Shown: in pieces, positions 1 to 64,000 of the stretch | How positions within the stretch are numbered: the first letter of the stretch is position 1 | Layout: each line of letters begins with the position of its first letter | Assembly: GCA_016946835.1 (NCBI GenBank) | Contig: JACVTC010000060.1 | Location: forward strand, 879,501 to 943,500 | Origin: Neocallimastix lanati (nom. inval.) | Lineage: Eukaryota; Neocallimastigomycota; Neocallimastigomycetes; Neocallimastigales; Neocallimastigaceae | Reading direction: 5' to 3' | DNA length: 64,000 nt | The notes under the pieces: generated by a model | What the model saw: only the letters and a program-made list of their open reading frames with translations | What the model was told of the DNA's origin: nothing | The model's database searches: none | Program-made: the position numbers and the translations under genes

Positions 1-687
1 CAATCCCATAAACATAACATTTTATACTGGCGATATCACTTCTTGAAATAGTGGATAGAACTATTTCGTTTAGAGATTGTCCTTGAGTATTGCTGTCCTT
101 TAGCTTAAGTAGTTTAACTAGTTCCGATCTAAGCTTAGGACTTATATCTAATAGCTGTGTGATGGAGATATTAGCTAGTTTGTTGTTTAAGTCATCAGAG
201 ATATCATAACTGTTCTTTCCTTCCATCAAGGCTATATGTTTTTCGGTAGATGTCCTTTTAGATTTGACTTCTTCAGCTTTATCACTAGGAAGTTTTCCTT
301 TTGTTACTTCTTTAGATTGATCATCTCTTGATGGATGAGTACTTGTTTCAGTTTCTTCTATTATTTCTTTTTCTTTATCTAATTTGGTTTTTCTTTTCAC
401 GGACTTGATGGATGGCTGAGCTATCACAGAAAGGTCAATTTCTTCAAGCTTTTCTGTAGTAGTAGGTGTAGACACTGGTGATTCAAACTCCATAGTAGTA
501 TCCTGAGTATTTGTTGCAGCTTTTCCTTTCCTAGATTTTTCTTTTGAAGAGTATGGGGTTTCTGCCATACTATTATTCTTTTTCTTTCTTCTTACTACCG
601 CTGCTAATATGTCATTATTTGGAACTAGTGGTAAATGGTTCTTTTCGTTGGTTTGATTAAAGGAAGTTTCCCTTCTTCCTTTTACCA
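1..687 (-). CDS. EL1 pol, N-terminal part (pre-protease region), partial
   Basis: An open frame of about 220 codons on the minus strand starts at the gag/pol overlap and continues past the left edge. It is charged and Ser/Thr/Lys/Glu-rich. Near its visible end it has a short conserved block (around residues 150-180, with DDLNN, a run ending in QLLD, and P-K-L/I-R-S) that recurs in the N-terminal part of EL2 pol. No protease or reverse transcriptase motif lies inside the window, so its assignment rests on position after gag and similarity to EL2. It is most likely translated by -1 recoding from gag at 688-694. Confidence 0.6.
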
Positions 688-694
688 GTTTAAA
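659..694 (-). other. Gag-Pol -1 recoding signal of EL1
   Basis: In the sense direction the heptamer TTTAAAC lies in gag frame one codon before the gag stop (plus 688-694). After a 5-nt spacer comes an 8-bp stem AAAGGAAG/CTTCCTTT (plus 659-682). Slippery heptamer, spacer and hairpin is the classical -1 frameshifting arrangement used by many retroelements, and the -1 frame opens into pol. Confidence 0.7.
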
Positions 695-1554
695 GACTTA
701 TTTTCTTTTTGAAGTTGGCCTTTTTCTTCCATCTCTGCTAATTCCCTGAAAGAGTAAGGACATTGGTTTAAGTAGTGTCCCACTTGACCACATTTATAGC
801 ATTTTCTATTATTTTGTTGATGTGTGCTTGAATTATCTTGGCGTCTTCTAGTCTGTTCTTGATTTGACTTCAGTTTATTTTCTTTTACATACCTATAATC
901 GCTTCGGTCGTTATCCCTTGTGTTGTATTTTCGGTTACCAAAGCCCTTGAATGGATGACCTCCGTAGTTGACTTTATAATAATAAGGTTGGTTGGATTGA
1001 AATGTTGCTAAAACAGTTTCAGGCTTACGTAGGAAGTTTTCTTCAGCCCTTTCGGCTAGTTCGGCTTCTTCGAAGGCATCCTCCAGATCATAACACCTTT
1101 GGGTGATTACTTGAGACCTTGCATAAGGTCTACTAGCAATGGATTCAATGTAATCGTCTACCGTAATGAAAGATTGGTATAGTTTGGAAAGACTATTATA
1201 AAGCTTTTTGTACCTCCAGTTAAAGTTTTGGATACTTTCACCCTTTCTGATTCTAAGTTTCTGGAGTCTCTTGCATTTTTCCTGGGGAGTAACTTCAAGT
1301 GCATCTTCTATAGCCTTTTTCATCTGGTCGATGGATGGATACTTCTTTCCCCCTTCTTCGTCGGTAGTTACTAAGTCTTGTAGTATACCTCTTAGTTTGC
1401 CTTCCACACATTCCATAGCCCAGGAATGTATGTTCATAGGTTCAGTGATGTTTGCTAGTCTCATGATCCTAGCAAATTCATCACCCCAAGAATCCACATC
1501 TCTTGCTGTTTCGTTTAGACGAGGTAGAATCTCTTCGAGTTCCCTGATCTTCAT
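682..1554 (-). CDS. gag: EL1 Gag (capsid/nucleocapsid)
   Basis: This 290-residue protein is the structural Gag of a Ty3/gypsy element; Gag forms the particle that packages the RNA. Residues 1-180 are a helical capsid-like domain (W22, W45, then a Gag-type core around residues 95-120). Residues 185-250 are basic and Asn/Gln-rich. Residues 252-265 form a CCHC zinc knuckle (CYKCGQVGHYLNQC, spacing C-2-C-4-H-4-C). The ATG follows directly after a long poly-A leader in the sense strand. The stop overlaps a -1 slippery site leading into pol. Family level is secure; the exact clade is not. Confidence 0.85.
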   Translation of the reverse strand: MKIRELEEILPRLNETARDVDSWGDEFARIMRLANITEPMNIHSWAMECVEGKLRGILQDLVTTDEEGGKKYPSIDQMKKAIEDALEVTPQEKCKRLQKLRIRKGESIQNFNWRYKKLYNSLSKLYQSFITVDDYIESIASRPYARSQVITQRCYDLEDAFEEAELAERAEENFLRKPETVLATFQSNQPYYYKVNYGGHPFKGFGNRKYNTRDNDRSDYRYVKENKLKSNQEQTRRRQDNSSTHQQNNRKCYKCGQVGHYLNQCPYSFRELAEMEEKGQLQKENKSLNW

Positions 1555-1560
1555 TTCTTT

Positions 1561-1561
<1 letters not shown>

Positions 1562-1640
<79 letters not shown>
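1562..1640 (-). repeat. Long poly-A (sense) leader tract before EL1 gag
   Basis: About 80 nt of nearly pure T on the plus strand, i.e. poly-A in the EL1 transcript, ending a few bases before the gag ATG. A shorter tract sits in the same place before EL4 gag. Confidence 0.85.
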
Positions 1641-1642
<2 letters not shown>

Positions 1643-1748
1643 TTTTATTTTATTTGCTTTATTATTATTATTATTATTTCGTTTATAATATTTTATTTAA
1701 TCTTCTTTCTTTTTTACTATCTATTAATGTTTCATATTATTATACTTT

Positions 1749-1767
1749 GGTCCTGCATAGCTCGCCA
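1749..1767 (-). promoter_or_regulatory. EL1 tRNA-type primer binding site
   Basis: Sense sequence TGGCGAGCTATGCAGGACC starts with TGG (complement of tRNA CCA end) and lies 7 nt inside the 5' LTR. EL2 and EL3 have the same 6-8-nt offset but a different site sequence, so EL1 appears to use a different primer tRNA. Confidence 0.6.
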
Positions 1768-1774
1768 GAAATTA

Positions 1775-2377
1775 TGGTACAGGACTTTTGAAATTGATGG
1801 ATGTATAATAATATATTGGTAAATAGATAGTAGACGTATAAAAATTACGAAAAACTTATACAATATTTATTTATTTATTTATTGATTATTTATTAATTTA
1901 TTTATTTAAAAATTTATTTAACTATATATTATTCATCCATTTATTTATTTGTTCATTTATTTATTTATTCCTCCATTACATTAAAAAAAAGAAAAGAGAG
2001 AGATTTAAAATAATATTATTACAAAATATTTTATAAATTTTGGTAATACATTGATTAGTTAAAAATAATTTTGTGTAACAATAAAATAATAATAAAATTT
2101 TAGATATGAATATTAATAATAAAAATAATAAAAAAATTTATAATATAAAATAAAATTTATCAAATGTATAATAAAAATATAATAAGAATATAATAAAATA
2201 TTTATTTTATAGCAAAATATTAATAATTAATAATATATATATTTATATAATAATAAAGGAAATATTGATAAAGTTAATAAAGATAATAATTAATTAATAA
2301 AATAGATTTAAAACATATTTATATGGAGAAATATTAAAATTATTATAATTTAAGGTATTTGGGTAAATACCGTATCA
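1775..2377 (-). repeat. 5' LTR of EL1
   Basis: Plus-strand edges TGGTACAGG...CCGTATCA; on the sense strand it starts TGATAC. The inner edge is set by the primer site and the outer edge by alignment of the flank with the other tRNA-Trp units. Length about 603 bp. A TATAAATA motif lies on the sense strand near 2316-2323. Confidence 0.65.
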
Positions 2378-3900
2378 ATTTTCCAATCAAGGGAGGGTTG
2401 GCGCAACGGTAGCGCGTCCGCCTCCAGAGCGGAAGGTTGGGTGTTCGAATCACTCACTCTCCATTTTTTTTTTTTTAATATTGACATTAGTGTTTTTATA
2501 AATAGTCTCAGAGGGTTGCTCTAAATGTTGCCCATATTGTGGTGTTAGTGTACCTAGTTTTTCTCATTGGATCTTTTATCTGTAAAGAATTGGAAAATTA
2601 CAGAAATAAATCTTTACCTTTTGATCTGAATAATTTTAGTATTAGTAATAGTGAAGAATAAGTTAGTTTTTTCTCTATTTCGATTAGAGAAATCTTGTCT
2701 GAGAATTAAAAAAATTTTTTTCAATAATAATAACTTTACATATGTAGCTTTCTTGGAATCTTAGAAAGGCATTATGATTTAGTTCCTATTTTACAACATT
2801 TGTAACGGAATTGTTGTATCTCGGATATTTGTGGTTTAAATATCTTATTTTTTTTTCTTTGATAAATAATTAAATTATAAAATGAAATATGATAATAAAA
2901 ATTAATTTTTAATCTTAAATCAGATTGAATTATCAAAAATCTTAAATAATTCTACTTTAATATACTTAAAATAAAAATTAATCATAATCTTTATGAAAAA
3001 TTGTATTTCAAGAAAAATAGTATAACAATTTTAAAAGACAACTTTTAATAATCTTATTCTTATCAACGATATCATTTCTTTATTTTCTTTATTATTATTC
3101 GTTATTTTCTTTATTGCTATTCTTTTATTTCTTCATTATACCTTTATTTCTATAATCAAATATAATTATTTTTTTATTTCTTCTAATAAAAAACATTTAT
3201 TCTTTTATTTCTTTTTCTTACTAAAATTATAAATACTTTAAATACATGTAAAAATATAAATACTTGTAAATATTTTTTTTTTTTTAATTATTTTTCGTTG
3301 TTATCTAATTATTAAATTATTAAAAAAAATAAATAATAACCAAAATAAAATAAAATAAATTAGATAATTTACTTAAATAATAATTAATAAAGATTAATAA
3401 TAAATAATTATTTAACATTATAATTAAACAGATATAAAATAAATAGCTTAAATAAATTTATAAATATTAGCAATAATTTAGGATAATTTAGAATAGATTA
3501 ATACTACAAATAAATTATTCTATAAAATTATTATAGTAAATAATTAGTAATTAATAAAACTTATTAACTTTTATTATTAACTTGGTTATAATAATTTTGT
3601 ATATAATAAAATATAAAAATTGATAATAAATTTAAAGTGGAATTAAATAATTATTAATATAGTTAATAAAAATAGTTTATAATTGTAGATTAATTATTAA
3701 ACTTGAAAATATTTGTAATAATAATAAATGATATTAATAAATAATAAATAATAAATAATCATAAATAATAATTAATTTTTGATAGGAAATTAACTGTTAA
3801 AGGACTTCAATTAAATTTATAAAGATTAGGTCGGAAATTTAACAATACTAATTTTAGTAGAATTTCTAAATTAAGCTAATTGTTGCTTTTTTTTAATTTT
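2378..3900 (+). repeat. tRNA-Trp tandem unit 1
   Basis: A 1.5-kb AT-rich unit opening 14 nt before tRNA-Trp copy 1 and ending in the block AATTAAGCTAATTGTTGC followed by T-rich sequence. After the tRNA come a T-run, a decayed peptide-like stretch (about 2500-2590) and AT-rich sequence with no ORF. The same order recurs in units 2-7. Confidence 0.85.
2392..2463 (+). tRNA. tRNA-Trp (CCA), copy 1
   Basis: A 72-nt complete cloverleaf: acceptor GGAGGGT/ACTCTCC plus discriminator A, D stem GCGC/GCGC, anticodon stem TCCGC/GCGGA around loop CTCCAGA (anticodon CCA) and T stem GGGTG/CACTC around TTCGAAT. No intron. A T-run directly after it serves as Pol III terminator. EL1 ends 14 nt upstream. Confidence 0.97.
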
Positions 3901-4444
3901 GATACGTTATTTCTATAAGTATCAATGTTTTTGTGGTTAGCAAGATTGTATTAAATAAAAATATATTCTAATATAAAAATATATAATTACAATACACGTT
4001 AATATTAAAACAAAATATAAAAAAAATTATAGTTTTGTCGTTTTATTTATTTATTTAAATTATTTATGTCGTAATACAAATTTTATAATAAAATGTTATT
4101 AAAGATCTTATTAATTATTTATTTCTAACTAACTTATTACTATTAAAATTTTTGATAAATAAATATATTCCCCAAATATATTTATTTTAACCAATTTTAT
4201 CTCTATTTTTTTCCAAATAAAAAAACCTCCTTTTCTTTAAAGAATCATAATAATTTTTCTTTTATATTTCTAATTTCTAATTTACTATAAATTAAATCCT
4301 ATTGGCTATTAACTAATTAAATAAATTTAATAATTTTTATATTACTATTTATTATTATAATATACATATATAATTTAACTAATTATTTATTATATTTAAT
4401 TTTATTTCTTGATAATATTCTCTTTTTATTTAAATACTGCATCA
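3901..4444 (-). mobile_element. Solo LTR S1 (group 1) upstream of tRNA-Trp copy 2
   Basis: A 544-bp AT-rich segment between unit 1 and unit 2, with edges GATACG...TGCATCA on the plus strand (sense start TGATGC). It is flanked by the direct repeat ATTTT (3896-3900 and 4445-4449). It contains no ORF, so it looks like a solo LTR left by recombination. Its right edge is 14 nt from the tRNA. Confidence 0.65.
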
Positions 4445-5991
4445 ATTTTCCAATCAAGGGAGGGTTGGCGCAACGGTAGCGCGTCCGCCTCCAGAGCGGA
4501 AGGTTGGGTGTTCGAATCACTCACTCTCCATTTTTTTTTTTTTTAATTTTGACATTAGTGTTTTTATAAATAGTCTCAGAGGGTTGCCCTAAATGTTGCC
4601 CATATTGTGGTGTTAGTGTACCTAGTTTTTCTCATTGGATCTTTTATCTGTAAAGAATTGGAAAATTACAGAAATAAATCTTTACCTTTTGATCTGAATA
4701 ATTTTAGTATTAGTAATAGTGAAGAATAAGTTAGTTTTTTCTCTATTTCGATTAGAGAAATCTTGTCTGAGAATTAAAAAAATTTTTTTCAATAATAATA
4801 ACTTTACATATGTAGCTTTCTTGGAATCTTAGAAAGGTATTATGATTCAGTCCCCATTTTACAACATTTTTTTTATAGAATTGTCGCATCACGGATGTTC
4901 GTGGTTTAAATATTTTAATTTTTTTTTCTTTTCTTTTCTTATAAAGAATTAAATTATAAAATGAAATATGATAATAAAAAATATTTAAAAATTAATTTTT
5001 AATCTTAAATCACATTAAATTATCAAAATCTTAAATAATTCTTTTTGATAAAATTGAAATAAAAATTAATCATGATCTTCATGAAAAATTGTATTTCAAG
5101 AAAAATAGTATAACAATTTTAAAAGACAACTTTTAATAATCTTATTCTTATCAACGATATCATTTCTTTATTGTCTTTATTATTATTCGTTATTTTCTTT
5201 ATTGCTATTCCTTTATTTCTTTATTATTCCTTTATTACTATAATCAAATATAATTATTTTTTTATTTCTTTTAATAAAAAACATTTATTCTTTTATTTCT
5301 TTTTCTTATTAAAATTATAAATACTTTAAATTCGTGTAAAAATATAAATACTTGTAAATATATATATTTTTTAATTATTCTTCGTTGTTATCAAATTATT
5401 AAAATATTAAAATAATAAATAATAACCAAAATAAAATAAAATAAAATAAATTTAATAATTTACTAATATAATAATTAATAAAGATTAATAATAAATAATT
5501 AATTAACATTAAAATTAAAAAGATATAAAATAAATAACCTAAATAAATTTATAAATATTAGCTATAAATTAGGATAATTTAGAATTGATTAATACTACAA
5601 ATAAATTATTCTATAAAACTATTATAATAAATAGTTAGTAATTAATAAAACTTATTAACTTTTATTATTAACTTGGTTATAATAATTTTGTATATAATAA
5701 AATATAAAAATTGATAATACATTTAATGTAGAATTAAATAATTATTAATATAGTTAATAAAAATAGTTTATAATTGTAGATTAATTATTAAACTTGAAAA
5801 TATTTGTAATAATAATAAATGATATTAATAAATAATAAGTAATAAATAATCATAAATAATAATTAATTTTTGATAGGAAATTAATTGTTAAAGGACTTCA
5901 ATTAAATTTATAAAGATTAGGTCGGAAATTTAACAATACTACTTTTAGTAGAATTTCTAAATTAAGCTAATTGTTGCTTTTTTTCAAATTT
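4445..5991 (+). repeat. tRNA-Trp tandem unit 2
   Basis: Closely matches unit 1 across its whole length, ending in the AATTAAGCTAATTGTTGC block. It is followed directly by EL2, whose target duplication AATTT is the last 5 bases of this unit. Confidence 0.85.
4459..4530 (+). tRNA. tRNA-Trp (CCA), copy 2
   Basis: Identical in sequence to copy 1, with a full cloverleaf and a T-run terminator directly after it. The solo LTR S1 ends 14 nt upstream. Confidence 0.97.
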
Positions 5992-6304
5992 GTTAAGGTT
6001 TTAGAGAATTAAATAAAAATAAAGTAAGAAACACAAATTTTATTTATTTATTTATTATTTTTTTTATTTGATTTTATTTGATTAATTTTACTTTATTTTA
6101 TTTGATGATTTTTAAAAATTGGTAGCAAAATTTACAACTATTTATACTTTTTTCAAGGCATAAAAGTTGTTCTTGCCACTAAATTACATTTTATTAAATT
6201 TTTTTTTTTATAAAAACTATTAAATTTAAATTGAATTTTATAATCCGTTATATAAATTTTAATTATAACAATATAAATAAAATACATTTATAATATTAAT
6301 AAAA

Positions 6305-6354
<50 letters not shown>

Positions 6355-6838
6355 CTAAAATATTACTAATAAGAATTCATTTAATTGGCTATAATTTTTA
6401 TTACAATCTGTTAAAATATTCAAATAGAAATAAAAATACTATTCTAATATAAAGGTTTTTAATAAAATAAAATTTTTTTCAATATAAAATAAAGCATTTC
6501 GATATAAAATTTTATAATAAAAGTTAAAATATAATATATAAATTTTTAATCATCAATATATAAAAATATTATTAATACAAATTTTCATTATTAATATAAA
6601 AATAAAAAAAATAAGATTTATTATTAATATTGCTAATATAAGTTTTAAATATATAAAAATATTACTTTTAATATAAGATTTAATATAAAAATATAAAGTC
6701 TAATATAATTTTTGATTTAATTTTTGATCTTTGGATTTAAAAATTTATTAAAGTACAAAAAATAATAATGTACACATAATGTATTAGAAATAAATCGTAG
6801 ATTTAATTAAGAATGCATTATTTAGTACATTCTTATCA
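5992..6838 (-). repeat. 3' LTR of EL2
   Basis: 847 bp, plus-strand edges (T)GTTAAGG...CTTATCA. It contains a poly-T block near 6308-6347 and a sense-strand TATAAATA (6139-6146). Near-identical to the EL2 right LTR and the EL9 left LTR. The adjoining internal sequence carries the sense purine tract GGGGCATCT just before the LTR. Confidence 0.88.
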
Positions 6839-6856
6839 AGATGCCCCGACGAAGAC

Positions 6857-9800
6857 TCAAGCTTCTCTGTAAGCGGAGTTAAACTTTACTAAATTTTTAA
6901 AGTGAATATTCCTATTGAGTTGCTTTCCAGTTTTCTGATCGATTAGGGTTGCCGTGTTGAATTGAATTTTTAAAATTTTAAATGGTCCATTGTAATATGG
7001 TTCTAGCTTAGTGCGGCTAAAGTTTCTAACAAGAACAAGATCACCAGCCTTTAATTCTTTTCCTTTTTTCATACTTATTTGTTCTTCTCGTCTTGTTGCC
7101 CAATACTTGTTAGCATTCTTCACATTTTCGCATGCTTCTCTAGTCCATTGATAATGACGAACAAATTTTTCCATTAAAATTTCATCATATGATTTACCTG
7201 CATTTTCAATTGTTCTTATGGCTATATCATAAGGCTGTTGGTCTTCTCTTCCATATACTAATTCAAAACTAGAATGTCCAGTAGCTGTGTTTTTAGTAGT
7301 TCGAAGTGCCCATAAAGCAGAAGGTAAAACTTCATCCCAATCTTGATTTTTCCTTCCTAATAAACGAAGTAATTTTCCAATTTCTTTGTTTCGATTTTCA
7401 GTAAGACCATTTGATTCAGGGTGGTAAGTAGCTACAAATTTAACATATACATCATAAAGATCAAGAAAGATTTTAGTCATATCAGAAGTGAATTGGACTC
7501 CATTATCCGTAGTAATAATTTGAGGTACACCATGTCTTGCAAAAACGTTTATTAAAAATTTAATTATATCAGAGGAAGTTGTGTTTTCAGTGGGTTCGGC
7601 TTCAATCCATTTGGTAAAGTAATCAACAGTTACTATAATATATTGATTATTATTTTTTGTTTTTGGTAACGGTCCTATAATATCTAATCCTAAATGCACA
7701 AAGGGACCCTCTACTTTAGTTGGATGGTTTTCGGTTGGTTCTGGATATGGTTGAGGACGATTTAACTGGCATTTTTCACAATTACTAACAATTCTTTTGA
7801 TATCTTTAATCATATGATTCCAATAAAAGTTTTTCTTAAGTCTTCGGTTGGTTCTGGATATGGTTGAGGACGATTTAACTGGCATTTTTCACAATTACTA
7901 ACAATTCTTTTGATATCTTTAATCATATGATTCCAATAAAAGTTTTTCTTAAGTCTTCGGTTGGTTCTGGATATGGTTGAGGACGATTTAACTGGCATTT
8001 TTCACAATTACTAACAATTCTTTTGATATCTTTAATCATATGATTCCAATAAAAGTTTTTCTTAAGTCTTTGATATGTTTTGTAATATCTTTCGTGGCCA
8101 ATATTATGAGCTTCTAAAATTAATTTAAATTTTTCATTTTCATCCGTTATTAATTTTCTATAATTTCCATTGTCGATAAAGTAATCTTCACCATCAATAA
8201 CAGTAAACTTTTCATTAATAAATTCCTTTATAACTTTAGATAATAATTCTTCATTATTTCCATTAGTAATTTTTGTTAATAATATCTTTCTCTCTTCCTT
8301 ACTTTTCATTCTTGAAAGAGCATCAGCTAACACATTCTTTTTGCCTGATTCATATTTTATATTAATTCCAAGCATACTAGCGGTTAGACACCATCTTGTT
8401 TGCCTTGCATTCAAAGGTTCTTTATTCTTAAATAAACCAACTAATGGTTTATGATCTGTGTAAATAGTTGTATGTAATGGATTTCCTTCAATATAAGATT
8501 TAAATTTAGTCATACAGTAAAATAAAGCTGTTCCTTCCAAATCTGTGATACCATAATTCTTTTCAGCTTTCTTCAAACTTCTACTTATAAAGTGTATTGG
8601 ATGCTCCTTACCGGTTTCTTCTTCTTTTTGTAAAAGAACTCCACCAATTCCATTATACGAAGCATCAGTTCTAATGATAAAAGGTTTGTCAAATGACGGA
8701 AATTTTAGAATAGGTGCATTGATTAATTTTTCTTTTAGGAGTTCAAAGCTTTCTTGTTGTTCTTTATTCCATTCATATTTAGTATTCTTTTTTAATAATT
8801 TACATAAAGGTGAGGTAATTTGAGCATATTTAGGAATAAAGTCACGATAATATCCTACTGCTCCTAGAAATGATCTTAATTCATGAATTGATGAAGGGGT
8901 TTCCCACTTCTTAATAGCTGTTATTTTGCTTTCCATGGGACTTAATCCTTTAGTAGTAAGTTTGTGACCTAATACATCAACTTCAGTTTGAAGAAAATGG
9001 CACTTTTCAATATTAATTTTTAACTTATTTTCTTTAAATACTTCTAATACTTGTTTAATATGAATTAAATGTTCTTCGATACTTTTTGAATAGATCAAAA
9101 CATCATCAATAAATACATAAACAAATTCACCAATAAAAGGGAATAAAATTTTATTCATTTCTCTTTGGAAGGTTGAGGGAGCTCCAGTAAGTCCAAAAGG
9201 CATAACCTTAAATTGATAATTTCCAAACTTAGTAGTGAAAGTGGTTACTTCAACGCTTTCTTCATCCATTAAGATTTGGTGAAAACCAGAAAATAAATCA
9301 AGAGTTGTAAATATTTTAGCTCCTCCGAGACTATCAAAAATTTCATCTATATATGGAACTGAATAAGAATCTTTTTCTGTCATATCATTGACTTTTCGGT
9401 AGTCAATGCACAAGCGCCACTTTCCATTGTGTTTTAGAATAAGTACTACTGGAGATGACCATTCTGAACAGGATGGTTCTATCAATCCTTTCTTAATAAG
9501 TTTTGTAAGTTCTTCTTTTAAGATATCTGATTTTAATTTAGTTAACCTATAACTTCTTAATTTTACTGGTTTTGAATTTGCTTTTAAACGGATCTTATGT
9601 GGTGAAAGTTTAGAAGGAGTTAGTTCTTCTGTTGAAGTGGCAACTATGTCAATCATTTCTTTGAGAATTTTAATAATTTGTTCTTTATAATCTTTATTTA
9701 AGGTACTTAAAAATTCATCACTCTCAATAAATTCCATTGGAGTTAATTCCTTTATAATTTCCTTTTCATTATTCGTTTCTTTAACTTTTCTAATAGTGCA

Positions 9801-11080
9801 AATTATACTTTCTTCATCATAATATTGATTATTTATTTTAGCTATTTCTTCGTATTCACTTTCTGACAAAAGTTTGCATAAACTGTTTAAGGTCGGATGA
9901 ATAAATAAACAATGATCGATTTGAGTTTTAAAGTTTATTAACATATCATAAAAAGAGTCTTCTTTCTCAATAATTCTAAAATCCGCATTAAATTCATAAT
10001 TATTAATTTTTACTGGTAATCGAACAATAATTCCTTCCGAGTATTCTTCATCTTGTGTTGCTAGTTGGATTCTTCCACGACTTTTTCCAACTGTTTCATA
10101 TTCACCAGGTAATTTATCAAAATACTGCTTAGTAACGATGCTTAGGTTACTACAAGAATCAATTAAAAGTTTTCCTAGTACTCCGTCAACACTTGCATCA
10201 ACCATTGCTAAGTCTTCTTCGGCTAATTCATTACTTTTACTTATGTAGCTATGATCATAGTTATTTACTAATAAAGTTCGTGCTATTATATTGTCTACAG
10301 TTCCAATTATTTTAGATTTTTCTAACTTTAAACCTTGAGTTAATTGTGAACGAATTTTCGGACATGCATTCAAGAGTTGACCTATCGTAATACTGGATTT
10401 AAGATTATTTAAATCATCCATAATATTGTAAGGTTCTTTATTATTCATCATTTTGATATTCCTTTTTACTAACTGAGTATTTCCATTATTAGTTTCTTTA
10501 GTTTTTGTTGAAATTAATTTTTCCAAAGTATTAGTTTTATTTTGTTGATTATCTTTATTCATTTCTAGATCTTCTATTTCATTATCGATTACAAGTATAT
10601 CTTCAGATTCAACTTTTTCCTTTCCTTTTGATGAATAATTGTTGTTTTCTTCTTTACTTTCTCTTACTCTTGTCATATTTCTTAATTCCTTTTCTTTTTG
10701 TTTTTCTTTGTTAATATTTGGTTGAGTTAAAATTGAAGGAAGTATTTGATTTTTATAAACTTTATTTGGTTTATTATGTAGCTCATTTTCTTTCTTCTTT
10801 CTTAAAGCAGGAGTTGCGAAAGGACGTGGATTATCTTTTAAACTTTTATGTACTTTCTTGGAATTATTTTCTTCTTTTTCGTTGTTATTATCATTCATTT
10901 TTCTTTTTATAGCATTTATAATGATATCATCCTCACTTTCAGTTGTGTCACTAAAATCAGATTCTTCAGATTCTTCATTAAAGGAATTATTATCAATTGG
11001 AGTATTCTTAGTAAAAGTATTATTTTGTAAATTATTTAATGAAGCTATTGTTTTGTCATTGGGAGTGCTTCTGCTCCCAT
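6857..11080 (-). pseudogene. pol: EL2 Pol (protease, reverse transcriptase, RNase H, integrase), broken
   Basis: The Ty3/gypsy domain order is clear from N to C terminus. First comes a long Lys/Asn/Glu-rich pre-protease region, then a retropepsin-like segment near plus 10150. The reverse transcriptase has its catalytic box FIDDVLIYS near plus 9090-9115. RNase H starts with RTDAS near plus 8670, and an HHCC integrase zinc finger and DDE integrase core (TTDNG; HPESNGLTE) lie near plus 7400-7520. A C-terminal GPF-type module lies near plus 6990. It would be made as a Gag-Pol fusion by -1 recoding. The copy is broken, with about one or two breaks in pol; the corresponding part of EL9 looks whole. 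Confidence 0.88.
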
Positions 11081-11093
11081 TTAGAAGTTTAAA
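11061..11093 (-). other. Gag-Pol -1 recoding signal of EL2
   Basis: The slippery heptamer TTTAAAC (sense; plus 11087-11093) lies in the gag frame two codons before its stop. It is followed after 8 nt by a hairpin with stem GGGAG/CTCCC (plus 11061-11078). It has the same heptamer as EL1 but a stem of different sequence at the same place, as expected for a conserved -1 signal. Confidence 0.75.
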
Positions 11094-12023
11094 GACTTTT
11101 TGGAATATATTTCTTTTTTATTTTTTTCCATAATCTGATTTAATTGAGGGCAATAGTATGAGTAATGACCTTCTTCCTTACAGAAGAAACAAGTTTTAAC
11201 GGATAAATTTCTCATTTTCTGGGTTGATTCTTCTATAATATCTTGAGGTTTCGGTTTATTATTTGTTTGACTTGTTTGGAAAGTTTCGTTTCTTCTTTTA
11301 GGATAAAGTCTTGAAGTAGTACTGTTTTGATTATTTTGATTATGCTGGGAATTATTAACATTATAGGTATTAATATTATTGTTCCTTACAGAAAGTCTAT
11401 CTACTTTCTCGGCAATTTTGAAAGCTTTATCCATACTTATATCATCTTTAAGGGATAATTTCTTCCAGGCTTCATAATTATTTTGAATAGAATCAATATA
11501 ATCTAGTACACCAATGCGCTTTCTTCTCTTTTTTATCAAGTTTAGTGTACAAAGTTCTATATCTTACATTAAAGTCTTTAATCTTTTCGTTTCTTTTAAT
11601 TCGCATTGCACGAAGTTCTTTAAGAAGTAAATTTTGGTCTTCTTTAATACCGTAAAAATTTTCAAGACTTGAAATAATTTTTCCAAGAGAAGGAAATTTA
11701 ATATCATCATCAACATTTTCTTCTTCATCATCATCTTCTTCTTCATCTGATGAATCATCACTTTCATCATCACTATCTTCTCCCAAATCTTCAATAACGC
11801 GTTGTACTTCACCAGAGCTGGTAAGTAAACAAGCATTAAATATTGTTTCTGGATCTGTAACACCTTGTATCTTGATCCAAAGTTTTAATTCAGTAGCCCA
11901 GGACTTAATATCTAAATTGTCCTTGCTAAGTTTCACAATATCTCTCAATTCTTTTTTCAATTCTTTAAAGCTCAAAATTGTTTCTTTGGACATTTTGTCT
12001 AAATATGAGGTGATTAAATACAA
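11081..12023 (-). pseudogene. gag: EL2 Gag, broken
   Basis: Gag of the same type as EL1: a helical capsid-like region, a strongly acidic Asp/Glu/Ser run near plus 11700-11790, an Asn-rich linker near plus 11330-11380 and a CCHC zinc knuckle CFFCKEEGHYSYYC near plus 11150-11195. The stop overlaps the -1 signal into pol. About one break is present. Confidence 0.82.
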
Positions 12024-12144
12024 ATAAATTTGGGAAATCCAACTTTCAAAATATAATTTAATAGGTAATTTAATATCGAATCAATTTTTAAAACAATATA
12101 TTTTAGTAACTTTTGAAAATAATAATTTTATTTGCTTTCTTTAG

Positions 12145-12497
12145 TAGATATAAGCTCGAAATCCTTATCGACAACTTAGTAGAAATTATAAAGCACGAGG
12201 TTCTTTTCGACTACTTTATTAAGAATAATTTTAAGTTCGAAATCTTTATCGACAACTTAATAGAATAATTTTAAGTTCGAAATCTTTATCGACAACTTAA
12301 TAGAATAATTTTAAGTTCGAAATCTTTATCGACAACTTAATAGAATAATTTTAAGTTCGAAATCTTTATCGACAACTTAATAGAATAATTTTAAGTTCGA
12401 AATCTTTATCGACAACTTAATAGAATAATTTTAAGTTCGAAATCTTTATCGACAACTTAATGGAATAATTTTAAGTTCGAAATCTTTATCGACCACT
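12145..12497 (-). repeat. 40-bp hairpin tandem repeats in EL2 leader
   Basis: Seven near-perfect 40-bp copies (starts at 12241, 12281, 12321, 12361, 12401, 12441 and 12481, the last diverging at its end), preceded by about two diverged copies. Each holds an inverted repeat TTAAGTTCGA...TCGACAACTTAA able to form a hairpin in the transcript. Related hairpin repeats occur in the leader of EL3 (20320-20560). They lie between the primer site and gag. Confidence 0.9.
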
Positions 12498-12499
12498 TG

Positions 12500-13502
12500 A
12501 ATTTTGTAATTTAGTATATTTGTAGTAATAAATTTAGAAGCAAAGTTTTATTTATTATTTTCACCTTTCAAAAATTTTTCTTTTTAAACGATAAATATTG
12601 TATTGTTATAGCTAATAAAATTATTAATTAATTATAATTATTAAATACAAAAAAAAATAATCTTTATTGTCGTACAATCTGATAGTACACACTGTCTGAC
12701 GTGCAGCTTACCTAATGGTGTCATGCCACGCGTGTGCCACGATTACTATATTCAATATAAAATATAGCAGTTCAGAGCCCACTAGCCCAATTACTATGTA
12801 GGATAAACTTAATCCGATAATCTATGTACGGAATAAAAAAAATTTTAAAAGTATTCAATAATATTTTTATTAACTAATAAAAATTAGCTAAAAACACAAT
12901 ATTTTCAAAGTAAATTAAGATTCTATTACAGGAATTATATAACAAATAAAGTACCAGTAATAAAGAAAAAAAAATAAAAAAATTTAAATGGCGAAGTTAG
13001 CCAAAGTCTGATACTTTATATAATAAAGTGCCTTATAACTAGCACAAAGAAAAATAAAAAAAATATAAAAAAAAACAATCTTACGCCTTCGGTGACGTAA
13101 GCTCCTTATTCGCCAGTGCTTGGAAAGTACCCGCACCTTCGTGTGTTGAAACGTTGAAGGCTGAACTATTATTACCGGGTCGGTAACCAAATACCTTCGT
13201 CTACTTTCCAATTAATTCCCAAAATAACTATTATCCAATAACCTACTATGAATAATAGATATTTTGTTGTTTTCTGGAAATACACTGTATATGAGCTCTA
13301 TCCGCTCCTTGTTATAATTTACAATCTTTTTTTTTAGAATCTTAATTTTACTTATTTTAAAAAAAAAAATTTTTTTTTTTTTATATATATATCAAACAAG
13401 CGCCATAGGTTAATCAAAGGATTAACGACTTACTTGTTTATCAATATAAAATAAAAAAAAATTAAAAAAAATCTATGTTATTTACTATTATTTCTATTTA
13501 AT
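12500..13502 (-). other. EL2 untranslated leader with two GC-richer islands
   Basis: About 1 kb between the hairpin repeats and the primer site. Most is AT-rich and shows nothing, but 12677-12760 and 13083-13212 are clearly more GC-rich. The second island holds the start of a 75-codon frame (12984-13211 minus) with an Arg-rich segment and then a hydrophobic Phe/Ile stretch. I do not recognise it; it may be a leader peptide or a chance ORF. Confidence 0.4.
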
Positions 13503-13520
13503 TCCCCGATATCTCCACCA
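13503..13520 (-). promoter_or_regulatory. EL2 tRNA-type primer binding site
   Basis: Sense sequence TGGTGGAGATATCGGGGA, 6-7 nt inside the 5' LTR, complementary to a tRNA 3' end of form TCCCCGATATCTCCACCA. The identical 18-mer occurs in EL3 at the same offset. Which tRNA it matches cannot be told here; it does not match the tRNA-Trp of this window beyond the first 9 nt. Confidence 0.75.
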
Positions 13521-13527
13521 TATAAAT

Positions 13528-13839
13528 GTTAAGGTTTTAGAGAATTAAATAAAAATAAAATAAGAAACACAAATTTTATTTATTTATTTATTATTTTTTT
13601 TATTTGATTTTATTTGATTAATTTTACTTTATTTTATTTGATGATTTTTAAAAATTGGTAGCAAAATTTACAACTATTTATACTTTTTTCAAGGCATAAA
13701 AGTTGTTCTTGCCACTAAATTACATTTTATTAAATTTTTTTTTTATAAAAACTATTAAATTTAAATTGAATTTTATAATCAGTTATATAAATTTTAATTA
13801 TAACAATATAAATAAAATACATTTATAATATTAATAAAA

Positions 13840-13889
<50 letters not shown>

Positions 13890-14971
13890 CTAAAATATTA
13901 CTAATAAGAATTTATTTAATTGGCTATAATTTTTATTACAATCTGTTAAAATATTCAAATAGAAATAAAAATACTATTCTAATATAAAGGTTTTTAATAA
14001 AATAAAATTTTTTTCAATATAAAATAAAGCATTTCGATATAAAATTTTATAATAAAAGTTATAATATAATATATAAATTTTTAATCATCAATATATAAAA
14101 TTATTATTAATACAAATTTTCATTATTAATATAAAAATAAAAAAAAAAAGATTTATTATTAATATTGCTAATATAAGTTTTAAATATATAAAAATATTAC
14201 TATTAATATAAAATTTAATATAAAAATATAAAGTTTAATATAATTTTTGATTTAATTTTTGATCTTTGGATTTAAAAATTTATTAAAGTACAAAAAATAA
14301 TAATGTACACATAATGTATTAGAAATATGTCAAAGTTTTGTGATAATTTGGTCTTAACGATTAGGTCAAGATGCCAAATTATAGTAATTAATTAATAATT
14401 TAATTTTATTCTTATTTAATACATATTGTTATTAGTAAATTTTATAATTAAGTTTTTATTTAAAATATAAATTTTATTTAATTTTAATAATATTTTATTA
14501 CATTATTATTTTATATAATTATTACTATAATTTAAATTACAATAATCCTACAAAGGATTAATCAAAAGATTTAAACATGTATTTATATAAAATAATTAAT
14601 TATTAAAATATTAATTATTAATATGGATATGTAATAGTATTAATATAAGTTTGATATTGATAATATAAAGTAAGATAGTAATATAAATATTTAATATAAA
14701 TAAAATATAAGAATATAATATGTAGAAATTAATTTAATATGACAATCACGTGTTTACATTATTTAATATATATTAATTTCAATGCCTAGACTAATTCCTA
14801 AATATTTTAATAAAGTTAATTTAATAATAATTATTATATTATTATTTTTTAATATTGAAATTCAAATAACTGAATTATTGAAATTGAATTTGAAATTGAA
14901 ATTCAGTTATTATCTTAACAAAATAAATCGTAGATTTAATTAAGAATGCATTATTTAGTACATTCTTATCA
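13528..14971 (-). repeat. 5' LTR of EL2 (split by solo LTR B1)
   Basis: It matches the left LTR and is interrupted at 14328-14920 by solo LTR B1; without the insertion and its 5-bp duplication it is about 846 bp. A sense-strand TATAAATA lies at 13675-13682, with a poly-T block near 13843-13882. Confidence 0.88.
14328..14920 (-). mobile_element. Solo LTR B1 (EL5-type family) inside EL2 LTR
   Basis: 593 bp, sense edges TGTTAAG...TTTGACA (reversed here), flanked by the perfect duplication AAATA (14323-14327, 14921-14925). The uninterrupted target can be read in the left LTR of EL2. It is a solo LTR of the family seen in EL5, and is younger than EL2. Confidence 0.9.
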
Positions 14972-16531
14972 AATTTTTAACCAAGGGAGGGTTGGCGCAA
15001 CGGTAGCGCGTCCGCCTCCAGAGCGGAAGGTTGGGTGTTCGAATCACTCACTCTCCATTTTTTTTAAATTTGACATTAATATTTTTATATTTTTATTAAA
15101 AGAAAAATAGTCTCTGAAGATTGCATTAAATGTTGTCCATGTTTTGGTGTTAATATACCTAGTTTTTCTCATTGGATCCTTTTACCTGTAAAGAATTAAG
15201 AGTTGGAAAATTACAGAAATAAATCTTTACCTTTTGATCTGAATAGTTTTGGTATTAGTAATAGTGAAGAATAAGTTAGTTTTTTCTATTTCGATTAGAG
15301 AAATCCTGTCTGAGAATTAAAAAAATTTTTTTCAATAATAATAACTTTACATATGTAGCTTTCTTGGAATCTTAGAAAGGTATTATGATTCAGTCCCCAT
15401 TTTACAACATTTTTTTTATAGAATTGTCGCATCACGGATGTTCGTGCTTTAAATATTTTAATTTTTTTTTCTTTTCTTTTCTTATAAAGAATTAAATTAT
15501 AAAATGAAATATGATAATAAAAAATATTTAAAAATTAATTTTTAATCTTAAATCACATTAAATTATCAAAATCTTAAATAATTCTTTTTGATAAAATTGA
15601 AATAAAAATTAATCATGATCTTCATGAAAAATTGTATTTCAAGAAAAATAGTATAACAATTTTAAAAGACAACTTTTAATAATCTTATTCTTATCAACGA
15701 TATCATTTCTTTATTGTCTTTATTATTATTCGTTATTTTCTTTATTGTTATTCTTTTATTTCTTTATTATTCCTTTATTACTATAATCAAATATAATTAT
15801 TTTTTTATTTCTTTTAATAAAAAACATTTATTCTTTTATTTCTTTTTCTTATTAAAATTATAAATACTTTAAATTCGTGTAAAAATATAAATACTTGTAA
15901 ATATATATTTTTTTTAATTATTCTTCGTTGTTATCAAATTATTAAAATATTAAAAAAATAAATAATAACCAAAATAAAATAAAATAAAATAAATTTAATA
16001 ATTTACTAATATAATAATTAATAAAGATTAATAATAAATAATTAATTAACATTAAAATTAAAAAGATATAAAATAAATAACTTAAATAAATTTATAAATA
16101 TTAGCTATAAATTAGCATAATTTAGAATTGATTAATACTACAAATAAATTATTCCATAAAACTATTATAATAAATAATTAGTAATTAATAAAACTTATTA
16201 ACTTTTATTATTAACTTGGTTATAATAATTTTGTATATAATAAAATATAAAAATTGATAATACATTTAATGTAGAATTAAATAATTATTAATATAGTTAA
16301 TAAAAATAGTTTATAATTGTAGATTAATTATTAAACTTGAAAATATTTGTAATAATAATAAATGATATTAATAAATAATAAATAATAAATAATCATAAAT
16401 AATAATTAATTTTTGATAGGAAATTAACTGTTAAAAGGACTTCAATTAAATTTATAAAGATTAGGTCGGAAATTTAACAATTCTACTTTTAGTAGAATTT
16501 CTAAATTAAGCTAATTGTTGCTTTTTTTCTA
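14972..16531 (+). repeat. tRNA-Trp tandem unit 3
   Basis: About 1.56 kb with tRNA copy 3, the decayed peptide-like stretch (from about 15107) and the same AT-rich body. It joins unit 4 directly with no insertion, showing the native unit junction. Confidence 0.85.
14986..15057 (+). tRNA. tRNA-Trp (CCA), copy 3
   Basis: Same 72-nt sequence as copy 1, followed by a T-run. EL2 ends 14 nt upstream. Confidence 0.97.
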
Positions 16532-16545
16532 ATATTTTAATCAAG

Positions 16546-16617
16546 GGAGGGTTGGCGCAACGGTAGCGCGTCCGCCTCCAGAGCGGAAGGTTGGGTGTTC
16601 GAATCACTCACTCTCCA
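16546..16617 (+). tRNA. tRNA-Trp (CCA), copy 4
   Basis: Same sequence as copy 1. It is one of two copies without a group 1 LTR element at -14; the native upstream sequence from unit 3 is intact. The T-run terminator is interrupted by one C and then continues. Confidence 0.97.
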
Positions 16618-17708
16618 TTTTTTCTTATTTTTTTTTTTTTTTAAGTTTGACATTAGTATTTTTATATTTTTATTAAAAGAAAAATAGTCTCAGAGGGTTG
16701 CCCTAAATATTGTCCATGTTTTGGTGTTAGTGTACCTAGTTTTTCTCACTGGATCCTTTTACCTGTAAAGAATTAAGAATTGGAAAATTACAGAAATAAA
16801 TCTTTACCTTTTCTGGATGATCTGAATAGTTTTTGGTATTAGTAATTGATTAGTAATTGTGAAAAATGAGTTAGTTTTCTTTATTTCGATTAGAGAAATC
16901 CTGTCTGAGAATTCAAAAAATTTTTTTTTAATAATAATAACTTTACATATTTACATATGTAGCTTTCATGGAATCTTAGAAAGGTATTATGATTCAGTAC
17001 CCATTTTACAACATTTTTTTTATAGAATTGTCGCATCACGGATGTTCGTGGTTTAAATATTTTATTTTTTTTTCTTTTCTTATAAAGAATTAAATTATAA
17101 AATTAAATATGATAATAAAAATTATTTATAAATTAATTTTAAATCTTAAATCACATTAAATTATCTAAATCTTAAATAATTCTACTTTAATAAAATTAAA
17201 ATAAAAAAATTAATTATGATCTTCATGAAAAATTGTATTTCAAGAAAAATAGTATAATAATTTTAAAAGACAACTTTTAATAATCTTATTCTTATCAACA
17301 ATATAATTTCTTTATTTTCTTTATTGTTATTCTTTTATTTCTTTATTATTCCTTCATTTTTATAATCAAATATAATTATTTTTTTATTTCTTTTAATAAA
17401 AAACATTTATAAATAAATTATTCTATAAAACTATTATAATAAATAATTAGTAATTAATAAAACTTATTAACTTTTATTATTAACTTGGTTATAATAATTT
17501 TGTATATAATAAAATATAAAAATTGATAATACATTAAATGTGGAATTAAATAATTATTAGTTTTGTTAATAAAATATTTATAATTATAGAATAATTATTA
17601 AACTAGAAAATATTTATAATATAAATAAATATTTATAATAAATAATAATAATAATAAATAATAATAATAATAATAAATAAAATATAAAATAATTTTGATA
17701 GACAATTA

Positions 17709-18268
17709 TGTTAAGATAATAACTGAATTTCAATTCAATTTCAATTTCGATAATTCAGTTATTTGAATTTCAATATTAATAAATAATAATATAATAATTA
17801 TTATTAAATTAACTTTATTAAAATATTTAGGAATTAGTCTAGGCCAACTAATTACTAAATATTATTAACATATTGAAATTAATATATATTAAATAATGTA
17901 AACACGTGATTGTCATTAAATTAATTTCTACATATTATATTTTAATTATAAAATATAATATTTAGTTATTATATTCTTATATTTTATTTATATTAAATAT
18001 TTATATTATTATCTTATTTTACATTATCAATATCAAACTTATATTAATATTATTGCATGTTCATATTAATAATTAATATTTTAATAATTAATTATTTTAT
18101 ATAAATACATGTTTAAATCTTTTGATTAATCCTTTGTAGGATTATTGTAATTTAAATTATAGTAATAATTATATAAAATAATAATAATAAAATTAAATTA
18201 TTAATTAATTACTATAATTTGGCATCTTGACCTAATCGTTAAGACCAAATTATCTAAAAACTTTGACA
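17709..18268 (+). mobile_element. Solo LTR B2 (EL5-type family)
   Basis: 560 bp, edges TGTTAAG...CTTTGACA, flanked by the duplication AATTA (17704-17708, 18269-18273), inserted in the body of unit 4. A TATATAAATA motif and the self-primer-like TAGGATTATTGT are present. Confidence 0.9.
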
Positions 18269-18324
18269 AATTAGCACTTTTAGAAATTTCTAAATTAAGC
18301 TAATTGTTACTTTTTTCTAATTTT

Positions 18325-18850
18325 GTTGAGGTTCATATTAGAAAAGGAGTGTGAACATTAAATAAATAGATAAATTAAATAACTATTAAATTACACTAAA
18401 AGAATTTATTATTACACATTATAAATTTTATTTAAAGAATTATTATTAAAAATATTTATTATTTATAAATTATATAATTATTTTATTGTTAAAAATAACT
18501 TTATTAATATTAATATTTATTATTATAACAATATGGGAAACCTTTCAATTATTATTACTATTTCATTATTACTACTATTTTTACTATTTCTTTCCTCAGA
18601 AAGGCCCCCTTCATAAAATAATATGGATAATACATATTTTATATTATTTAATTACATTATTAAAACCAATCATATAAATTAATTAATTACATAAATTTAA
18701 TATTTAAAATAATAAAATATAATTAATATAAAAATTATTAATATAGAATATAAGAAAATTATTAATAGTAAAGAATATAATAATATATTTTTATATAATA
18801 AATTATTAAAAATTTAATTAAAAATATCATTATTATTCTATTCTTTATCA
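18325..18850 (-). repeat. 3' LTR of EL3
   Basis: 526 bp with plus edges (T)GTTGAGG...TTTATCA; a nearly identical copy is at 20801-21326. Confidence 0.88.
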
Positions 18851-18918
18851 TGATGCCCCCGCTAAAACTTTTGCTATACTATAGCAAAGGCAAATTTTCT
18901 TATATTATTAACTAAATA

Positions 18919-18970
<52 letters not shown>

Positions 18971-19199
18971 AACTATATAACTAAATAAAAATATAAATTT
19001 TTTTTTTTTTATATATAATATTATCATTATTTCTTAAATTTAAAAATTTTTATATATTTTAAAATATATTTTAATATATGTATTAATTGAAATATTTAAA
19101 TTAAATAATTTAATTTATATATTACCATATATTAAAAATTCTTCATAATAATTTTTAAAAGTTCCAAAAATTTCAGGATCAACTTGGATTGTACCAAAA

Positions 19200-19247
<48 letters not shown>

Positions 19248-20774
19248 TCATATTCTTTCTTTCAATTCTTGTTATATTCTTCGTTAGATTCTATATCTTC
19301 GCGTGTTACTTCAACAATGAACTTTGAAACTTCTTTTTCTTCTTTCATTTAGATACTAATCCTTTTTAATTTTTTTTTTTTTTTTATTTATTCATATAAT
19401 AATTTCTTATTCCATTAATTTAAAATTATTATATAACATATTTTGAAGGTTATAATGAATTCTCTAAATCAGTGATTTTAACATTATGTTTAAACTTTAA
19501 TAATTCAATTTATGAAACTAATTGAAATTTCCATTTAAAATATCACTAATTTATTTTTATTATTATTTTTTTTTTTTTTATTTTTAATTATTTTTTTAAA
19601 TTACTACTTTTACCAAGTTTCAAAGATTCAATTTCACAATTTAATTTATTAATTTTCTTGGATTGTGAAGAATTGTTTCTTTTTTAATATTTTCCTTTTT
19701 CAATTATTGAATTGTTCTCTTCCTGAATTAAGAATATTTATGTTATCTTTATAGGGATTTTTCTTACTAATATTTTCTTCTTTTTTTTTGTAATTTGAAT
19801 AAAATTATCTTCTTCAAAAATAATTTTCTCTTTTTATTTTTCTATAATTTGAATAATATTATATTCTTCAAAAATATTTTTCTTTAATTCACTTTTTTAA
19901 TTCACTTATTTTATCTTTCAATTCAGTTATGCTTTGCATTAATAATTCTTCGTTTAAGATAACATCTGGAACTTGTTCTTCTCATATTTTGTTTAATTCT
20001 TAAAATGCTTAATGTAATTATATAATTTATTAAATTCCACAACTGGAATTCTAATTATTGATCATAAAAAAAAAATATAAAATTTATTATGTTCTAATAA
20101 ATTTTCAATTAATGTAATTATATAAACACTAAATAATATAATAAATATTATTATTTCTTAAAAATATATTGTAAATTATTTTTTTTTTCTATAATTTCTT
20201 CAAAATTTGTAATATTTTAAGTATTAATTTTATATTATAAACTAAATATAAATTATTTTAAATTAAAATTTTAAAATTATTCAATGTTTATTATATTGGA
20301 ACTACCGCAGTAAACCAATATATTGTTAACTTTCTTCAAGTTCGAAAATCCTTTTTCGACACCCAAGAAAGTTTATTTGAAATAATTTTTATATATTTAT
20401 TCCTTCAAGTTCGGCACTCTCTGTCCGACACTTAAGGATTTAAAAAAAATTATTATACTTACCTTCAGGCTCAACACTCTCTGGCTGACCACCTAAGGAT
20501 TTTATTTAAAAATTAAAAATTTATTTGTTAGGCTCGAAATACTCTTCGACCACCTAACTAAAAAAAAATATAATTATTAAATTGAATTCATTTTAAAATA
20601 ATTTAATTTTTAACAATTCAATTTTAAATTTATATATATTATTTTTTACTTAAATTATTACTAAAATTTTATAATTAAATTTATAATTTTCTTTGTATTA
20701 TTATTATGATCATTTAATTTTATATTATATTATATTCTATTATTTTTCTTATCTATTCATCAATGTTTTCACAC
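18851..20774 (-). other. EL3 internal region without coding capacity
   Basis: AT-rich DNA with poly-T blocks at about 18920-18966 and 19202-19246 and a perfect palindrome-like stretch TTTGCTATACTATAGCAAA near 18872-18890. There are scattered short frames that suggest a decayed coiled-coil (19600-19690) and four diverged hairpin repeats at 20320-20560. I see no intact gene. Confidence 0.6.
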
Positions 20775-20792
20775 TCCCCGATATCTCCACCA
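20775..20792 (-). promoter_or_regulatory. EL3 tRNA-type primer binding site
   Basis: Sense TGGTGGAGATATCGGGGA, identical to the EL2 site, 7-8 nt inside the 5' LTR. Confidence 0.75.
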
Positions 20793-20800
20793 ATTTTTAT

Positions 20801-21326
20801 GTTGAGGTTCATATTAGAAAAGGAGTGTGAACATTAAATAAATAGATAAATTAAATAACTATTAAATTACACTAAAAGAATTTATTATTACACATTATAA
20901 ATTTTATTTAAAGAATTATTATTAAAAATATTTATTATTTATAAATTATATAATTATTTTATTGTTAAAAATAACTTTATTAATATTAATATTTATTATT
21001 ATAACAATATGAGAAACCTTTCAATTATTATTACTATTTCATTATTACTACTATTTTTACTATTTCTTTCCTCAGAAAGGCCCCCTTCATAAAATAATAT
21101 GGATAATACATATTTTATATTATTTAATTACATTATTAAAACCAATCATATAAATTAATTAATTACATAAATTTAATATTTAAAATAATAAAATATAATT
21201 AATATAAAAATTATTAATATAGAATATAAGAAAATTATTAATAGTAAAGAATATAATAATATATTTTTATATAATAAATTATTAAAAATTTAATTAAAAA
21301 TATCATTATTATTCTATTCTTTATCA
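20801..21326 (-). repeat. 5' LTR of EL3
   Basis: 526 bp, nearly identical to 18325-18850. EL4 was inserted across its right edge: the EL4 duplication CAATT includes the last two bases of this LTR. Confidence 0.88.
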
Positions 21327-21329
21327 ATT

Positions 21330-22297
21330 TGTAATAATTTAATTATAAAATTAATTAGAATTAAATTATTAACTACAACTTAATAATAACTAAATAATAA
21401 TTATTATTAAATTGAGAAAACAAAAAAAAGATAAATATACTTATCTTCTATAAGAGAGAGTTTATTATAACTAATTATAATAAACTAATAACACAAAATT
21501 GTCAAAGAGAAAAGATTATTTTATTTTATTTTTTTTTTTTTAAATTTGTTTTTTATTAAAACTTACTTTATTAAAATAGAAATATAAAAATTTTATTAAT
21601 GTTATTACTATATTATAATTGTTATAATAATAACTCTTGATTTCTCAAAGAGAATTCAAGAGCTTTATTTATACTTTTTTGAAAAATAAGGTTAAATTAA
21701 AAAATGTTTTCTAATCTTAACAAATCTCTTATCTAGGAAAAGATTAGAGAGAAAAACCTAGATAAGATTTTTGATCGATATTCTATCCATATCGATCATC
21801 GTATCAATTAGGTAAAACCAATTACTTTTAAAAAGTGATTGGGAAAAACCCTAATTGACCGATTAGCTAATCTAATTTAATTGATCGAAAATAAAAGAAT
21901 AAAATAATAAAAGATATTTCGACCATAAAATCATAAATTTACAAATAAGGAAAATAACATAATAATGATATTAATAAACAAAATACAGAATACATTATTA
22001 AGTACATATTAGAATACATAATATATTTGTTTACAATTTAATTAAATAAATAAACTAAGACTAATAAATTTAATAATTAAATATATAATTAAATAAACTA
22101 TAATTATTTATAAATGTATAAATAATAATTAATTAAATAAATTTGTTGTATTAAATTAATGATTATTTAATATTGAGTTTAATAAATTATTAATAATATT
22201 TAAATGAATAAATATTATATAATTAAATAAAGTTATAATTATAACTTAACTAAGAAAATATAATTATTTTATTTAAAAATAATTATAGATTCTTACA
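21330..22297 (-). repeat. 3' LTR of EL4
   Basis: 968 bp, plus edges TGTAATAA...GATTCTTACA. Same length as the right copy with no difference noticed. Confidence 0.92.
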
Positions 22298-22306
22298 TTG
22301 CTCCTT

Positions 22307-24965
22307 TTACGATGATGGCTCTTTCAATTCTTTATTCCGCTCTGTATAAGGCTCCAATTGTGAGATATGAAATACCGGATGAAGATGTAAGTTTTCTGGA
22401 AGTTCCAAGCGGTAATTCATTCTTTCCCCCTTTTCGATAATTTTAAATGGACCAAGATACTGAGAAGATAGCTTTTTGGACGGTTCATTTGTAAAATAAT
22501 ATCTTTTAAGCATAACCAAGTCATTAACTTTGAAGTCAGGGCCTATAGATTTTTTATTATCAGCATATTTCTTAAAATCTTCTTTGGCTTTTATTAAGTG
22601 TTGCCGGAGGGCATTAAAGTGTGACGACCAGTCTCTAGTAAGGATAGAAGCTGTGTCTCTTAGTAAGACAGGAGGGGAGTCAATAACACAATTAGGATCG
22701 AAACCATAGTTAGCATGAAAAGGAGTTTGGCCAATTGATTTATGGATGGAGTTATTATAAGACATTTCACATAAGGGAAGATAATAGCACCATTCATTCT
22801 GGGCGGAAGAACAATAACAACGAAGATATTGTTCAATAACAGCATTGGCACGTTCCACTTGACCATTTGATTGCTGATGATGGGCCGTTGCTAATCTTGG
22901 TTTGGCTCTAATAGCATCACATAAAGAGGTCCAGAATTGGGAGGAGAATTGAGAGCCGTGGTCGGAAACAATAACTTTTGGAAAACCATGGTGTTTAAAG
23001 ACTTGGAAGAGCAGTAATTTTGCGGTTAGGTCGGCGGAAGGAACGTCGGAGCAGGGCACTAAATGGACCATTTTTGTTAAATGATCAGAAACAATCATGA
23101 TGCATGTGCAGTCTTGCGAAGAAGGCAGAGAGACTATAAAATCCACGCCAATTACTTCCCAGGGTTTTGTAGGAATGGGAAGTGGTATTAGCTTACCATA
23201 TGGCTTATGTCTGCGAATCTTACTTCGGGAACAGACATTGCACGAAAGAACATAGTTAGAAACATCTTTCTTCATGTTTGGCCACCAGTAGAACCTTTTA
23301 AGTTTTTCAAAGGTCCTTTCTATCCCTTGGTGGCCGCTAGTAGGCGCATCATGGAAGGATTTTAAAATCCATGCCCTGAGACTAGATGGAACAATAATTC
23401 TTTTTTGGAAATGAAGAATTCCCTCGACGAGAGTAAATAGAGAACTATTTAGTTTTTTCGACTGATCTCTTAATTTAGAAAGGATATTTTGACAATATTG
23501 GTCTTCTTTCTGTGCTTTAATAAGTTTACTTATATTGTCGCTAGTAGCACAACAAAAAGCATTCTTATTAATTAAGGATTGTTGTTCCACGGGATGTGTG
23601 GATTTATAATCTGGTCTCCTGGATAAAGCATCAGGCTTTCCACTTTTTGAGCCAGCTCTATACGCAATCCTATAGTCGAATTTAGACAGGAAAAGGCTCC
23701 AACGAATTTGTCGTTGGTTTAAATGTTGTGGTTTTTTAAAGTATAGCAGATTCTTATGATCTGTTATTACTTGAACTGGGAACTTGGCACCTTCAAGATG
23801 ATGTCTCCAGGTTTCAAATGCAGTAATAATAGCAAGAAGCTCTTTATCATAGATAGTATAATTAGCTTCTGCTTTATTAAGGGATCTGGAGTGAAATGCC
23901 ACAGGATGCAATTGATTATCTTCACTAGATACCTGAGAAAGTATACATCCGACTGCAAAATCACTTGCATCGGTTTCAACTATAAATTCTTTATCAGGAT
24001 CAGGAAATATTAAAAAATCATCAGCTTTAAAAGAGTCCTTTAACTTTTGAAAAGCATCTTCAGCTGATTTATCCCAGATAAAAGGATTTTCCTTTTTTAA
24101 AAGTTTGCGAAGGGGTTCCATGTTTTTTGCAAAGTCTTTTATAAATTTTCTATAGAAATTACATAATCCAAGGAAACTTTGCAATTCTTTAACATTTTTA
24201 GGACTTGGCCAATCGAGTACTGATTTGACCTTATTTTTATCCATAGTTAGCCCTTTATTGGAAACTGTGAAGCCTAAGAATGTGGTTTCAGTTACATGAA
24301 ACTCACATTTCTCTAATTTAGCATATAATCCATTATCAATAAGAATTTTTAAAACAGTTCTTACATGGTTAATATGCTCTTTTAAGGATTTGGAATAGAT
24401 AATTATGTCATCAAGGTAAACTCTAACAAAAATACCAATACAGTCGTTAAGTATATCATGAATGAAACGTTGGAAAACGGAAGGCGCGTTTCTAAGCCCG
24501 AAAGGCATTACGAGATATTCGAAATGCCCTAAAGGAGTTCTAAACGCTGTAAGATATTCATGCCCTTCTTTAATTCTTATAAGGTTGTAGGCGGATCTTA
24601 AGTCAAGACGGGTAAATATCATTGCACCTTTAAAAGATTCCATTAAGTCATTTATTCTTGGAATCGGGTAACTATTACGGATTGTAATAGCATTCAAGCG
24701 TCGATAATCGACACATAATCTGAGAGTTCCATCGCGTTTCAATACAAATATAACTGGAGCACCTGCTGGTGATTTTGATTTTCGTATGAACTTTTTTCTA
24801 AGATTTTCTTGAATATACTCTTTCAAGGCTTTCATTTCCGGAACGGTAAGAGAGTAGATTGGACCGAAGAATAATTGGCCACCAGGAATAAGATCAATTG
24901 ACATATCATATTCCCTGTGTGGTGGTAACTTCTCAGCTTCATTTTTCTCAAATACTATTATGAGA
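22307..24965 (-). CDS. pol: EL4 Pol (reverse transcriptase, RNase H, integrase)
   Basis: The main frame starts at 24904 (865 residues). The reverse transcriptase has the catalytic VYLDDIIIYS near plus 24395-24425. RNase H has ETDAS near 23970. The integrase has an HHCC zinc finger (H..H with CNVC) near plus 23220-23330 and DDE residues in VDF (about 23140), SDHG (about 22965) and NGQVERAN (about 22855). A GPF-type C-terminal module near 22440 ends in HISQLEP. No chromodomain is visible. The reading frame relative to gag-protease differs; I saw no clear recoding hairpin here. Confidence 0.92.
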
Positions 24966-26399
24966 TCAGAATAGTATTTGTCGAGAATCTCTCTTATGCC
25001 TCGGTTTTTTCCCTTCGGAGTCTATTTTCGTTGGCATAGCGGCACATAAATCGGAGTCACTCAAGTCTGAATGACAAACAGTATCTTCTGGGATTGATTC
25101 AGGAATGATAGAATCATGATCGGCATTGTTAATTGTGGGATTGTCGAACATAGTTGCAGTGAAATTAGAGTTTTGGTTTGCGAACTTGAATTTCCTTGAA
25201 GAAGGGCAATGTGAACCACAGTATTTACCTAAAAAGAATATTTTATTTTTCTTGTAATCAATGAAAGGATTATGAACTGAGAGCCAATCTCTTCCAAGAA
25301 TACCATTGATTCCTTGGAGGGCTATGTTTGCGATGCAAAATTCAAAACGTTCTGTATGGTCCATAATCTTGAGTTTAAGCGGTTTTGTAGTTTGTTTAAT
25401 GTTCATGCTTTTACTATTTGGGAGTTGGATATTAATTGGAGAGGATAAACCTAATGATGGAATTTTGTGACTATTAGCGAAATTTCTACAAATGAAACTT
25501 CTAGCAGATCCGGAGTCAATTAAAAAGTTTGTTCTAATATTTTTATCATTTATATTTAAGTAAAAGGCAGTAGTGATTGTTGGGTTTCCATTAGAAGTAT
25601 AGTTGGCTGAGAGAATGTCATTTTTAGGTTTATTTTTATTGTGAAAATGTTTCTTGTAGTTCTCGATTTTGGTGAGTTCTCTGCGCTTCTTTTGAAAGGA
25701 TTTATGATTCTTCTTGAAATTCTTAGTCTTATTCCTTAAACTACTTTCCAAATAACATTTTTTATCTATTCCAATTATAGTGTTCGTAGCTTCAAACAAG
25801 GTAGATGGTTTCTCAACCTTGTCGAATTCTTCGCGCACCTTATCCACAAGTCCTTTTCCAATAATGTCAATGAGCACTTCGTCGGGCCATCCAAGACGTC
25901 CCGCCAACCTACGGAATTCGATAGTGTATTCAGCGACACTACCAAGTTGAGATTGTTTAAGCTTCCACAATTTGTCCATAATAACGTATTTCTGCTTCCT
26001 TTCAATACCTGAATCGAAATTTTCTAACAAAAGTTTCTTGAATTTTTCAAATGTTAACTTCTTTAGAGTCCCATCAGTTAGCAAAGAGAGACCCCATCTT
26101 CTTGCAGTTCCTGTTAGTTTATTGATAACAAAGGAGTTTTTTGACTCATCATCCTTGAATGTATTTGGATGAGTCTTAATAAAGTCTTCACTATGGATAA
26201 TTATTTCCCTAATACTTGGTTGGTTTTTCACATCACTTTCTTTCTGAAGAACTCCATTTGGCGAAAAGAAGGCAGGTATGAAATCTGTAATAGCAGAGAT
26301 TAGTTTAGAAGCATTTTCGTTATACGTAATGGACTGTGAAATTGGTGATGGTGTGTCTGCTAAAGGCTCATTAATTTGAATATCACTATTGTTTTCCAT
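24966..26399 (-). CDS. gag: EL4 Gag with aspartic protease
   Basis: 477 residues. Residues about 60-200 are a retrotransposon Gag capsid domain (RRWGLSLL, then a LKQSQLGSVAEYTIEFRRL-type core). The following region is basic and Lys/Asn-rich and has no visible CCHC knuckle. Around residue 297 lies the retropepsin motif LIDSGSA, and GILGRDWL about 75 residues later fits the second protease block. Placing the protease at the end of gag differs from EL2, EL7 and EL8, where it starts pol. The start ATG follows directly after a poly-A tract in the sense strand. Confidence 0.9.
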   Translation of the reverse strand: MENNSDIQINEPLADTPSPISQSITYNENASKLISAITDFIPAFFSPNGVLQKESDVKNQPSIREIIIHSEDFIKTHPNTFKDDESKNSFVINKLTGTARRWGLSLLTDGTLKKLTFEKFKKLLLENFDSGIERKQKYVIMDKLWKLKQSQLGSVAEYTIEFRRLAGRLGWPDEVLIDIIGKGLVDKVREEFDKVEKPSTLFEATNTIIGIDKKCYLESSLRNKTKNFKKNHKSFQKKRRELTKIENYKKHFHNKNKPKNDILSANYTSNGNPTITTAFYLNINDKNIRTNFLIDSGSARSFICRNFANSHKIPSLGLSSPINIQLPNSKSMNIKQTTKPLKLKIMDHTERFEFCIANIALQGINGILGRDWLSVHNPFIDYKKNKIFFLGKYCGSHCPSSRKFKFANQNSNFTATMFDNPTINNADHDSIIPESIPEDTVCHSDLSDSDLCAAMPTKIDSEGKKPRHKRDSRQILF

Positions 26400-26400
26400 T

Positions 26401-26507
26401 TTTTTTTTTTTTTTTTTTTTTTTACCTAGTTTTATTAAGTTATGTGAAAAATTATAATTAGTGTAGATTTAAAATTTTGTAATATTTCTAATAAATTATG
26501 TTTATCT

Positions 26508-26558
<51 letters not shown>

Positions 26559-27074
26559 TATATATATATCTATTTACACAATATATATTATTTGTTTTAT
26601 TTATTTATATATTATAGTGATTTTATATACGTCATGTATTCATTTATATATAGTAATATATTTATTAAAAGTATGTATTTATCCATCCATTAATATATAA
26701 TAGTACAAATATATAATTTTTTTTTTTTTTTTTTTTTTTTTTTGCTTAATTTCTAGACTATTCTATATATATCGTTTTATTGTAATTATTCTATTCTAAT
26801 ATATTGTTTTAATTTATTATTATTTTATGTAAATTTTTTTTTTTTTTTTTTTTGGTTAATTTCTAGACTATTCTATATGTATCGTTTTATTGTAATTATT
26901 CTATTCTAATATATTGTTTTAATTTATTATTTTTATATTATTTTATTATTAAAAATATATTGAAGTTTTATCTTAAAAATTTTTTTTTTTTTTTTTTTTT
27001 TTTGTACTACATAATTCAATAATATATTGGTATTATTTAAAATTTTCTTTGTACTACACTAATCTATTCTAGAT
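26401..27074 (-). other. EL4 leader with homopolymer blocks and tandem repeat
   Basis: Non-coding. T-runs lie at about 26401-26423, 26512-26555, 26720-26743, 26834-26853 and 26980-27003. An 85-110-bp direct repeat occurs at about 26744-26825 and 26854-26935 (shared TTAATTTCTAGACTATTC...). No hairpin array like that of EL2 is seen. Confidence 0.7.
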
Positions 27075-27087
27075 AAGAGTTATTATT
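27075..27087 (-). promoter_or_regulatory. EL4 self-complementary primer site
   Basis: Sense AATAATAACTCTT at the LTR/internal junction is the exact complement of AAGAGTTATTATT in the LTR (plus 27383-27395), 13 nt. That LTR stretch begins 35 nt downstream of a sense TATAAATA (plus 27423-27430), about where transcripts would start. The layout matches Tf1-like self-priming. Confidence 0.7.
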
Positions 27088-28054
27088 GTAATAATTTAAT
27101 TATAAAATTAATTAGAATTAAATTATTAACTACAACTTAATAATAACTAAATAATAATTATTATTAAATTGAGAAAACAAAAAAAAGATAAATATACTTA
27201 TCTTCTATAAGAGAGAGTTTATTATAACTAATTATAATAAACTAATAACACAAAATTGTCAAAGAGAAAAGATTATTTTATTTTATTTTTTTTTTTTTAA
27301 ATTTGTTTTTTATTAAAACTTACTTTATTAAAATAGAAATATAAAAATTTTATTAATGTTATTACTATATTATAATTGTTATAATAATAACTCTTGATTT
27401 CTCAAAGAGAATTCAAGAGCTTTATTTATACTTTTTTGAAAAATAAGGTTAAATTAAAAAATGTTTTCTAATCTTAACAAATCTCTTATCTAGGAAAAGA
27501 TTAGAGAGAAAAACCTAGATAAGATTTTTGATCGATATTCTATCCATATCGATCATCGTATCAATTAGGTAAAACCAATTACTTTTAAAAAGTGATTGGG
27601 AAAAACCCTAATTGACCGATTAGCTAATCTAATTTAATTGATCGAAAATAAAAGAATAAAATAATAAAAGATATTTCGACCATAAAATCATAAATTTACA
27701 AATAAGGAAAATAACATAATAATGATATTAATAAACAAAATACAGAATACATTATTAAGTACATATTAGAATACATAATATATTTGTTTACAATTTAATT
27801 AAATAAATAAACTAAGACTAATAAATTTAATAATTAAATATATAATTAAATAAACTATAATTATTTATAAATGTATAAATAATAATTAATTAAATAAATT
27901 TGTTGTATTAAATTAATGATTATTTAATATTGAGTTTAATAAATTATTAATAATATTTAAATGAATAAATATTATATAATTAAATAAAGTTATAATTATA
28001 ACTTAACTAAGAAAATATAATTATTTTATTTAAAAATAATTATAGATTCTTACA
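27087..28054 (-). repeat. 5' LTR of EL4
   Basis: 968 bp, matching 21330-22297. It contains the TATA box at 27423-27430 and the putative self-primer at 27383-27395. Confidence 0.92.
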
Positions 28055-28070
28055 CAATTTTTCAACCAAG

Positions 28071-28142
28071 GGAGGGTTGGCGTAACGGTAGCGCGTCCGC
28101 CTCCAGAGCGGAAGGTTGGGTGTTCGAATCACTCACTCTCCA
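28071..28142 (+). tRNA. tRNA-Trp (CCA), copy 5 (variant)
   Basis: Same as copy 1 except for one C-to-T change in the D stem (GCGT/GCGC), which turns a C-G pair into a T-G wobble. The fold is retained and a T-run follows. EL3, now with EL4 in its edge, ends 14 nt upstream. Confidence 0.96.
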
Positions 28143-29597
28143 TTTTTTTTAAATTTGACATTAATATTTTTATATTTTTATTAAAAGTAAAATAGTCTCA
28201 GAGGGTTGCCCTAAATATTGTCCATGTTTTGGTGTTAGTGTACCTAGTTTTTCTCACTGGATCCTTTTACCTGTAAAGAATTAAGAATTGGAAAATTACA
28301 GAAATAAATCTTTACCTTTTCTGGATGATCTGAATAGTTTTGGTATTAGTAATAGTGAAGAATGAGTTAGTTTTCTCTATTTCTATTAGAGAAATCCTGT
28401 CTGAGAATTCAAAAAAATTTTTTTTAATAATAATAACTTTACATATGTAGCTTTCTTGGAATCTTAGAAAGGTATTATGATTCAGTCTTTATTTTACAAC
28501 ATTTTTAACGGAATTGTTGTATCTCGGATATTTGTGGTTTAAATATTTTAATTTTTTTTTTTTTTCTTTTTTCTTTTTCTTATAACGAATTAAATTATAA
28601 AATCAAATATGATAATAAAAATTATTTAAAAATTAATTTTTAATCTTAAATCAGATTGAATTATCAAAATCTTAAGTAATTCTACTTTAATAAAATTAAA
28701 ATTAAAGTAAAAATTAATCGTGATCTTCGTGAAAAATTGTATTTCAAGAAAAATAGTATAACAATTCTAAAAGACAACTTTTAATAATCTTATTCTTATC
28801 AACGATATCATTTCTTTATTTTCTTTATTATTATTCGTTATTTTCTTTATTGCTATTCTTTTATTTCTTTATTATTTCTCTATTTCTATAATCTAATATA
28901 ATTATTTTTTATTTATTTTAATAAAAAACATTTATTCTTTTATTTCTTTTTTTTATTAAAATTATAAATATTTTAAATTCGTGTAAAAATATAAATACTT
29001 GTAAATATATATTTTTTTTAATTATTTTTCGTTGTTATCAAATTATTAAATTATTAAAATAATAAATAATAACCAAAATAAAATAAAATAAAATAAAATA
29101 AAATTAATAAGATAATTTATTTAAATAATAATTAATAAAGATTAATAATTAATAATTATTTAACATTATAATTAAACAGATATAAAATAAATAGCTTAAT
29201 AAATTAATTAATATTAGCAATAATTTAGAATAGTTTAGAATAGATTAATACTACAAATAAATTATTCTATAAAATTATTATGGTAAATAATTAGTAATTA
29301 ATAAAACTTATTAACTTTTATTATTAACTTGGTTATAATAATTTTGTATATAATAAAATATAAAAATTGATAATACATTTAATGTAGAATTAAATAATTA
29401 TTAATATAGTTAATAAAAATAGTTTATAATTGTAGATTAATTATTAAACTTGAAAATATTTGTAATAATAATAAATGATATTAATAAATAATAAATAATA
29501 AATAATAATAAATAATAATTAATTTTTGATAGGAAATTAACTGTTAAAAGGACTTCAATTAAATTTATAAAGATTAGGTCGGAAATTTAACAATTCT

Positions 29598-30827
29598 TGT
29601 AAAAGTTTTTGTAGGTGATAGGTAAGATTCTTGCTATATCTTTCCTAGTTTGAGTTAAATTGGTCAGGTCATGATGTTTTTATTAATTATAACAATTTAA
29701 TTAAATTTAAATAATAAATAACACACACAGAGTTTTATAATTAAGATTTCAATATTTAAGATTTATGTTTTATTAGAACTTTATTTAATATATATTTTAA
29801 TAATAAAATATTAACTAAGATTAATACAAAGAATTATTTATTGTTGTAATTAATTTATTAACTTTATATTAATAGTTTAACGATTAAAGGTTAAAGGTTA
29901 AAGGTTAAAGGTTAAAGGTTAATAATCTTACAAAGAATTCAAAATATGGAATTTCAAATCCTTTTTATACTAAACTAAAATAATAATTAACAATATAATT
30001 AATTAATACATTGTAATCTTAATATATTCATACATGTATATAAACTATATAAAATATAATAATAAAATAATATTGATAAGAATCTTTTAATACAATAATT
30101 AAATAAATTATTCATAAAACAATTTAATAATAAAACTAATTTAATAATAAAATATAATATAAAATAAAATAAAATATTAAAGCTAATTAAAAATTCTCTT
30201 TCGGAAATCTTTAGAATGATGAAGAATTCTTTAGAATCTTTTAGAAATAAATGAATAAAATATATAATAATAAAATATATAAAACTTACAAAACTTATTT
30301 AAAATATTATAAAACTATTACTAATAACTAATTCTGTATTTTTAATTAATAATATAAATCAATAATATAATTTCCAAGTTAAAATATTTATCTAATATAA
30401 ATTTCTTAATTAATAATTTAGGTCTTAGTTAAATAATTAAATTATATTTTTATATTTAAATATCTTTAAAGTCCAATATCTCGTTGTCTAGTTGTCCAAT
30501 AAGGTTGATTTTAACATATGTTGTAGTTCTCGTCCGTAGCTTTCCAATGGATATAATTTTAGCGGGAATATCAATATAATATTTCCATTAATTGTTGAGT
30601 AATCGTTGTTTTTCTTCATGTTATTTTTATCAAATTCTTAAGGGTTAAATTAAATTAAATTATCTTTAATAAATAAGTCCATACCCTTTGGTTTCTAATT
30701 CTTTAATGGTTCTAATATTTATTTTTATAATTAAAATCGAATTAAAATAATTTTTGGCAATAACTAAATTAAATTTCAATTGATCTAATAGTGAATTTTA
30801 ACTTCAAATCCACTAGTATTCGTGACA
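29598..30827 (-). mobile_element. Solo LTR E (self-primed type family)
   Basis: 1230 bp, plus edges TGTAAAAG...TCGTGACA, with a perfect duplication ATTCT (29593-29597, 30828-30832). On the sense strand (minus) TATAAAAA at plus 29962-29969 is followed 38 nt later by GTAAGATTATT (plus 29921-29931), the same arrangement as in the complete elements. Directly after that lie five TTAAAGG heptamers (29884-29918). Confidence 0.85.
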
Positions 30828-30883
30828 ATTCTACTTTTAGTAGAATTTCTAAATTAAGCTAATTGTTACTTTTTTCTAATTTT

Positions 30884-32330
30884 GGTATGGTTCATATAAT
30901 TTTAGGAATATAATAATAATTAACACAAATAATAAAATTACAATAAAAAAAAATAATTTGTTTTAAAATCAATATTTATTTATTTAAATTTATAAAAGAA
31001 AAATAATAATATAATTATTTATTTAATAAAAAGAAAGTTATTGATTATATTTTATTTCACTAAAATTACATGTATTTATATTTTTTTATCAAATTAAAAT
31101 TTGTAAAGCCTAACTATTTTTTTAATAAACTAATTACTAATTATTTTTATAAATAAAACATTTAAATTGAAATTGAATTATTATTTTAGTTAATAATATT
31201 ATTGCTATAAATAGTAGTTATATATTATTGAATTATTAATTATTTAATAATAGTTTAATACTAATATATATAAAATAAAAATAAAGAGATTATACAGAAT
31301 ATTTTATTGTGGTTTAGTTAAATTTAGTAATTAAAAATAAATTTAAATTGATAACGAAAATTTTAATAACTAATTAAATAGATTTGATTATTTTCAATAT
31401 AACATAATACAAAAGAAATATAATATTAATATATTAAGTGGGCAAGGACAATATTCTTGGCTAAAGATTTTTAATACATTATAATGGAATCGGATCGATA
31501 ATTCAAAAAGGAATTATAAGTTAATTAGTGATTTATTAACTTAAGATTTCTATTTAGTAATATTTGAAGAATATTGGAAAGTTCCAATTATATAGAATAG
31601 AATAATCTATAAGGTTAGAATAATTTATATTATTCTAGCACAATTAGTATTATTTGTTCATTCTGTATTAATTGATACAGAACATTTAAAATATTCCATA
31701 TCTAGTTATTTATTTATTTGGTCGTTTCTCTAGGGAATTATGACACAATAATATATTCTAATAAATATAAGAAAATAATTAATAATAATAATGTTTTATA
31801 ATAATATTTTGTTCTTTATTTATTTTTATAATTTTATTTTTACATACATAATAATTTATTATTACATTCTCTTAATTTTATATAATTGTTAAAATAATTA
31901 ATTAATATTATATTTTTATTAAACATATCTCTTTAACTATTAATTTCCTAATAACTTTATTTAAAAATACAATTTCATTATTAAATATATTTAACTATTA
32001 ATATTTAAAATATATTTCCTGAATAAAATATAATTATCAATATTTATAATATAATTCCTAAAACTATATAATTCTCAAAATAATATTTAAAATATAAAAT
32101 AAAACTTATTAATAATAATGATGAATTAATTTATTATCATAATAATAGAATCATTATTAATATAATTTATCTATTTTAATTATGATAAAAGAATTAACCA
32201 TGCTTTTAAAAATAATTATTTGAATTAACTATATATAAATTATTTTAATTATTATAACCAATAATATTTATACAATATTTCTAACCTAAATTTCTTACCT
32301 AAATCTTATTTTTATAGTGGTATCGTATCA
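30884..32330 (-). mobile_element. Solo LTR F (group 1) upstream of tRNA-Trp copy 6
   Basis: 1447 bp AT-rich segment, plus edges (T)GGTATGG...TCGTATCA, sense start TGATAC as in EL1. No ORF. It begins exactly where units 1, 2 and 4 give way to S1, EL2 and EL3, and ends 15 nt before tRNA copy 6. Its two 5-bp flanks do not match (ATTTT against TAATA), which suggests recombination between LTRs at two tRNA copies. Confidence 0.55.
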
Positions 32331-33200
32331 TAATAAACAAAAAGAGGAGGGTTGGCGCAACGGTAGCGCGTCCGCCTCCAGAGCGGAAGGTTGGGTGTTC
32401 GAATCACTCACTCTCCATTTTTTTTAAATTTGACATTAATATTTTTATATTTTTATTAAAAGAAAAATAGTCTCTGAAGATTGCCCTAAATGTTGTCCAT
32501 GTTTTGGTGTTAATATACCTAGTTTTTCTCATTGGATCCTTTTACCTGTAAAGAATTAAGAGTTGGAAAATTACAGAAATAAATCTTTACCTTTTGATCT
32601 GAATAGTTTTGGTATTAGTAATAGTGAAGAATAAGTTAGTTTTTTCTATTTCGATTAGAGAAATCTTGTCTGAGAATTAAAAATATTTTTTTCAATAATA
32701 ATAACTTTACATATGTAGCTTTCTTGGAATCTTAGAAAGGTATTATGATTCAGTCCCCATTTTACAACATTTTTTTTATAGAATTGTCGCATCACGGATG
32801 TTCGTGGTTTAAATATTTTATTTTTATTTTTATTTTTTTTTTCTTATAACGAATTAAATTATAAAATGAAATATGATAATAAAAATTATTTAAAAATTAA
32901 TTTTTAATCTTAAATCACATTAAATTATCAAAATCTTAAATAATTCTTTTTTCTTACTAAAATTATAAATACTTTAAATTCGTGTAAAAATATAAATACT
33001 TGTAAATATATATATATTTTTTTAATTATTCTTCATTACTATCAAATTATTAAAATATTAAAATAATATATAATTAAATAAAATAAATTAAATAATTTAC
33101 TTAATTAATTATTTATTATTAATCCTTATTAATTTTTATTTAACATTAAAATTTAATAATGAATAATAAAATATAAAATAAATTTTGATAGACAATTAGT
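32331..33200 (+). repeat. tRNA-Trp tandem unit 6 (shortened)
   Basis: tRNA copy 6 with the usual downstream sequence, then a shortened body interrupted at 33201 by LTRs B3, B4 and H. The 15 bases before the tRNA differ from all other units. Confidence 0.75.
32346..32417 (+). tRNA. tRNA-Trp (CCA), copy 6
   Basis: Same mature sequence as copy 1, but with an unrelated 5' flank (TAATAAACAAAAAGA). T-run terminator present. Solo LTR F ends 15 nt upstream. Confidence 0.96.
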
Positions 33201-33838
33201 TGTAAAGATAATAACTGAATTTCAATTTCAATTTCAATAATTCAGTTATTTGAATTTCAATATTAATAATTAATAATATAATAATTATTATTAAAATATT
33301 TAGGAAATAGTCTAGGCCAACTAATTGACTAAATATTATTTACATATTGAAATTAATATATATTAAATAATGTAAAGACGTGATTGTCATATTAAATTAA
33401 TTTCTACATATTATATTTTAATTATAAAATATAATATTTAGCTATATTATATTCTTATATTTTCTTTATATTAAATATTTATATTATTATCTTACTTTAT
33501 ATTATCAATATCAAACTTATATTAATACTATTACATATTCATATTAATAATTAATATTTTGATAATTAATTATTTTATATAAATACATGTTTAAATCTTT
33601 TGATTAATCTTTTGTAGGATTATTGTAATTTGAATTATAGTAATAATTATATAAAATAATAATGTAATAAAATATTATTAATATTGAATAAAACTTATAT
33701 TTTAAATAAAAAACTTATTTATAAAATTCACTAATAATAATATGTTTTAAATAAGAATAAAATTAAATTATTAATTAATTACTATAATTTGGCATCTTGA
33801 CCTAATCGTTAAGACCAAATTATCTAAAAACTTTAACA
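33201..33838 (+). mobile_element. Solo LTR B3 (EL5-type family)
   Basis: 638 bp, edges TGTAAAG...TTTAACA, flanked by the duplication TTAGT (33196-33200, 33839-33843). Nearly the same as B4 next to it and the EL5 LTR. Confidence 0.85.
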
Positions 33839-33842
33839 TTAG

Positions 33843-34498
33843 TGTTAAGATAATAACTGAATTTCAATTCAATTTCAATTTCGATAATTCAGTTATTTGA
33901 ATTTCAATATTAATAAATAATAATATAATAATTATTATTAAATTAACTTTATTAAAATATTTAGGAATTAGTCTAGGCCAACTAATTACTAAATATTATT
34001 AACATATTGAAATTAATATATATTAAATAATGTAAACACGTGATTGTCATATTAAATTAATTTCTACATATTATATTTTAATTATTAAATATAGTATTTA
34101 GCTATATTAGATTCTTATATTTTATTTATATTAAATATTTATATTATTATCTTATTTTATATTATCAATATCAAACTTATATTAATACTATTACATATTC
34201 ATATTAATAATTAATATTTTAATAATTAATTATTTTATATAAATACATGTTTAAATCTTTTGATTAATCCTTTGTAGGATTATTGTAATTTAAATTATAG
34301 TAATAATTATATAAAATAATAATGTAATAAAATATTATTAAGATTAAATAAAATTTATATTTTAAATAAAAACTTAATTATAAAATTTACTAATAACAAT
34401 ATGTTTTAAATAAGAATAAAATTAAGTTATTAATTAATTACTATAATTTGGCATCTTGACCTAATCGTTAAGACCAAATTATCCTAAAAACTTTAACA
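33843..34498 (+). mobile_element. Solo LTR B4 (EL5-type family), in tandem with B3
   Basis: 656 bp, edges TGTTAAG...TTTAACA, head-to-tail with B3 and separated by only four bases. Its flanks do not match, so it did not arrive as a simple insertion at this place; unequal recombination is more likely. Confidence 0.8.
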
Positions 34499-34503
34499 GA
34501 TCT

Positions 34504-35211
34504 TGTTAAGATTTTGATATAATTTATAGTTTAAATTTAAATAAAATAATATGTTTTAATAAAAATATTCACTAAGTCGATATGTCTATATAGTAATATA
34601 CTATATAGATGTATAATAATAATAATAAATATTTAAATGTTTAGTTTAATGAAAATTTATTTATAATAAACTTTGATAATTAGAATTATCAAATTAATTT
34701 GATTTTAAATTTATTGATTTTATTTAATAATAAATATCTATAATATATTACTATTAAGGTAATTTTACAATAACCTTACAAAGAACATAAAAGAGAGATT
34801 TTTACATCTTTCTTTTATACTTTGTAAGTTATATAATAATAATATTTAATTATAAGATAGTAATAATATAGTAATATAAATAATAAAATATAAGGATAAA
34901 TTTAATTATGTAATTAATTTGAATAATTGAATTTAATATAGATATGTTGTAAGCATATATAAAAACATAATATAAATAAAATACACGTGACGTCAAATGT
35001 ATCATTGAAATTAATTATTAATATAAACCTTATTTATTAATATTCTCAGAATTATTAGGCCTAAGATAACCCTTTAAATATTAAACAAGAATTTATATTA
35101 ATTATTAATTATTTAAATATATATATTATTTATAATTAAATAAATAATATTTTTAATTATTGAAATGTAAATAACTGAAATTGAGATTTCAATTCAGTTA
35201 TAATTTCAACA
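34504..35211 (-). mobile_element. Solo LTR H (EL7 family)
   Basis: 708 bp closely matching the EL7 LTRs, flanked by the perfect duplication GATCT (34499-34503, 35212-35216). TATA and self-primer motifs are as in EL7. Confidence 0.9.
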
Positions 35212-35278
35212 GATCTTTCTAATTCATCAAGCTGTTTTAGGAGAATTCAATTGGTCTTGTACCATTTTATTAACCAAG

Positions 35279-35350
35279 GGAGGGTTGGCGCAACGGTAGC
35301 GCGTCCGCCTCCAGAGCGGAAGGTTGGGTGTTCGAATCACTCACTCTCCA
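35279..35350 (+). tRNA. tRNA-Trp (CCA), copy 7
   Basis: Same sequence as copy 1. The T-run follows after a short CGTG interruption. No LTR element sits at -14; the upstream AACCAAGG flank is as in copy 3. Confidence 0.96.
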
Positions 35351-35423
35351 TTTTTTCGTGTTTTTTTTTTTTTTAAATTTGATATTAGTATTTTTATATT
35401 TTTATATTTTTATTAAAAGAAAA

Positions 35424-35516
35424 ATGGTCTCAGAGGGTTGCCCTAAATATTGCCCATGTTGTGGTGTTAGTGTACCTAGTTTTTCTCACTGGATCCTTTT
35501 ACCTGTAAAGAATTAA
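35424..35516 (+). pseudogene. Decayed Cys-rich peptide remnant shared by all tRNA-Trp units
   Basis: In unit 7 a 30-residue frame reads with a CPCCG core, then seven residues, then SHWIL. The same stretch is present after each tRNA (about 2502, 4570, 15107, 16687, 28194, 32468), e.g. CPYCG...SHWI in unit 1. A C-x-x-C-G plus S-H-W pattern recalls the zinc-binding tail of LINE-type reverse transcriptases, but the match is short. Only the fact of conservation is firm; the origin is inferred. Confidence 0.35.
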
Positions 35517-36590
35517 GAGTTGGAAAATTACAGAAATAAATCTTTACCTTTTGATCTGAATAGTTTTGAGTTTTGGTTTTAGAAATTGTGAAGAATGAGT
35601 TAATTTTCTCTATTTCGATTAGAGAAATCCTGTCTGAGAATTAAAAAAATTTTTTTAATAATAATAACTTTACATATGTAAGTAACTTTCTTGGAATCGT
35701 AGAAAAGTATTATGATTCAGTCCCTATTTTACAACCTTTTTTTTATAGAATTGTCGAATCGTGGATGTTCGTGATTTAAATATTTTATTTTATTTTTTCT
35801 TTTCTGTTAATGAATTAAATTATAAAATGAAATATGATAATAAAAATTATTTAAAAATTAATTTTTAATCTTAAATCACATTAAATTATCAAAATCTTAA
35901 ATAATTCTTTTTCTTACTAAAATTATAAATACTTTAAATTCGTGTAAAAATATAAATACTTGTAAATATATATATTTTTTTAATTATTCTTCATTGTTAT
36001 CAAATTATTAAAATATTAAAACAATATATAATAAAATAAAATAAATTAAATAATTTACTTAATTAATTAATTATTATTAATCTTAATTTTTATTTAACAT
36101 TAAAATTAAACAGATATAAAATAAATAGCTTAATAAATTTATAAATATTAGCTATAAATTATAAATTAGGATAATTTAGAATTGATTAATACTACAAATA
36201 AATTATTCTTTAAAATTATTGTAATAAGTAATTAATAATTAATTAATAAAAATTTATTATATTCAAAATTATTATAAGCAAAACTAATAATAAAATTTAA
36301 TAATAAAACTTTGAATAAATATAAAAATTGATAATTCATTTAATGTGTAATTAAATTATTATTAATTTAATTAATAAAAATAGTTTATAATTATAATAAT
36401 TATTAAACTTGAAAATATTTGTAATAATAATAAATGTTATTAATAAATAATAAATAATAATAAATAATTTTTGATAGGAAATTAACTGTTAAAGGACTTC
36501 AATTAAATTTATAAAGATTAGGTCGAAAATTTAACAATACTACTTTTAGTAGAATTTCTAAATTAAGCTAATTGTTGCTTTTCTCTATTT

Positions 36591-37013
36591 GGTCCATTAC
36601 ATCGAATTTCTATTTTGTTATTGGTAAATATACTAATATTCCAAATAACACTTAACAATTTATTATTATTAAAATACTTAATTTCTGTCTTATTTATTAT
36701 TTTATTTAATTTACTTTTTTATTTATTATAAAATTATAAATCTCAATTTTTCTTGATCTCAATTTCCCTAAATTGAGATCTCATTAAATTTCGAAATTAT
36801 TTTTATTTTTATTTTAATTATTTAACCACTCTCTTTTAATTAAATTATTTCTAATTTCTATATATATTAAAAATTTTATACATTAAAATTTTGTACAACT
36901 TTGTACTACATTTATGATTATTAATATTTACTTTTTACCCTAAGGCTATGTTAATTTTATAAATTTCAGTTGGTTTTGTACTACTATTGATACAATTAAT
37001 TTAAAAAGTATCA
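36591..37013 (-). mobile_element. Candidate group 1 solo LTR N at the array end
   Basis: 423 bp with plus edges GGTCCATT...AAGTATCA (sense start TGATAC), beginning at the same place after the unit-end block where S1, EL2, EL3 and F begin. There is no tRNA after it and no matching duplication. It may mark the site of a lost eighth tRNA unit. Weak. Confidence 0.35.
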
Positions 37014-37466
37014 TAAAATATGGGAAAAGCAAGAGGGAATTAATCAAGAAATATCGTATTTATGAAATAGTATAATAATTATTATATATTTATATAATAC
37101 ACTCAAATTATTATTTTAGAATATAATGTTCATTTTATTATGTTTATTTATTAAAATTATTCACTTTATTATATTTATTTATTAAAATAATTATTCACTA
37201 TTATTCATTCTCAATTAATACATTTCAATAAAAATAAAAACACAACATTTTTTTTATAATTAAAACTTCCTAATTTTTATCTTATTATTCTCTCTATTAT
37301 TATTATTTAAAATTTGTAATTATTATATAATTAATTATATTATATATTTTTATAATAAACTTATATTAATAATAAAATAATTTTATAATTTTATAATATT
37401 ATATCTTATAAAATATTAATTTTAACTTATTTAGAAAATATTAATAATAAAATTATTTACAATAAT
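37014..37466. other. AT-rich spacer with no recognised feature
   Basis: About 450 bp of AT-rich DNA between candidate LTR N and EL5. No ORF, tRNA or clear repeat seen. Confidence 0.6.
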
Positions 37467-37471
37467 ATTTA

Positions 37472-38109
37472 TGTTAAGATAATAACTGAATTTCCATTTA
37501 ATTCAATTTCAATTTCAATTTCAATAATTCAGTTATTTGAATTTCAATATTAATAATTAATAATATAATAATTATTATTAAAATATTTAGGAATTAGTCT
37601 AGGCCAAATAATTACTAAATATTATTAACATATTGAAATTAATATATATTAAATAATGTAAACACGTGATTGTCATTAAATTAATTTCTACATATTATAT
37701 TTTAATTATAAAATATAATATTTAGCTAATATTATATTCTTATATTTTATTTATATTATTATCTAACTTTATATTATCAATATCAAACTTATATTAATAC
37801 TATTACATATCCATATTAATAATTAATATTTTAATAATTAATTATTTTATATAAATACATGTTTAAATCTTTTGATTAATCCTTTGTAGGATTATTGTAA
37901 TTTAAATTATAGTAATAATTATATAAAATAATAATGTAATAAAATATTATTAAGATTAAATAAAATTTATATTTTAAATAAAAACTTAATTATAAAATTT
38001 ACTAATAACAATATGTTTTAAATAAGAGTAAAATTAAATTATTAATTAATTACTATAATTTGGCATCTTGACCTAATCGTTAAGACCAAATTATCTTAAA
38101 ACTTTGACA
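37472..38109 (+). repeat. Left LTR of EL5
   Basis: 638 bp, TGTTAAG...TTTGACA. TATAAATA at 37850-37857, then 37 nt to TAGGATTATTGT (37887-37898), whose exact complement spans the LTR end and primer site (38107-38118). Confidence 0.9.
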
Positions 38110-38118
38110 ATAATCCTA
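38107..38118 (+). promoter_or_regulatory. EL5 self-complementary primer site
   Basis: ACAATAATCCTA, 12-nt complement of 37887-37898 in the same LTR. Relative to the EL8 pair it carries a compensating change. Confidence 0.65.
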
Positions 38119-38143
38119 TCCAGTATATATCGATTGCCTCAAG

Positions 38144-38860
38144 ATGTCTAAAATAACTAGTAACGCTACTTTTGTATCATTCGCAATAGATGATACAAAT
38201 AAATTAAAAGAAATAAAAAAAGATTACATTTCTATTGAAGAATACAATGGGTTTGTTAATAAAGTTATAAAGGAAGTTAATGCTCAGTTATCAATACTTA
38301 TTAAAGCCCAAAAACAGGCTTGTGCCCTTAGTTCTAAAGTCCTAAAGTCAATAGAAAATCGTTCTATAGATATGAATACTGCTCAGAATGTCTTAGATCA
38401 AATCAATAAAATACTTCTTCAAAATAAAACGAATTCGTTACATTATATTAAGCTAAATAGGTCCTTCAAATATTTAGATCCTAAAATAAATTATAAAAAA
38501 TCAAAAGGAAACACTGATAATAGAATTAATGTGATTGATAAAGATAAAATTATTAATAAAGAATCTATCCAAATCAAGACTTCCGAAAATTCGAGAAATA
38601 ATATTAATTCTATAAAAATTCAACCTATTAAGGAAAATCAATCTTTCAATAATGAAATTTCTAGCAAAAATCAAGTTTATTTTACTTATAACAATCAATT
38701 AAATATTAATGAAAATAATAAAGAAATAGCAAATAAATATAATAAATATTCTAAAATAAATATAATTAAGAAGGTTAATAATAAATTGAAAGTTAAGTAT
38801 AACATAAATCAAGGTGATAATTTAATATATAAGAACAACATTAATGTTACTCTTATTTAA
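38144..38860 (+). CDS. Gag-like ORF of EL5
   Basis: 238 residues. The N-terminal 100 residues are helical with coiled-coil character (KVIKEVNAQLSILIKAQ; KVLKSIENRS), as in the N-terminal parts of EL7 and EL8 Gag. Residues 110-238 are a Lys/Asn/Ile-rich basic tail. No capsid core, zinc knuckle or enzymatic motif is seen. The last few codons and the stop are read from the inverted LTR. It is placed 26 nt after the primer site, as gag is in EL8. It is best read as an N-terminal gag part; a function of its own is not shown. Confidence 0.55.
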   Translation: MSKITSNATFVSFAIDDTNKLKEIKKDYISIEEYNGFVNKVIKEVNAQLSILIKAQKQACALSSKVLKSIENRSIDMNTAQNVLDQINKILLQNKTNSLHYIKLNRSFKYLDPKINYKKSKGNTDNRINVIDKDKIINKESIQIKTSENSRNNINSIKIQPIKENQSFNNEISSKNQVYFTYNNQLNINENNKEIANKYNKYSKINIIKKVNNKLKVKYNINQGDNLIYKNNINVTLI

Positions 38861-39406
38861 AACATATTGTTATTAATAAATTTTATAATTAAGTTTTTAT
38901 TTAAAATATAAATTTTATTTAATCTTAATAATATTTTATTACATTATTATTTTATATAATTATTACTATAATTTAAATTACAATAATCCTACAAAGGATT
39001 AATCAAAAGATTTAAACATGTATTTATATAAAATAATTAATTATTAAAATATTAATTATTAATATGGATATGTAATAGTATTAATATAAGTTTGATATTG
39101 ATAATATAAAGTTAGATAATAATATAAATAAAATATAAGAATATAATATTAGCTAAATATTATATTTTATAATTAAAATATAATATGTAGAAATTAATTT
39201 AATGACAATCACGTGTTTACATTATTTAATATATATTAATTTCAATATGTTAATAATATTTAGTAATTAGTTGGCCTAGACTAATTCCTAAATATTTTAA
39301 TAATAATTATTATATTATTAATTATTAATATTGAAATTCAAATAACTGAATTATTGAAATTGAAATTGAAATTGAATTAAATGGAAATTCAGTTATTATC
39401 TTAACA
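38847..39406 (-). repeat. Right LTR of EL5, inverted
   Basis: 560 bp reverse complement of the left LTR from its outer end inward, missing about 78 bp at the inner end. Confidence 0.9.
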
Positions 39407-39466
39407 ATTTATAATAATAGTTATCTATTTACATTCTTATTAAATATCTCGTATCATTATTTCCTA

Positions 39467-40023
39467 TGTAACAGATACATGGTAACTTCAAGCCTATCCA
39501 ATGATAGTTCTTTGGTTACGTAACGTATCTCTAAACAGCTAGCAATTTCGGCTAATCAAATAAAATCTTTTGTTATTTTCGTACAATAAATTTTATTATT
39601 TTATAATTAATTATATAGTTAAATACTTCTTTAAATATATTTTATTTAGTGATTAGTAAACTAAGTTAAATTAAATTATTTACCAATCATAATATTATTG
39701 ACATGTATAAATAATAATTGAACTTGTAACTGTAACGCACTAGCGTTACTATTAACGTAAATTGTTATTATAAATATTAATATTAATAAATAAAATATAA
39801 TTAATAAATAAAATATATTACGCGGTGTAAGCCCAGCAACTGATAACAAATAGAGTTATAAAGTGCTGCGCTATATTCTAGTGTAATTAAGAAGTAATAG
39901 TTATTGAATTAATTAATTTAGTGTTTATTATTAACAACTCGTATAGAGAGGTGTTAAGTTATCTTAGCCTTTAGATTTAGTTATTATTCGTTATTTTAGT
40001 TAATAATAAACATACCTTTTACA
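39467..40023 (+). repeat. 5' LTR of EL6
   Basis: 557 bp, TGTAACAG...CCTTTTACA. TATAAATA at 39706-39713; 36 nt after the TATA start is AGCGTTACTATT (39742-39753), the complement of the primer site. Confidence 0.85.
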
Positions 40024-40034
40024 ATAGTAACGCT
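40023..40034 (+). promoter_or_regulatory. EL6 self-complementary primer site
   Basis: AATAGTAACGCT, exact 12-nt complement of LTR positions 39742-39753. The sequence is quite different from the sites of EL4, EL5, EL7 and EL8, yet the pairing is kept. Confidence 0.7.
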
Positions 40035-40702
40035 TTATAACTAAATAGCCGATAATAATTAAATAAAAATTTAAACGCTAAGTAATAATTTAATAGATAG
40101 AATAGTTAGTTTTATAAAATAAAAATTAATATTTAAAAAATAAATCATAGTTTATTTATTTTCTTTGTTTACTTTTAATTGTATAACTTCGAAAATTTTT
40201 GACACAAAATTTTACGCCACAATACGTAGCGGAAGAAGCCACAAAAATTTTAGTTAAAAAAAAAAATTTTCGGCTTCAAAATAAAATTTTGATCAAAAAT
40301 TTAAAAATTTAAATTTTTTAAAATTTCGCATATCCGAAATTTAATTTATTAATAATTTAATTATAAATCATTATTTAATTTAAAAATTTTAAATTTTTGG
40401 TAGTACCGATTTTTAATTAATAAAAATTTTGTACTTTACCAAATAAAATTCGCTTTTGTTTGATAGGTAGTCATTTTTTGTACAAATTTATATTTGTAGT
40501 GACTCGGGAAGCGAAAGAAAAAATTTTTTAAATAATTATTTATTTAAATTATTAATTTCTATACATTTAATTTAAAAAAAATTAAGTGAACGATCATATC
40601 AATTAAATAAATTTAAGTAAGTGAACAAATTATAATCTTTTAAATAAACTAAAAGTGAGTGAATACATTTCTTATTACTAGATAAATTATTAAGAAAAGT
40701 AA
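40035..40702 (+). other. EL6 leader, non-coding
   Basis: About 670 bp AT-rich leader between primer site and gag start with many AAATTTT-type runs. No ORF, hairpin array or poly-A tract of note. Confidence 0.6.
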
Positions 40703-43700
40703 ATGGATAAAAAGAATAAGAGTAATAAAGTGCCCGAAAACACAAGAAAAACCACAAGGAGTGGTTCTCTGAAGAGTTCGGTGGGCAGCGTGACTGCAGA
40801 GAGTAGCCCTACGCCTGTAGAAGCACCTCCAGCTCGACGCCAAAATACAGGAGACAAGAAAGTGATTAGTACTCCTGAGAAACCAGCTGCTTCTAAACCT
40901 AAACCAGCTGCGGCGCCTGAGAAGAGTCAACCCAAGGCTAGTAAACCTGAAACCAGTAAGCCAGGGACTAACCAGGGAAAAAGTTCAAGCAAAAATGTTA
41001 ATGCTGGAGCGATGGACTTTGCTGCTTTGCTGAGTAAGCAGATGGAGGACTTTAGGAACATGATATTAAGCACTCAGCAACAGACGGCTGCGATGATAGA
41101 ACAGATGCAAAACCAAAGTGAAATGAGATTCGCTAAAATTGAAGCTGAACTAAGCAACTTTATCCCCGCTGTGGACCAACGATTGGGAGAGGTTGAGAGG
41201 CGTGTGGAAGAAGAGGAGTCTAGTAGCCAAGCTAGTGTGTTAGAGCTTCAAAAGGTACAAGCGTATCTAAGTCAGCAACTTGCTGAAAGTAAAGATAAGG
41301 AGGCCGCTGTTAAAGCTGAAATCAAAAAGATTGAAACCTATCTGGATGCGGACCAGATAAAAGGAAAACAAATACAACAAGACCTAGAGGATAAAGGTCA
41401 AAAATTGTTCAAGATTGAGGAATTCTTGGATGCGAACCAAGAAAGGGATAAGGTACACTTGAATGAGCTCGAAGAAAAAATCGAGAAGCTAATGGCCATT
41501 AACCAGGTACAGCAACAGGAGATCGAACGACTGAGTAAGCTGGCTTTGGATGCTCAGAATAAGGAGCAGGCATCGACGAGCAAACCTTTCCCACTACACA
41601 TAGATACTAAAGAAGCAAGATACGGTAGTTATCACCACCTCACGCCGCCTATAATGACCAGAAGTGCGATGGAAGATGTGGTTATGACCGACACGTACCC
41701 CGTGGAGTACGAACGGGACATCCCAATGTTCAATGGTGAAACTGGGGATGTAGAATCATTTATTGACAGATTAAAAAGGTACTTTGGTAGACACCAGAAG
41801 TATTACCAAAGCGAGCCCACGGCTATGTTGTACTTTATTGAGGACCACTTACAAGGAACTGCTAAGAAGTGGTACCAAATGGATGAAGTATTCAAACAAC
41901 GAGATGACCCACAACCTCAAAGGTTGATGGACAGATTGCTGAAGGAATTTAAAAGTGAAAGAACATTGGAAGAAGTTAAAACAGCAATGCTTAAACTTAG
42001 GCACGATTGGGGTAAAGCCTATGAATACCTATCAGAATTCAATAGGTTAAGTAGAATACTTCAGCTGACAGATGAAACCAAAAGACTACTACTCGTACAA
42101 CAAGTTAGACCCTCGGTTCGTGAAGCCTTTTATGATCTACCGGCAGAAAAGCAAACCTTAGAAGATTACGTGACTTGTCTAAGGAGATGCGATACATTCC
42201 CCGAGGATTACAGAGATGATTACCTAGAAAGATACGAATACAACCGCGAGAGGAAGATAGCCATCATGGCCCTACTTGGAATGATGGACCCGCGAAGACC
42301 CTCCAAGGATATTGAAGCCAAAAGAAGGAGGAACAGCGATAATCGCCGAGGCGATAAAAGAGATTTCAGTAGGAAAGAGCCTACTAAGCAAAACAATTAC
42401 GATAAAAACAAGAAAGATGGATATAACCACAATAGTGGTAAAGATTTCAGTACGAGACCAAGCGAAAAACAAAACTACTACAAGGACTCACGTACCAGCA
42501 GTAATAATCCAATTCCCAAGACAGCACTTCTGATGCAAGCTGGGTCTGAGTGCGAAGAATTTGTGCCAGAAGCCAAGATAAGTAATCTTCGTACCAAAGA
42601 GGGGCTCCAGGATTTAAATGTGCTGTATGATACTGGATCACAGATCAACATGATCCACCCGCAGTTAGCCAAGGAGATGGGACTCAAGACAGAGGACCGT
42701 CCCTTAACGTTCACTACTGCCGCTGGTAAAGTGCTGATACCACAGGTTACGGAAGAGTTCAAGATTAAGATTAAGTTGGTCGAAGAGCGTACTGGTAAAG
42801 TCAAATGGTATGACTTTAATACAAGATGCAGGCTAGCCGAGGCTATGCCGAGAACGATCATTCTGGGATCAAGATTCATGGATAGACACTTAATCTATAG
42901 GAAGATTGACGTCCATGATCAACAGCCGAAGGTATATAAAATAGATGGCGAAAGACCAGGGCTACCAGATGTAGACTCATCAGAAGAGTGTGCAGGTGAA
43001 AGTATCTACATGGTGCAACTCCCAGAAGAAAAAGAAGAAGCTGTACAGAAGGAGATTCAACCTACAGCGAGAATTACCAAAATTATAAATCAGGTTATTG
43101 ATAACCAGAAGTTGAAGGACACGGTGTATGAATTAACGAGGCAATATTACCGTGATAGAGGAATTGAGTATACGATGGATTACTACGATTACTTAGTGGA
43201 TTACGACAAATGGGCAAATTGGTTCAAGGTACAGAGGACTAAAAATCTAAAGGAGAGTGAAATTAATAAAAACCCTACGGAAAGTAGTGCACAAAAAGAT
43301 AGCCAGACAAAAGATCATCTAGCCATGATCACGCAAGAGGATTCGGTAGCGGAAACAATCAGAAAAGTGGGACTTGAGAAGCTATTGTCAATAGGCGAAA
43401 TTATAGATAAGTATTATGGAGACTTAACAGAAGCTTTTAATGAAGAAATCGCTGAAACATTACCAGAGCACAGGCCGTATGATTGTAAAATAGAATTAGA
43501 GCCTGATGAACCACTTTATAAAGGAGCTATCTACCCAACGAGTCCCAAAGAAGAGAAAGCACTTAAAGAATATATTGATGAAAATTTAGCTAAGGGGTTT
43601 ATAAGAAGGTCAGAATCTCCGGCGGGTTACCCTGTATTGTTCGTGCCGAAGAAATCAGGTGAGCTACGACTTTGCATGGATTATCGCAAACTGAACCAAT

Positions 43701-46381
43701 GGACTAAACGCAACGCCTATCCGATCCCAAGAATTAATGCAGTGTTCGAAGCTATGAAAGGAGCGGTTGTGTTCTCCAAGTTCGATCTGAAATCTTCCTA
43801 CAACCTGGTACGAATTCGAGAAGGTGATGAGTACAAGACAGCCTTCAACACCAAGTTTGGACACTTTGAGCATCTGGTAATGCCTTTTGGGCTAACTAAT
43901 GCACCAGCAGTGTTCCAAAGCTTCGTGAATGATGTCTTCAGCGAGGATATCGGGAAGTACTGTCAAGTCTACCTAGATGACATCGTCGTATATTCCAAAA
44001 CTTTGGAGGAACATGTAGAGCATGTTCGAACGATTTTAAAGAAACTAATATAACACAAACTCGTAGCTAAGATGTCCAAATGTGAGCTACATAAATTAAA
44101 GATTTCATTTCTAGGCCATGTGGTCAGCAAGGATGGTGTAGAGACTGACCCAGAAAAGATTAAGGCCGTGGCAGAATGGCCACAACCAGAAAATATCAAG
44201 CAGATGCAAAGCTTCTTAGGCTTTTGCAATTATTACAGGAATTTTATTAAGAATTTCTCTGAAATAGCCAAACCGCTATTCAAAATGACCTCAAAGAAAG
44301 AAAAATTTGAATGGAGTGAAGAAGGATTGGCCGCGTTTCACAAATTAAAGGAAATGCTTACCTCTCCGCCAGTGCTAGCTTACCCTGACCACGAGAAACA
44401 GTTTTTCGTTGAATGTGATGCTAGTAATTACGCGATAGGAGGTGTGTTGTCACAGAAAGGAGACGATGGTATCCTTCATCCTATATATTATTATTCTAAG
44501 ACACTTAGTAAGGCTGAAGTAAATTATTCGATTACAGAGAAAGAACTATTAGCCATTAAGACTGCTTTTACAGAATGGCGACACTTGCTTCAAGGTGCGA
44601 AGCATAAGATTATTGTTTATAGTGACCACAGAAATCTGTTGTTCGCTACCAAACCACAATTACTAACTCCTAGGCAAATTAGATGGCAAGAACTATTCGC
44701 CACATACTGGTTTGAAATAGTTTATAGACCTGGGAAGAAAAATGGTAAAGCTGACGCCCTCTCAAGAGTTGAAACAGAGAAAACTGAGGGTAAAGAATTT
44801 GATAAAGATGGTCTATTAAAACCCGATCAATTGGTAGGATTTGATGACGTAGATGGAGAAGCTAGTTATCTAGCCTTAGCTACCAATTTCGTGGATGATA
44901 TCAAGCAGGCCTACCGACAGGATAAAATGGCCCAAGAGATTATGAAAGATCTAGCAGAAGATGCCAGAAATAATTATAACAAGAAGCATTGGCTAGAAGT
45001 AGATGGCCTTCTGGTTAGAAAGGAAAACCCTGAACAAATTTACGTGCCCACAACGTTCAGGAAAACAATTATTCAGTTAAACCATGACTCGGAGTACGCA
45101 GGACACTTAGGAATTGATAAGACTTCGGACCTAGTATCTAGGAATTTCTACTGGCCGAAGATGAGGAAGGATATATCAGGCTACGTGAAAGCTTGTAGAA
45201 CCTGCGCTACTAAGAAGGATGATCGCCATAAAGAATATGGTACTGCGGTAAGAGTTCCGGTCGCAGAATTACCCTGGCAAGAGGTACAATTGGATTTTAT
45301 AACTGATCTGCCAGTGAAGAGTAGAGTAAGGACCAATAGTGGTTATGTTTGGGAAACGAAAAGAGCAGGTTGTATCTTAGTATGCTGCGATAAATTAACC
45401 AAGATGATACACCTGATAGGATTTAAACATGTGCCCAACGCTAACGAGACTGTTGACGCATTCCTAAAGGAGATTTACAGGTTGCATGGATTCCCTAAGG
45501 TGGTTACAACTGATAGAGGTGTTCAGTTCACCAGTCAGGTATGGAAGGAGCTACTAGAGTTCTTCGGGACCGAAGTAAACCATGCTACCACTAGTCACCA
45601 CGAGACAGTAGGCCAAGTGGAAAGGAACAATGCCTACGTAGAGACTTATTTACGGTGCTTTGTGGGAACCTACGATGATGAAAGTTGGATGGACTACTTG
45701 TTTTTAGCAGAGTTCTGCTATAACAACGCAATCCACGCTTCTACCCAACAATCTCCTTTCCTCACCTTATATAACTACCAGGTACACAACTCCCCTAAGA
45801 CAGCCGATTTAGTACACTCATTAGGCGAAGCTAAAATGATCGATAGCTTTGCTCACAACTTGGGAAACCTAAAGCACATCCTAGAAATCGCCCAAACAAG
45901 ATACCTTGATAATATGGATAGGACCCGTACAGATAATTACCATAGGTACAGGTTGTTAGATAAAGTATGGCTAAAGAAACCTGAAAATTATGACGCGTTG
46001 CCATTCTACAAACTTACAACAAGAAAATTCGGACCATTCAAGGTAGTTGGTGTCGACGAAGAAAAGAAGAATTATAGATTAGATATAAGTCGTTCACCTT
46101 TCCCAAATATGTACCCAGTGTTCCATGTGAGTGAATTGGAACCATTCTACAAATTACCTAAAACATTAGTGCCGGCTCCTGCAGGAAACCAAAAGATAAT
46201 TCATATCCTTGGATCAAGGAAACACCAAGGGCTTTATCAATACCTGGTTGCGTACCAGAATGATAAACAAGAGTGGGTCAACGCCGACGTGATCGACGAC
46301 AATCCTCACTACGCAGAATTGCTGGAGGATTACCAAGATTTTAGCTATAGCCGGTTCATCGCTAGCGTCGTCAACCATTAG
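40703..46381 (+). pseudogene. gag-pol: EL6 Gag-Pol polyprotein region (about one break)
   Basis: Gag and pol share one frame, unlike the other elements. In order: a Pro/Lys/Ala/Ser-rich low-complexity start (residues 1-100), a long coiled coil (about 100-300), a retrotransposon Gag capsid domain (about 335-500), a basic linker, retropepsin YDTGSQ (near 42625) and reverse transcriptase with VYLDDIVVYS (near 43970). Next come RNase H with ECDAS (near 44410), the integrase HHCC finger (45100-45210) and DDE core (LDF 45295, TDRG 45510, GQVERNN 45610). A GPF module near 46030 is followed by a chromodomain-like tail (46200-46300), which makes this a chromovirus-type element. GC content is visibly higher than in its neighbours. 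It looks nearly whole, with about one break. Confidence 0.9.
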
Positions 46382-46405
46382 TAGCTTGCTCCTTGGGAGA
46401 GGCCT

Positions 46406-46911
46406 TGTAACAGATACATGGTAACTTCAAGCCTATCCAATGATAGTTCTTTGGTTACGTAACGTATCTCTAAACAGCTAGCAATTTCGGCTAATCAAAT
46501 AAAATCTTTTGTTATTTTCGTACAATAAATTTTATTATTTTATAATTAATTATATAGTTAAATACTTCTTTAAATATATTTTATTTAGTGATTAGTAAAC
46601 TAAGTTAAATTAAATTATTTACCAATCATAATATTATTGACATGTATAAATAATAATTGAACTTGTAACTGTAACGAACTAGCGTTACTATTAACGTAAA
46701 TTGTTATTATAAATATTAATATTAATAAATAAAATATAATTATTAAATAAAATATATTACGCGGTGTAAGCCCAGCAACTGATAACAAATAGAGTTATAA
46801 AGTGCTGCGCTATATTCTAGTGTAATTAAGAAGTAATAGTTATTGAATTAATTAATTTAGTGTTTATTATTAACAACTCGTATAGAGAGGTGTTAAGTTA
46901 TCTTAGCCTTT
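46406..46911 (+). repeat. 3' LTR of EL6, first part
   Basis: Matches 39467-39972 with few differences. It is interrupted after CCTTT by EL7; it continues as AGA at 53960-53962 and, after EL8, at 60306-60353. Confidence 0.9.
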
Positions 46912-47622
46912 TGTTAAGATTTTGGTATAATTTATAATTTAAATTTAAATAAAATAATATGTTTTAATAAAAATATTCACTAAGTCGATATGTCTATATA
47001 GTAATATACTATATAGATATATAATAATAATAATAATAAATATTTAATTGTTTAGTTTAATAAAAATTTATTTATAATAAACTTTGATAATTAGAATTAT
47101 CAAATTAATTTGATTTTAAATTTATTGATTTTATTTAATAATAAATATCTATAATATATTACTATTAAGGTAATTTTACAATAACCTTACAAAGAACATA
47201 AAAGAGAGATTTTTACATCTTTCTTTTATACTTTGTAAGTTACATAATAATAATATTTAGTTAAAAGATATTAATAATATAGTAATATAAATAATAAAAT
47301 ATAAGGATAAATTTAATTATATAATTAATTTGAATAATTGAATTTAATATAGATATGTTGTAAACATATATAAAAACATAATATAAATAAAATACACGTG
47401 ACGTCAAATGTATCATTGAAATTAATTATTAATATAAACCTTATTTATTAATATTCTCAGAATTATTAGGCCTAAGATAACCCTTTAAATATTAAACAAG
47501 AATTTATATTAATTATTAATTATTTAAATATATATATTATTTATAATTAAATAAATAATATTTTTAATTATTGAAATGTAAATAACTGAAATTGAGATTT
47601 CAATTCAGTTATTATTTCAACA
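46912..47622 (-). repeat. 3' LTR of EL7
   Basis: 711 bp, plus edges TGTTAAGATTTTGG...ATTTCAACA. Same family as 53245-53954 and solo LTR H. Confidence 0.92.
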
Positions 47623-48185
47623 ACGCCCTCCCATAAAAATCGGATTCAAGACGATTTTTGTGTAACGATACGGAGGTCTAAATTTTTATTAAAAAAATTT
47701 TTGAAATTTCATAAATTAAAAAATTTTTAATTTCAAAGGAAGAAGGTCACTTGAGTCCTTTTAAATTTTTATAGGAAACCCCATTTCAAGTGACCATTTC
47801 ATTGAAATTTTGAAATTTCTAAAATTTAGTAAAATTAAAATTTTGTTAATAAAATTGATAGTTGTGAATATAATGGTACCATTTTTGAATGAATTTGATA
47901 TAGAATTTTAGAAATTGAAATTTTGAAATTTAATTTCAATTAACTTCTTAATTTGTTGCATTAAATTTTAAAAAAATGAAAATTATAATAATTTATAAAA
48001 TTTTGATTATGTTGAATTATAAATTGATTGTTAAGAGTGTAATATAGCTATATTTTTTGAATTTTTGAATTTTGAAATTTTGAAATTGAAATTTCATTTT
48101 AGAAATATTGAAAAATTAAAATTAACTAAAAAAATAGATAATAATAAAGTAAAAGTTAAAAATTAATAATAAAAAATAAAATTTC

Positions 48186-48223
<38 letters not shown>

Positions 48224-48340
48224 TTTTTTTTTTTTTTTTTTTTAATTATATGCAATCGAAGTAAACTTCCTTCCATTCTTTAAATATAATAAATAAATGT
48301 CTTGATTTCTTGGGTTATTTTCAACTTCTTCTGAAGGAAC
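47623..48340 (-). other. EL7 3' untranslated region
   Basis: About 700 bp of AT-rich sequence with repeated TTTGAAATTT-type words and a long T-run at about 48190-48243; near the LTR it carries the sense purine tract GGGAGGGCGT used as plus-strand primer in LTR elements. No gene. Confidence 0.6.
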
Positions 48341-51300
48341 CTAATCGTATGAATTTTTATATTTATACCTTACACGATATTCATAACATTTTTTCTTATA
48401 ATTAGTCCTAAATCCTGCGATTTCTATAATATCCTTAATAGATTCATTATGAGATCTTCTTTTTCTATATTCTGGAGGAGTAGGAATGAAAGGTTCGAGC
48501 TCGGATATATGGAATATTGGATGGTGTTTAGGGAAAGGAGATCTTTTTAAATCTATTTTATAATTATTATTATCTAAAGCTTCAAGTACTTTATAGGGTC
48601 CGTACTTACAAGGTGATAATTTAGAATAATCTTCGATATTAAGAGAAGGAGGAGTTTGAACCCATACTAAGTCACCTTCTTTAAAAACAGGAGGTTCTAA
48701 TCTTTTTTTATCAGCATGCCTTTTATATAATTCTTTGGAACGTAGTAAGACGCCTTTAATGTGATTAAAACTAGTATTTACATTTTTTATATATTTAAAA
48801 TTAGTATCCATTTGAGGTAATAAAAAGAATTCGTCCATGGAGGGATGGAAACCATAATTTATAAAGAAAGGAGTTTCCTTAGTAGATTCGTTAACCGAAT
48901 TATTATATGTAAATTCTGCAAGGTAGATCCAATCTATCCAGTCATCATGATAATAAGCTCTTGAATAAGCCCTGAGATATTGTTCAATAAAAGAGTTACA
49001 TCTTTCAACTTGTCCGATGGTTTCATGATGATCTGTGGTAGCTATATTATTTTTAATTTTTAATAAGTGCATAAATTCATTTCAAAGAGCACTTGTAAAT
49101 TGTGATCCTCTGTCTGTATAAATATCTTGAGGTAAACCATGTAGTTTAAAGATATTATTCATAAAAGACTTAGCAGTTTGTTTTGCATCAGGTATTTGTT
49201 TAAAGGGAATTAAGTGGATCATTTTAGAAAAACGATCGACAACTACCATTATTACTGTATATCCTTTAGAATCAGGAAGACCGCATAGAAAGTCGATTTC
49301 TATAGATTTCCAAGGTCTTTCGGGAGTATCCAAAGGTTGTAGAAGACCATATTTTCTGTGCCTATTTATTTTGTTTCTTGTACAGGATTGACAAGAGTTT
49401 ACATATTTGGTTACATCTTCTTTTATTTTAGGCCACCAAAAGTTTCTTGTTATTAACTCTAAAGTTCTTCTAATTCCTAAATGACCGGCAGCAGGCTTTT
49501 CATGATACTTAGTTAATATTTCTAGTCGGAGAACTTCAGGAATATAGACTAGATTATTATAAAATATTAAATTTTCCTTTAATTTAAACTTTTCCATTTT
49601 TCTAAAGGGCTTATAAGACATATCATTTTTTACATTTTGAGGACTAAAGTAAAGTCGAATATCCTCAGCTGTAGCGTCAGACTTGGTAGCATCAATAATT
49701 CTTTCTAAAAGGTCACTTACAATACTAACAAAACATGGAATTTCTTTAACATTTTTAATGTCTAAAGTATTTTCAGGTTTTTCTTCAGTGTTGTTTTTAA
49801 TATAGTCAGGTCTTCTAGATAGACTGTCAGGTTTTCCGTTTTTGTTTCCCTGTCTATACTTTATTATGAAATTATATTCTTGGAAGAAAAGGTACCATCT
49901 ATGTTGTCTTTGATTTGCAACATTTCCTCCTAATGTGTATATTAAGTTCCTATGATCCGTATAGACAGTAATTTGGTATTTAGCACCAAGGAGTAGATGT
50001 CTCCAAGCAATAAAAGCATCCCTTATAGCGAGTAGTTCTTTGTAAGTAATTGTATAATTTATTTCGGCGTTTAGTAAACTTCTAGAATAATATGCTACTG
50101 GATGTAAATTATTATCTTTATCCCTTTGAGATAGAACAGCACCAATAGCATAATTACTTGCATCACATTCTACTATAAAAGGTTTTGTAATATCAGGATG
50201 AAGTAGAATTGGAGAAGTAATTAATCTTTTCTTTAATTCCTTAAAAGCATTTTCACATTCATTCGTCCATAAAAATTTAATATTTTTCCTTGTTAAATTA
50301 TGTAAAGGTTTTGCAATTTTTGCAAAATCTTTAACAAATCTTCTATAGTAATTACATAGGCCAATAAATCTTTGAACATCTTTTAAATTTTCTGGTCTTG
50401 GCCACTCTTCTATAGATTTAATTTTCTTTGGGTCAGTAGATACACCATCACCAGATAAAATGTAACCTAAAAATTCAACTTTATTCTGGTCAAATTCACA
50501 TTTTTCTAATTTTGCATATAAATTATTATTAATTAAAGTTTGAAGGACGTTTCTGACTTGATTATGATGCTCCTCCAAATCTTTGGAATAAATTAAAATA
50601 TCATCTAAATATAAGATCACACACTTTTCTAAGTATGGTCTAAGAATAGAGTTAATAAATGATTGAAAAGTGGCAGGCGCATTTTTTAATCCAAACGGCA
50701 TACTAAATATTCATAATGGCCATATTTAGTTCTAAACGCAGTTTTATATTCGTCACCCTCTTTTATTCTTATTAAATTATAAGCTGAACGTAAATCCAAT
50801 TTCGTAAAGTATTTTGCTCCCTTTACTTTTTCTATTATATCTGTTATTAGAGGGAGAGGATATGAATTTCTTATAGTTACTGCATTTAATTTTTTATTGT
50901 CTACACATAACCGAAGGGAACCATCTTTTTTCTTTTGGAAAAGGACAGGATATCCAGCAGGAGATTCTGATGGTCTAATAAATCCTTTTTCTAAATTTTC
51001 TTTTATATACTCCTTAAGAACTTGTGATTCTTCTTCAGTTAATGGATAAATTGGGCCGTAATGGAGTGTAGCGTCTTTTTCTAAAACAATCTTACAGTGT
51101 GTTAAACGGTGAGGAGGTAATTTATCTGCCTCTTTTTTGCTAAATACGATTGCTAAATCTTGATATTGATGAGGAATTTCTTCTATTTTTGGTTCCTCAT
51201 TTTCAATTTCAACTTTATCTTTAGTTGAAAGAAAACAATATATTAAAAAATTATAACTAAATTCTTTTTTATTATTATATAAATCTCGATGATTTTTGTT

Positions 51301-52146
51301 AAATTTTTTGGAAGATAATTTACTTTTAGATTTATTTAAATATTTTACATATACATAAATTTTAGAATTTTTATTAATAGAATTTTTATATTTATTAAAC
51401 TTTGGATTTTTTGAAAAATTTTTTAAATTTTTTAAATTAAATTTTTTGGAGATATTTTTTGAATTATTTTTTGATCGATTTTTTGAAAAATTTTTATAAT
51501 AAAATTTATTTTTTATTTTTCTTTTAAAAAATTTGTTTTTAAAAATTTTTCTTTTCAACGAGTTTAAATAAAAATTATTTTCCTTGTATTTTATGGATTT
51601 ATTTTTATGATTATTTAAAGAATTATAATTTAAATAAGAATATAAGGTATTATTTTTATAATTGTAATGTATTTTGAATTTCCTAATAAACTGATTTCCA
51701 AAAAGTAAATCAGTAGGAATACAATTTGAGATTAAAAATTTTTCTTTAAAATCTTGAAAATAAAATTTATTATTTTTAAAAAATTTAATTTGAAAATTTA
51801 ACCAAACAAATTGATCTAATTTAGTAGTTCTGCCTGAAATACCTTTAACTAGGATTTTATTTTTTGTTTTTTGAATATTTAGTTTTAATTTATTTGCTAA
51901 TTTTTCTGTGATAAAATTACAAAAGGATCCTGAATCTAACATAGATTCAGAAGTTAATTTTTGAATTTTTTCATTTTTAATTGAAAAATTATTTAAGAAT
52001 TTAATAGGAATATAAGATTTGAATAAAAGGAATGTAGATGGGAGATTTGATTCATTGATTGAATCAAGTGTAGGAAAATTATAATAAATTGTTTTTAAAT
52101 TTTTGGATGTTCTGGACTCCTTTTGAAGTCCATCAATTAGTTTTTT
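48341..52146 (-). pseudogene. pol: EL7 Pol, broken
   Basis: Retropepsin LDSGSF near plus 51935, then a Lys/Asn/Phe-rich linker, reverse transcriptase (YLDDILIYS near plus 50600), RNase H (ECDAS near 50160), the integrase HHCC finger (about 49380-49490) and DDE core (IDFLCGLP near 49300; TDRGSQF near 49105; GQVERCN near 49010). A C-terminal module ends in HISELEPF and a chromodomain-like tail near 48350-48420. Closely related to EL8 pol. Made from gag by -1 recoding. About two or three breaks. Confidence 0.88.
52113..52146 (-). other. Gag-Pol -1 recoding signal of EL7
   Basis: Sense AAAAAAC in gag frame just before the gag stop (plus 52140-52146), then 7 nt, then hairpin TGGACT/AGTCCA (plus 52113-52132). 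Confidence 0.75.
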
Positions 52147-53210
52147 TGGTTATTATTTTGATTATTATTATTATTATTATTATTAAAATAATTATTGCTA
52201 GATTTATTTTTAGTATAATAATAATTATTATTATTATAATTCTTGCTATTGTTTACATGTGGGCTTGAATGTTTCTTTCTTAAATTTTTATTACCAATAT
52301 TATTTCTTAATTGGTCCTTACTTTTAATATTATTTTCAAATAAGATGCACTTAGTATAAATATCACCAAGCTTTGTAGGGAATTCTTCCATTTTATCTAT
52401 TTCTTCTTGGAACTTTGGGTGAAGTCCATTATAGAAAAATAAGACTAAAGCTTCTTCATCCCAAGACAGACCAGTAGTTAACGTTCTAAACTTTTCTATA
52501 TAATCATTTATTTTTCCATACGAATGTTTTAATTTTACTAACTGGATTTTAGCCAATTTTTTACTTGCAACATTCGTAAAAGTTTTCTTTATATTACTTA
52601 ATAATTTCTTTAGTGTTCCTGGATGATTGTTCTCGTTATAGGTAGCAATATACCAATTTCTTGCACCGTCTCTTAAACGAGATTTGACAAAGTTTATTTT
52701 TACTTCTTCTGGTAATCCTAAGTTGGGATAAGTTGAGAAAGTATCTTCACATAATTGACAAAATAAATCTGTGTCATTAGTGTTTCCCGAAAAGAATCCA
52801 GGTTCAGGTACTTGTTGTAAGTTATTAGAATAACTATTTTTCATGATAACATCATTGTCTGCATCACGTCTTGTAGAAGTAGATGCGTTATCATCTTGAT
52901 TTTGTAGTACAGTTTGGTTGGAAGAGGGTTCATCGTTGGTACCAATTTTTATATCTAATTTTTCATTGAATATTTTAGTTAAATTAGAAAGTTGATTAAT
53001 AATATTTTTATTATCTCTATTAAGTGTATAGAGTTTTTTCTGTAAGTCTTGATTATATTTATTAAAATCTTCTTTTAATAAAAAACTATCATTAACAGAA
53101 GAAGCCAATTCTGATACGGTAACTTGGGCGTCAGACCTTAACTTATTAACTTCTGACATTGGGGCAATGTCAGGTATTGAACTAGCCCAGACGTTCGTAT
53201 AGTAAGACAT
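52137..53210 (-). CDS. gag: EL7 Gag
   Basis: 357 residues. Residues 1-100 are helical/coiled-coil, about 135-290 form the retrotransposon Gag capsid domain ([16 protein letters not shown]; a [11 protein letters not shown]-type core) and 300-357 form a very Asn/Lys-rich tail in place of a zinc knuckle. It aligns well by eye with EL8 Gag. The ATG is about 35 nt after the 5' LTR. Confidence 0.88.
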
Positions 53211-53234
53211 ATCAAAGTAGCAACTAAAACTAGG

Positions 53235-53247
53235 GTAAGGTTATTGT
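53235..53247 (-). promoter_or_regulatory. EL7 self-complementary primer site
   Basis: Sense ACAATAACCTTAC at the LTR junction; exact 13-nt complement of GTAAGGTTATTGT in the LTR (plus 53510-53522), which begins 40 nt after the sense TATAAAAG (plus 53555-53562). Confidence 0.72.
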
Positions 53248-53954
53248 TAAGATTTTGGTATTATTTATAGTTTAAATTTAAATAAAATAATATGTTTTAT
53301 TAAAAAATATTCACTAAGTCGATATGTCTATATAGTAATATACTATATAGATATATAATAATAATAATAAATATTTAAATTGTTTAGTTTAATAAAAATT
53401 TATTTATAATAAACTTTGATAATTAGAATTATCAAATTAATTTGATTTTAAATTTATTGATTTTATTTAATAATAAATATCTATAATATATTACTATTAA
53501 GGTAATTTTACAATAACCTTACAAAGAACATAAAAGAGAGATTTTTACATCTTTCTTTTATACTTTGTAAGTTATATAATAATAATATTTAATTATAAGA
53601 TAGTAATAATATAGTAATATAAATAATAAAATATAAGGATAAATTTAATTATATAATTAATTTGAATAATTGAATTTAATATAGATATGTTGTAAGCATA
53701 TATAAAAACATAATATAAATAAAATACACGTGACGTCAAATGTATCATTGAAATTAATTATTAATATAAACCTTATTTATTAATATTCTCAGAATTATTA
53801 GGCCTAAGATAACCCTTTAAATATTAAACAAGAATTTATATTAATTATTAATTATTTAAATATATATATTATTTATAATTAAATAAATAATATTTTTAAT
53901 TATTGAAATGTAAATAACTGAAATTGAGATTTCAATTCAGTTATTATTTCAACA
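53245..53954 (-). repeat. 5' LTR of EL7
   Basis: 710 bp, matching the left copy with few differences; contains the TATA box and self-primer stretch. Confidence 0.92.
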
Positions 53955-53962
53955 CCTTTAGA

Positions 53963-54613
53963 TGTCAAGGATTTGATACAAATTAATTTATATTTAATAC
54001 TACAAAAATAACAATTTAATTATAAATATAATTTGTACTCCTTAAATCCTTGTACCGTTCATAACCAAATTAATATTGTATTACATATTAATTAATATTA
54101 TCCCTTTTATACATTATTGAACCCCTAATATATTAATTGATTAATATTGTATTACATATTAATTAACATTATCCCTTTTTATATTAATTAATATAGTTGA
54201 ATATTATTTATAAAAATTGTTTTTTATTAATTATATTATTTTATATATTTTTATTATCTTATATTATATATGTATTATTCTATTACTTTATATATTAAAA
54301 TTATATTTTATATTGTTATCTTTAAATTAGTATTTATTAAAATATATTATTAAATATTTTATATTGTTTTTCAAAATATAAAAGGACTAAAAAATATTCT
54401 TTTTTAAATCTTTGTAAGATTATTATTTACAAATAATCTGATAACTTTATAATAAAACATATTAAATAAAAATATAGTTAATTAAAAGTTTAATAATAAA
54501 ATAATATTTTATATTTGAATAAATCAATTTAAAAAAATAAAATAATATCAAAAGGTTATTAGATTAAAGGCTTCCAACCAAGTTTACCCTTTAATCTAAG
54601 TACCAACTTAACA
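53963..54613 (+). repeat. 5' LTR of EL8
   Basis: TGTCAAGG...CAACTTAACA. TATAAAAG at 54377-54384; 37 nt after its start is the putative self-primer GTAAGATTATT (54414-54424). Confidence 0.93.
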
Positions 54614-54623
54614 ATAATCTTAC
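54613..54623 (+). promoter_or_regulatory. EL8 self-complementary primer site
   Basis: AATAATCTTAC at the LTR junction, exact 11-nt complement of 54414-54424. Eleven is also the length of the Tf1 self-primer pairing. Confidence 0.72.
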
Positions 54624-54647
54624 CGCTATTTTAGAAACTTCCTTGGA

Positions 54648-55871
54648 ATGCCTAAAATTGGCCTAAGACGCTCGGGAATGTATTCAGCTAGATCGGATGA
54701 AGAAATGGATATGAATAAAGAAGACTCAGTACAACAATTGCGATCCGAAGCCACCCAAGCTTGTACCACCTTAGCAGAAGGTGTTCAACAGTTAAGAAAT
54801 GATACCTCACAAGCTTGTAATAGTATAGTTTCTGGGGTGAATGAAAACTTCGTTTCCAAAGAAGACTTACAAAATTACCATCAAGAGGTAATGAAACAAT
54901 TCGGAGCTTATGATAAAATGAATAATGAAATATTGGCCTCTTTAGAATCTTTGAAGAAGGCTACCCTCTATTTTAAGCATGAATTATGTAATAAAACTCA
55001 AGTAGAAAATACTTCTTCTGGTGCTACCTCGTCGATACCGTTGACATCTGGAAATCCTACGGTAAACCTCCATTCTGTTTTCGATGATAATATCTCAACT
55101 ACTACAAGATATGACAATGATCATGATGTTATCATGCAATCTGCTTACCCTATTAATATTCCTCAAGTTCCCGATCCAGGTTTGTTTTCAGGTGATATTT
55201 CTGAAACCGAACTTTTCTGTCAACTGTGTGGGGACACATTTAAAACCTATCCATGTAAGTCTTGGCCTGAAGATTCGAAAATCAACTTTGTGCAATCAAG
55301 ATTAAGAGAAGCTGCTAGAAGTTGGTACCAAACAAAATATTCCAGTAGTCCTCCTGCTTCCCTAGAGGCTCTTCTTAATGAATTAAAAGAAGCTTTTCCT
55401 GATGTTGTCAGCAAAAAGTTAAAGAAAATTAATTTAATAAATCTTAAACATTCTCATGGTAATATTAAGGACTATATCGATTCTTTCCGTAAACTAACAG
55501 CTGATCTTGGTTGGCCTGAAGAACCATTAGTATTATTTTTCTATAATGGTCTTCATCCAAAATTTAAAGAAGAAATTAATAAAATGGAGAAGTTTCCAGA
55601 GAAAATAGAAGAAATTACAACAAAGTGCATATTGTTTGAATCCTCTCAAGAAACTAAATTAAAGATAAATCAATTAACCAGCAATAAAAATTATAAGAGA
55701 AAGAACTCTCATTCTTATCCCAATAGTGAAAACAAGAATAAGAAGAATAACAATTATTACAATCATAGTAAAAATAATAACTTCCATAATAATAAATCTA
55801 AGGTTAATTCCAGTTACAACAACCGAGAAAATTATGTTACCGAAGTCCAAAAAATTAACTCAAAAAACTAG
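54648..55871 (+). CDS. gag: EL8 Gag
   Basis: 407 residues. The N terminus (about 20-110) holds two similar helical repeats (VQQLRSEATQACTTL and VQQLRNDTSQACNSI) followed by a coiled coil. Residues about 170-330 are the Gag capsid domain (PDPGLFSGD; SRLREAARSWYQ; FRKLTADLGW). Residues 345-407 are an Asn/Lys/Tyr-rich basic tail in place of a CCHC knuckle. It begins 34 nt after the LTR. The stop overlaps the -1 slippery site. Gag packages the RNA into particles in the cytoplasm. Confidence 0.93.
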   Translation: MPKIGLRRSGMYSARSDEEMDMNKEDSVQQLRSEATQACTTLAEGVQQLRNDTSQACNSIVSGVNENFVSKEDLQNYHQEVMKQFGAYDKMNNEILASLESLKKATLYFKHELCNKTQVENTSSGATSSIPLTSGNPTVNLHSVFDDNISTTTRYDNDHDVIMQSAYPINIPQVPDPGLFSGDISETELFCQLCGDTFKTYPCKSWPEDSKINFVQSRLREAARSWYQTKYSSSPPASLEALLNELKEAFPDVVSKKLKKINLINLKHSHGNIKDYIDSFRKLTADLGWPEEPLVLFFYNGLHPKFKEEINKMEKFPEKIEEITTKCILFESSQETKLKINQLTSNKNYKRKNSHSYPNSENKNKKNNNYYNHSKNNNFHNNKSKVNSSYNNRENYVTEVQKINSKN

Positions 55872-55894
55872 ATAATGGACTTCCCAAGAAGTCC
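55862..55894 (+). other. Gag-Pol -1 recoding signal of EL8
   Basis: AAAAAAC (55862-55868) in gag frame directly before the gag stop, an 8-nt spacer and hairpin GGACTT/AAGTCC (55877-55894). The -1 frame is open from here into pol. Confidence 0.8.
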
Positions 55895-58800
55895 TCTCCG
55901 ATTAAAACTATTCAATATAATTATCCAACTTTAAACCCTCCTCTTCCTAATTCTTTCTTTTTGTTTAAATCATTTATCCCAACAATAAACAAAAGGAACA
56001 AAAACATTAAATTACAAACCAAATCAATGTTAGATTGTGGTTCTTACTGCAATTTTATTTCTACCAATTTAATCTCTCGGTTAAATCTTGTACCTCAAAA
56101 ACTTAATAATAAAATATATATAAAAGGTATTAGTGGTGATACAGATTCCATTAATGAATTTGTGTCTTTAAATTTTCAACTAAAAATCAAAATTAACAAT
56201 ACGTTTCATTTAATCAAATTTAAAGAAAAATTCCTTGTGTCAAAACATATTCCAGTGGATTTACTCCTTGGAAATCAATTTATGAAAAACTATAAAATAC
56301 ATTTTAGTTATGATAATCATTATCTTTACTCTACTTTTAAAATTTCAAAATTTAAATCAAGAATTATAAAGAATTTTAAACAAAATGCGAATTCAATTAA
56401 TTTTTATGAAGGATTACCCTATAATTACAACTTTTTAATCTATTCTTTTCTTTCAAATAAGGTATCAGAGGATTCTGAAGAACCTGATATTGAGCGTATT
56501 CCTGAACAGTATAAAGACCTTGCAATAGTCTTCAGTAAAAAGGAAGCAGATAAGCTTCCTCCCCATCGTTTAACGGACTGTGAGATCAATCTTCAACCAG
56601 GTGCTACTTTACATTATGGACCAATCTACCCGCTTACATTGGAAGAATCAGAAGTTTTAAAAGATTACATAAAGGAAAACGAAAAGAAAGGATTTATTAG
56701 AGAATCTCACTCCCCAGCCGGCTATCCTGTTCTCTTTCAAAAAAAGAGTGATGGTTCTCTCCGACTCTGCGTTGACTACAAACGTTTAAATGCGGTTACT
56801 ATTAGAAATTCCTATCCTTTACCGCTCATCAACGACATTATTGAACGAGTCAAAGGAGCCAAGTACTTTACTAAATTGGACTTGCGCTCCGCATATAATT
56901 TAATTCGTATAAAGGAAGGTGATGAATATAAAACAGCTTTCCGTACTAAGTATGGACATTACGAATATTTAGTAATGCCATTTGGTCTTAAAAATGCACC
57001 TGCAATCTTCCAATCTTTTATTAACTCTGTCCTTCGTCCATTCTTAGAGAAATCGGTAATACTCTACCTAGATGACATTCTAATTTATTCTAATTCATTA
57101 GATGATCATCATCAAACTGTACGTGAGGTTCTCAAAAAGCTTATTGACAATAATTTATATGCTAAACTTTCGAAATGTGAATTCGATAAAGAGGAAGTCG
57201 AATTCCTTGGACATATCATTTCTGGTTCTGGTGTGTCCACTGATCCAAAGAAGATCAAATCAATCAAAGAATGGCCCATTCCAAAAAACGTAAAAGAGGT
57301 TCAAAGGTTTCTTGGTCTTTGCAATTACTATAGAAGATTCGTAAGGAATTTTGCTGCTATTGCTAAACCTTTGCATGCTTTAACCAAGAAAGGAAGGAAG
57401 TTTGTTTGGTCTAAAGATTGTGATACCTCCTTCTCAATTCTCAAAAAACGTTTAACTTCTTCCCCTCTCCTCATGCATCCTGACTTAACAAAACCTTTTA
57501 TTGTTGAGTGCGATGCTAGTAACTTTGCTATTGGAGCAGTTCTTTCCCAGTATGATAATGATAATAAGCTTCATCCTATTGCTTATTTTTCTCGTAGTCT
57601 TAACAATGCCGAAATAAACTATTCGATTACCGATAAGGAACTTTTATCAATTAAAGAAGCTTTCTCATCATGGCGTCACCTTTTGTTAGGTGCTAAATTC
57701 AAGATTAAAGTTTTTACTGACCATAGAAATCTTCTATATACCCTTGGAGGGAAGATAGGTAATCAACGTCAACATCGTTGGCATCTATTCTTCCAAGAAT
57801 ACGACTTTGAACTTATCTATCGCCAAGGTAAAAAGAATGGCAAACCCGATTCGTTATCCAGAAGACCAGACTACCAAAAGGAAGATATAGAGGATAAACC
57901 TGAGTTTATCTTAGACAGTAAGAATATTGGTAAAATCCCATGTTTAATTAGTATAACTAACGATCTTCTCAATAATATTAAAATAAACTTAAAGAATGAT
58001 AAGGTTGCTGAGGATCTTCGTATATATTTTTCTGAAAATAATGTCTCTCAAGGTTTCCCTTATAAACCATTTCGCAAAATGAATAAGTTTAAATTAGAAA
58101 ATGATTTAATATTATACAACAATCTTATTTACATACCAGATCAACTTCGTTTAGATATTTTAACTCGTTATCATGAGAAACCTGCTGCGGGTCATTTTGG
58201 TGTCAAAAGAACTTTGGAGTTGATCTCAAGAAACTTTTGGTGGCCCAAGATGGAAGATGATGTTAAGAATTTTGTAAAGTCGTGTGAAACATGTATGAGA
58301 AACAAAAAATCTAGGCACCGAAAATTTGGGTTACTTCAACCGCTTGACGTTCCAGAAAGACCTTGGAAATCAATCGAAATTGATTTCTTATGTGGTCTTC
58401 CACCATCCAAAGGTAATACGGTGATTATGGTTGTAGTTGATAGATTTTCAAAAATGATACACCTTATTCCCTTCAAAGATATTCCAAATTCCGTACAAAC
58501 AGCCAAAGCTTTTATCAATAATATCTATAAGCTCCATGGTCTACCCTATGATATTATTACGGATAGAGGTTCACAGTTTACGAGTGAACTTTGGCAAGAA
58601 TTTCTATTCTTATTAAATATTAAATCGAAAATAGCTACTACTGACCACCATGAAACCGTAGGTCAAGTTGAACGATGCAATTCTTTCATCGAACAATACC
58701 TTCGCTGTTTCTCAAGATCTTTCTATCATGATGATTGGGTTGATTTTCTTCCACTTGCTGAATTTGCTTATAACAACTCAATTCACCCTTCCACTAACGA

Positions 58801-59431
58801 AACTCCCTTTTTTATCAACTATGGATTTCATCCTTACATGGATGAATATACACTACTCCCTACTTGTAACATTAATCATAAAATGGTTCAAAAAGTTTAT
58901 GAAAGTTTTAATCATGTTAAAGAAGTTCTTCTCCGATCCCAAGAGCTATATAAACGTTCTGCTGATAGAAAAAGAATTACCGCTCCTTCTTACAACATTG
59001 ACGATTTGGTGTGGATTCAAGCTCCTCCTTCGTTAAATATAGAATCATGCTCAAAACTAGCTCCATGCAAATTTGGTTCATACAAAGTAACCAATGTTTT
59101 ACATAATAATAATTATGAAATTGAACTTAAAAATTCACCCTTTCCTAAGCATCATAATGTTTTCCACGTCTCTGAACTCGAACCATTCACACCAGTGCCT
59201 GAAAAGTTTAGAAAACGATATAAAGATCCTGAGTCTATTAAGGATATTATTGAAATTGCGGGTTTTAGAACTAACTATAAGAAGAAACAATACGAATATA
59301 AAATCCGTTATAAATATCGTTCCTCCTATAATTGGGTATCTTCTTCTGAAGTTGAAGATAATCCAAGAAACCAAAATATTTTTATTAAATACATTAATAA
59401 TAATAGGAAACCAGTCTCGATCTCATATAGT

Positions 59432-59437
<6 letters not shown>
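55869..59437 (+). CDS. pol: EL8 Pol (protease, reverse transcriptase, RNase H, integrase)
   Basis: The open frame runs from the -1 site; a separate start is not expected (nearest alternative start codon at 55961). Domains in order: retropepsin LDCGSY near 56030 with LLGNQF near 56265, reverse transcriptase (palm box YLDDILIYS near 57065) and RNase H (ECDASNFAIG near 57510). These are followed by the integrase HHCC finger (about 58170-58300) and DDE core (IDFLCGLP 58380, TDRGSQF 58560, GQVERCN 58660). A C-terminal GSYKV module near 59070 ends with HVSELEPF, then a chromodomain-like tail with YNWVSSSEVEDN near 59330. About 1180 residues, the usual length for a gypsy Pol. It looks whole. Confidence 0.94.
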
Positions 59438-59466
<29 letters not shown>

Positions 59467-59649
59467 TTCTTTAAAAATATATATTCAACACAATTTATTT
59501 CTCCAACTAATTTGAAATTCACATGGCCAATTGAACATTTATGTTCAAGTGAATTTCAAATACTTCTTGAGTACTCTTTTGAATAAACTAATATCAAAAA
59601 TATTAGTATTCTTGAATTCGCCTGGAATGCGAATTCTTGGAGAGAGCGT
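59438..59649 (+). other. EL8 3' untranslated region
   Basis: A poly-A run of about 25 nt directly after the pol stop, AT-rich sequence and then the purine tract GGAGAGAGCGT just before the 3' LTR. Confidence 0.75.
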
Positions 59650-60300
59650 TGTCAAGGATTTGATACAAATTAATTTATATTTAATACTACAAAAATAACA
59701 ATTTAATTATAAATATAATTTGTACTCCTTAAATCCTTGTACCGTTCATAACCAAATTAATATTGTATTACATATTAATTAATATTATCCCTTTTATACA
59801 TTATTGAACCCCTAATATATTAATTGATTAATATTGTATTACATATTAATTAACATTATCCCTTTTTATATTAATTAATATAGTTGAATATTATTTATAA
59901 AAATTGTTTTTTATTAATTATATTATTTTATATATTTTTATTATCTTATATTATATATGTATTATTCTATTACTTTATATATTAAAATTATATTTTATAT
60001 TGTTATCTTTAAATTAGTATTTATTAAAATATATTATTAAATATTTTATATTGTTTTTCAAAATATAAAAGAACTAAAAAATATTCTTTTTTAAATCTTT
60101 GTAAGATTATTATTTACAAATAATCTGATAACTTTATAATAAAACATATTAAATAAAAATATAGTTAATTAAAAGTTTAATAATAAAATAATATTTTATA
60201 TTTGAATAAATCAATTTAAAAAAATAAAATAATATCAAAAGGTTATTAGATTAAAGGCTTCCAACCAAGTTTACCCTTTAATCTAAGTACCAACTTAACA
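59650..60300 (+). repeat. 3' LTR of EL8
   Basis: 651 bp, nearly identical to the 5' LTR (one difference noticed, near the TATA box). Confidence 0.93.
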
Positions 60301-60305
60301 TTAGA

Positions 60306-60353
60306 TTTAGTTATTATTCGCTATTTTAGTTAATAATAAACATACCTTTTACA
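60306..60353 (+). repeat. 3' LTR of EL6, last part
   Basis: Matches 39976-40023, ending CCTTTTACA. EL9 begins three bases later. Confidence 0.85.
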
Positions 60354-60356
60354 ACT

Positions 60357-60653
60357 GTTAAGGTTTTAGAGAATTAAATAAAAATAAAGTAAGGAAACAC
60401 AAATTTTATTTATTTATTTATTATTTTTATTTATAAATTTATTTGATTTTATTTGATCATATTTAAAAATTAGTAGCAAAATTTACAACTATTTATACTT
60501 TTTTTCAAGGCATAAAAGTTGTTCTTGCCACTAAATTACATTTTATTTATTTTTTTTTTTAAAAACTATTAAATTTAAATTGATTTTTATAATTAATTAT
60601 ATAAAATTTAATTATAACAATATAAATAAAATACATTTATAATATTAATAAAA

Positions 60654-60704
<51 letters not shown>

Positions 60705-61200
60705 TTATTTATTTAAAAATATCTAAAATATTACTAATAAGAATTTATTTAATTGGCTATAATTTTTATTACAATCTGTTAAAATATTCAAATAAAAATA
60801 AAAATACTATTCTAATATAAAGGTTTTTAATAAAATAAAATATTTTTCAATATAAAATAAAACATTTCGATATAAAATTTTATAATAAAAAGTTAAAATA
60901 TAATATATAAATTTTTAATTATCAATATATAAAAATATTATTAATATAAATTTTCATTATTAATATAAAAAAAATAAGATTTATTATTAATATTGCTAAT
61001 ATAAGTTTTAAATATATAAAAATATTACTATTAATATAAGATTTAATATAAAAATATAAAGTTTAATATAATTTTTGATTTAATTTTTGATCTTTGGATT
61101 TAAAAATTTATTAAAGTACAAAAATAATAATGTACACATAATGTATTAGAAATAAATCGTAGATTTAATTAAGAATGCATTATTTAGTACATTCTTATCA
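60357..61200 (-). repeat. 3' LTR of EL9
   Basis: 844 bp, closely matching the EL2 LTRs, including the internal poly-T block (60657-60702) and TATA box. Confidence 0.9.
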
Positions 61201-61218
61201 AGATGCCCCGACGAAGAC

Positions 61219-64000
61219 TCAAGCTTCTCTGTAAGCGGAGTTAAACTTTACTAAATTTTTAAAGTGAACATTCCTATCGAGTTGCTTTCCAGTCTTCTGA
61301 TCGATTAGGGTTGCCGTGTTGAATTGAATTTTTAAAATTTTAAATGGTCCATTGTAATATGGTTCTAGCTTAGTGCGGCTAAAGTTTCTAACAAGAACAA
61401 GATCACCAGCCTTTAATTCTTTTCCTTTTTTCATACTTATTTGTTCTTCTCGTCTTGTTGCCCAATACTTGTTAGCATTCTTCACATTTTCGCATGCTTC
61501 TCTAGTCCATTGATAATGACGAACAAATTTTTCCATTAAGATTTCATCATATGATTTACCTGCATTTTCAATTGTTCTTATGGCTATATCATAAGGCTGT
61601 TGGTCTTCTCTTCCATATACTAATTCAAAACTAGAATGTCCAGTAGCTGTATTTTTGGTAGTTCGAAGTGCCCATAAAGCAGAAGGTAAAACTTCATCCC
61701 AATCTTGATTTTTCCTTCCTAATAAACGAAGTAATTTTCCAATTTCTTTATTTCGATTTTCAGTAAGGCCATTTGATTCAGGGTGGTAAGTAGCTACAAA
61801 TTTAACATATACATCATAAAGATCAAGAAAGATTTTAGTCATATCAGAAGTGAATTGGACTCCATTATCAGTAGTAATAACTTGAGGGACACCATGTCTT
61901 GCAAAAACGTTTATTAAAAATTTAATTATATCAGAGGAAGTTATGTTTTCAGTGGGTTCGGCTTCAACCCATTTGGTAAAGTAATCAACAGTTACTATAA
62001 TATATTGATTATTATTTCTTGTTTTTGGTAACGGTCCTATAATATCTAATCCTAAATGCACAAAGGGACCCTCCACTTTAGTTGGATGGTTTTCGGTTGG
62101 TTCTGGATATGGTTGAGGACGATTTAACTGGCATTTTTCACAATTACTAACAATTCTTTTGATATCTTTAATCATATGATTCCAATAAAAGTTTTTCTTA
62201 AGTCTTTGATATGTTTTGTAATATCCTTCGTGGCCAATATTATGAGCTTCTAAAATTAATTTAAACCTTTCATTTTCGTCCGTTATTAATTTTCTATAAT
62301 TTCCATTGTCGATAAAGTAATCTTCACCATCAATAACAGTAAACTTTTCATTAATAAATTCCTTTATAACTTTAGATAATAATTCTTCATTATTTCCATT
62401 AGTAATTTTTGTTAATAATATCTTTCTCTCTTCCTTACTTTTCATTCTTGAAAGAGCATCAGCTAACACATTCTTTTTGCCTGATTCATATTTTATATTA
62501 ATTCCAAGCATACTAGCGGTTAGACACCATCTTGTTTGCCTTGCATTCAAAGGTTCTTTATTCTTAAATAAACCAACTAATGGTTTATGATCTGTGTAAA
62601 TAGTTGTAGGTAGTGGATTTCCTTCAATATAAGATTTAAATTTAGTCATACAGTAAAACAAAGCGGTTCCTTCCAAATCGGTAATACCATAATTCTTTTC
62701 AGCTTTCTTTAAACTTCTACTTATAAAGTGTATTGGATGCTCCTTACCGGTTTCTTCTTCTTTTTGTAAAAGAACTCCACCAATTCCATTATACGAAGCA
62801 TCAGTTCTAATGATAAAAGGTTTGTCAAATGACGGAAATTTTAGAATAGGCGCATTGATTAATTTTTCTTTTAGGAGTTCAAAGCTTTCTTGTTGTTCTT
62901 TATTCCATTCATATTTAGTATTCTTTTTCAATAATTTACATAAAGGTGAGGTAATTTGAGCATATTTAGGGATAAAGTCACGATAATACCCTATTGCTCC
63001 TAGAAATGATCTTAATTCATGAATTGATGAAGGGGCTTCCCACTTCTTAATAGCTGTTATTTTACTTTCCATGGGACTTAATCCTTTAGTAGTAAGTTTG
63101 TGACCTAATACATCAACTTCAGTTTGAAGAAAATGGCACTTTTCAATATTAATTTTTAATTTGTTTTCTTTAAATACTTCTAATACTTGTTTAATATGAA
63201 TTAAATGTTCTTCGATACTTTTTGAATAGATCAAAACATCATCAATAAATACGTAAACAAATTCACCAATAAAAGGGAATAAAATTTTATTCATTTCTCT
63301 TTGGAAGGTTGAGGGAGCTCCAGTAAGTCCAAAAGGCATAACCTTAAATTGATAATTTCCAAACTTAGTAGTGAAAGTGGTTACTTCAACGCTTTCTTCA
63401 TCCATTAAGATTTGGTGAAAACCAGAAAATAAATCAAGAGTTGTAAATATTTTAGCTCCTCCGAGACTATCAAAAATTTCATCTATATATGGAACTGAAT
63501 AAGAATCTTTTTCTGTCATATCATTGACTTTTCGGTAGTCAATGCACAAGCGCCACTTTCCATTGTGTTTTAGAATAAGTACTACTGGAGATGACCATTC
63601 TGAACAGGATGGTTCTATCAATCCTTTCTTAATAAGTTTTGTAAGTTCTTCTTTTAAGATATCTGATTTTAATTTAGTTAACCTATAACTTCTTAATTTT
63701 ACTGGCTTTGCATTTGCTTTTAAACGGATCTTATGTGGTGAAAGTTTAGAAGGAGTTAGTTCTTCTGTTGAAGTGGCAACTATGTCAATCATTTCTTTGA
63801 GAATTTTAATAATTTGTTCTTTATAATCTTTATTTAAGGTACTTAAAAATTCATCACTCTCAATAAATTCCATTGGAGTTAATTCCTTTATAATTTCCTT
63901 TTCATTATTCGTTTCTTTAACTTTTCTAATAGTGCAAATTATACTTTCTTCATCATAATATTGATTATTTATTTTAGCTATTTCTTCGTATTCACTTTCT
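61219..64000 (-). CDS. pol: EL9 Pol (reverse transcriptase, RNase H, integrase), partial
   Basis: A long open frame continues off the right edge; its N-terminal pre-protease and protease parts are outside the window. The reverse transcriptase has FIDDVLIYS near plus 63225-63255. RNase H has RTDASYNGIGG near 62800 and the Y-TDHKPL block near 62580. The integrase has an HHCC finger (H..H, CEKC near 62130-62230) and a DDE core (LDIIGPLP near 62040, TTDNG near 61870, HPESNGLTE near 61770). The GPF module near 61345 is followed by no chromodomain. Nearly identical to EL2 Pol. The visible part looks whole. Confidence 0.92.
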   Translation of the reverse strand, partial: ESEYEEIAKINNQYYDEESIICTIRKVKETNNEKEIIKELTPMEFIESDEFLSTLNKDYKEQIIKILKEMIDIVATSTEELTPSKLSPHKIRLKANAKPVKLRSYRLTKLKSDILKEELTKLIKKGLIEPSCSEWSSPVVLILKHNGKWRLCIDYRKVNDMTEKDSYSVPYIDEIFDSLGGAKIFTTLDLFSGFHQILMDEESVEVTTFTTKFGNYQFKVMPFGLTGAPSTFQREMNKILFPFIGEFVYVFIDDVLIYSKSIEEHLIHIKQVLEVFKENKLKINIEKCHFLQTEVDVLGHKLTTKGLSPMESKITAIKKWEAPSSIHELRSFLGAIGYYRDFIPKYAQITSPLCKLLKKNTKYEWNKEQQESFELLKEKLINAPILKFPSFDKPFIIRTDASYNGIGGVLLQKEEETGKEHPIHFISRSLKKAEKNYGITDLEGTALFYCMTKFKSYIEGNPLPTTIYTDHKPLVGLFKNKEPLNARQTRWCLTASMLGINIKYESGKKNVLADALSRMKSKEERKILLTKITNGNNEELLSKVIKEFINEKFTVIDGEDYFIDNGNYRKLITDENERFKLILEAHNIGHEGYYKTYQRLKKNFYWNHMIKDIKRIVSNCEKCQLNRPQPYPEPTENHPTKVEGPFVHLGLDIIGPLPKTRNNNQYIIVTVDYFTKWVEAEPTENITSSDIIKFLINVFARHGVPQVITTDNGVQFTSDMTKIFLDLYDVYVKFVATYHPESNGLTENRNKEIGKLLRLLGRKNQDWDEVLPSALWALRTTKNTATGHSSFELVYGREDQQPYDIAIRTIENAGKSYDEILMEKFVRHYQWTREACENVKNANKYWATRREEQISMKKGKELKAGDLVLVRNFSRTKLEPYYNGPFKILKIQFNTATLIDQKTGKQLDRNVHFKNLVKFNSAYREA

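Follow-up and report, generated by a model that had tools for sequence, protein, structure and literature searches.

Covarying primer and PBS sequences argue strongly for Tf1/sushi-type self-priming in retrotransposon families of Neocallimastix lanati

Self-priming of reverse transcription was first demonstrated in Tf1 of fission yeast and has later been implicated elsewhere (PMC4600332). For Tf1 of Schizosaccharomyces pombe, nucleotides 1–11 of the RNA are described as complementary to the PBS, with an RNase H cut between nucleotides 11 and 12 (PMC7175516). The fission yeast Tf1/sushi elements Tj1, Tosmo1–3, and Tcry1 are reported to have a PBS complementary to the RNA 5′ end and to form a three-duplex ‘pretzel’ RNA (PMC4600332, PMC10085805), while self-priming is given as a feature common among Tf1/sushi elements, for which a −1 gag/pol frameshift is said to predominate outside the fission yeasts (PMC10085805). 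Self-priming has also been predicted for the Tcn1 clade of fungi and non-seed plants and for the plant TAR lineage, using as a criterion at least 10 bp of complementarity from 0–5 bp after the 5′ LTR (PMC6317226), and has likewise been proposed for Tcn1 of Cryptococcus (PMC7175516); for SM-Tcn1 of a spikemoss, neither kind of priming is reported as found (PMC2864245). A limited literature search by title, a weak test of absence, returned no self-priming elements in the Neocallimastigomycota.

The window analysed here, a stretch of 64,000 nucleotides of N. lanati DNA, contains five retrotransposon families (EL4–EL8) that very probably use Tf1/sushi-type self-priming from the 5′ end of their own RNA. 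As in the published descriptions of Tf1, there is short complementarity at the LTR end (here 9–12 bp), a TATA box (34–40 nt before the primer), and an SH3_Tf2-1 domain (in EL4, EL6, and EL8); unlike Tf1, the elements belong to another host phylum, and EL4, EL6, and EL8 are without a recognisable chromodomain. The PBS is complementary to the presumed RNA 5′ end, as described for Tj1, Tosmo1–3, and Tcry1, though those elements, as reported, are confined to one yeast genus, whereas here nine primer sequences occur together with tRNA-site families in one genome. The Tcn1 clade and TAR, the latter belonging to Ty1/copia, are lineages other than that of EL4–EL8. Self-priming is a mechanism already known; the new detail is a duplex between U5 and the gag AUG in EL5, EL7, and EL8.

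All five primer/PBS pairs proposed by an earlier sequence-only reading were present at the positions given for them. In EL8 (plus strand; LTRs at 53963–54613 and 59650–60300, TSD TTAGA), the presumed self-primer and transcript start GTAAGATTAT (54414–54423) pairs with the PBS ATAATCTTAC (54614–54623), and in EL7 (minus strand; 5′ LTR at 53245–53954, TSD CCTTT), the presumed self-primer is GTAAGGTTAT (53513–53522) and the PBS ATAACCTTAC (53235–53244). EL5 (plus strand; LTR at 37472–38109) combines the presumed self-primer GTAGGATTAT (37886–37895) with the PBS ATAATCCTAT (38110–38119) through nine Watson-Crick pairs and one G.U; no direct-repeat 3′ LTR was found for the window copy. The presumed self-primer AGCGTTACTAT of EL6 (plus strand, 39742–39752) corresponds to the PBS ATAGTAACGCT (40024–40034), behind a 5′ LTR at 39467–40023, and the 3′ LTR (46406–46911) resumes at 60301–60353, with EL7 and EL8 nested between. 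For EL4 (minus strand; 5′ LTR at 27087–28054, TSD CAATT), the presumed self-primer and PBS are AAGAGTTATTAT (27384–27395) and ATAATAACTCTT (27075–27086). The PBS abuts the LTR end with zero spacer in 5/5 families; the LTR ends follow from comparison of paired LTRs, except in EL5, where the TG...ACA border and other, solo EL5 LTR copies define them. Recomputed from the TATA box to the primer 5′ end, the spacing was 35 nt in EL4, 36/38 nt in EL5, 36 nt in EL6, 40 nt in EL7, and 37 nt in EL8, in agreement with the 35–40 nt proposed earlier. The 11–13 nt of pairing that had been claimed was correct as to the pairing but not its length, as the paired part proper covers 10–12 nt (in EL5, nine Watson-Crick pairs and one G.U) and the longer counts had taken in 1–3 bases of the LTR end.

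Extension to further families, which had been suggested as a computational test, revealed the same layout in C190, S1, S4, and S5 of the same genome, with an 11-bp pairing that begins exactly at the LTR end and a TATA box 34–39 nt upstream of the PBS partner. Three (L061, L063, and L069) of the seven SH3_Tf2-1 loci fetched lacked a usable LTR pair within the region retrieved. Overall, the PBS was complementary to its own LTR in 9/9 primer sequences (9–12 Watson-Crick pairs), and the TATA box was situated 34–40 nt upstream of the primer in all 16 loci measured. The earlier observation that sequences differ while pairing is kept holds across the nine primer sequences, for which 96/99 cells were paired (mean, 61.4; maximum, 88 under reassignment; 0/20,000 reaching 96); the three unpaired cells are position 11 of EL5, EL7, and EL8. 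Both partner bases vary among families at PBS positions 1 and 3–11, and compensated changes distinguish close families, including three between EL6 and C190, two between S4 and S5, and one between EL7 and EL8. Many self-primed families beside tRNA-type relatives in one genome constitute a natural covariation that outlines the primer, the start, and the RNA partners, and that predicts transcript starts to ~1–2 bases.

The steps of the process are inferred mostly from Tf1. Transcription would start at a purine 35–40 nt past the TATA box, and the first 10–12 nt of the RNA would fold back on the PBS abutting the LTR. The element's RNase H would presumably cut behind the primer, allowing the freed 3′ end to be extended into U5, and plus-strand DNA may later copy the primer, rewriting the PBS as its complement. 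Such rewriting would keep primer and PBS in step while the start-site sequence drifts.

It is improbable that the pairing is instead a structural or regulatory RNA element (e.g., for packaging or translation control) and that the primer is something else. In unconstrained energy folding of R-U5-PBS for 11 loci, the primer:PBS helix had a probability of 0.89–0.99 in four (EL5, EL7, EL8, and S1), 0.47 in C190, and ≤0.005 in six for which other folds were preferred; that it dominates in only 4/11 speaks against self-priming. These competing folds at several loci would suit a structural element, as would a second duplex, between U5 and the sequence 3′ of the PBS, that occurs in both self-type (matched vs. 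mismatched, p ~1e-5, 11 loci) and tRNA-type families (p = 0.001, seven loci). Against this, the primer pairing sets in exactly at the base that follows the LTR, the point from which minus-strand synthesis has to proceed, and no further primer site was noticed. The 3′-flank duplex of the pretzel was rejected as an indicator of self-priming: it is real, yet tRNA-type families have one too, and it is therefore not diagnostic. The duplex 5′ of the PBS had p = 0.006, with the own LTR top-ranked in only 3/11 loci. A U5-IR-like stem alone was dropped as a diagnostic since, though strong in EL4, EL5, and EL8, it is also present in the tRNA-type loci L006, L015, and L018.

Judged by how the PBS begins and by its fit to the LTR, it is very improbable that the PBS pairs with the 3′ end or an internal part of a tRNA, the LTR match being coincidental, even though TGG-type sites exist in other Ty3/gypsy families of the genome and one type matches a tRNA. 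None of the nine self-type PBS (five from the window and four further) begins with TGG, and each fits its own LTR better than any other LTR. The absence of a TGG-type site, as claimed in the sequence-only reading, is correct for EL4–EL8 but not for the window, in which a sixth Ty3/gypsy element, ELx (minus strand; 5′ LTR at 13527–14327), has the PBS TGGTGGAGATATCGGGG starting 6 nt past the LTR end and acts as an in-window tRNA-type control. RVT_1 matches (20 picked out of 150 scored genome matches) were considered as extra self-priming families and rejected: no LTR pair was detected for L010 and L014, and the other 18 all have a TGG-type site and were therefore used as a negative control. With ELx, this control set consists of 19 Ty3/gypsy loci, though many of the 18 are near-copies and the set represents ~7 distinct families. 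The PBS is of two types, TGGTGGAGATATCGGGG (12 loci and ELx) and TGGTGGAGAATCC (six loci), of which the former matches tRNA-Ala (13/19 control loci). Self-primer-type PBS/LTR pairing was absent in all 19 loci with a TGG-type tRNA site.

For each window family, the own LTR was shuffled 1000 times with dinucleotides preserved, a test set beforehand, and the observed pairing length was reached in ≤4/1000 shuffles (EL4, EL5, and EL7, 0/1000; EL8, 1/1000; EL6, 4/1000). With a 20-nt segment moved along the element interior, the corresponding fractions were 0 for EL4, 0.0022 for EL6 and EL8, and 0.0112 for EL7; in EL5, whose interval contains an inverted copy of the EL5 LTR, this control breaks down (0.43). 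Chance complementarity, from a window of 76% A+T and the selection of the best-matching site within a long LTR, is hardly credible: mismatched PBS/LTR runs extend up to 9 nt, which equals EL5's own run, but under the same best-of-LTR search the 72 mismatched runs (≤9 nt; mean, 5.8) are far lower as a set than the matched ones (9–12 nt; 0/200,000 permutations equalling the matched sum), and the positions relative to the TATA box and LTR end are fixed. The Tf1-like self-priming interpretation of the sequence-only reading is supported.

In lentiviral leaders, U5 base-pairs with the region around the gag start codon. The duplex of the EL5/EL7/EL8 lineage differs in lying directly behind the self-primer PBS and in its CC/CC-type 2×2 loop. 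Here, U5 and the sequence behind the PBS form a 9+6-bp duplex that covaries and is interrupted by a pyrimidine 2×2 loop; the duplex includes the presumed gag start codon, which lies at +34/35 counted from the LTR end. The U5 arm of EL5 (plus strand, 38063–38079) pairs at 15/15 positions with the post-PBS arm (38131–38147; presumed gag ATG at 38144), as does that of EL7 (minus strand, 53311–53327) with its counterpart (53207–53223; gag ATG at 53210), while 13/15 gapless positions pair between the arms of EL8 (plus strand, 54569–54585 and 54635–54651; gag ATG at 54648). Across seven loci, 102/105 cells were paired, the arms covary, and the CC/CC-type internal loop is retained; among all 5040 assignments, the true one alone attains 102/105. 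Tentatively, and with the balance somewhat against it, primer formation and gag translation may be mutually exclusive states of one RNA in this lineage. On that view, the duplex beside the primer:PBS helix locks in the gag AUG, and the folded RNA would thus be a template for reverse transcription that cannot be translated. With this covarying duplex, how one RNA is apportioned to translation and to reverse transcription becomes a question that can be tested directly in these elements. The term ‘start codon’ is absent from the main text of PMC10085805, which does not discuss a duplex over the gag AUG in those words.

A Ty3/gypsy pol with RT, RNase H, and integrase was found in EL4, EL6, EL7, and EL8, and the window has no pol or RT for EL5. 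The pol of EL8 (plus strand, 56027–59437) and EL4 (minus strand, 22307–24904) includes SH3_Tf2-1, the EL6 coding region (plus strand, 40703–46381) is divided into two ORFs (protease and RT; RNase H, integrase, and SH3_Tf2-1), and in the gag and pol region of EL7 (minus strand, 49082–53210), the RT is spread over two ORFs. Among solved structures, the best match of EL8 pol was Ty3 Gag-Pol. In EL8, the family examined for it, and at the sequence level, the pol reading frame is −1 relative to that of gag, with a candidate frameshift heptamer A_AAA_AAC (plus strand, 55862–55868) immediately before the gag stop TAG, in agreement with the frameshift type described as predominating outside the fission yeasts. 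A chromodomain (PF00385, above cut-off) was identified in S1, S4, and S5, and was not found in EL4 or in the C-termini of EL6 and EL8. In an RT tree that left out EL5 and included no Tf1 or sushi reference sequence, a branch supported at 100/100 has 19 self-primed rows together on one side, apart from the tRNA-type families. Two amphibian proteins (P0055 and P0102), probably of the vertebrate sushi-type chromoviruses, group with the self-primed side.

Two further structures were noted. An inverted repeat of the primer occurs in U3 just upstream (Fisher 0.001, 11 loci), chiefly from S1 and EL6 and absent among these loci in EL7, C434, and S4, and as a lead only, it perhaps masks the 3′ copy. 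A downstream hairpin gave a weak signal (Fisher 0.036).

In all five window families with a presumed self-primer (EL4, EL5, EL6, EL7 and EL8), the LTR terminates in ACA and the next base starts the PBS, the stretch directly after the 5′ LTR. LTR pairs of EL4, EL6, EL7 and EL8 came from self-BLAST, their ends fixed by inspecting junction sequences; the EL5 copy lacks a direct-repeat 3′ LTR and is followed by a reversed LTR copy at 38841–39406. The sequence-only reading had the post-LTR bases complementary to the family's own LTR over 11–13 nt; the pairing stands, at a revised length of 10–12 bases (12 in EL4, 11 in EL6, 10 in EL7 and EL8, and 10 in EL5, one of them G.U). The partner site begins with a purine preceded by a pyrimidine, and its placement 35–40 nt downstream of a TATA box was reproduced in every family. 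The window is 76% A+T, and shuffled LTRs, a control suggested by the same reading, reached the observed pairing in only 0–4 of 1000 draws per family (EL4, EL5 and EL7, 0/1000; EL8, 1/1000; EL6, 4/1000).

The assembly that holds the window spans 199 Mb in 762 contigs, and its preliminary RT candidates of Ty3/gypsy and Ty1/copia type number in the thousands (150 scored of each). Loci were chosen via RT searches with proteins of EL8, EL4, EL6, ELx (a tRNA-type Ty3/gypsy element of the window) and C287 (the family at L041/L042), plus an SH3_Tf2-1 search. The same PBS/LTR layout occurred in 15 of 18 further 5′ stretches (L021, L023, L025, L027, L029, L031, L033, L035, L037, L039, L041, L057, L059, L065 and L067); no usable LTR pair was found in L061, L063 and L069. 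For L021, L023, L025, L027 and L041, which stand outside the nine-sequence set below, zero spacing is not independent evidence because the border and that same pairing served to define the LTR end. New primer sequences that covary came from four types of loci, all with full LTR pairs: C190 (AGCGTTAACAA), S1 (AGTTGGAAAAT; two loci), S4 (GTAATTGTTAT) and S5 (GTATTAGTTAT). Together with EL4–EL8 these give nine primer sequences, although EL7/EL8 and S4/S5 are closely related and independent origins are therefore fewer than nine. Watson-Crick runs spanned 9–12 in matched PBS/LTR combinations vs a mean of 5.8 (maximum, 9) in the 72 mismatched ones, the matched-run sum being attained by 0 of 200,000 permutations. 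Over 11 positions, 96/99 cells were paired vs a permuted mean of 61.4 (maximum, 88; 20,000 permutations). The three unpaired cells all fall at position 11, in EL5, EL7 and EL8; in these families the primer may be 10 nt long. At the related locus C434 (L023), pairing is preserved by a G.U. RT matches of the C287 family (L041/L042) are spaced ~6.91 kb along one contig, resembling tandem whole elements with LTRs in common, though the assembly could be the cause.

Other loci of the genome serve as a control. Out of 20 chosen from scored RVT_1 matches, 18 yielded an LTR pair (spanning only 131 bp in L012), and all 18 carried TGGTGGAGA at −2 to +9 nt relative to the LTR end given by BLAST. Adding ELx gives 19 tRNA-type loci, in which self-complementary runs starting at PBS positions 1–9 were at most 6 long. 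The PBS is TGGTGGAGATATCGGGG in 13 of these and TGGTGGAGAATCC in six; CCCGATATCTCCA, the complement of TGGTGGAGATATCGGGG, follows a T-arm at 38 genomic sites, with tRNA-Ala(TGC) called by ARAGORN at two of three inspected. Since self-pairing families and TGGTGGAGA loci share one assembly, a single genome is, judging by sequence, host to both self-priming and tRNA-type priming families. In an RT tree of 44 rows (midpoint root, several long branches, without Tf1 and sushi-ichi), a 100/100 branch parted all 19 rows classed as self-primed from all 19 tRNA-type rows; EL5, without RT in the window, is omitted, and the EL7 row joins two pieces. The self-primed side also holds P0092, an Orpsp1 protein, and two proteins from amphibians, P0055 and P0102. 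EL8 pol has 7865 relatives; in the best 120 of them, the names that look fungal belong to Orpsp1_1 models (P0035 and P0039, 71% identity), which we take to be Orpinomyces, making a host among the anaerobic gut fungi (Neocallimastigomycota) likely. An SH3_Tf2-1 domain was found in EL4, EL6 and EL8 and a chromodomain in S1, S4 and S5; no chromodomain was found in the EL6 and EL8 C-termini. In EL8, the heptamer A_AAA_AAC (55862–55868) lies immediately 5′ of the stop codon of gag, and pol occupies the -1 frame.

By anatomy, these families match Tf1-type self-priming, an already known mechanism (PMC7175516 and PMC4600332). Self-priming is also predicted in Tcn1 and plant TAR copia elements (PMC6317226); in one plant Tcn1 element, an earlier study saw neither priming type (PMC2864245). 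Under the general reverse-transcription scheme, plus-strand synthesis would copy the primer into the PBS, which would account for the tightness of the covariation. Just upstream of the primers of EL4, EL5, EL6, C190 and S1, U3 holds an inverted, PBS-like copy of part of the primer (statistics uneven), which might hide the primer's second copy, located in the RNA's 3′ LTR.

Free folding of 11 loci favoured the primer:PBS helix in four, did not in six and half favoured it in C190; in Tf1 this helix is one part of a three-duplex 'pretzel' (PMC10085805). The 28 nt 3′ of the PBS pair better with the own-family U5 than with those of other families (11 loci; p ~1e-5, the test floor), the own U5 ranking first in 6/11 and among the top three in 11/11. 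No own-U5 preference was seen in windows at +45 and +73 (p 0.10 and 0.74). Seven tRNA-type loci showed the post-PBS preference too (p 0.001), and the duplex is thus a general leader feature here.

The part most deserving experiment is the pairing of a U5 arm with a post-PBS arm holding the presumed gag ATG. Across seven loci (EL5, EL7, EL7b, C434, EL8b, EL8 and C287), a gapless 9+2+6 duplex had 102/105 cells paired, a count matched by the true assignment alone among all 5040; the register was picked after duplexes were seen, and each U5 arm was selected as the best site from up to 220 nt. Letter-shuffled flanks attained the observed score in ≤0.4% of 500 draws at every locus. L025 (EL7d), whose LTR start was not parsed, was left out. 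In C287 the ATG lies at +34, in the other six loci at +35. Five loci have a CC/CC 2x2 loop, which reads CT/CT in EL7 and CC/CT in EL7b. For EL7 and EL8, the ORF list places the gag start at this ATG; the same is presumed for EL5, EL7b, C434, EL8b and C287.

Several other repeats occupy the window. The EL5 LTR copies (37472–38109 and 38841–39406) are opposite in orientation and 99.5% identical over 566 bp, enclosing ~730 bp that is gag-like at its start; a full element is absent. X18, possibly non-autonomous, has a 527-bp LTR pair (18324–18850 and 20800–21326; 99.8% identity) flanking 1.95 kb in which no ORF reaches 250 aa, and its post-LTR bases (TGATGCCCCCGC) fit neither self-pairing nor a TGG site. 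A ~1.55-kb repeat has at least four window copies at 90–96% identity (2364–3901, 4431–5992, 14967–16528 and 28055–29594). In the nest at 39467–60353, EL7 (TSD CCTTT) adjoins EL8 (TSD TTAGA), both within the EL6 3′ LTR, the final 53 nt of which, including the TSD copy, resume past EL8. The abundant ELx family lies at 5991–14327 on the minus strand (LTRs 13527–14327 and 5991–6792), its tRNA-Ala match starting 6 nt past the LTR end; a second copy runs from 60356 to the window end, its LTR starting ~2 nt past the end of the split EL6 3′ LTR (60353).
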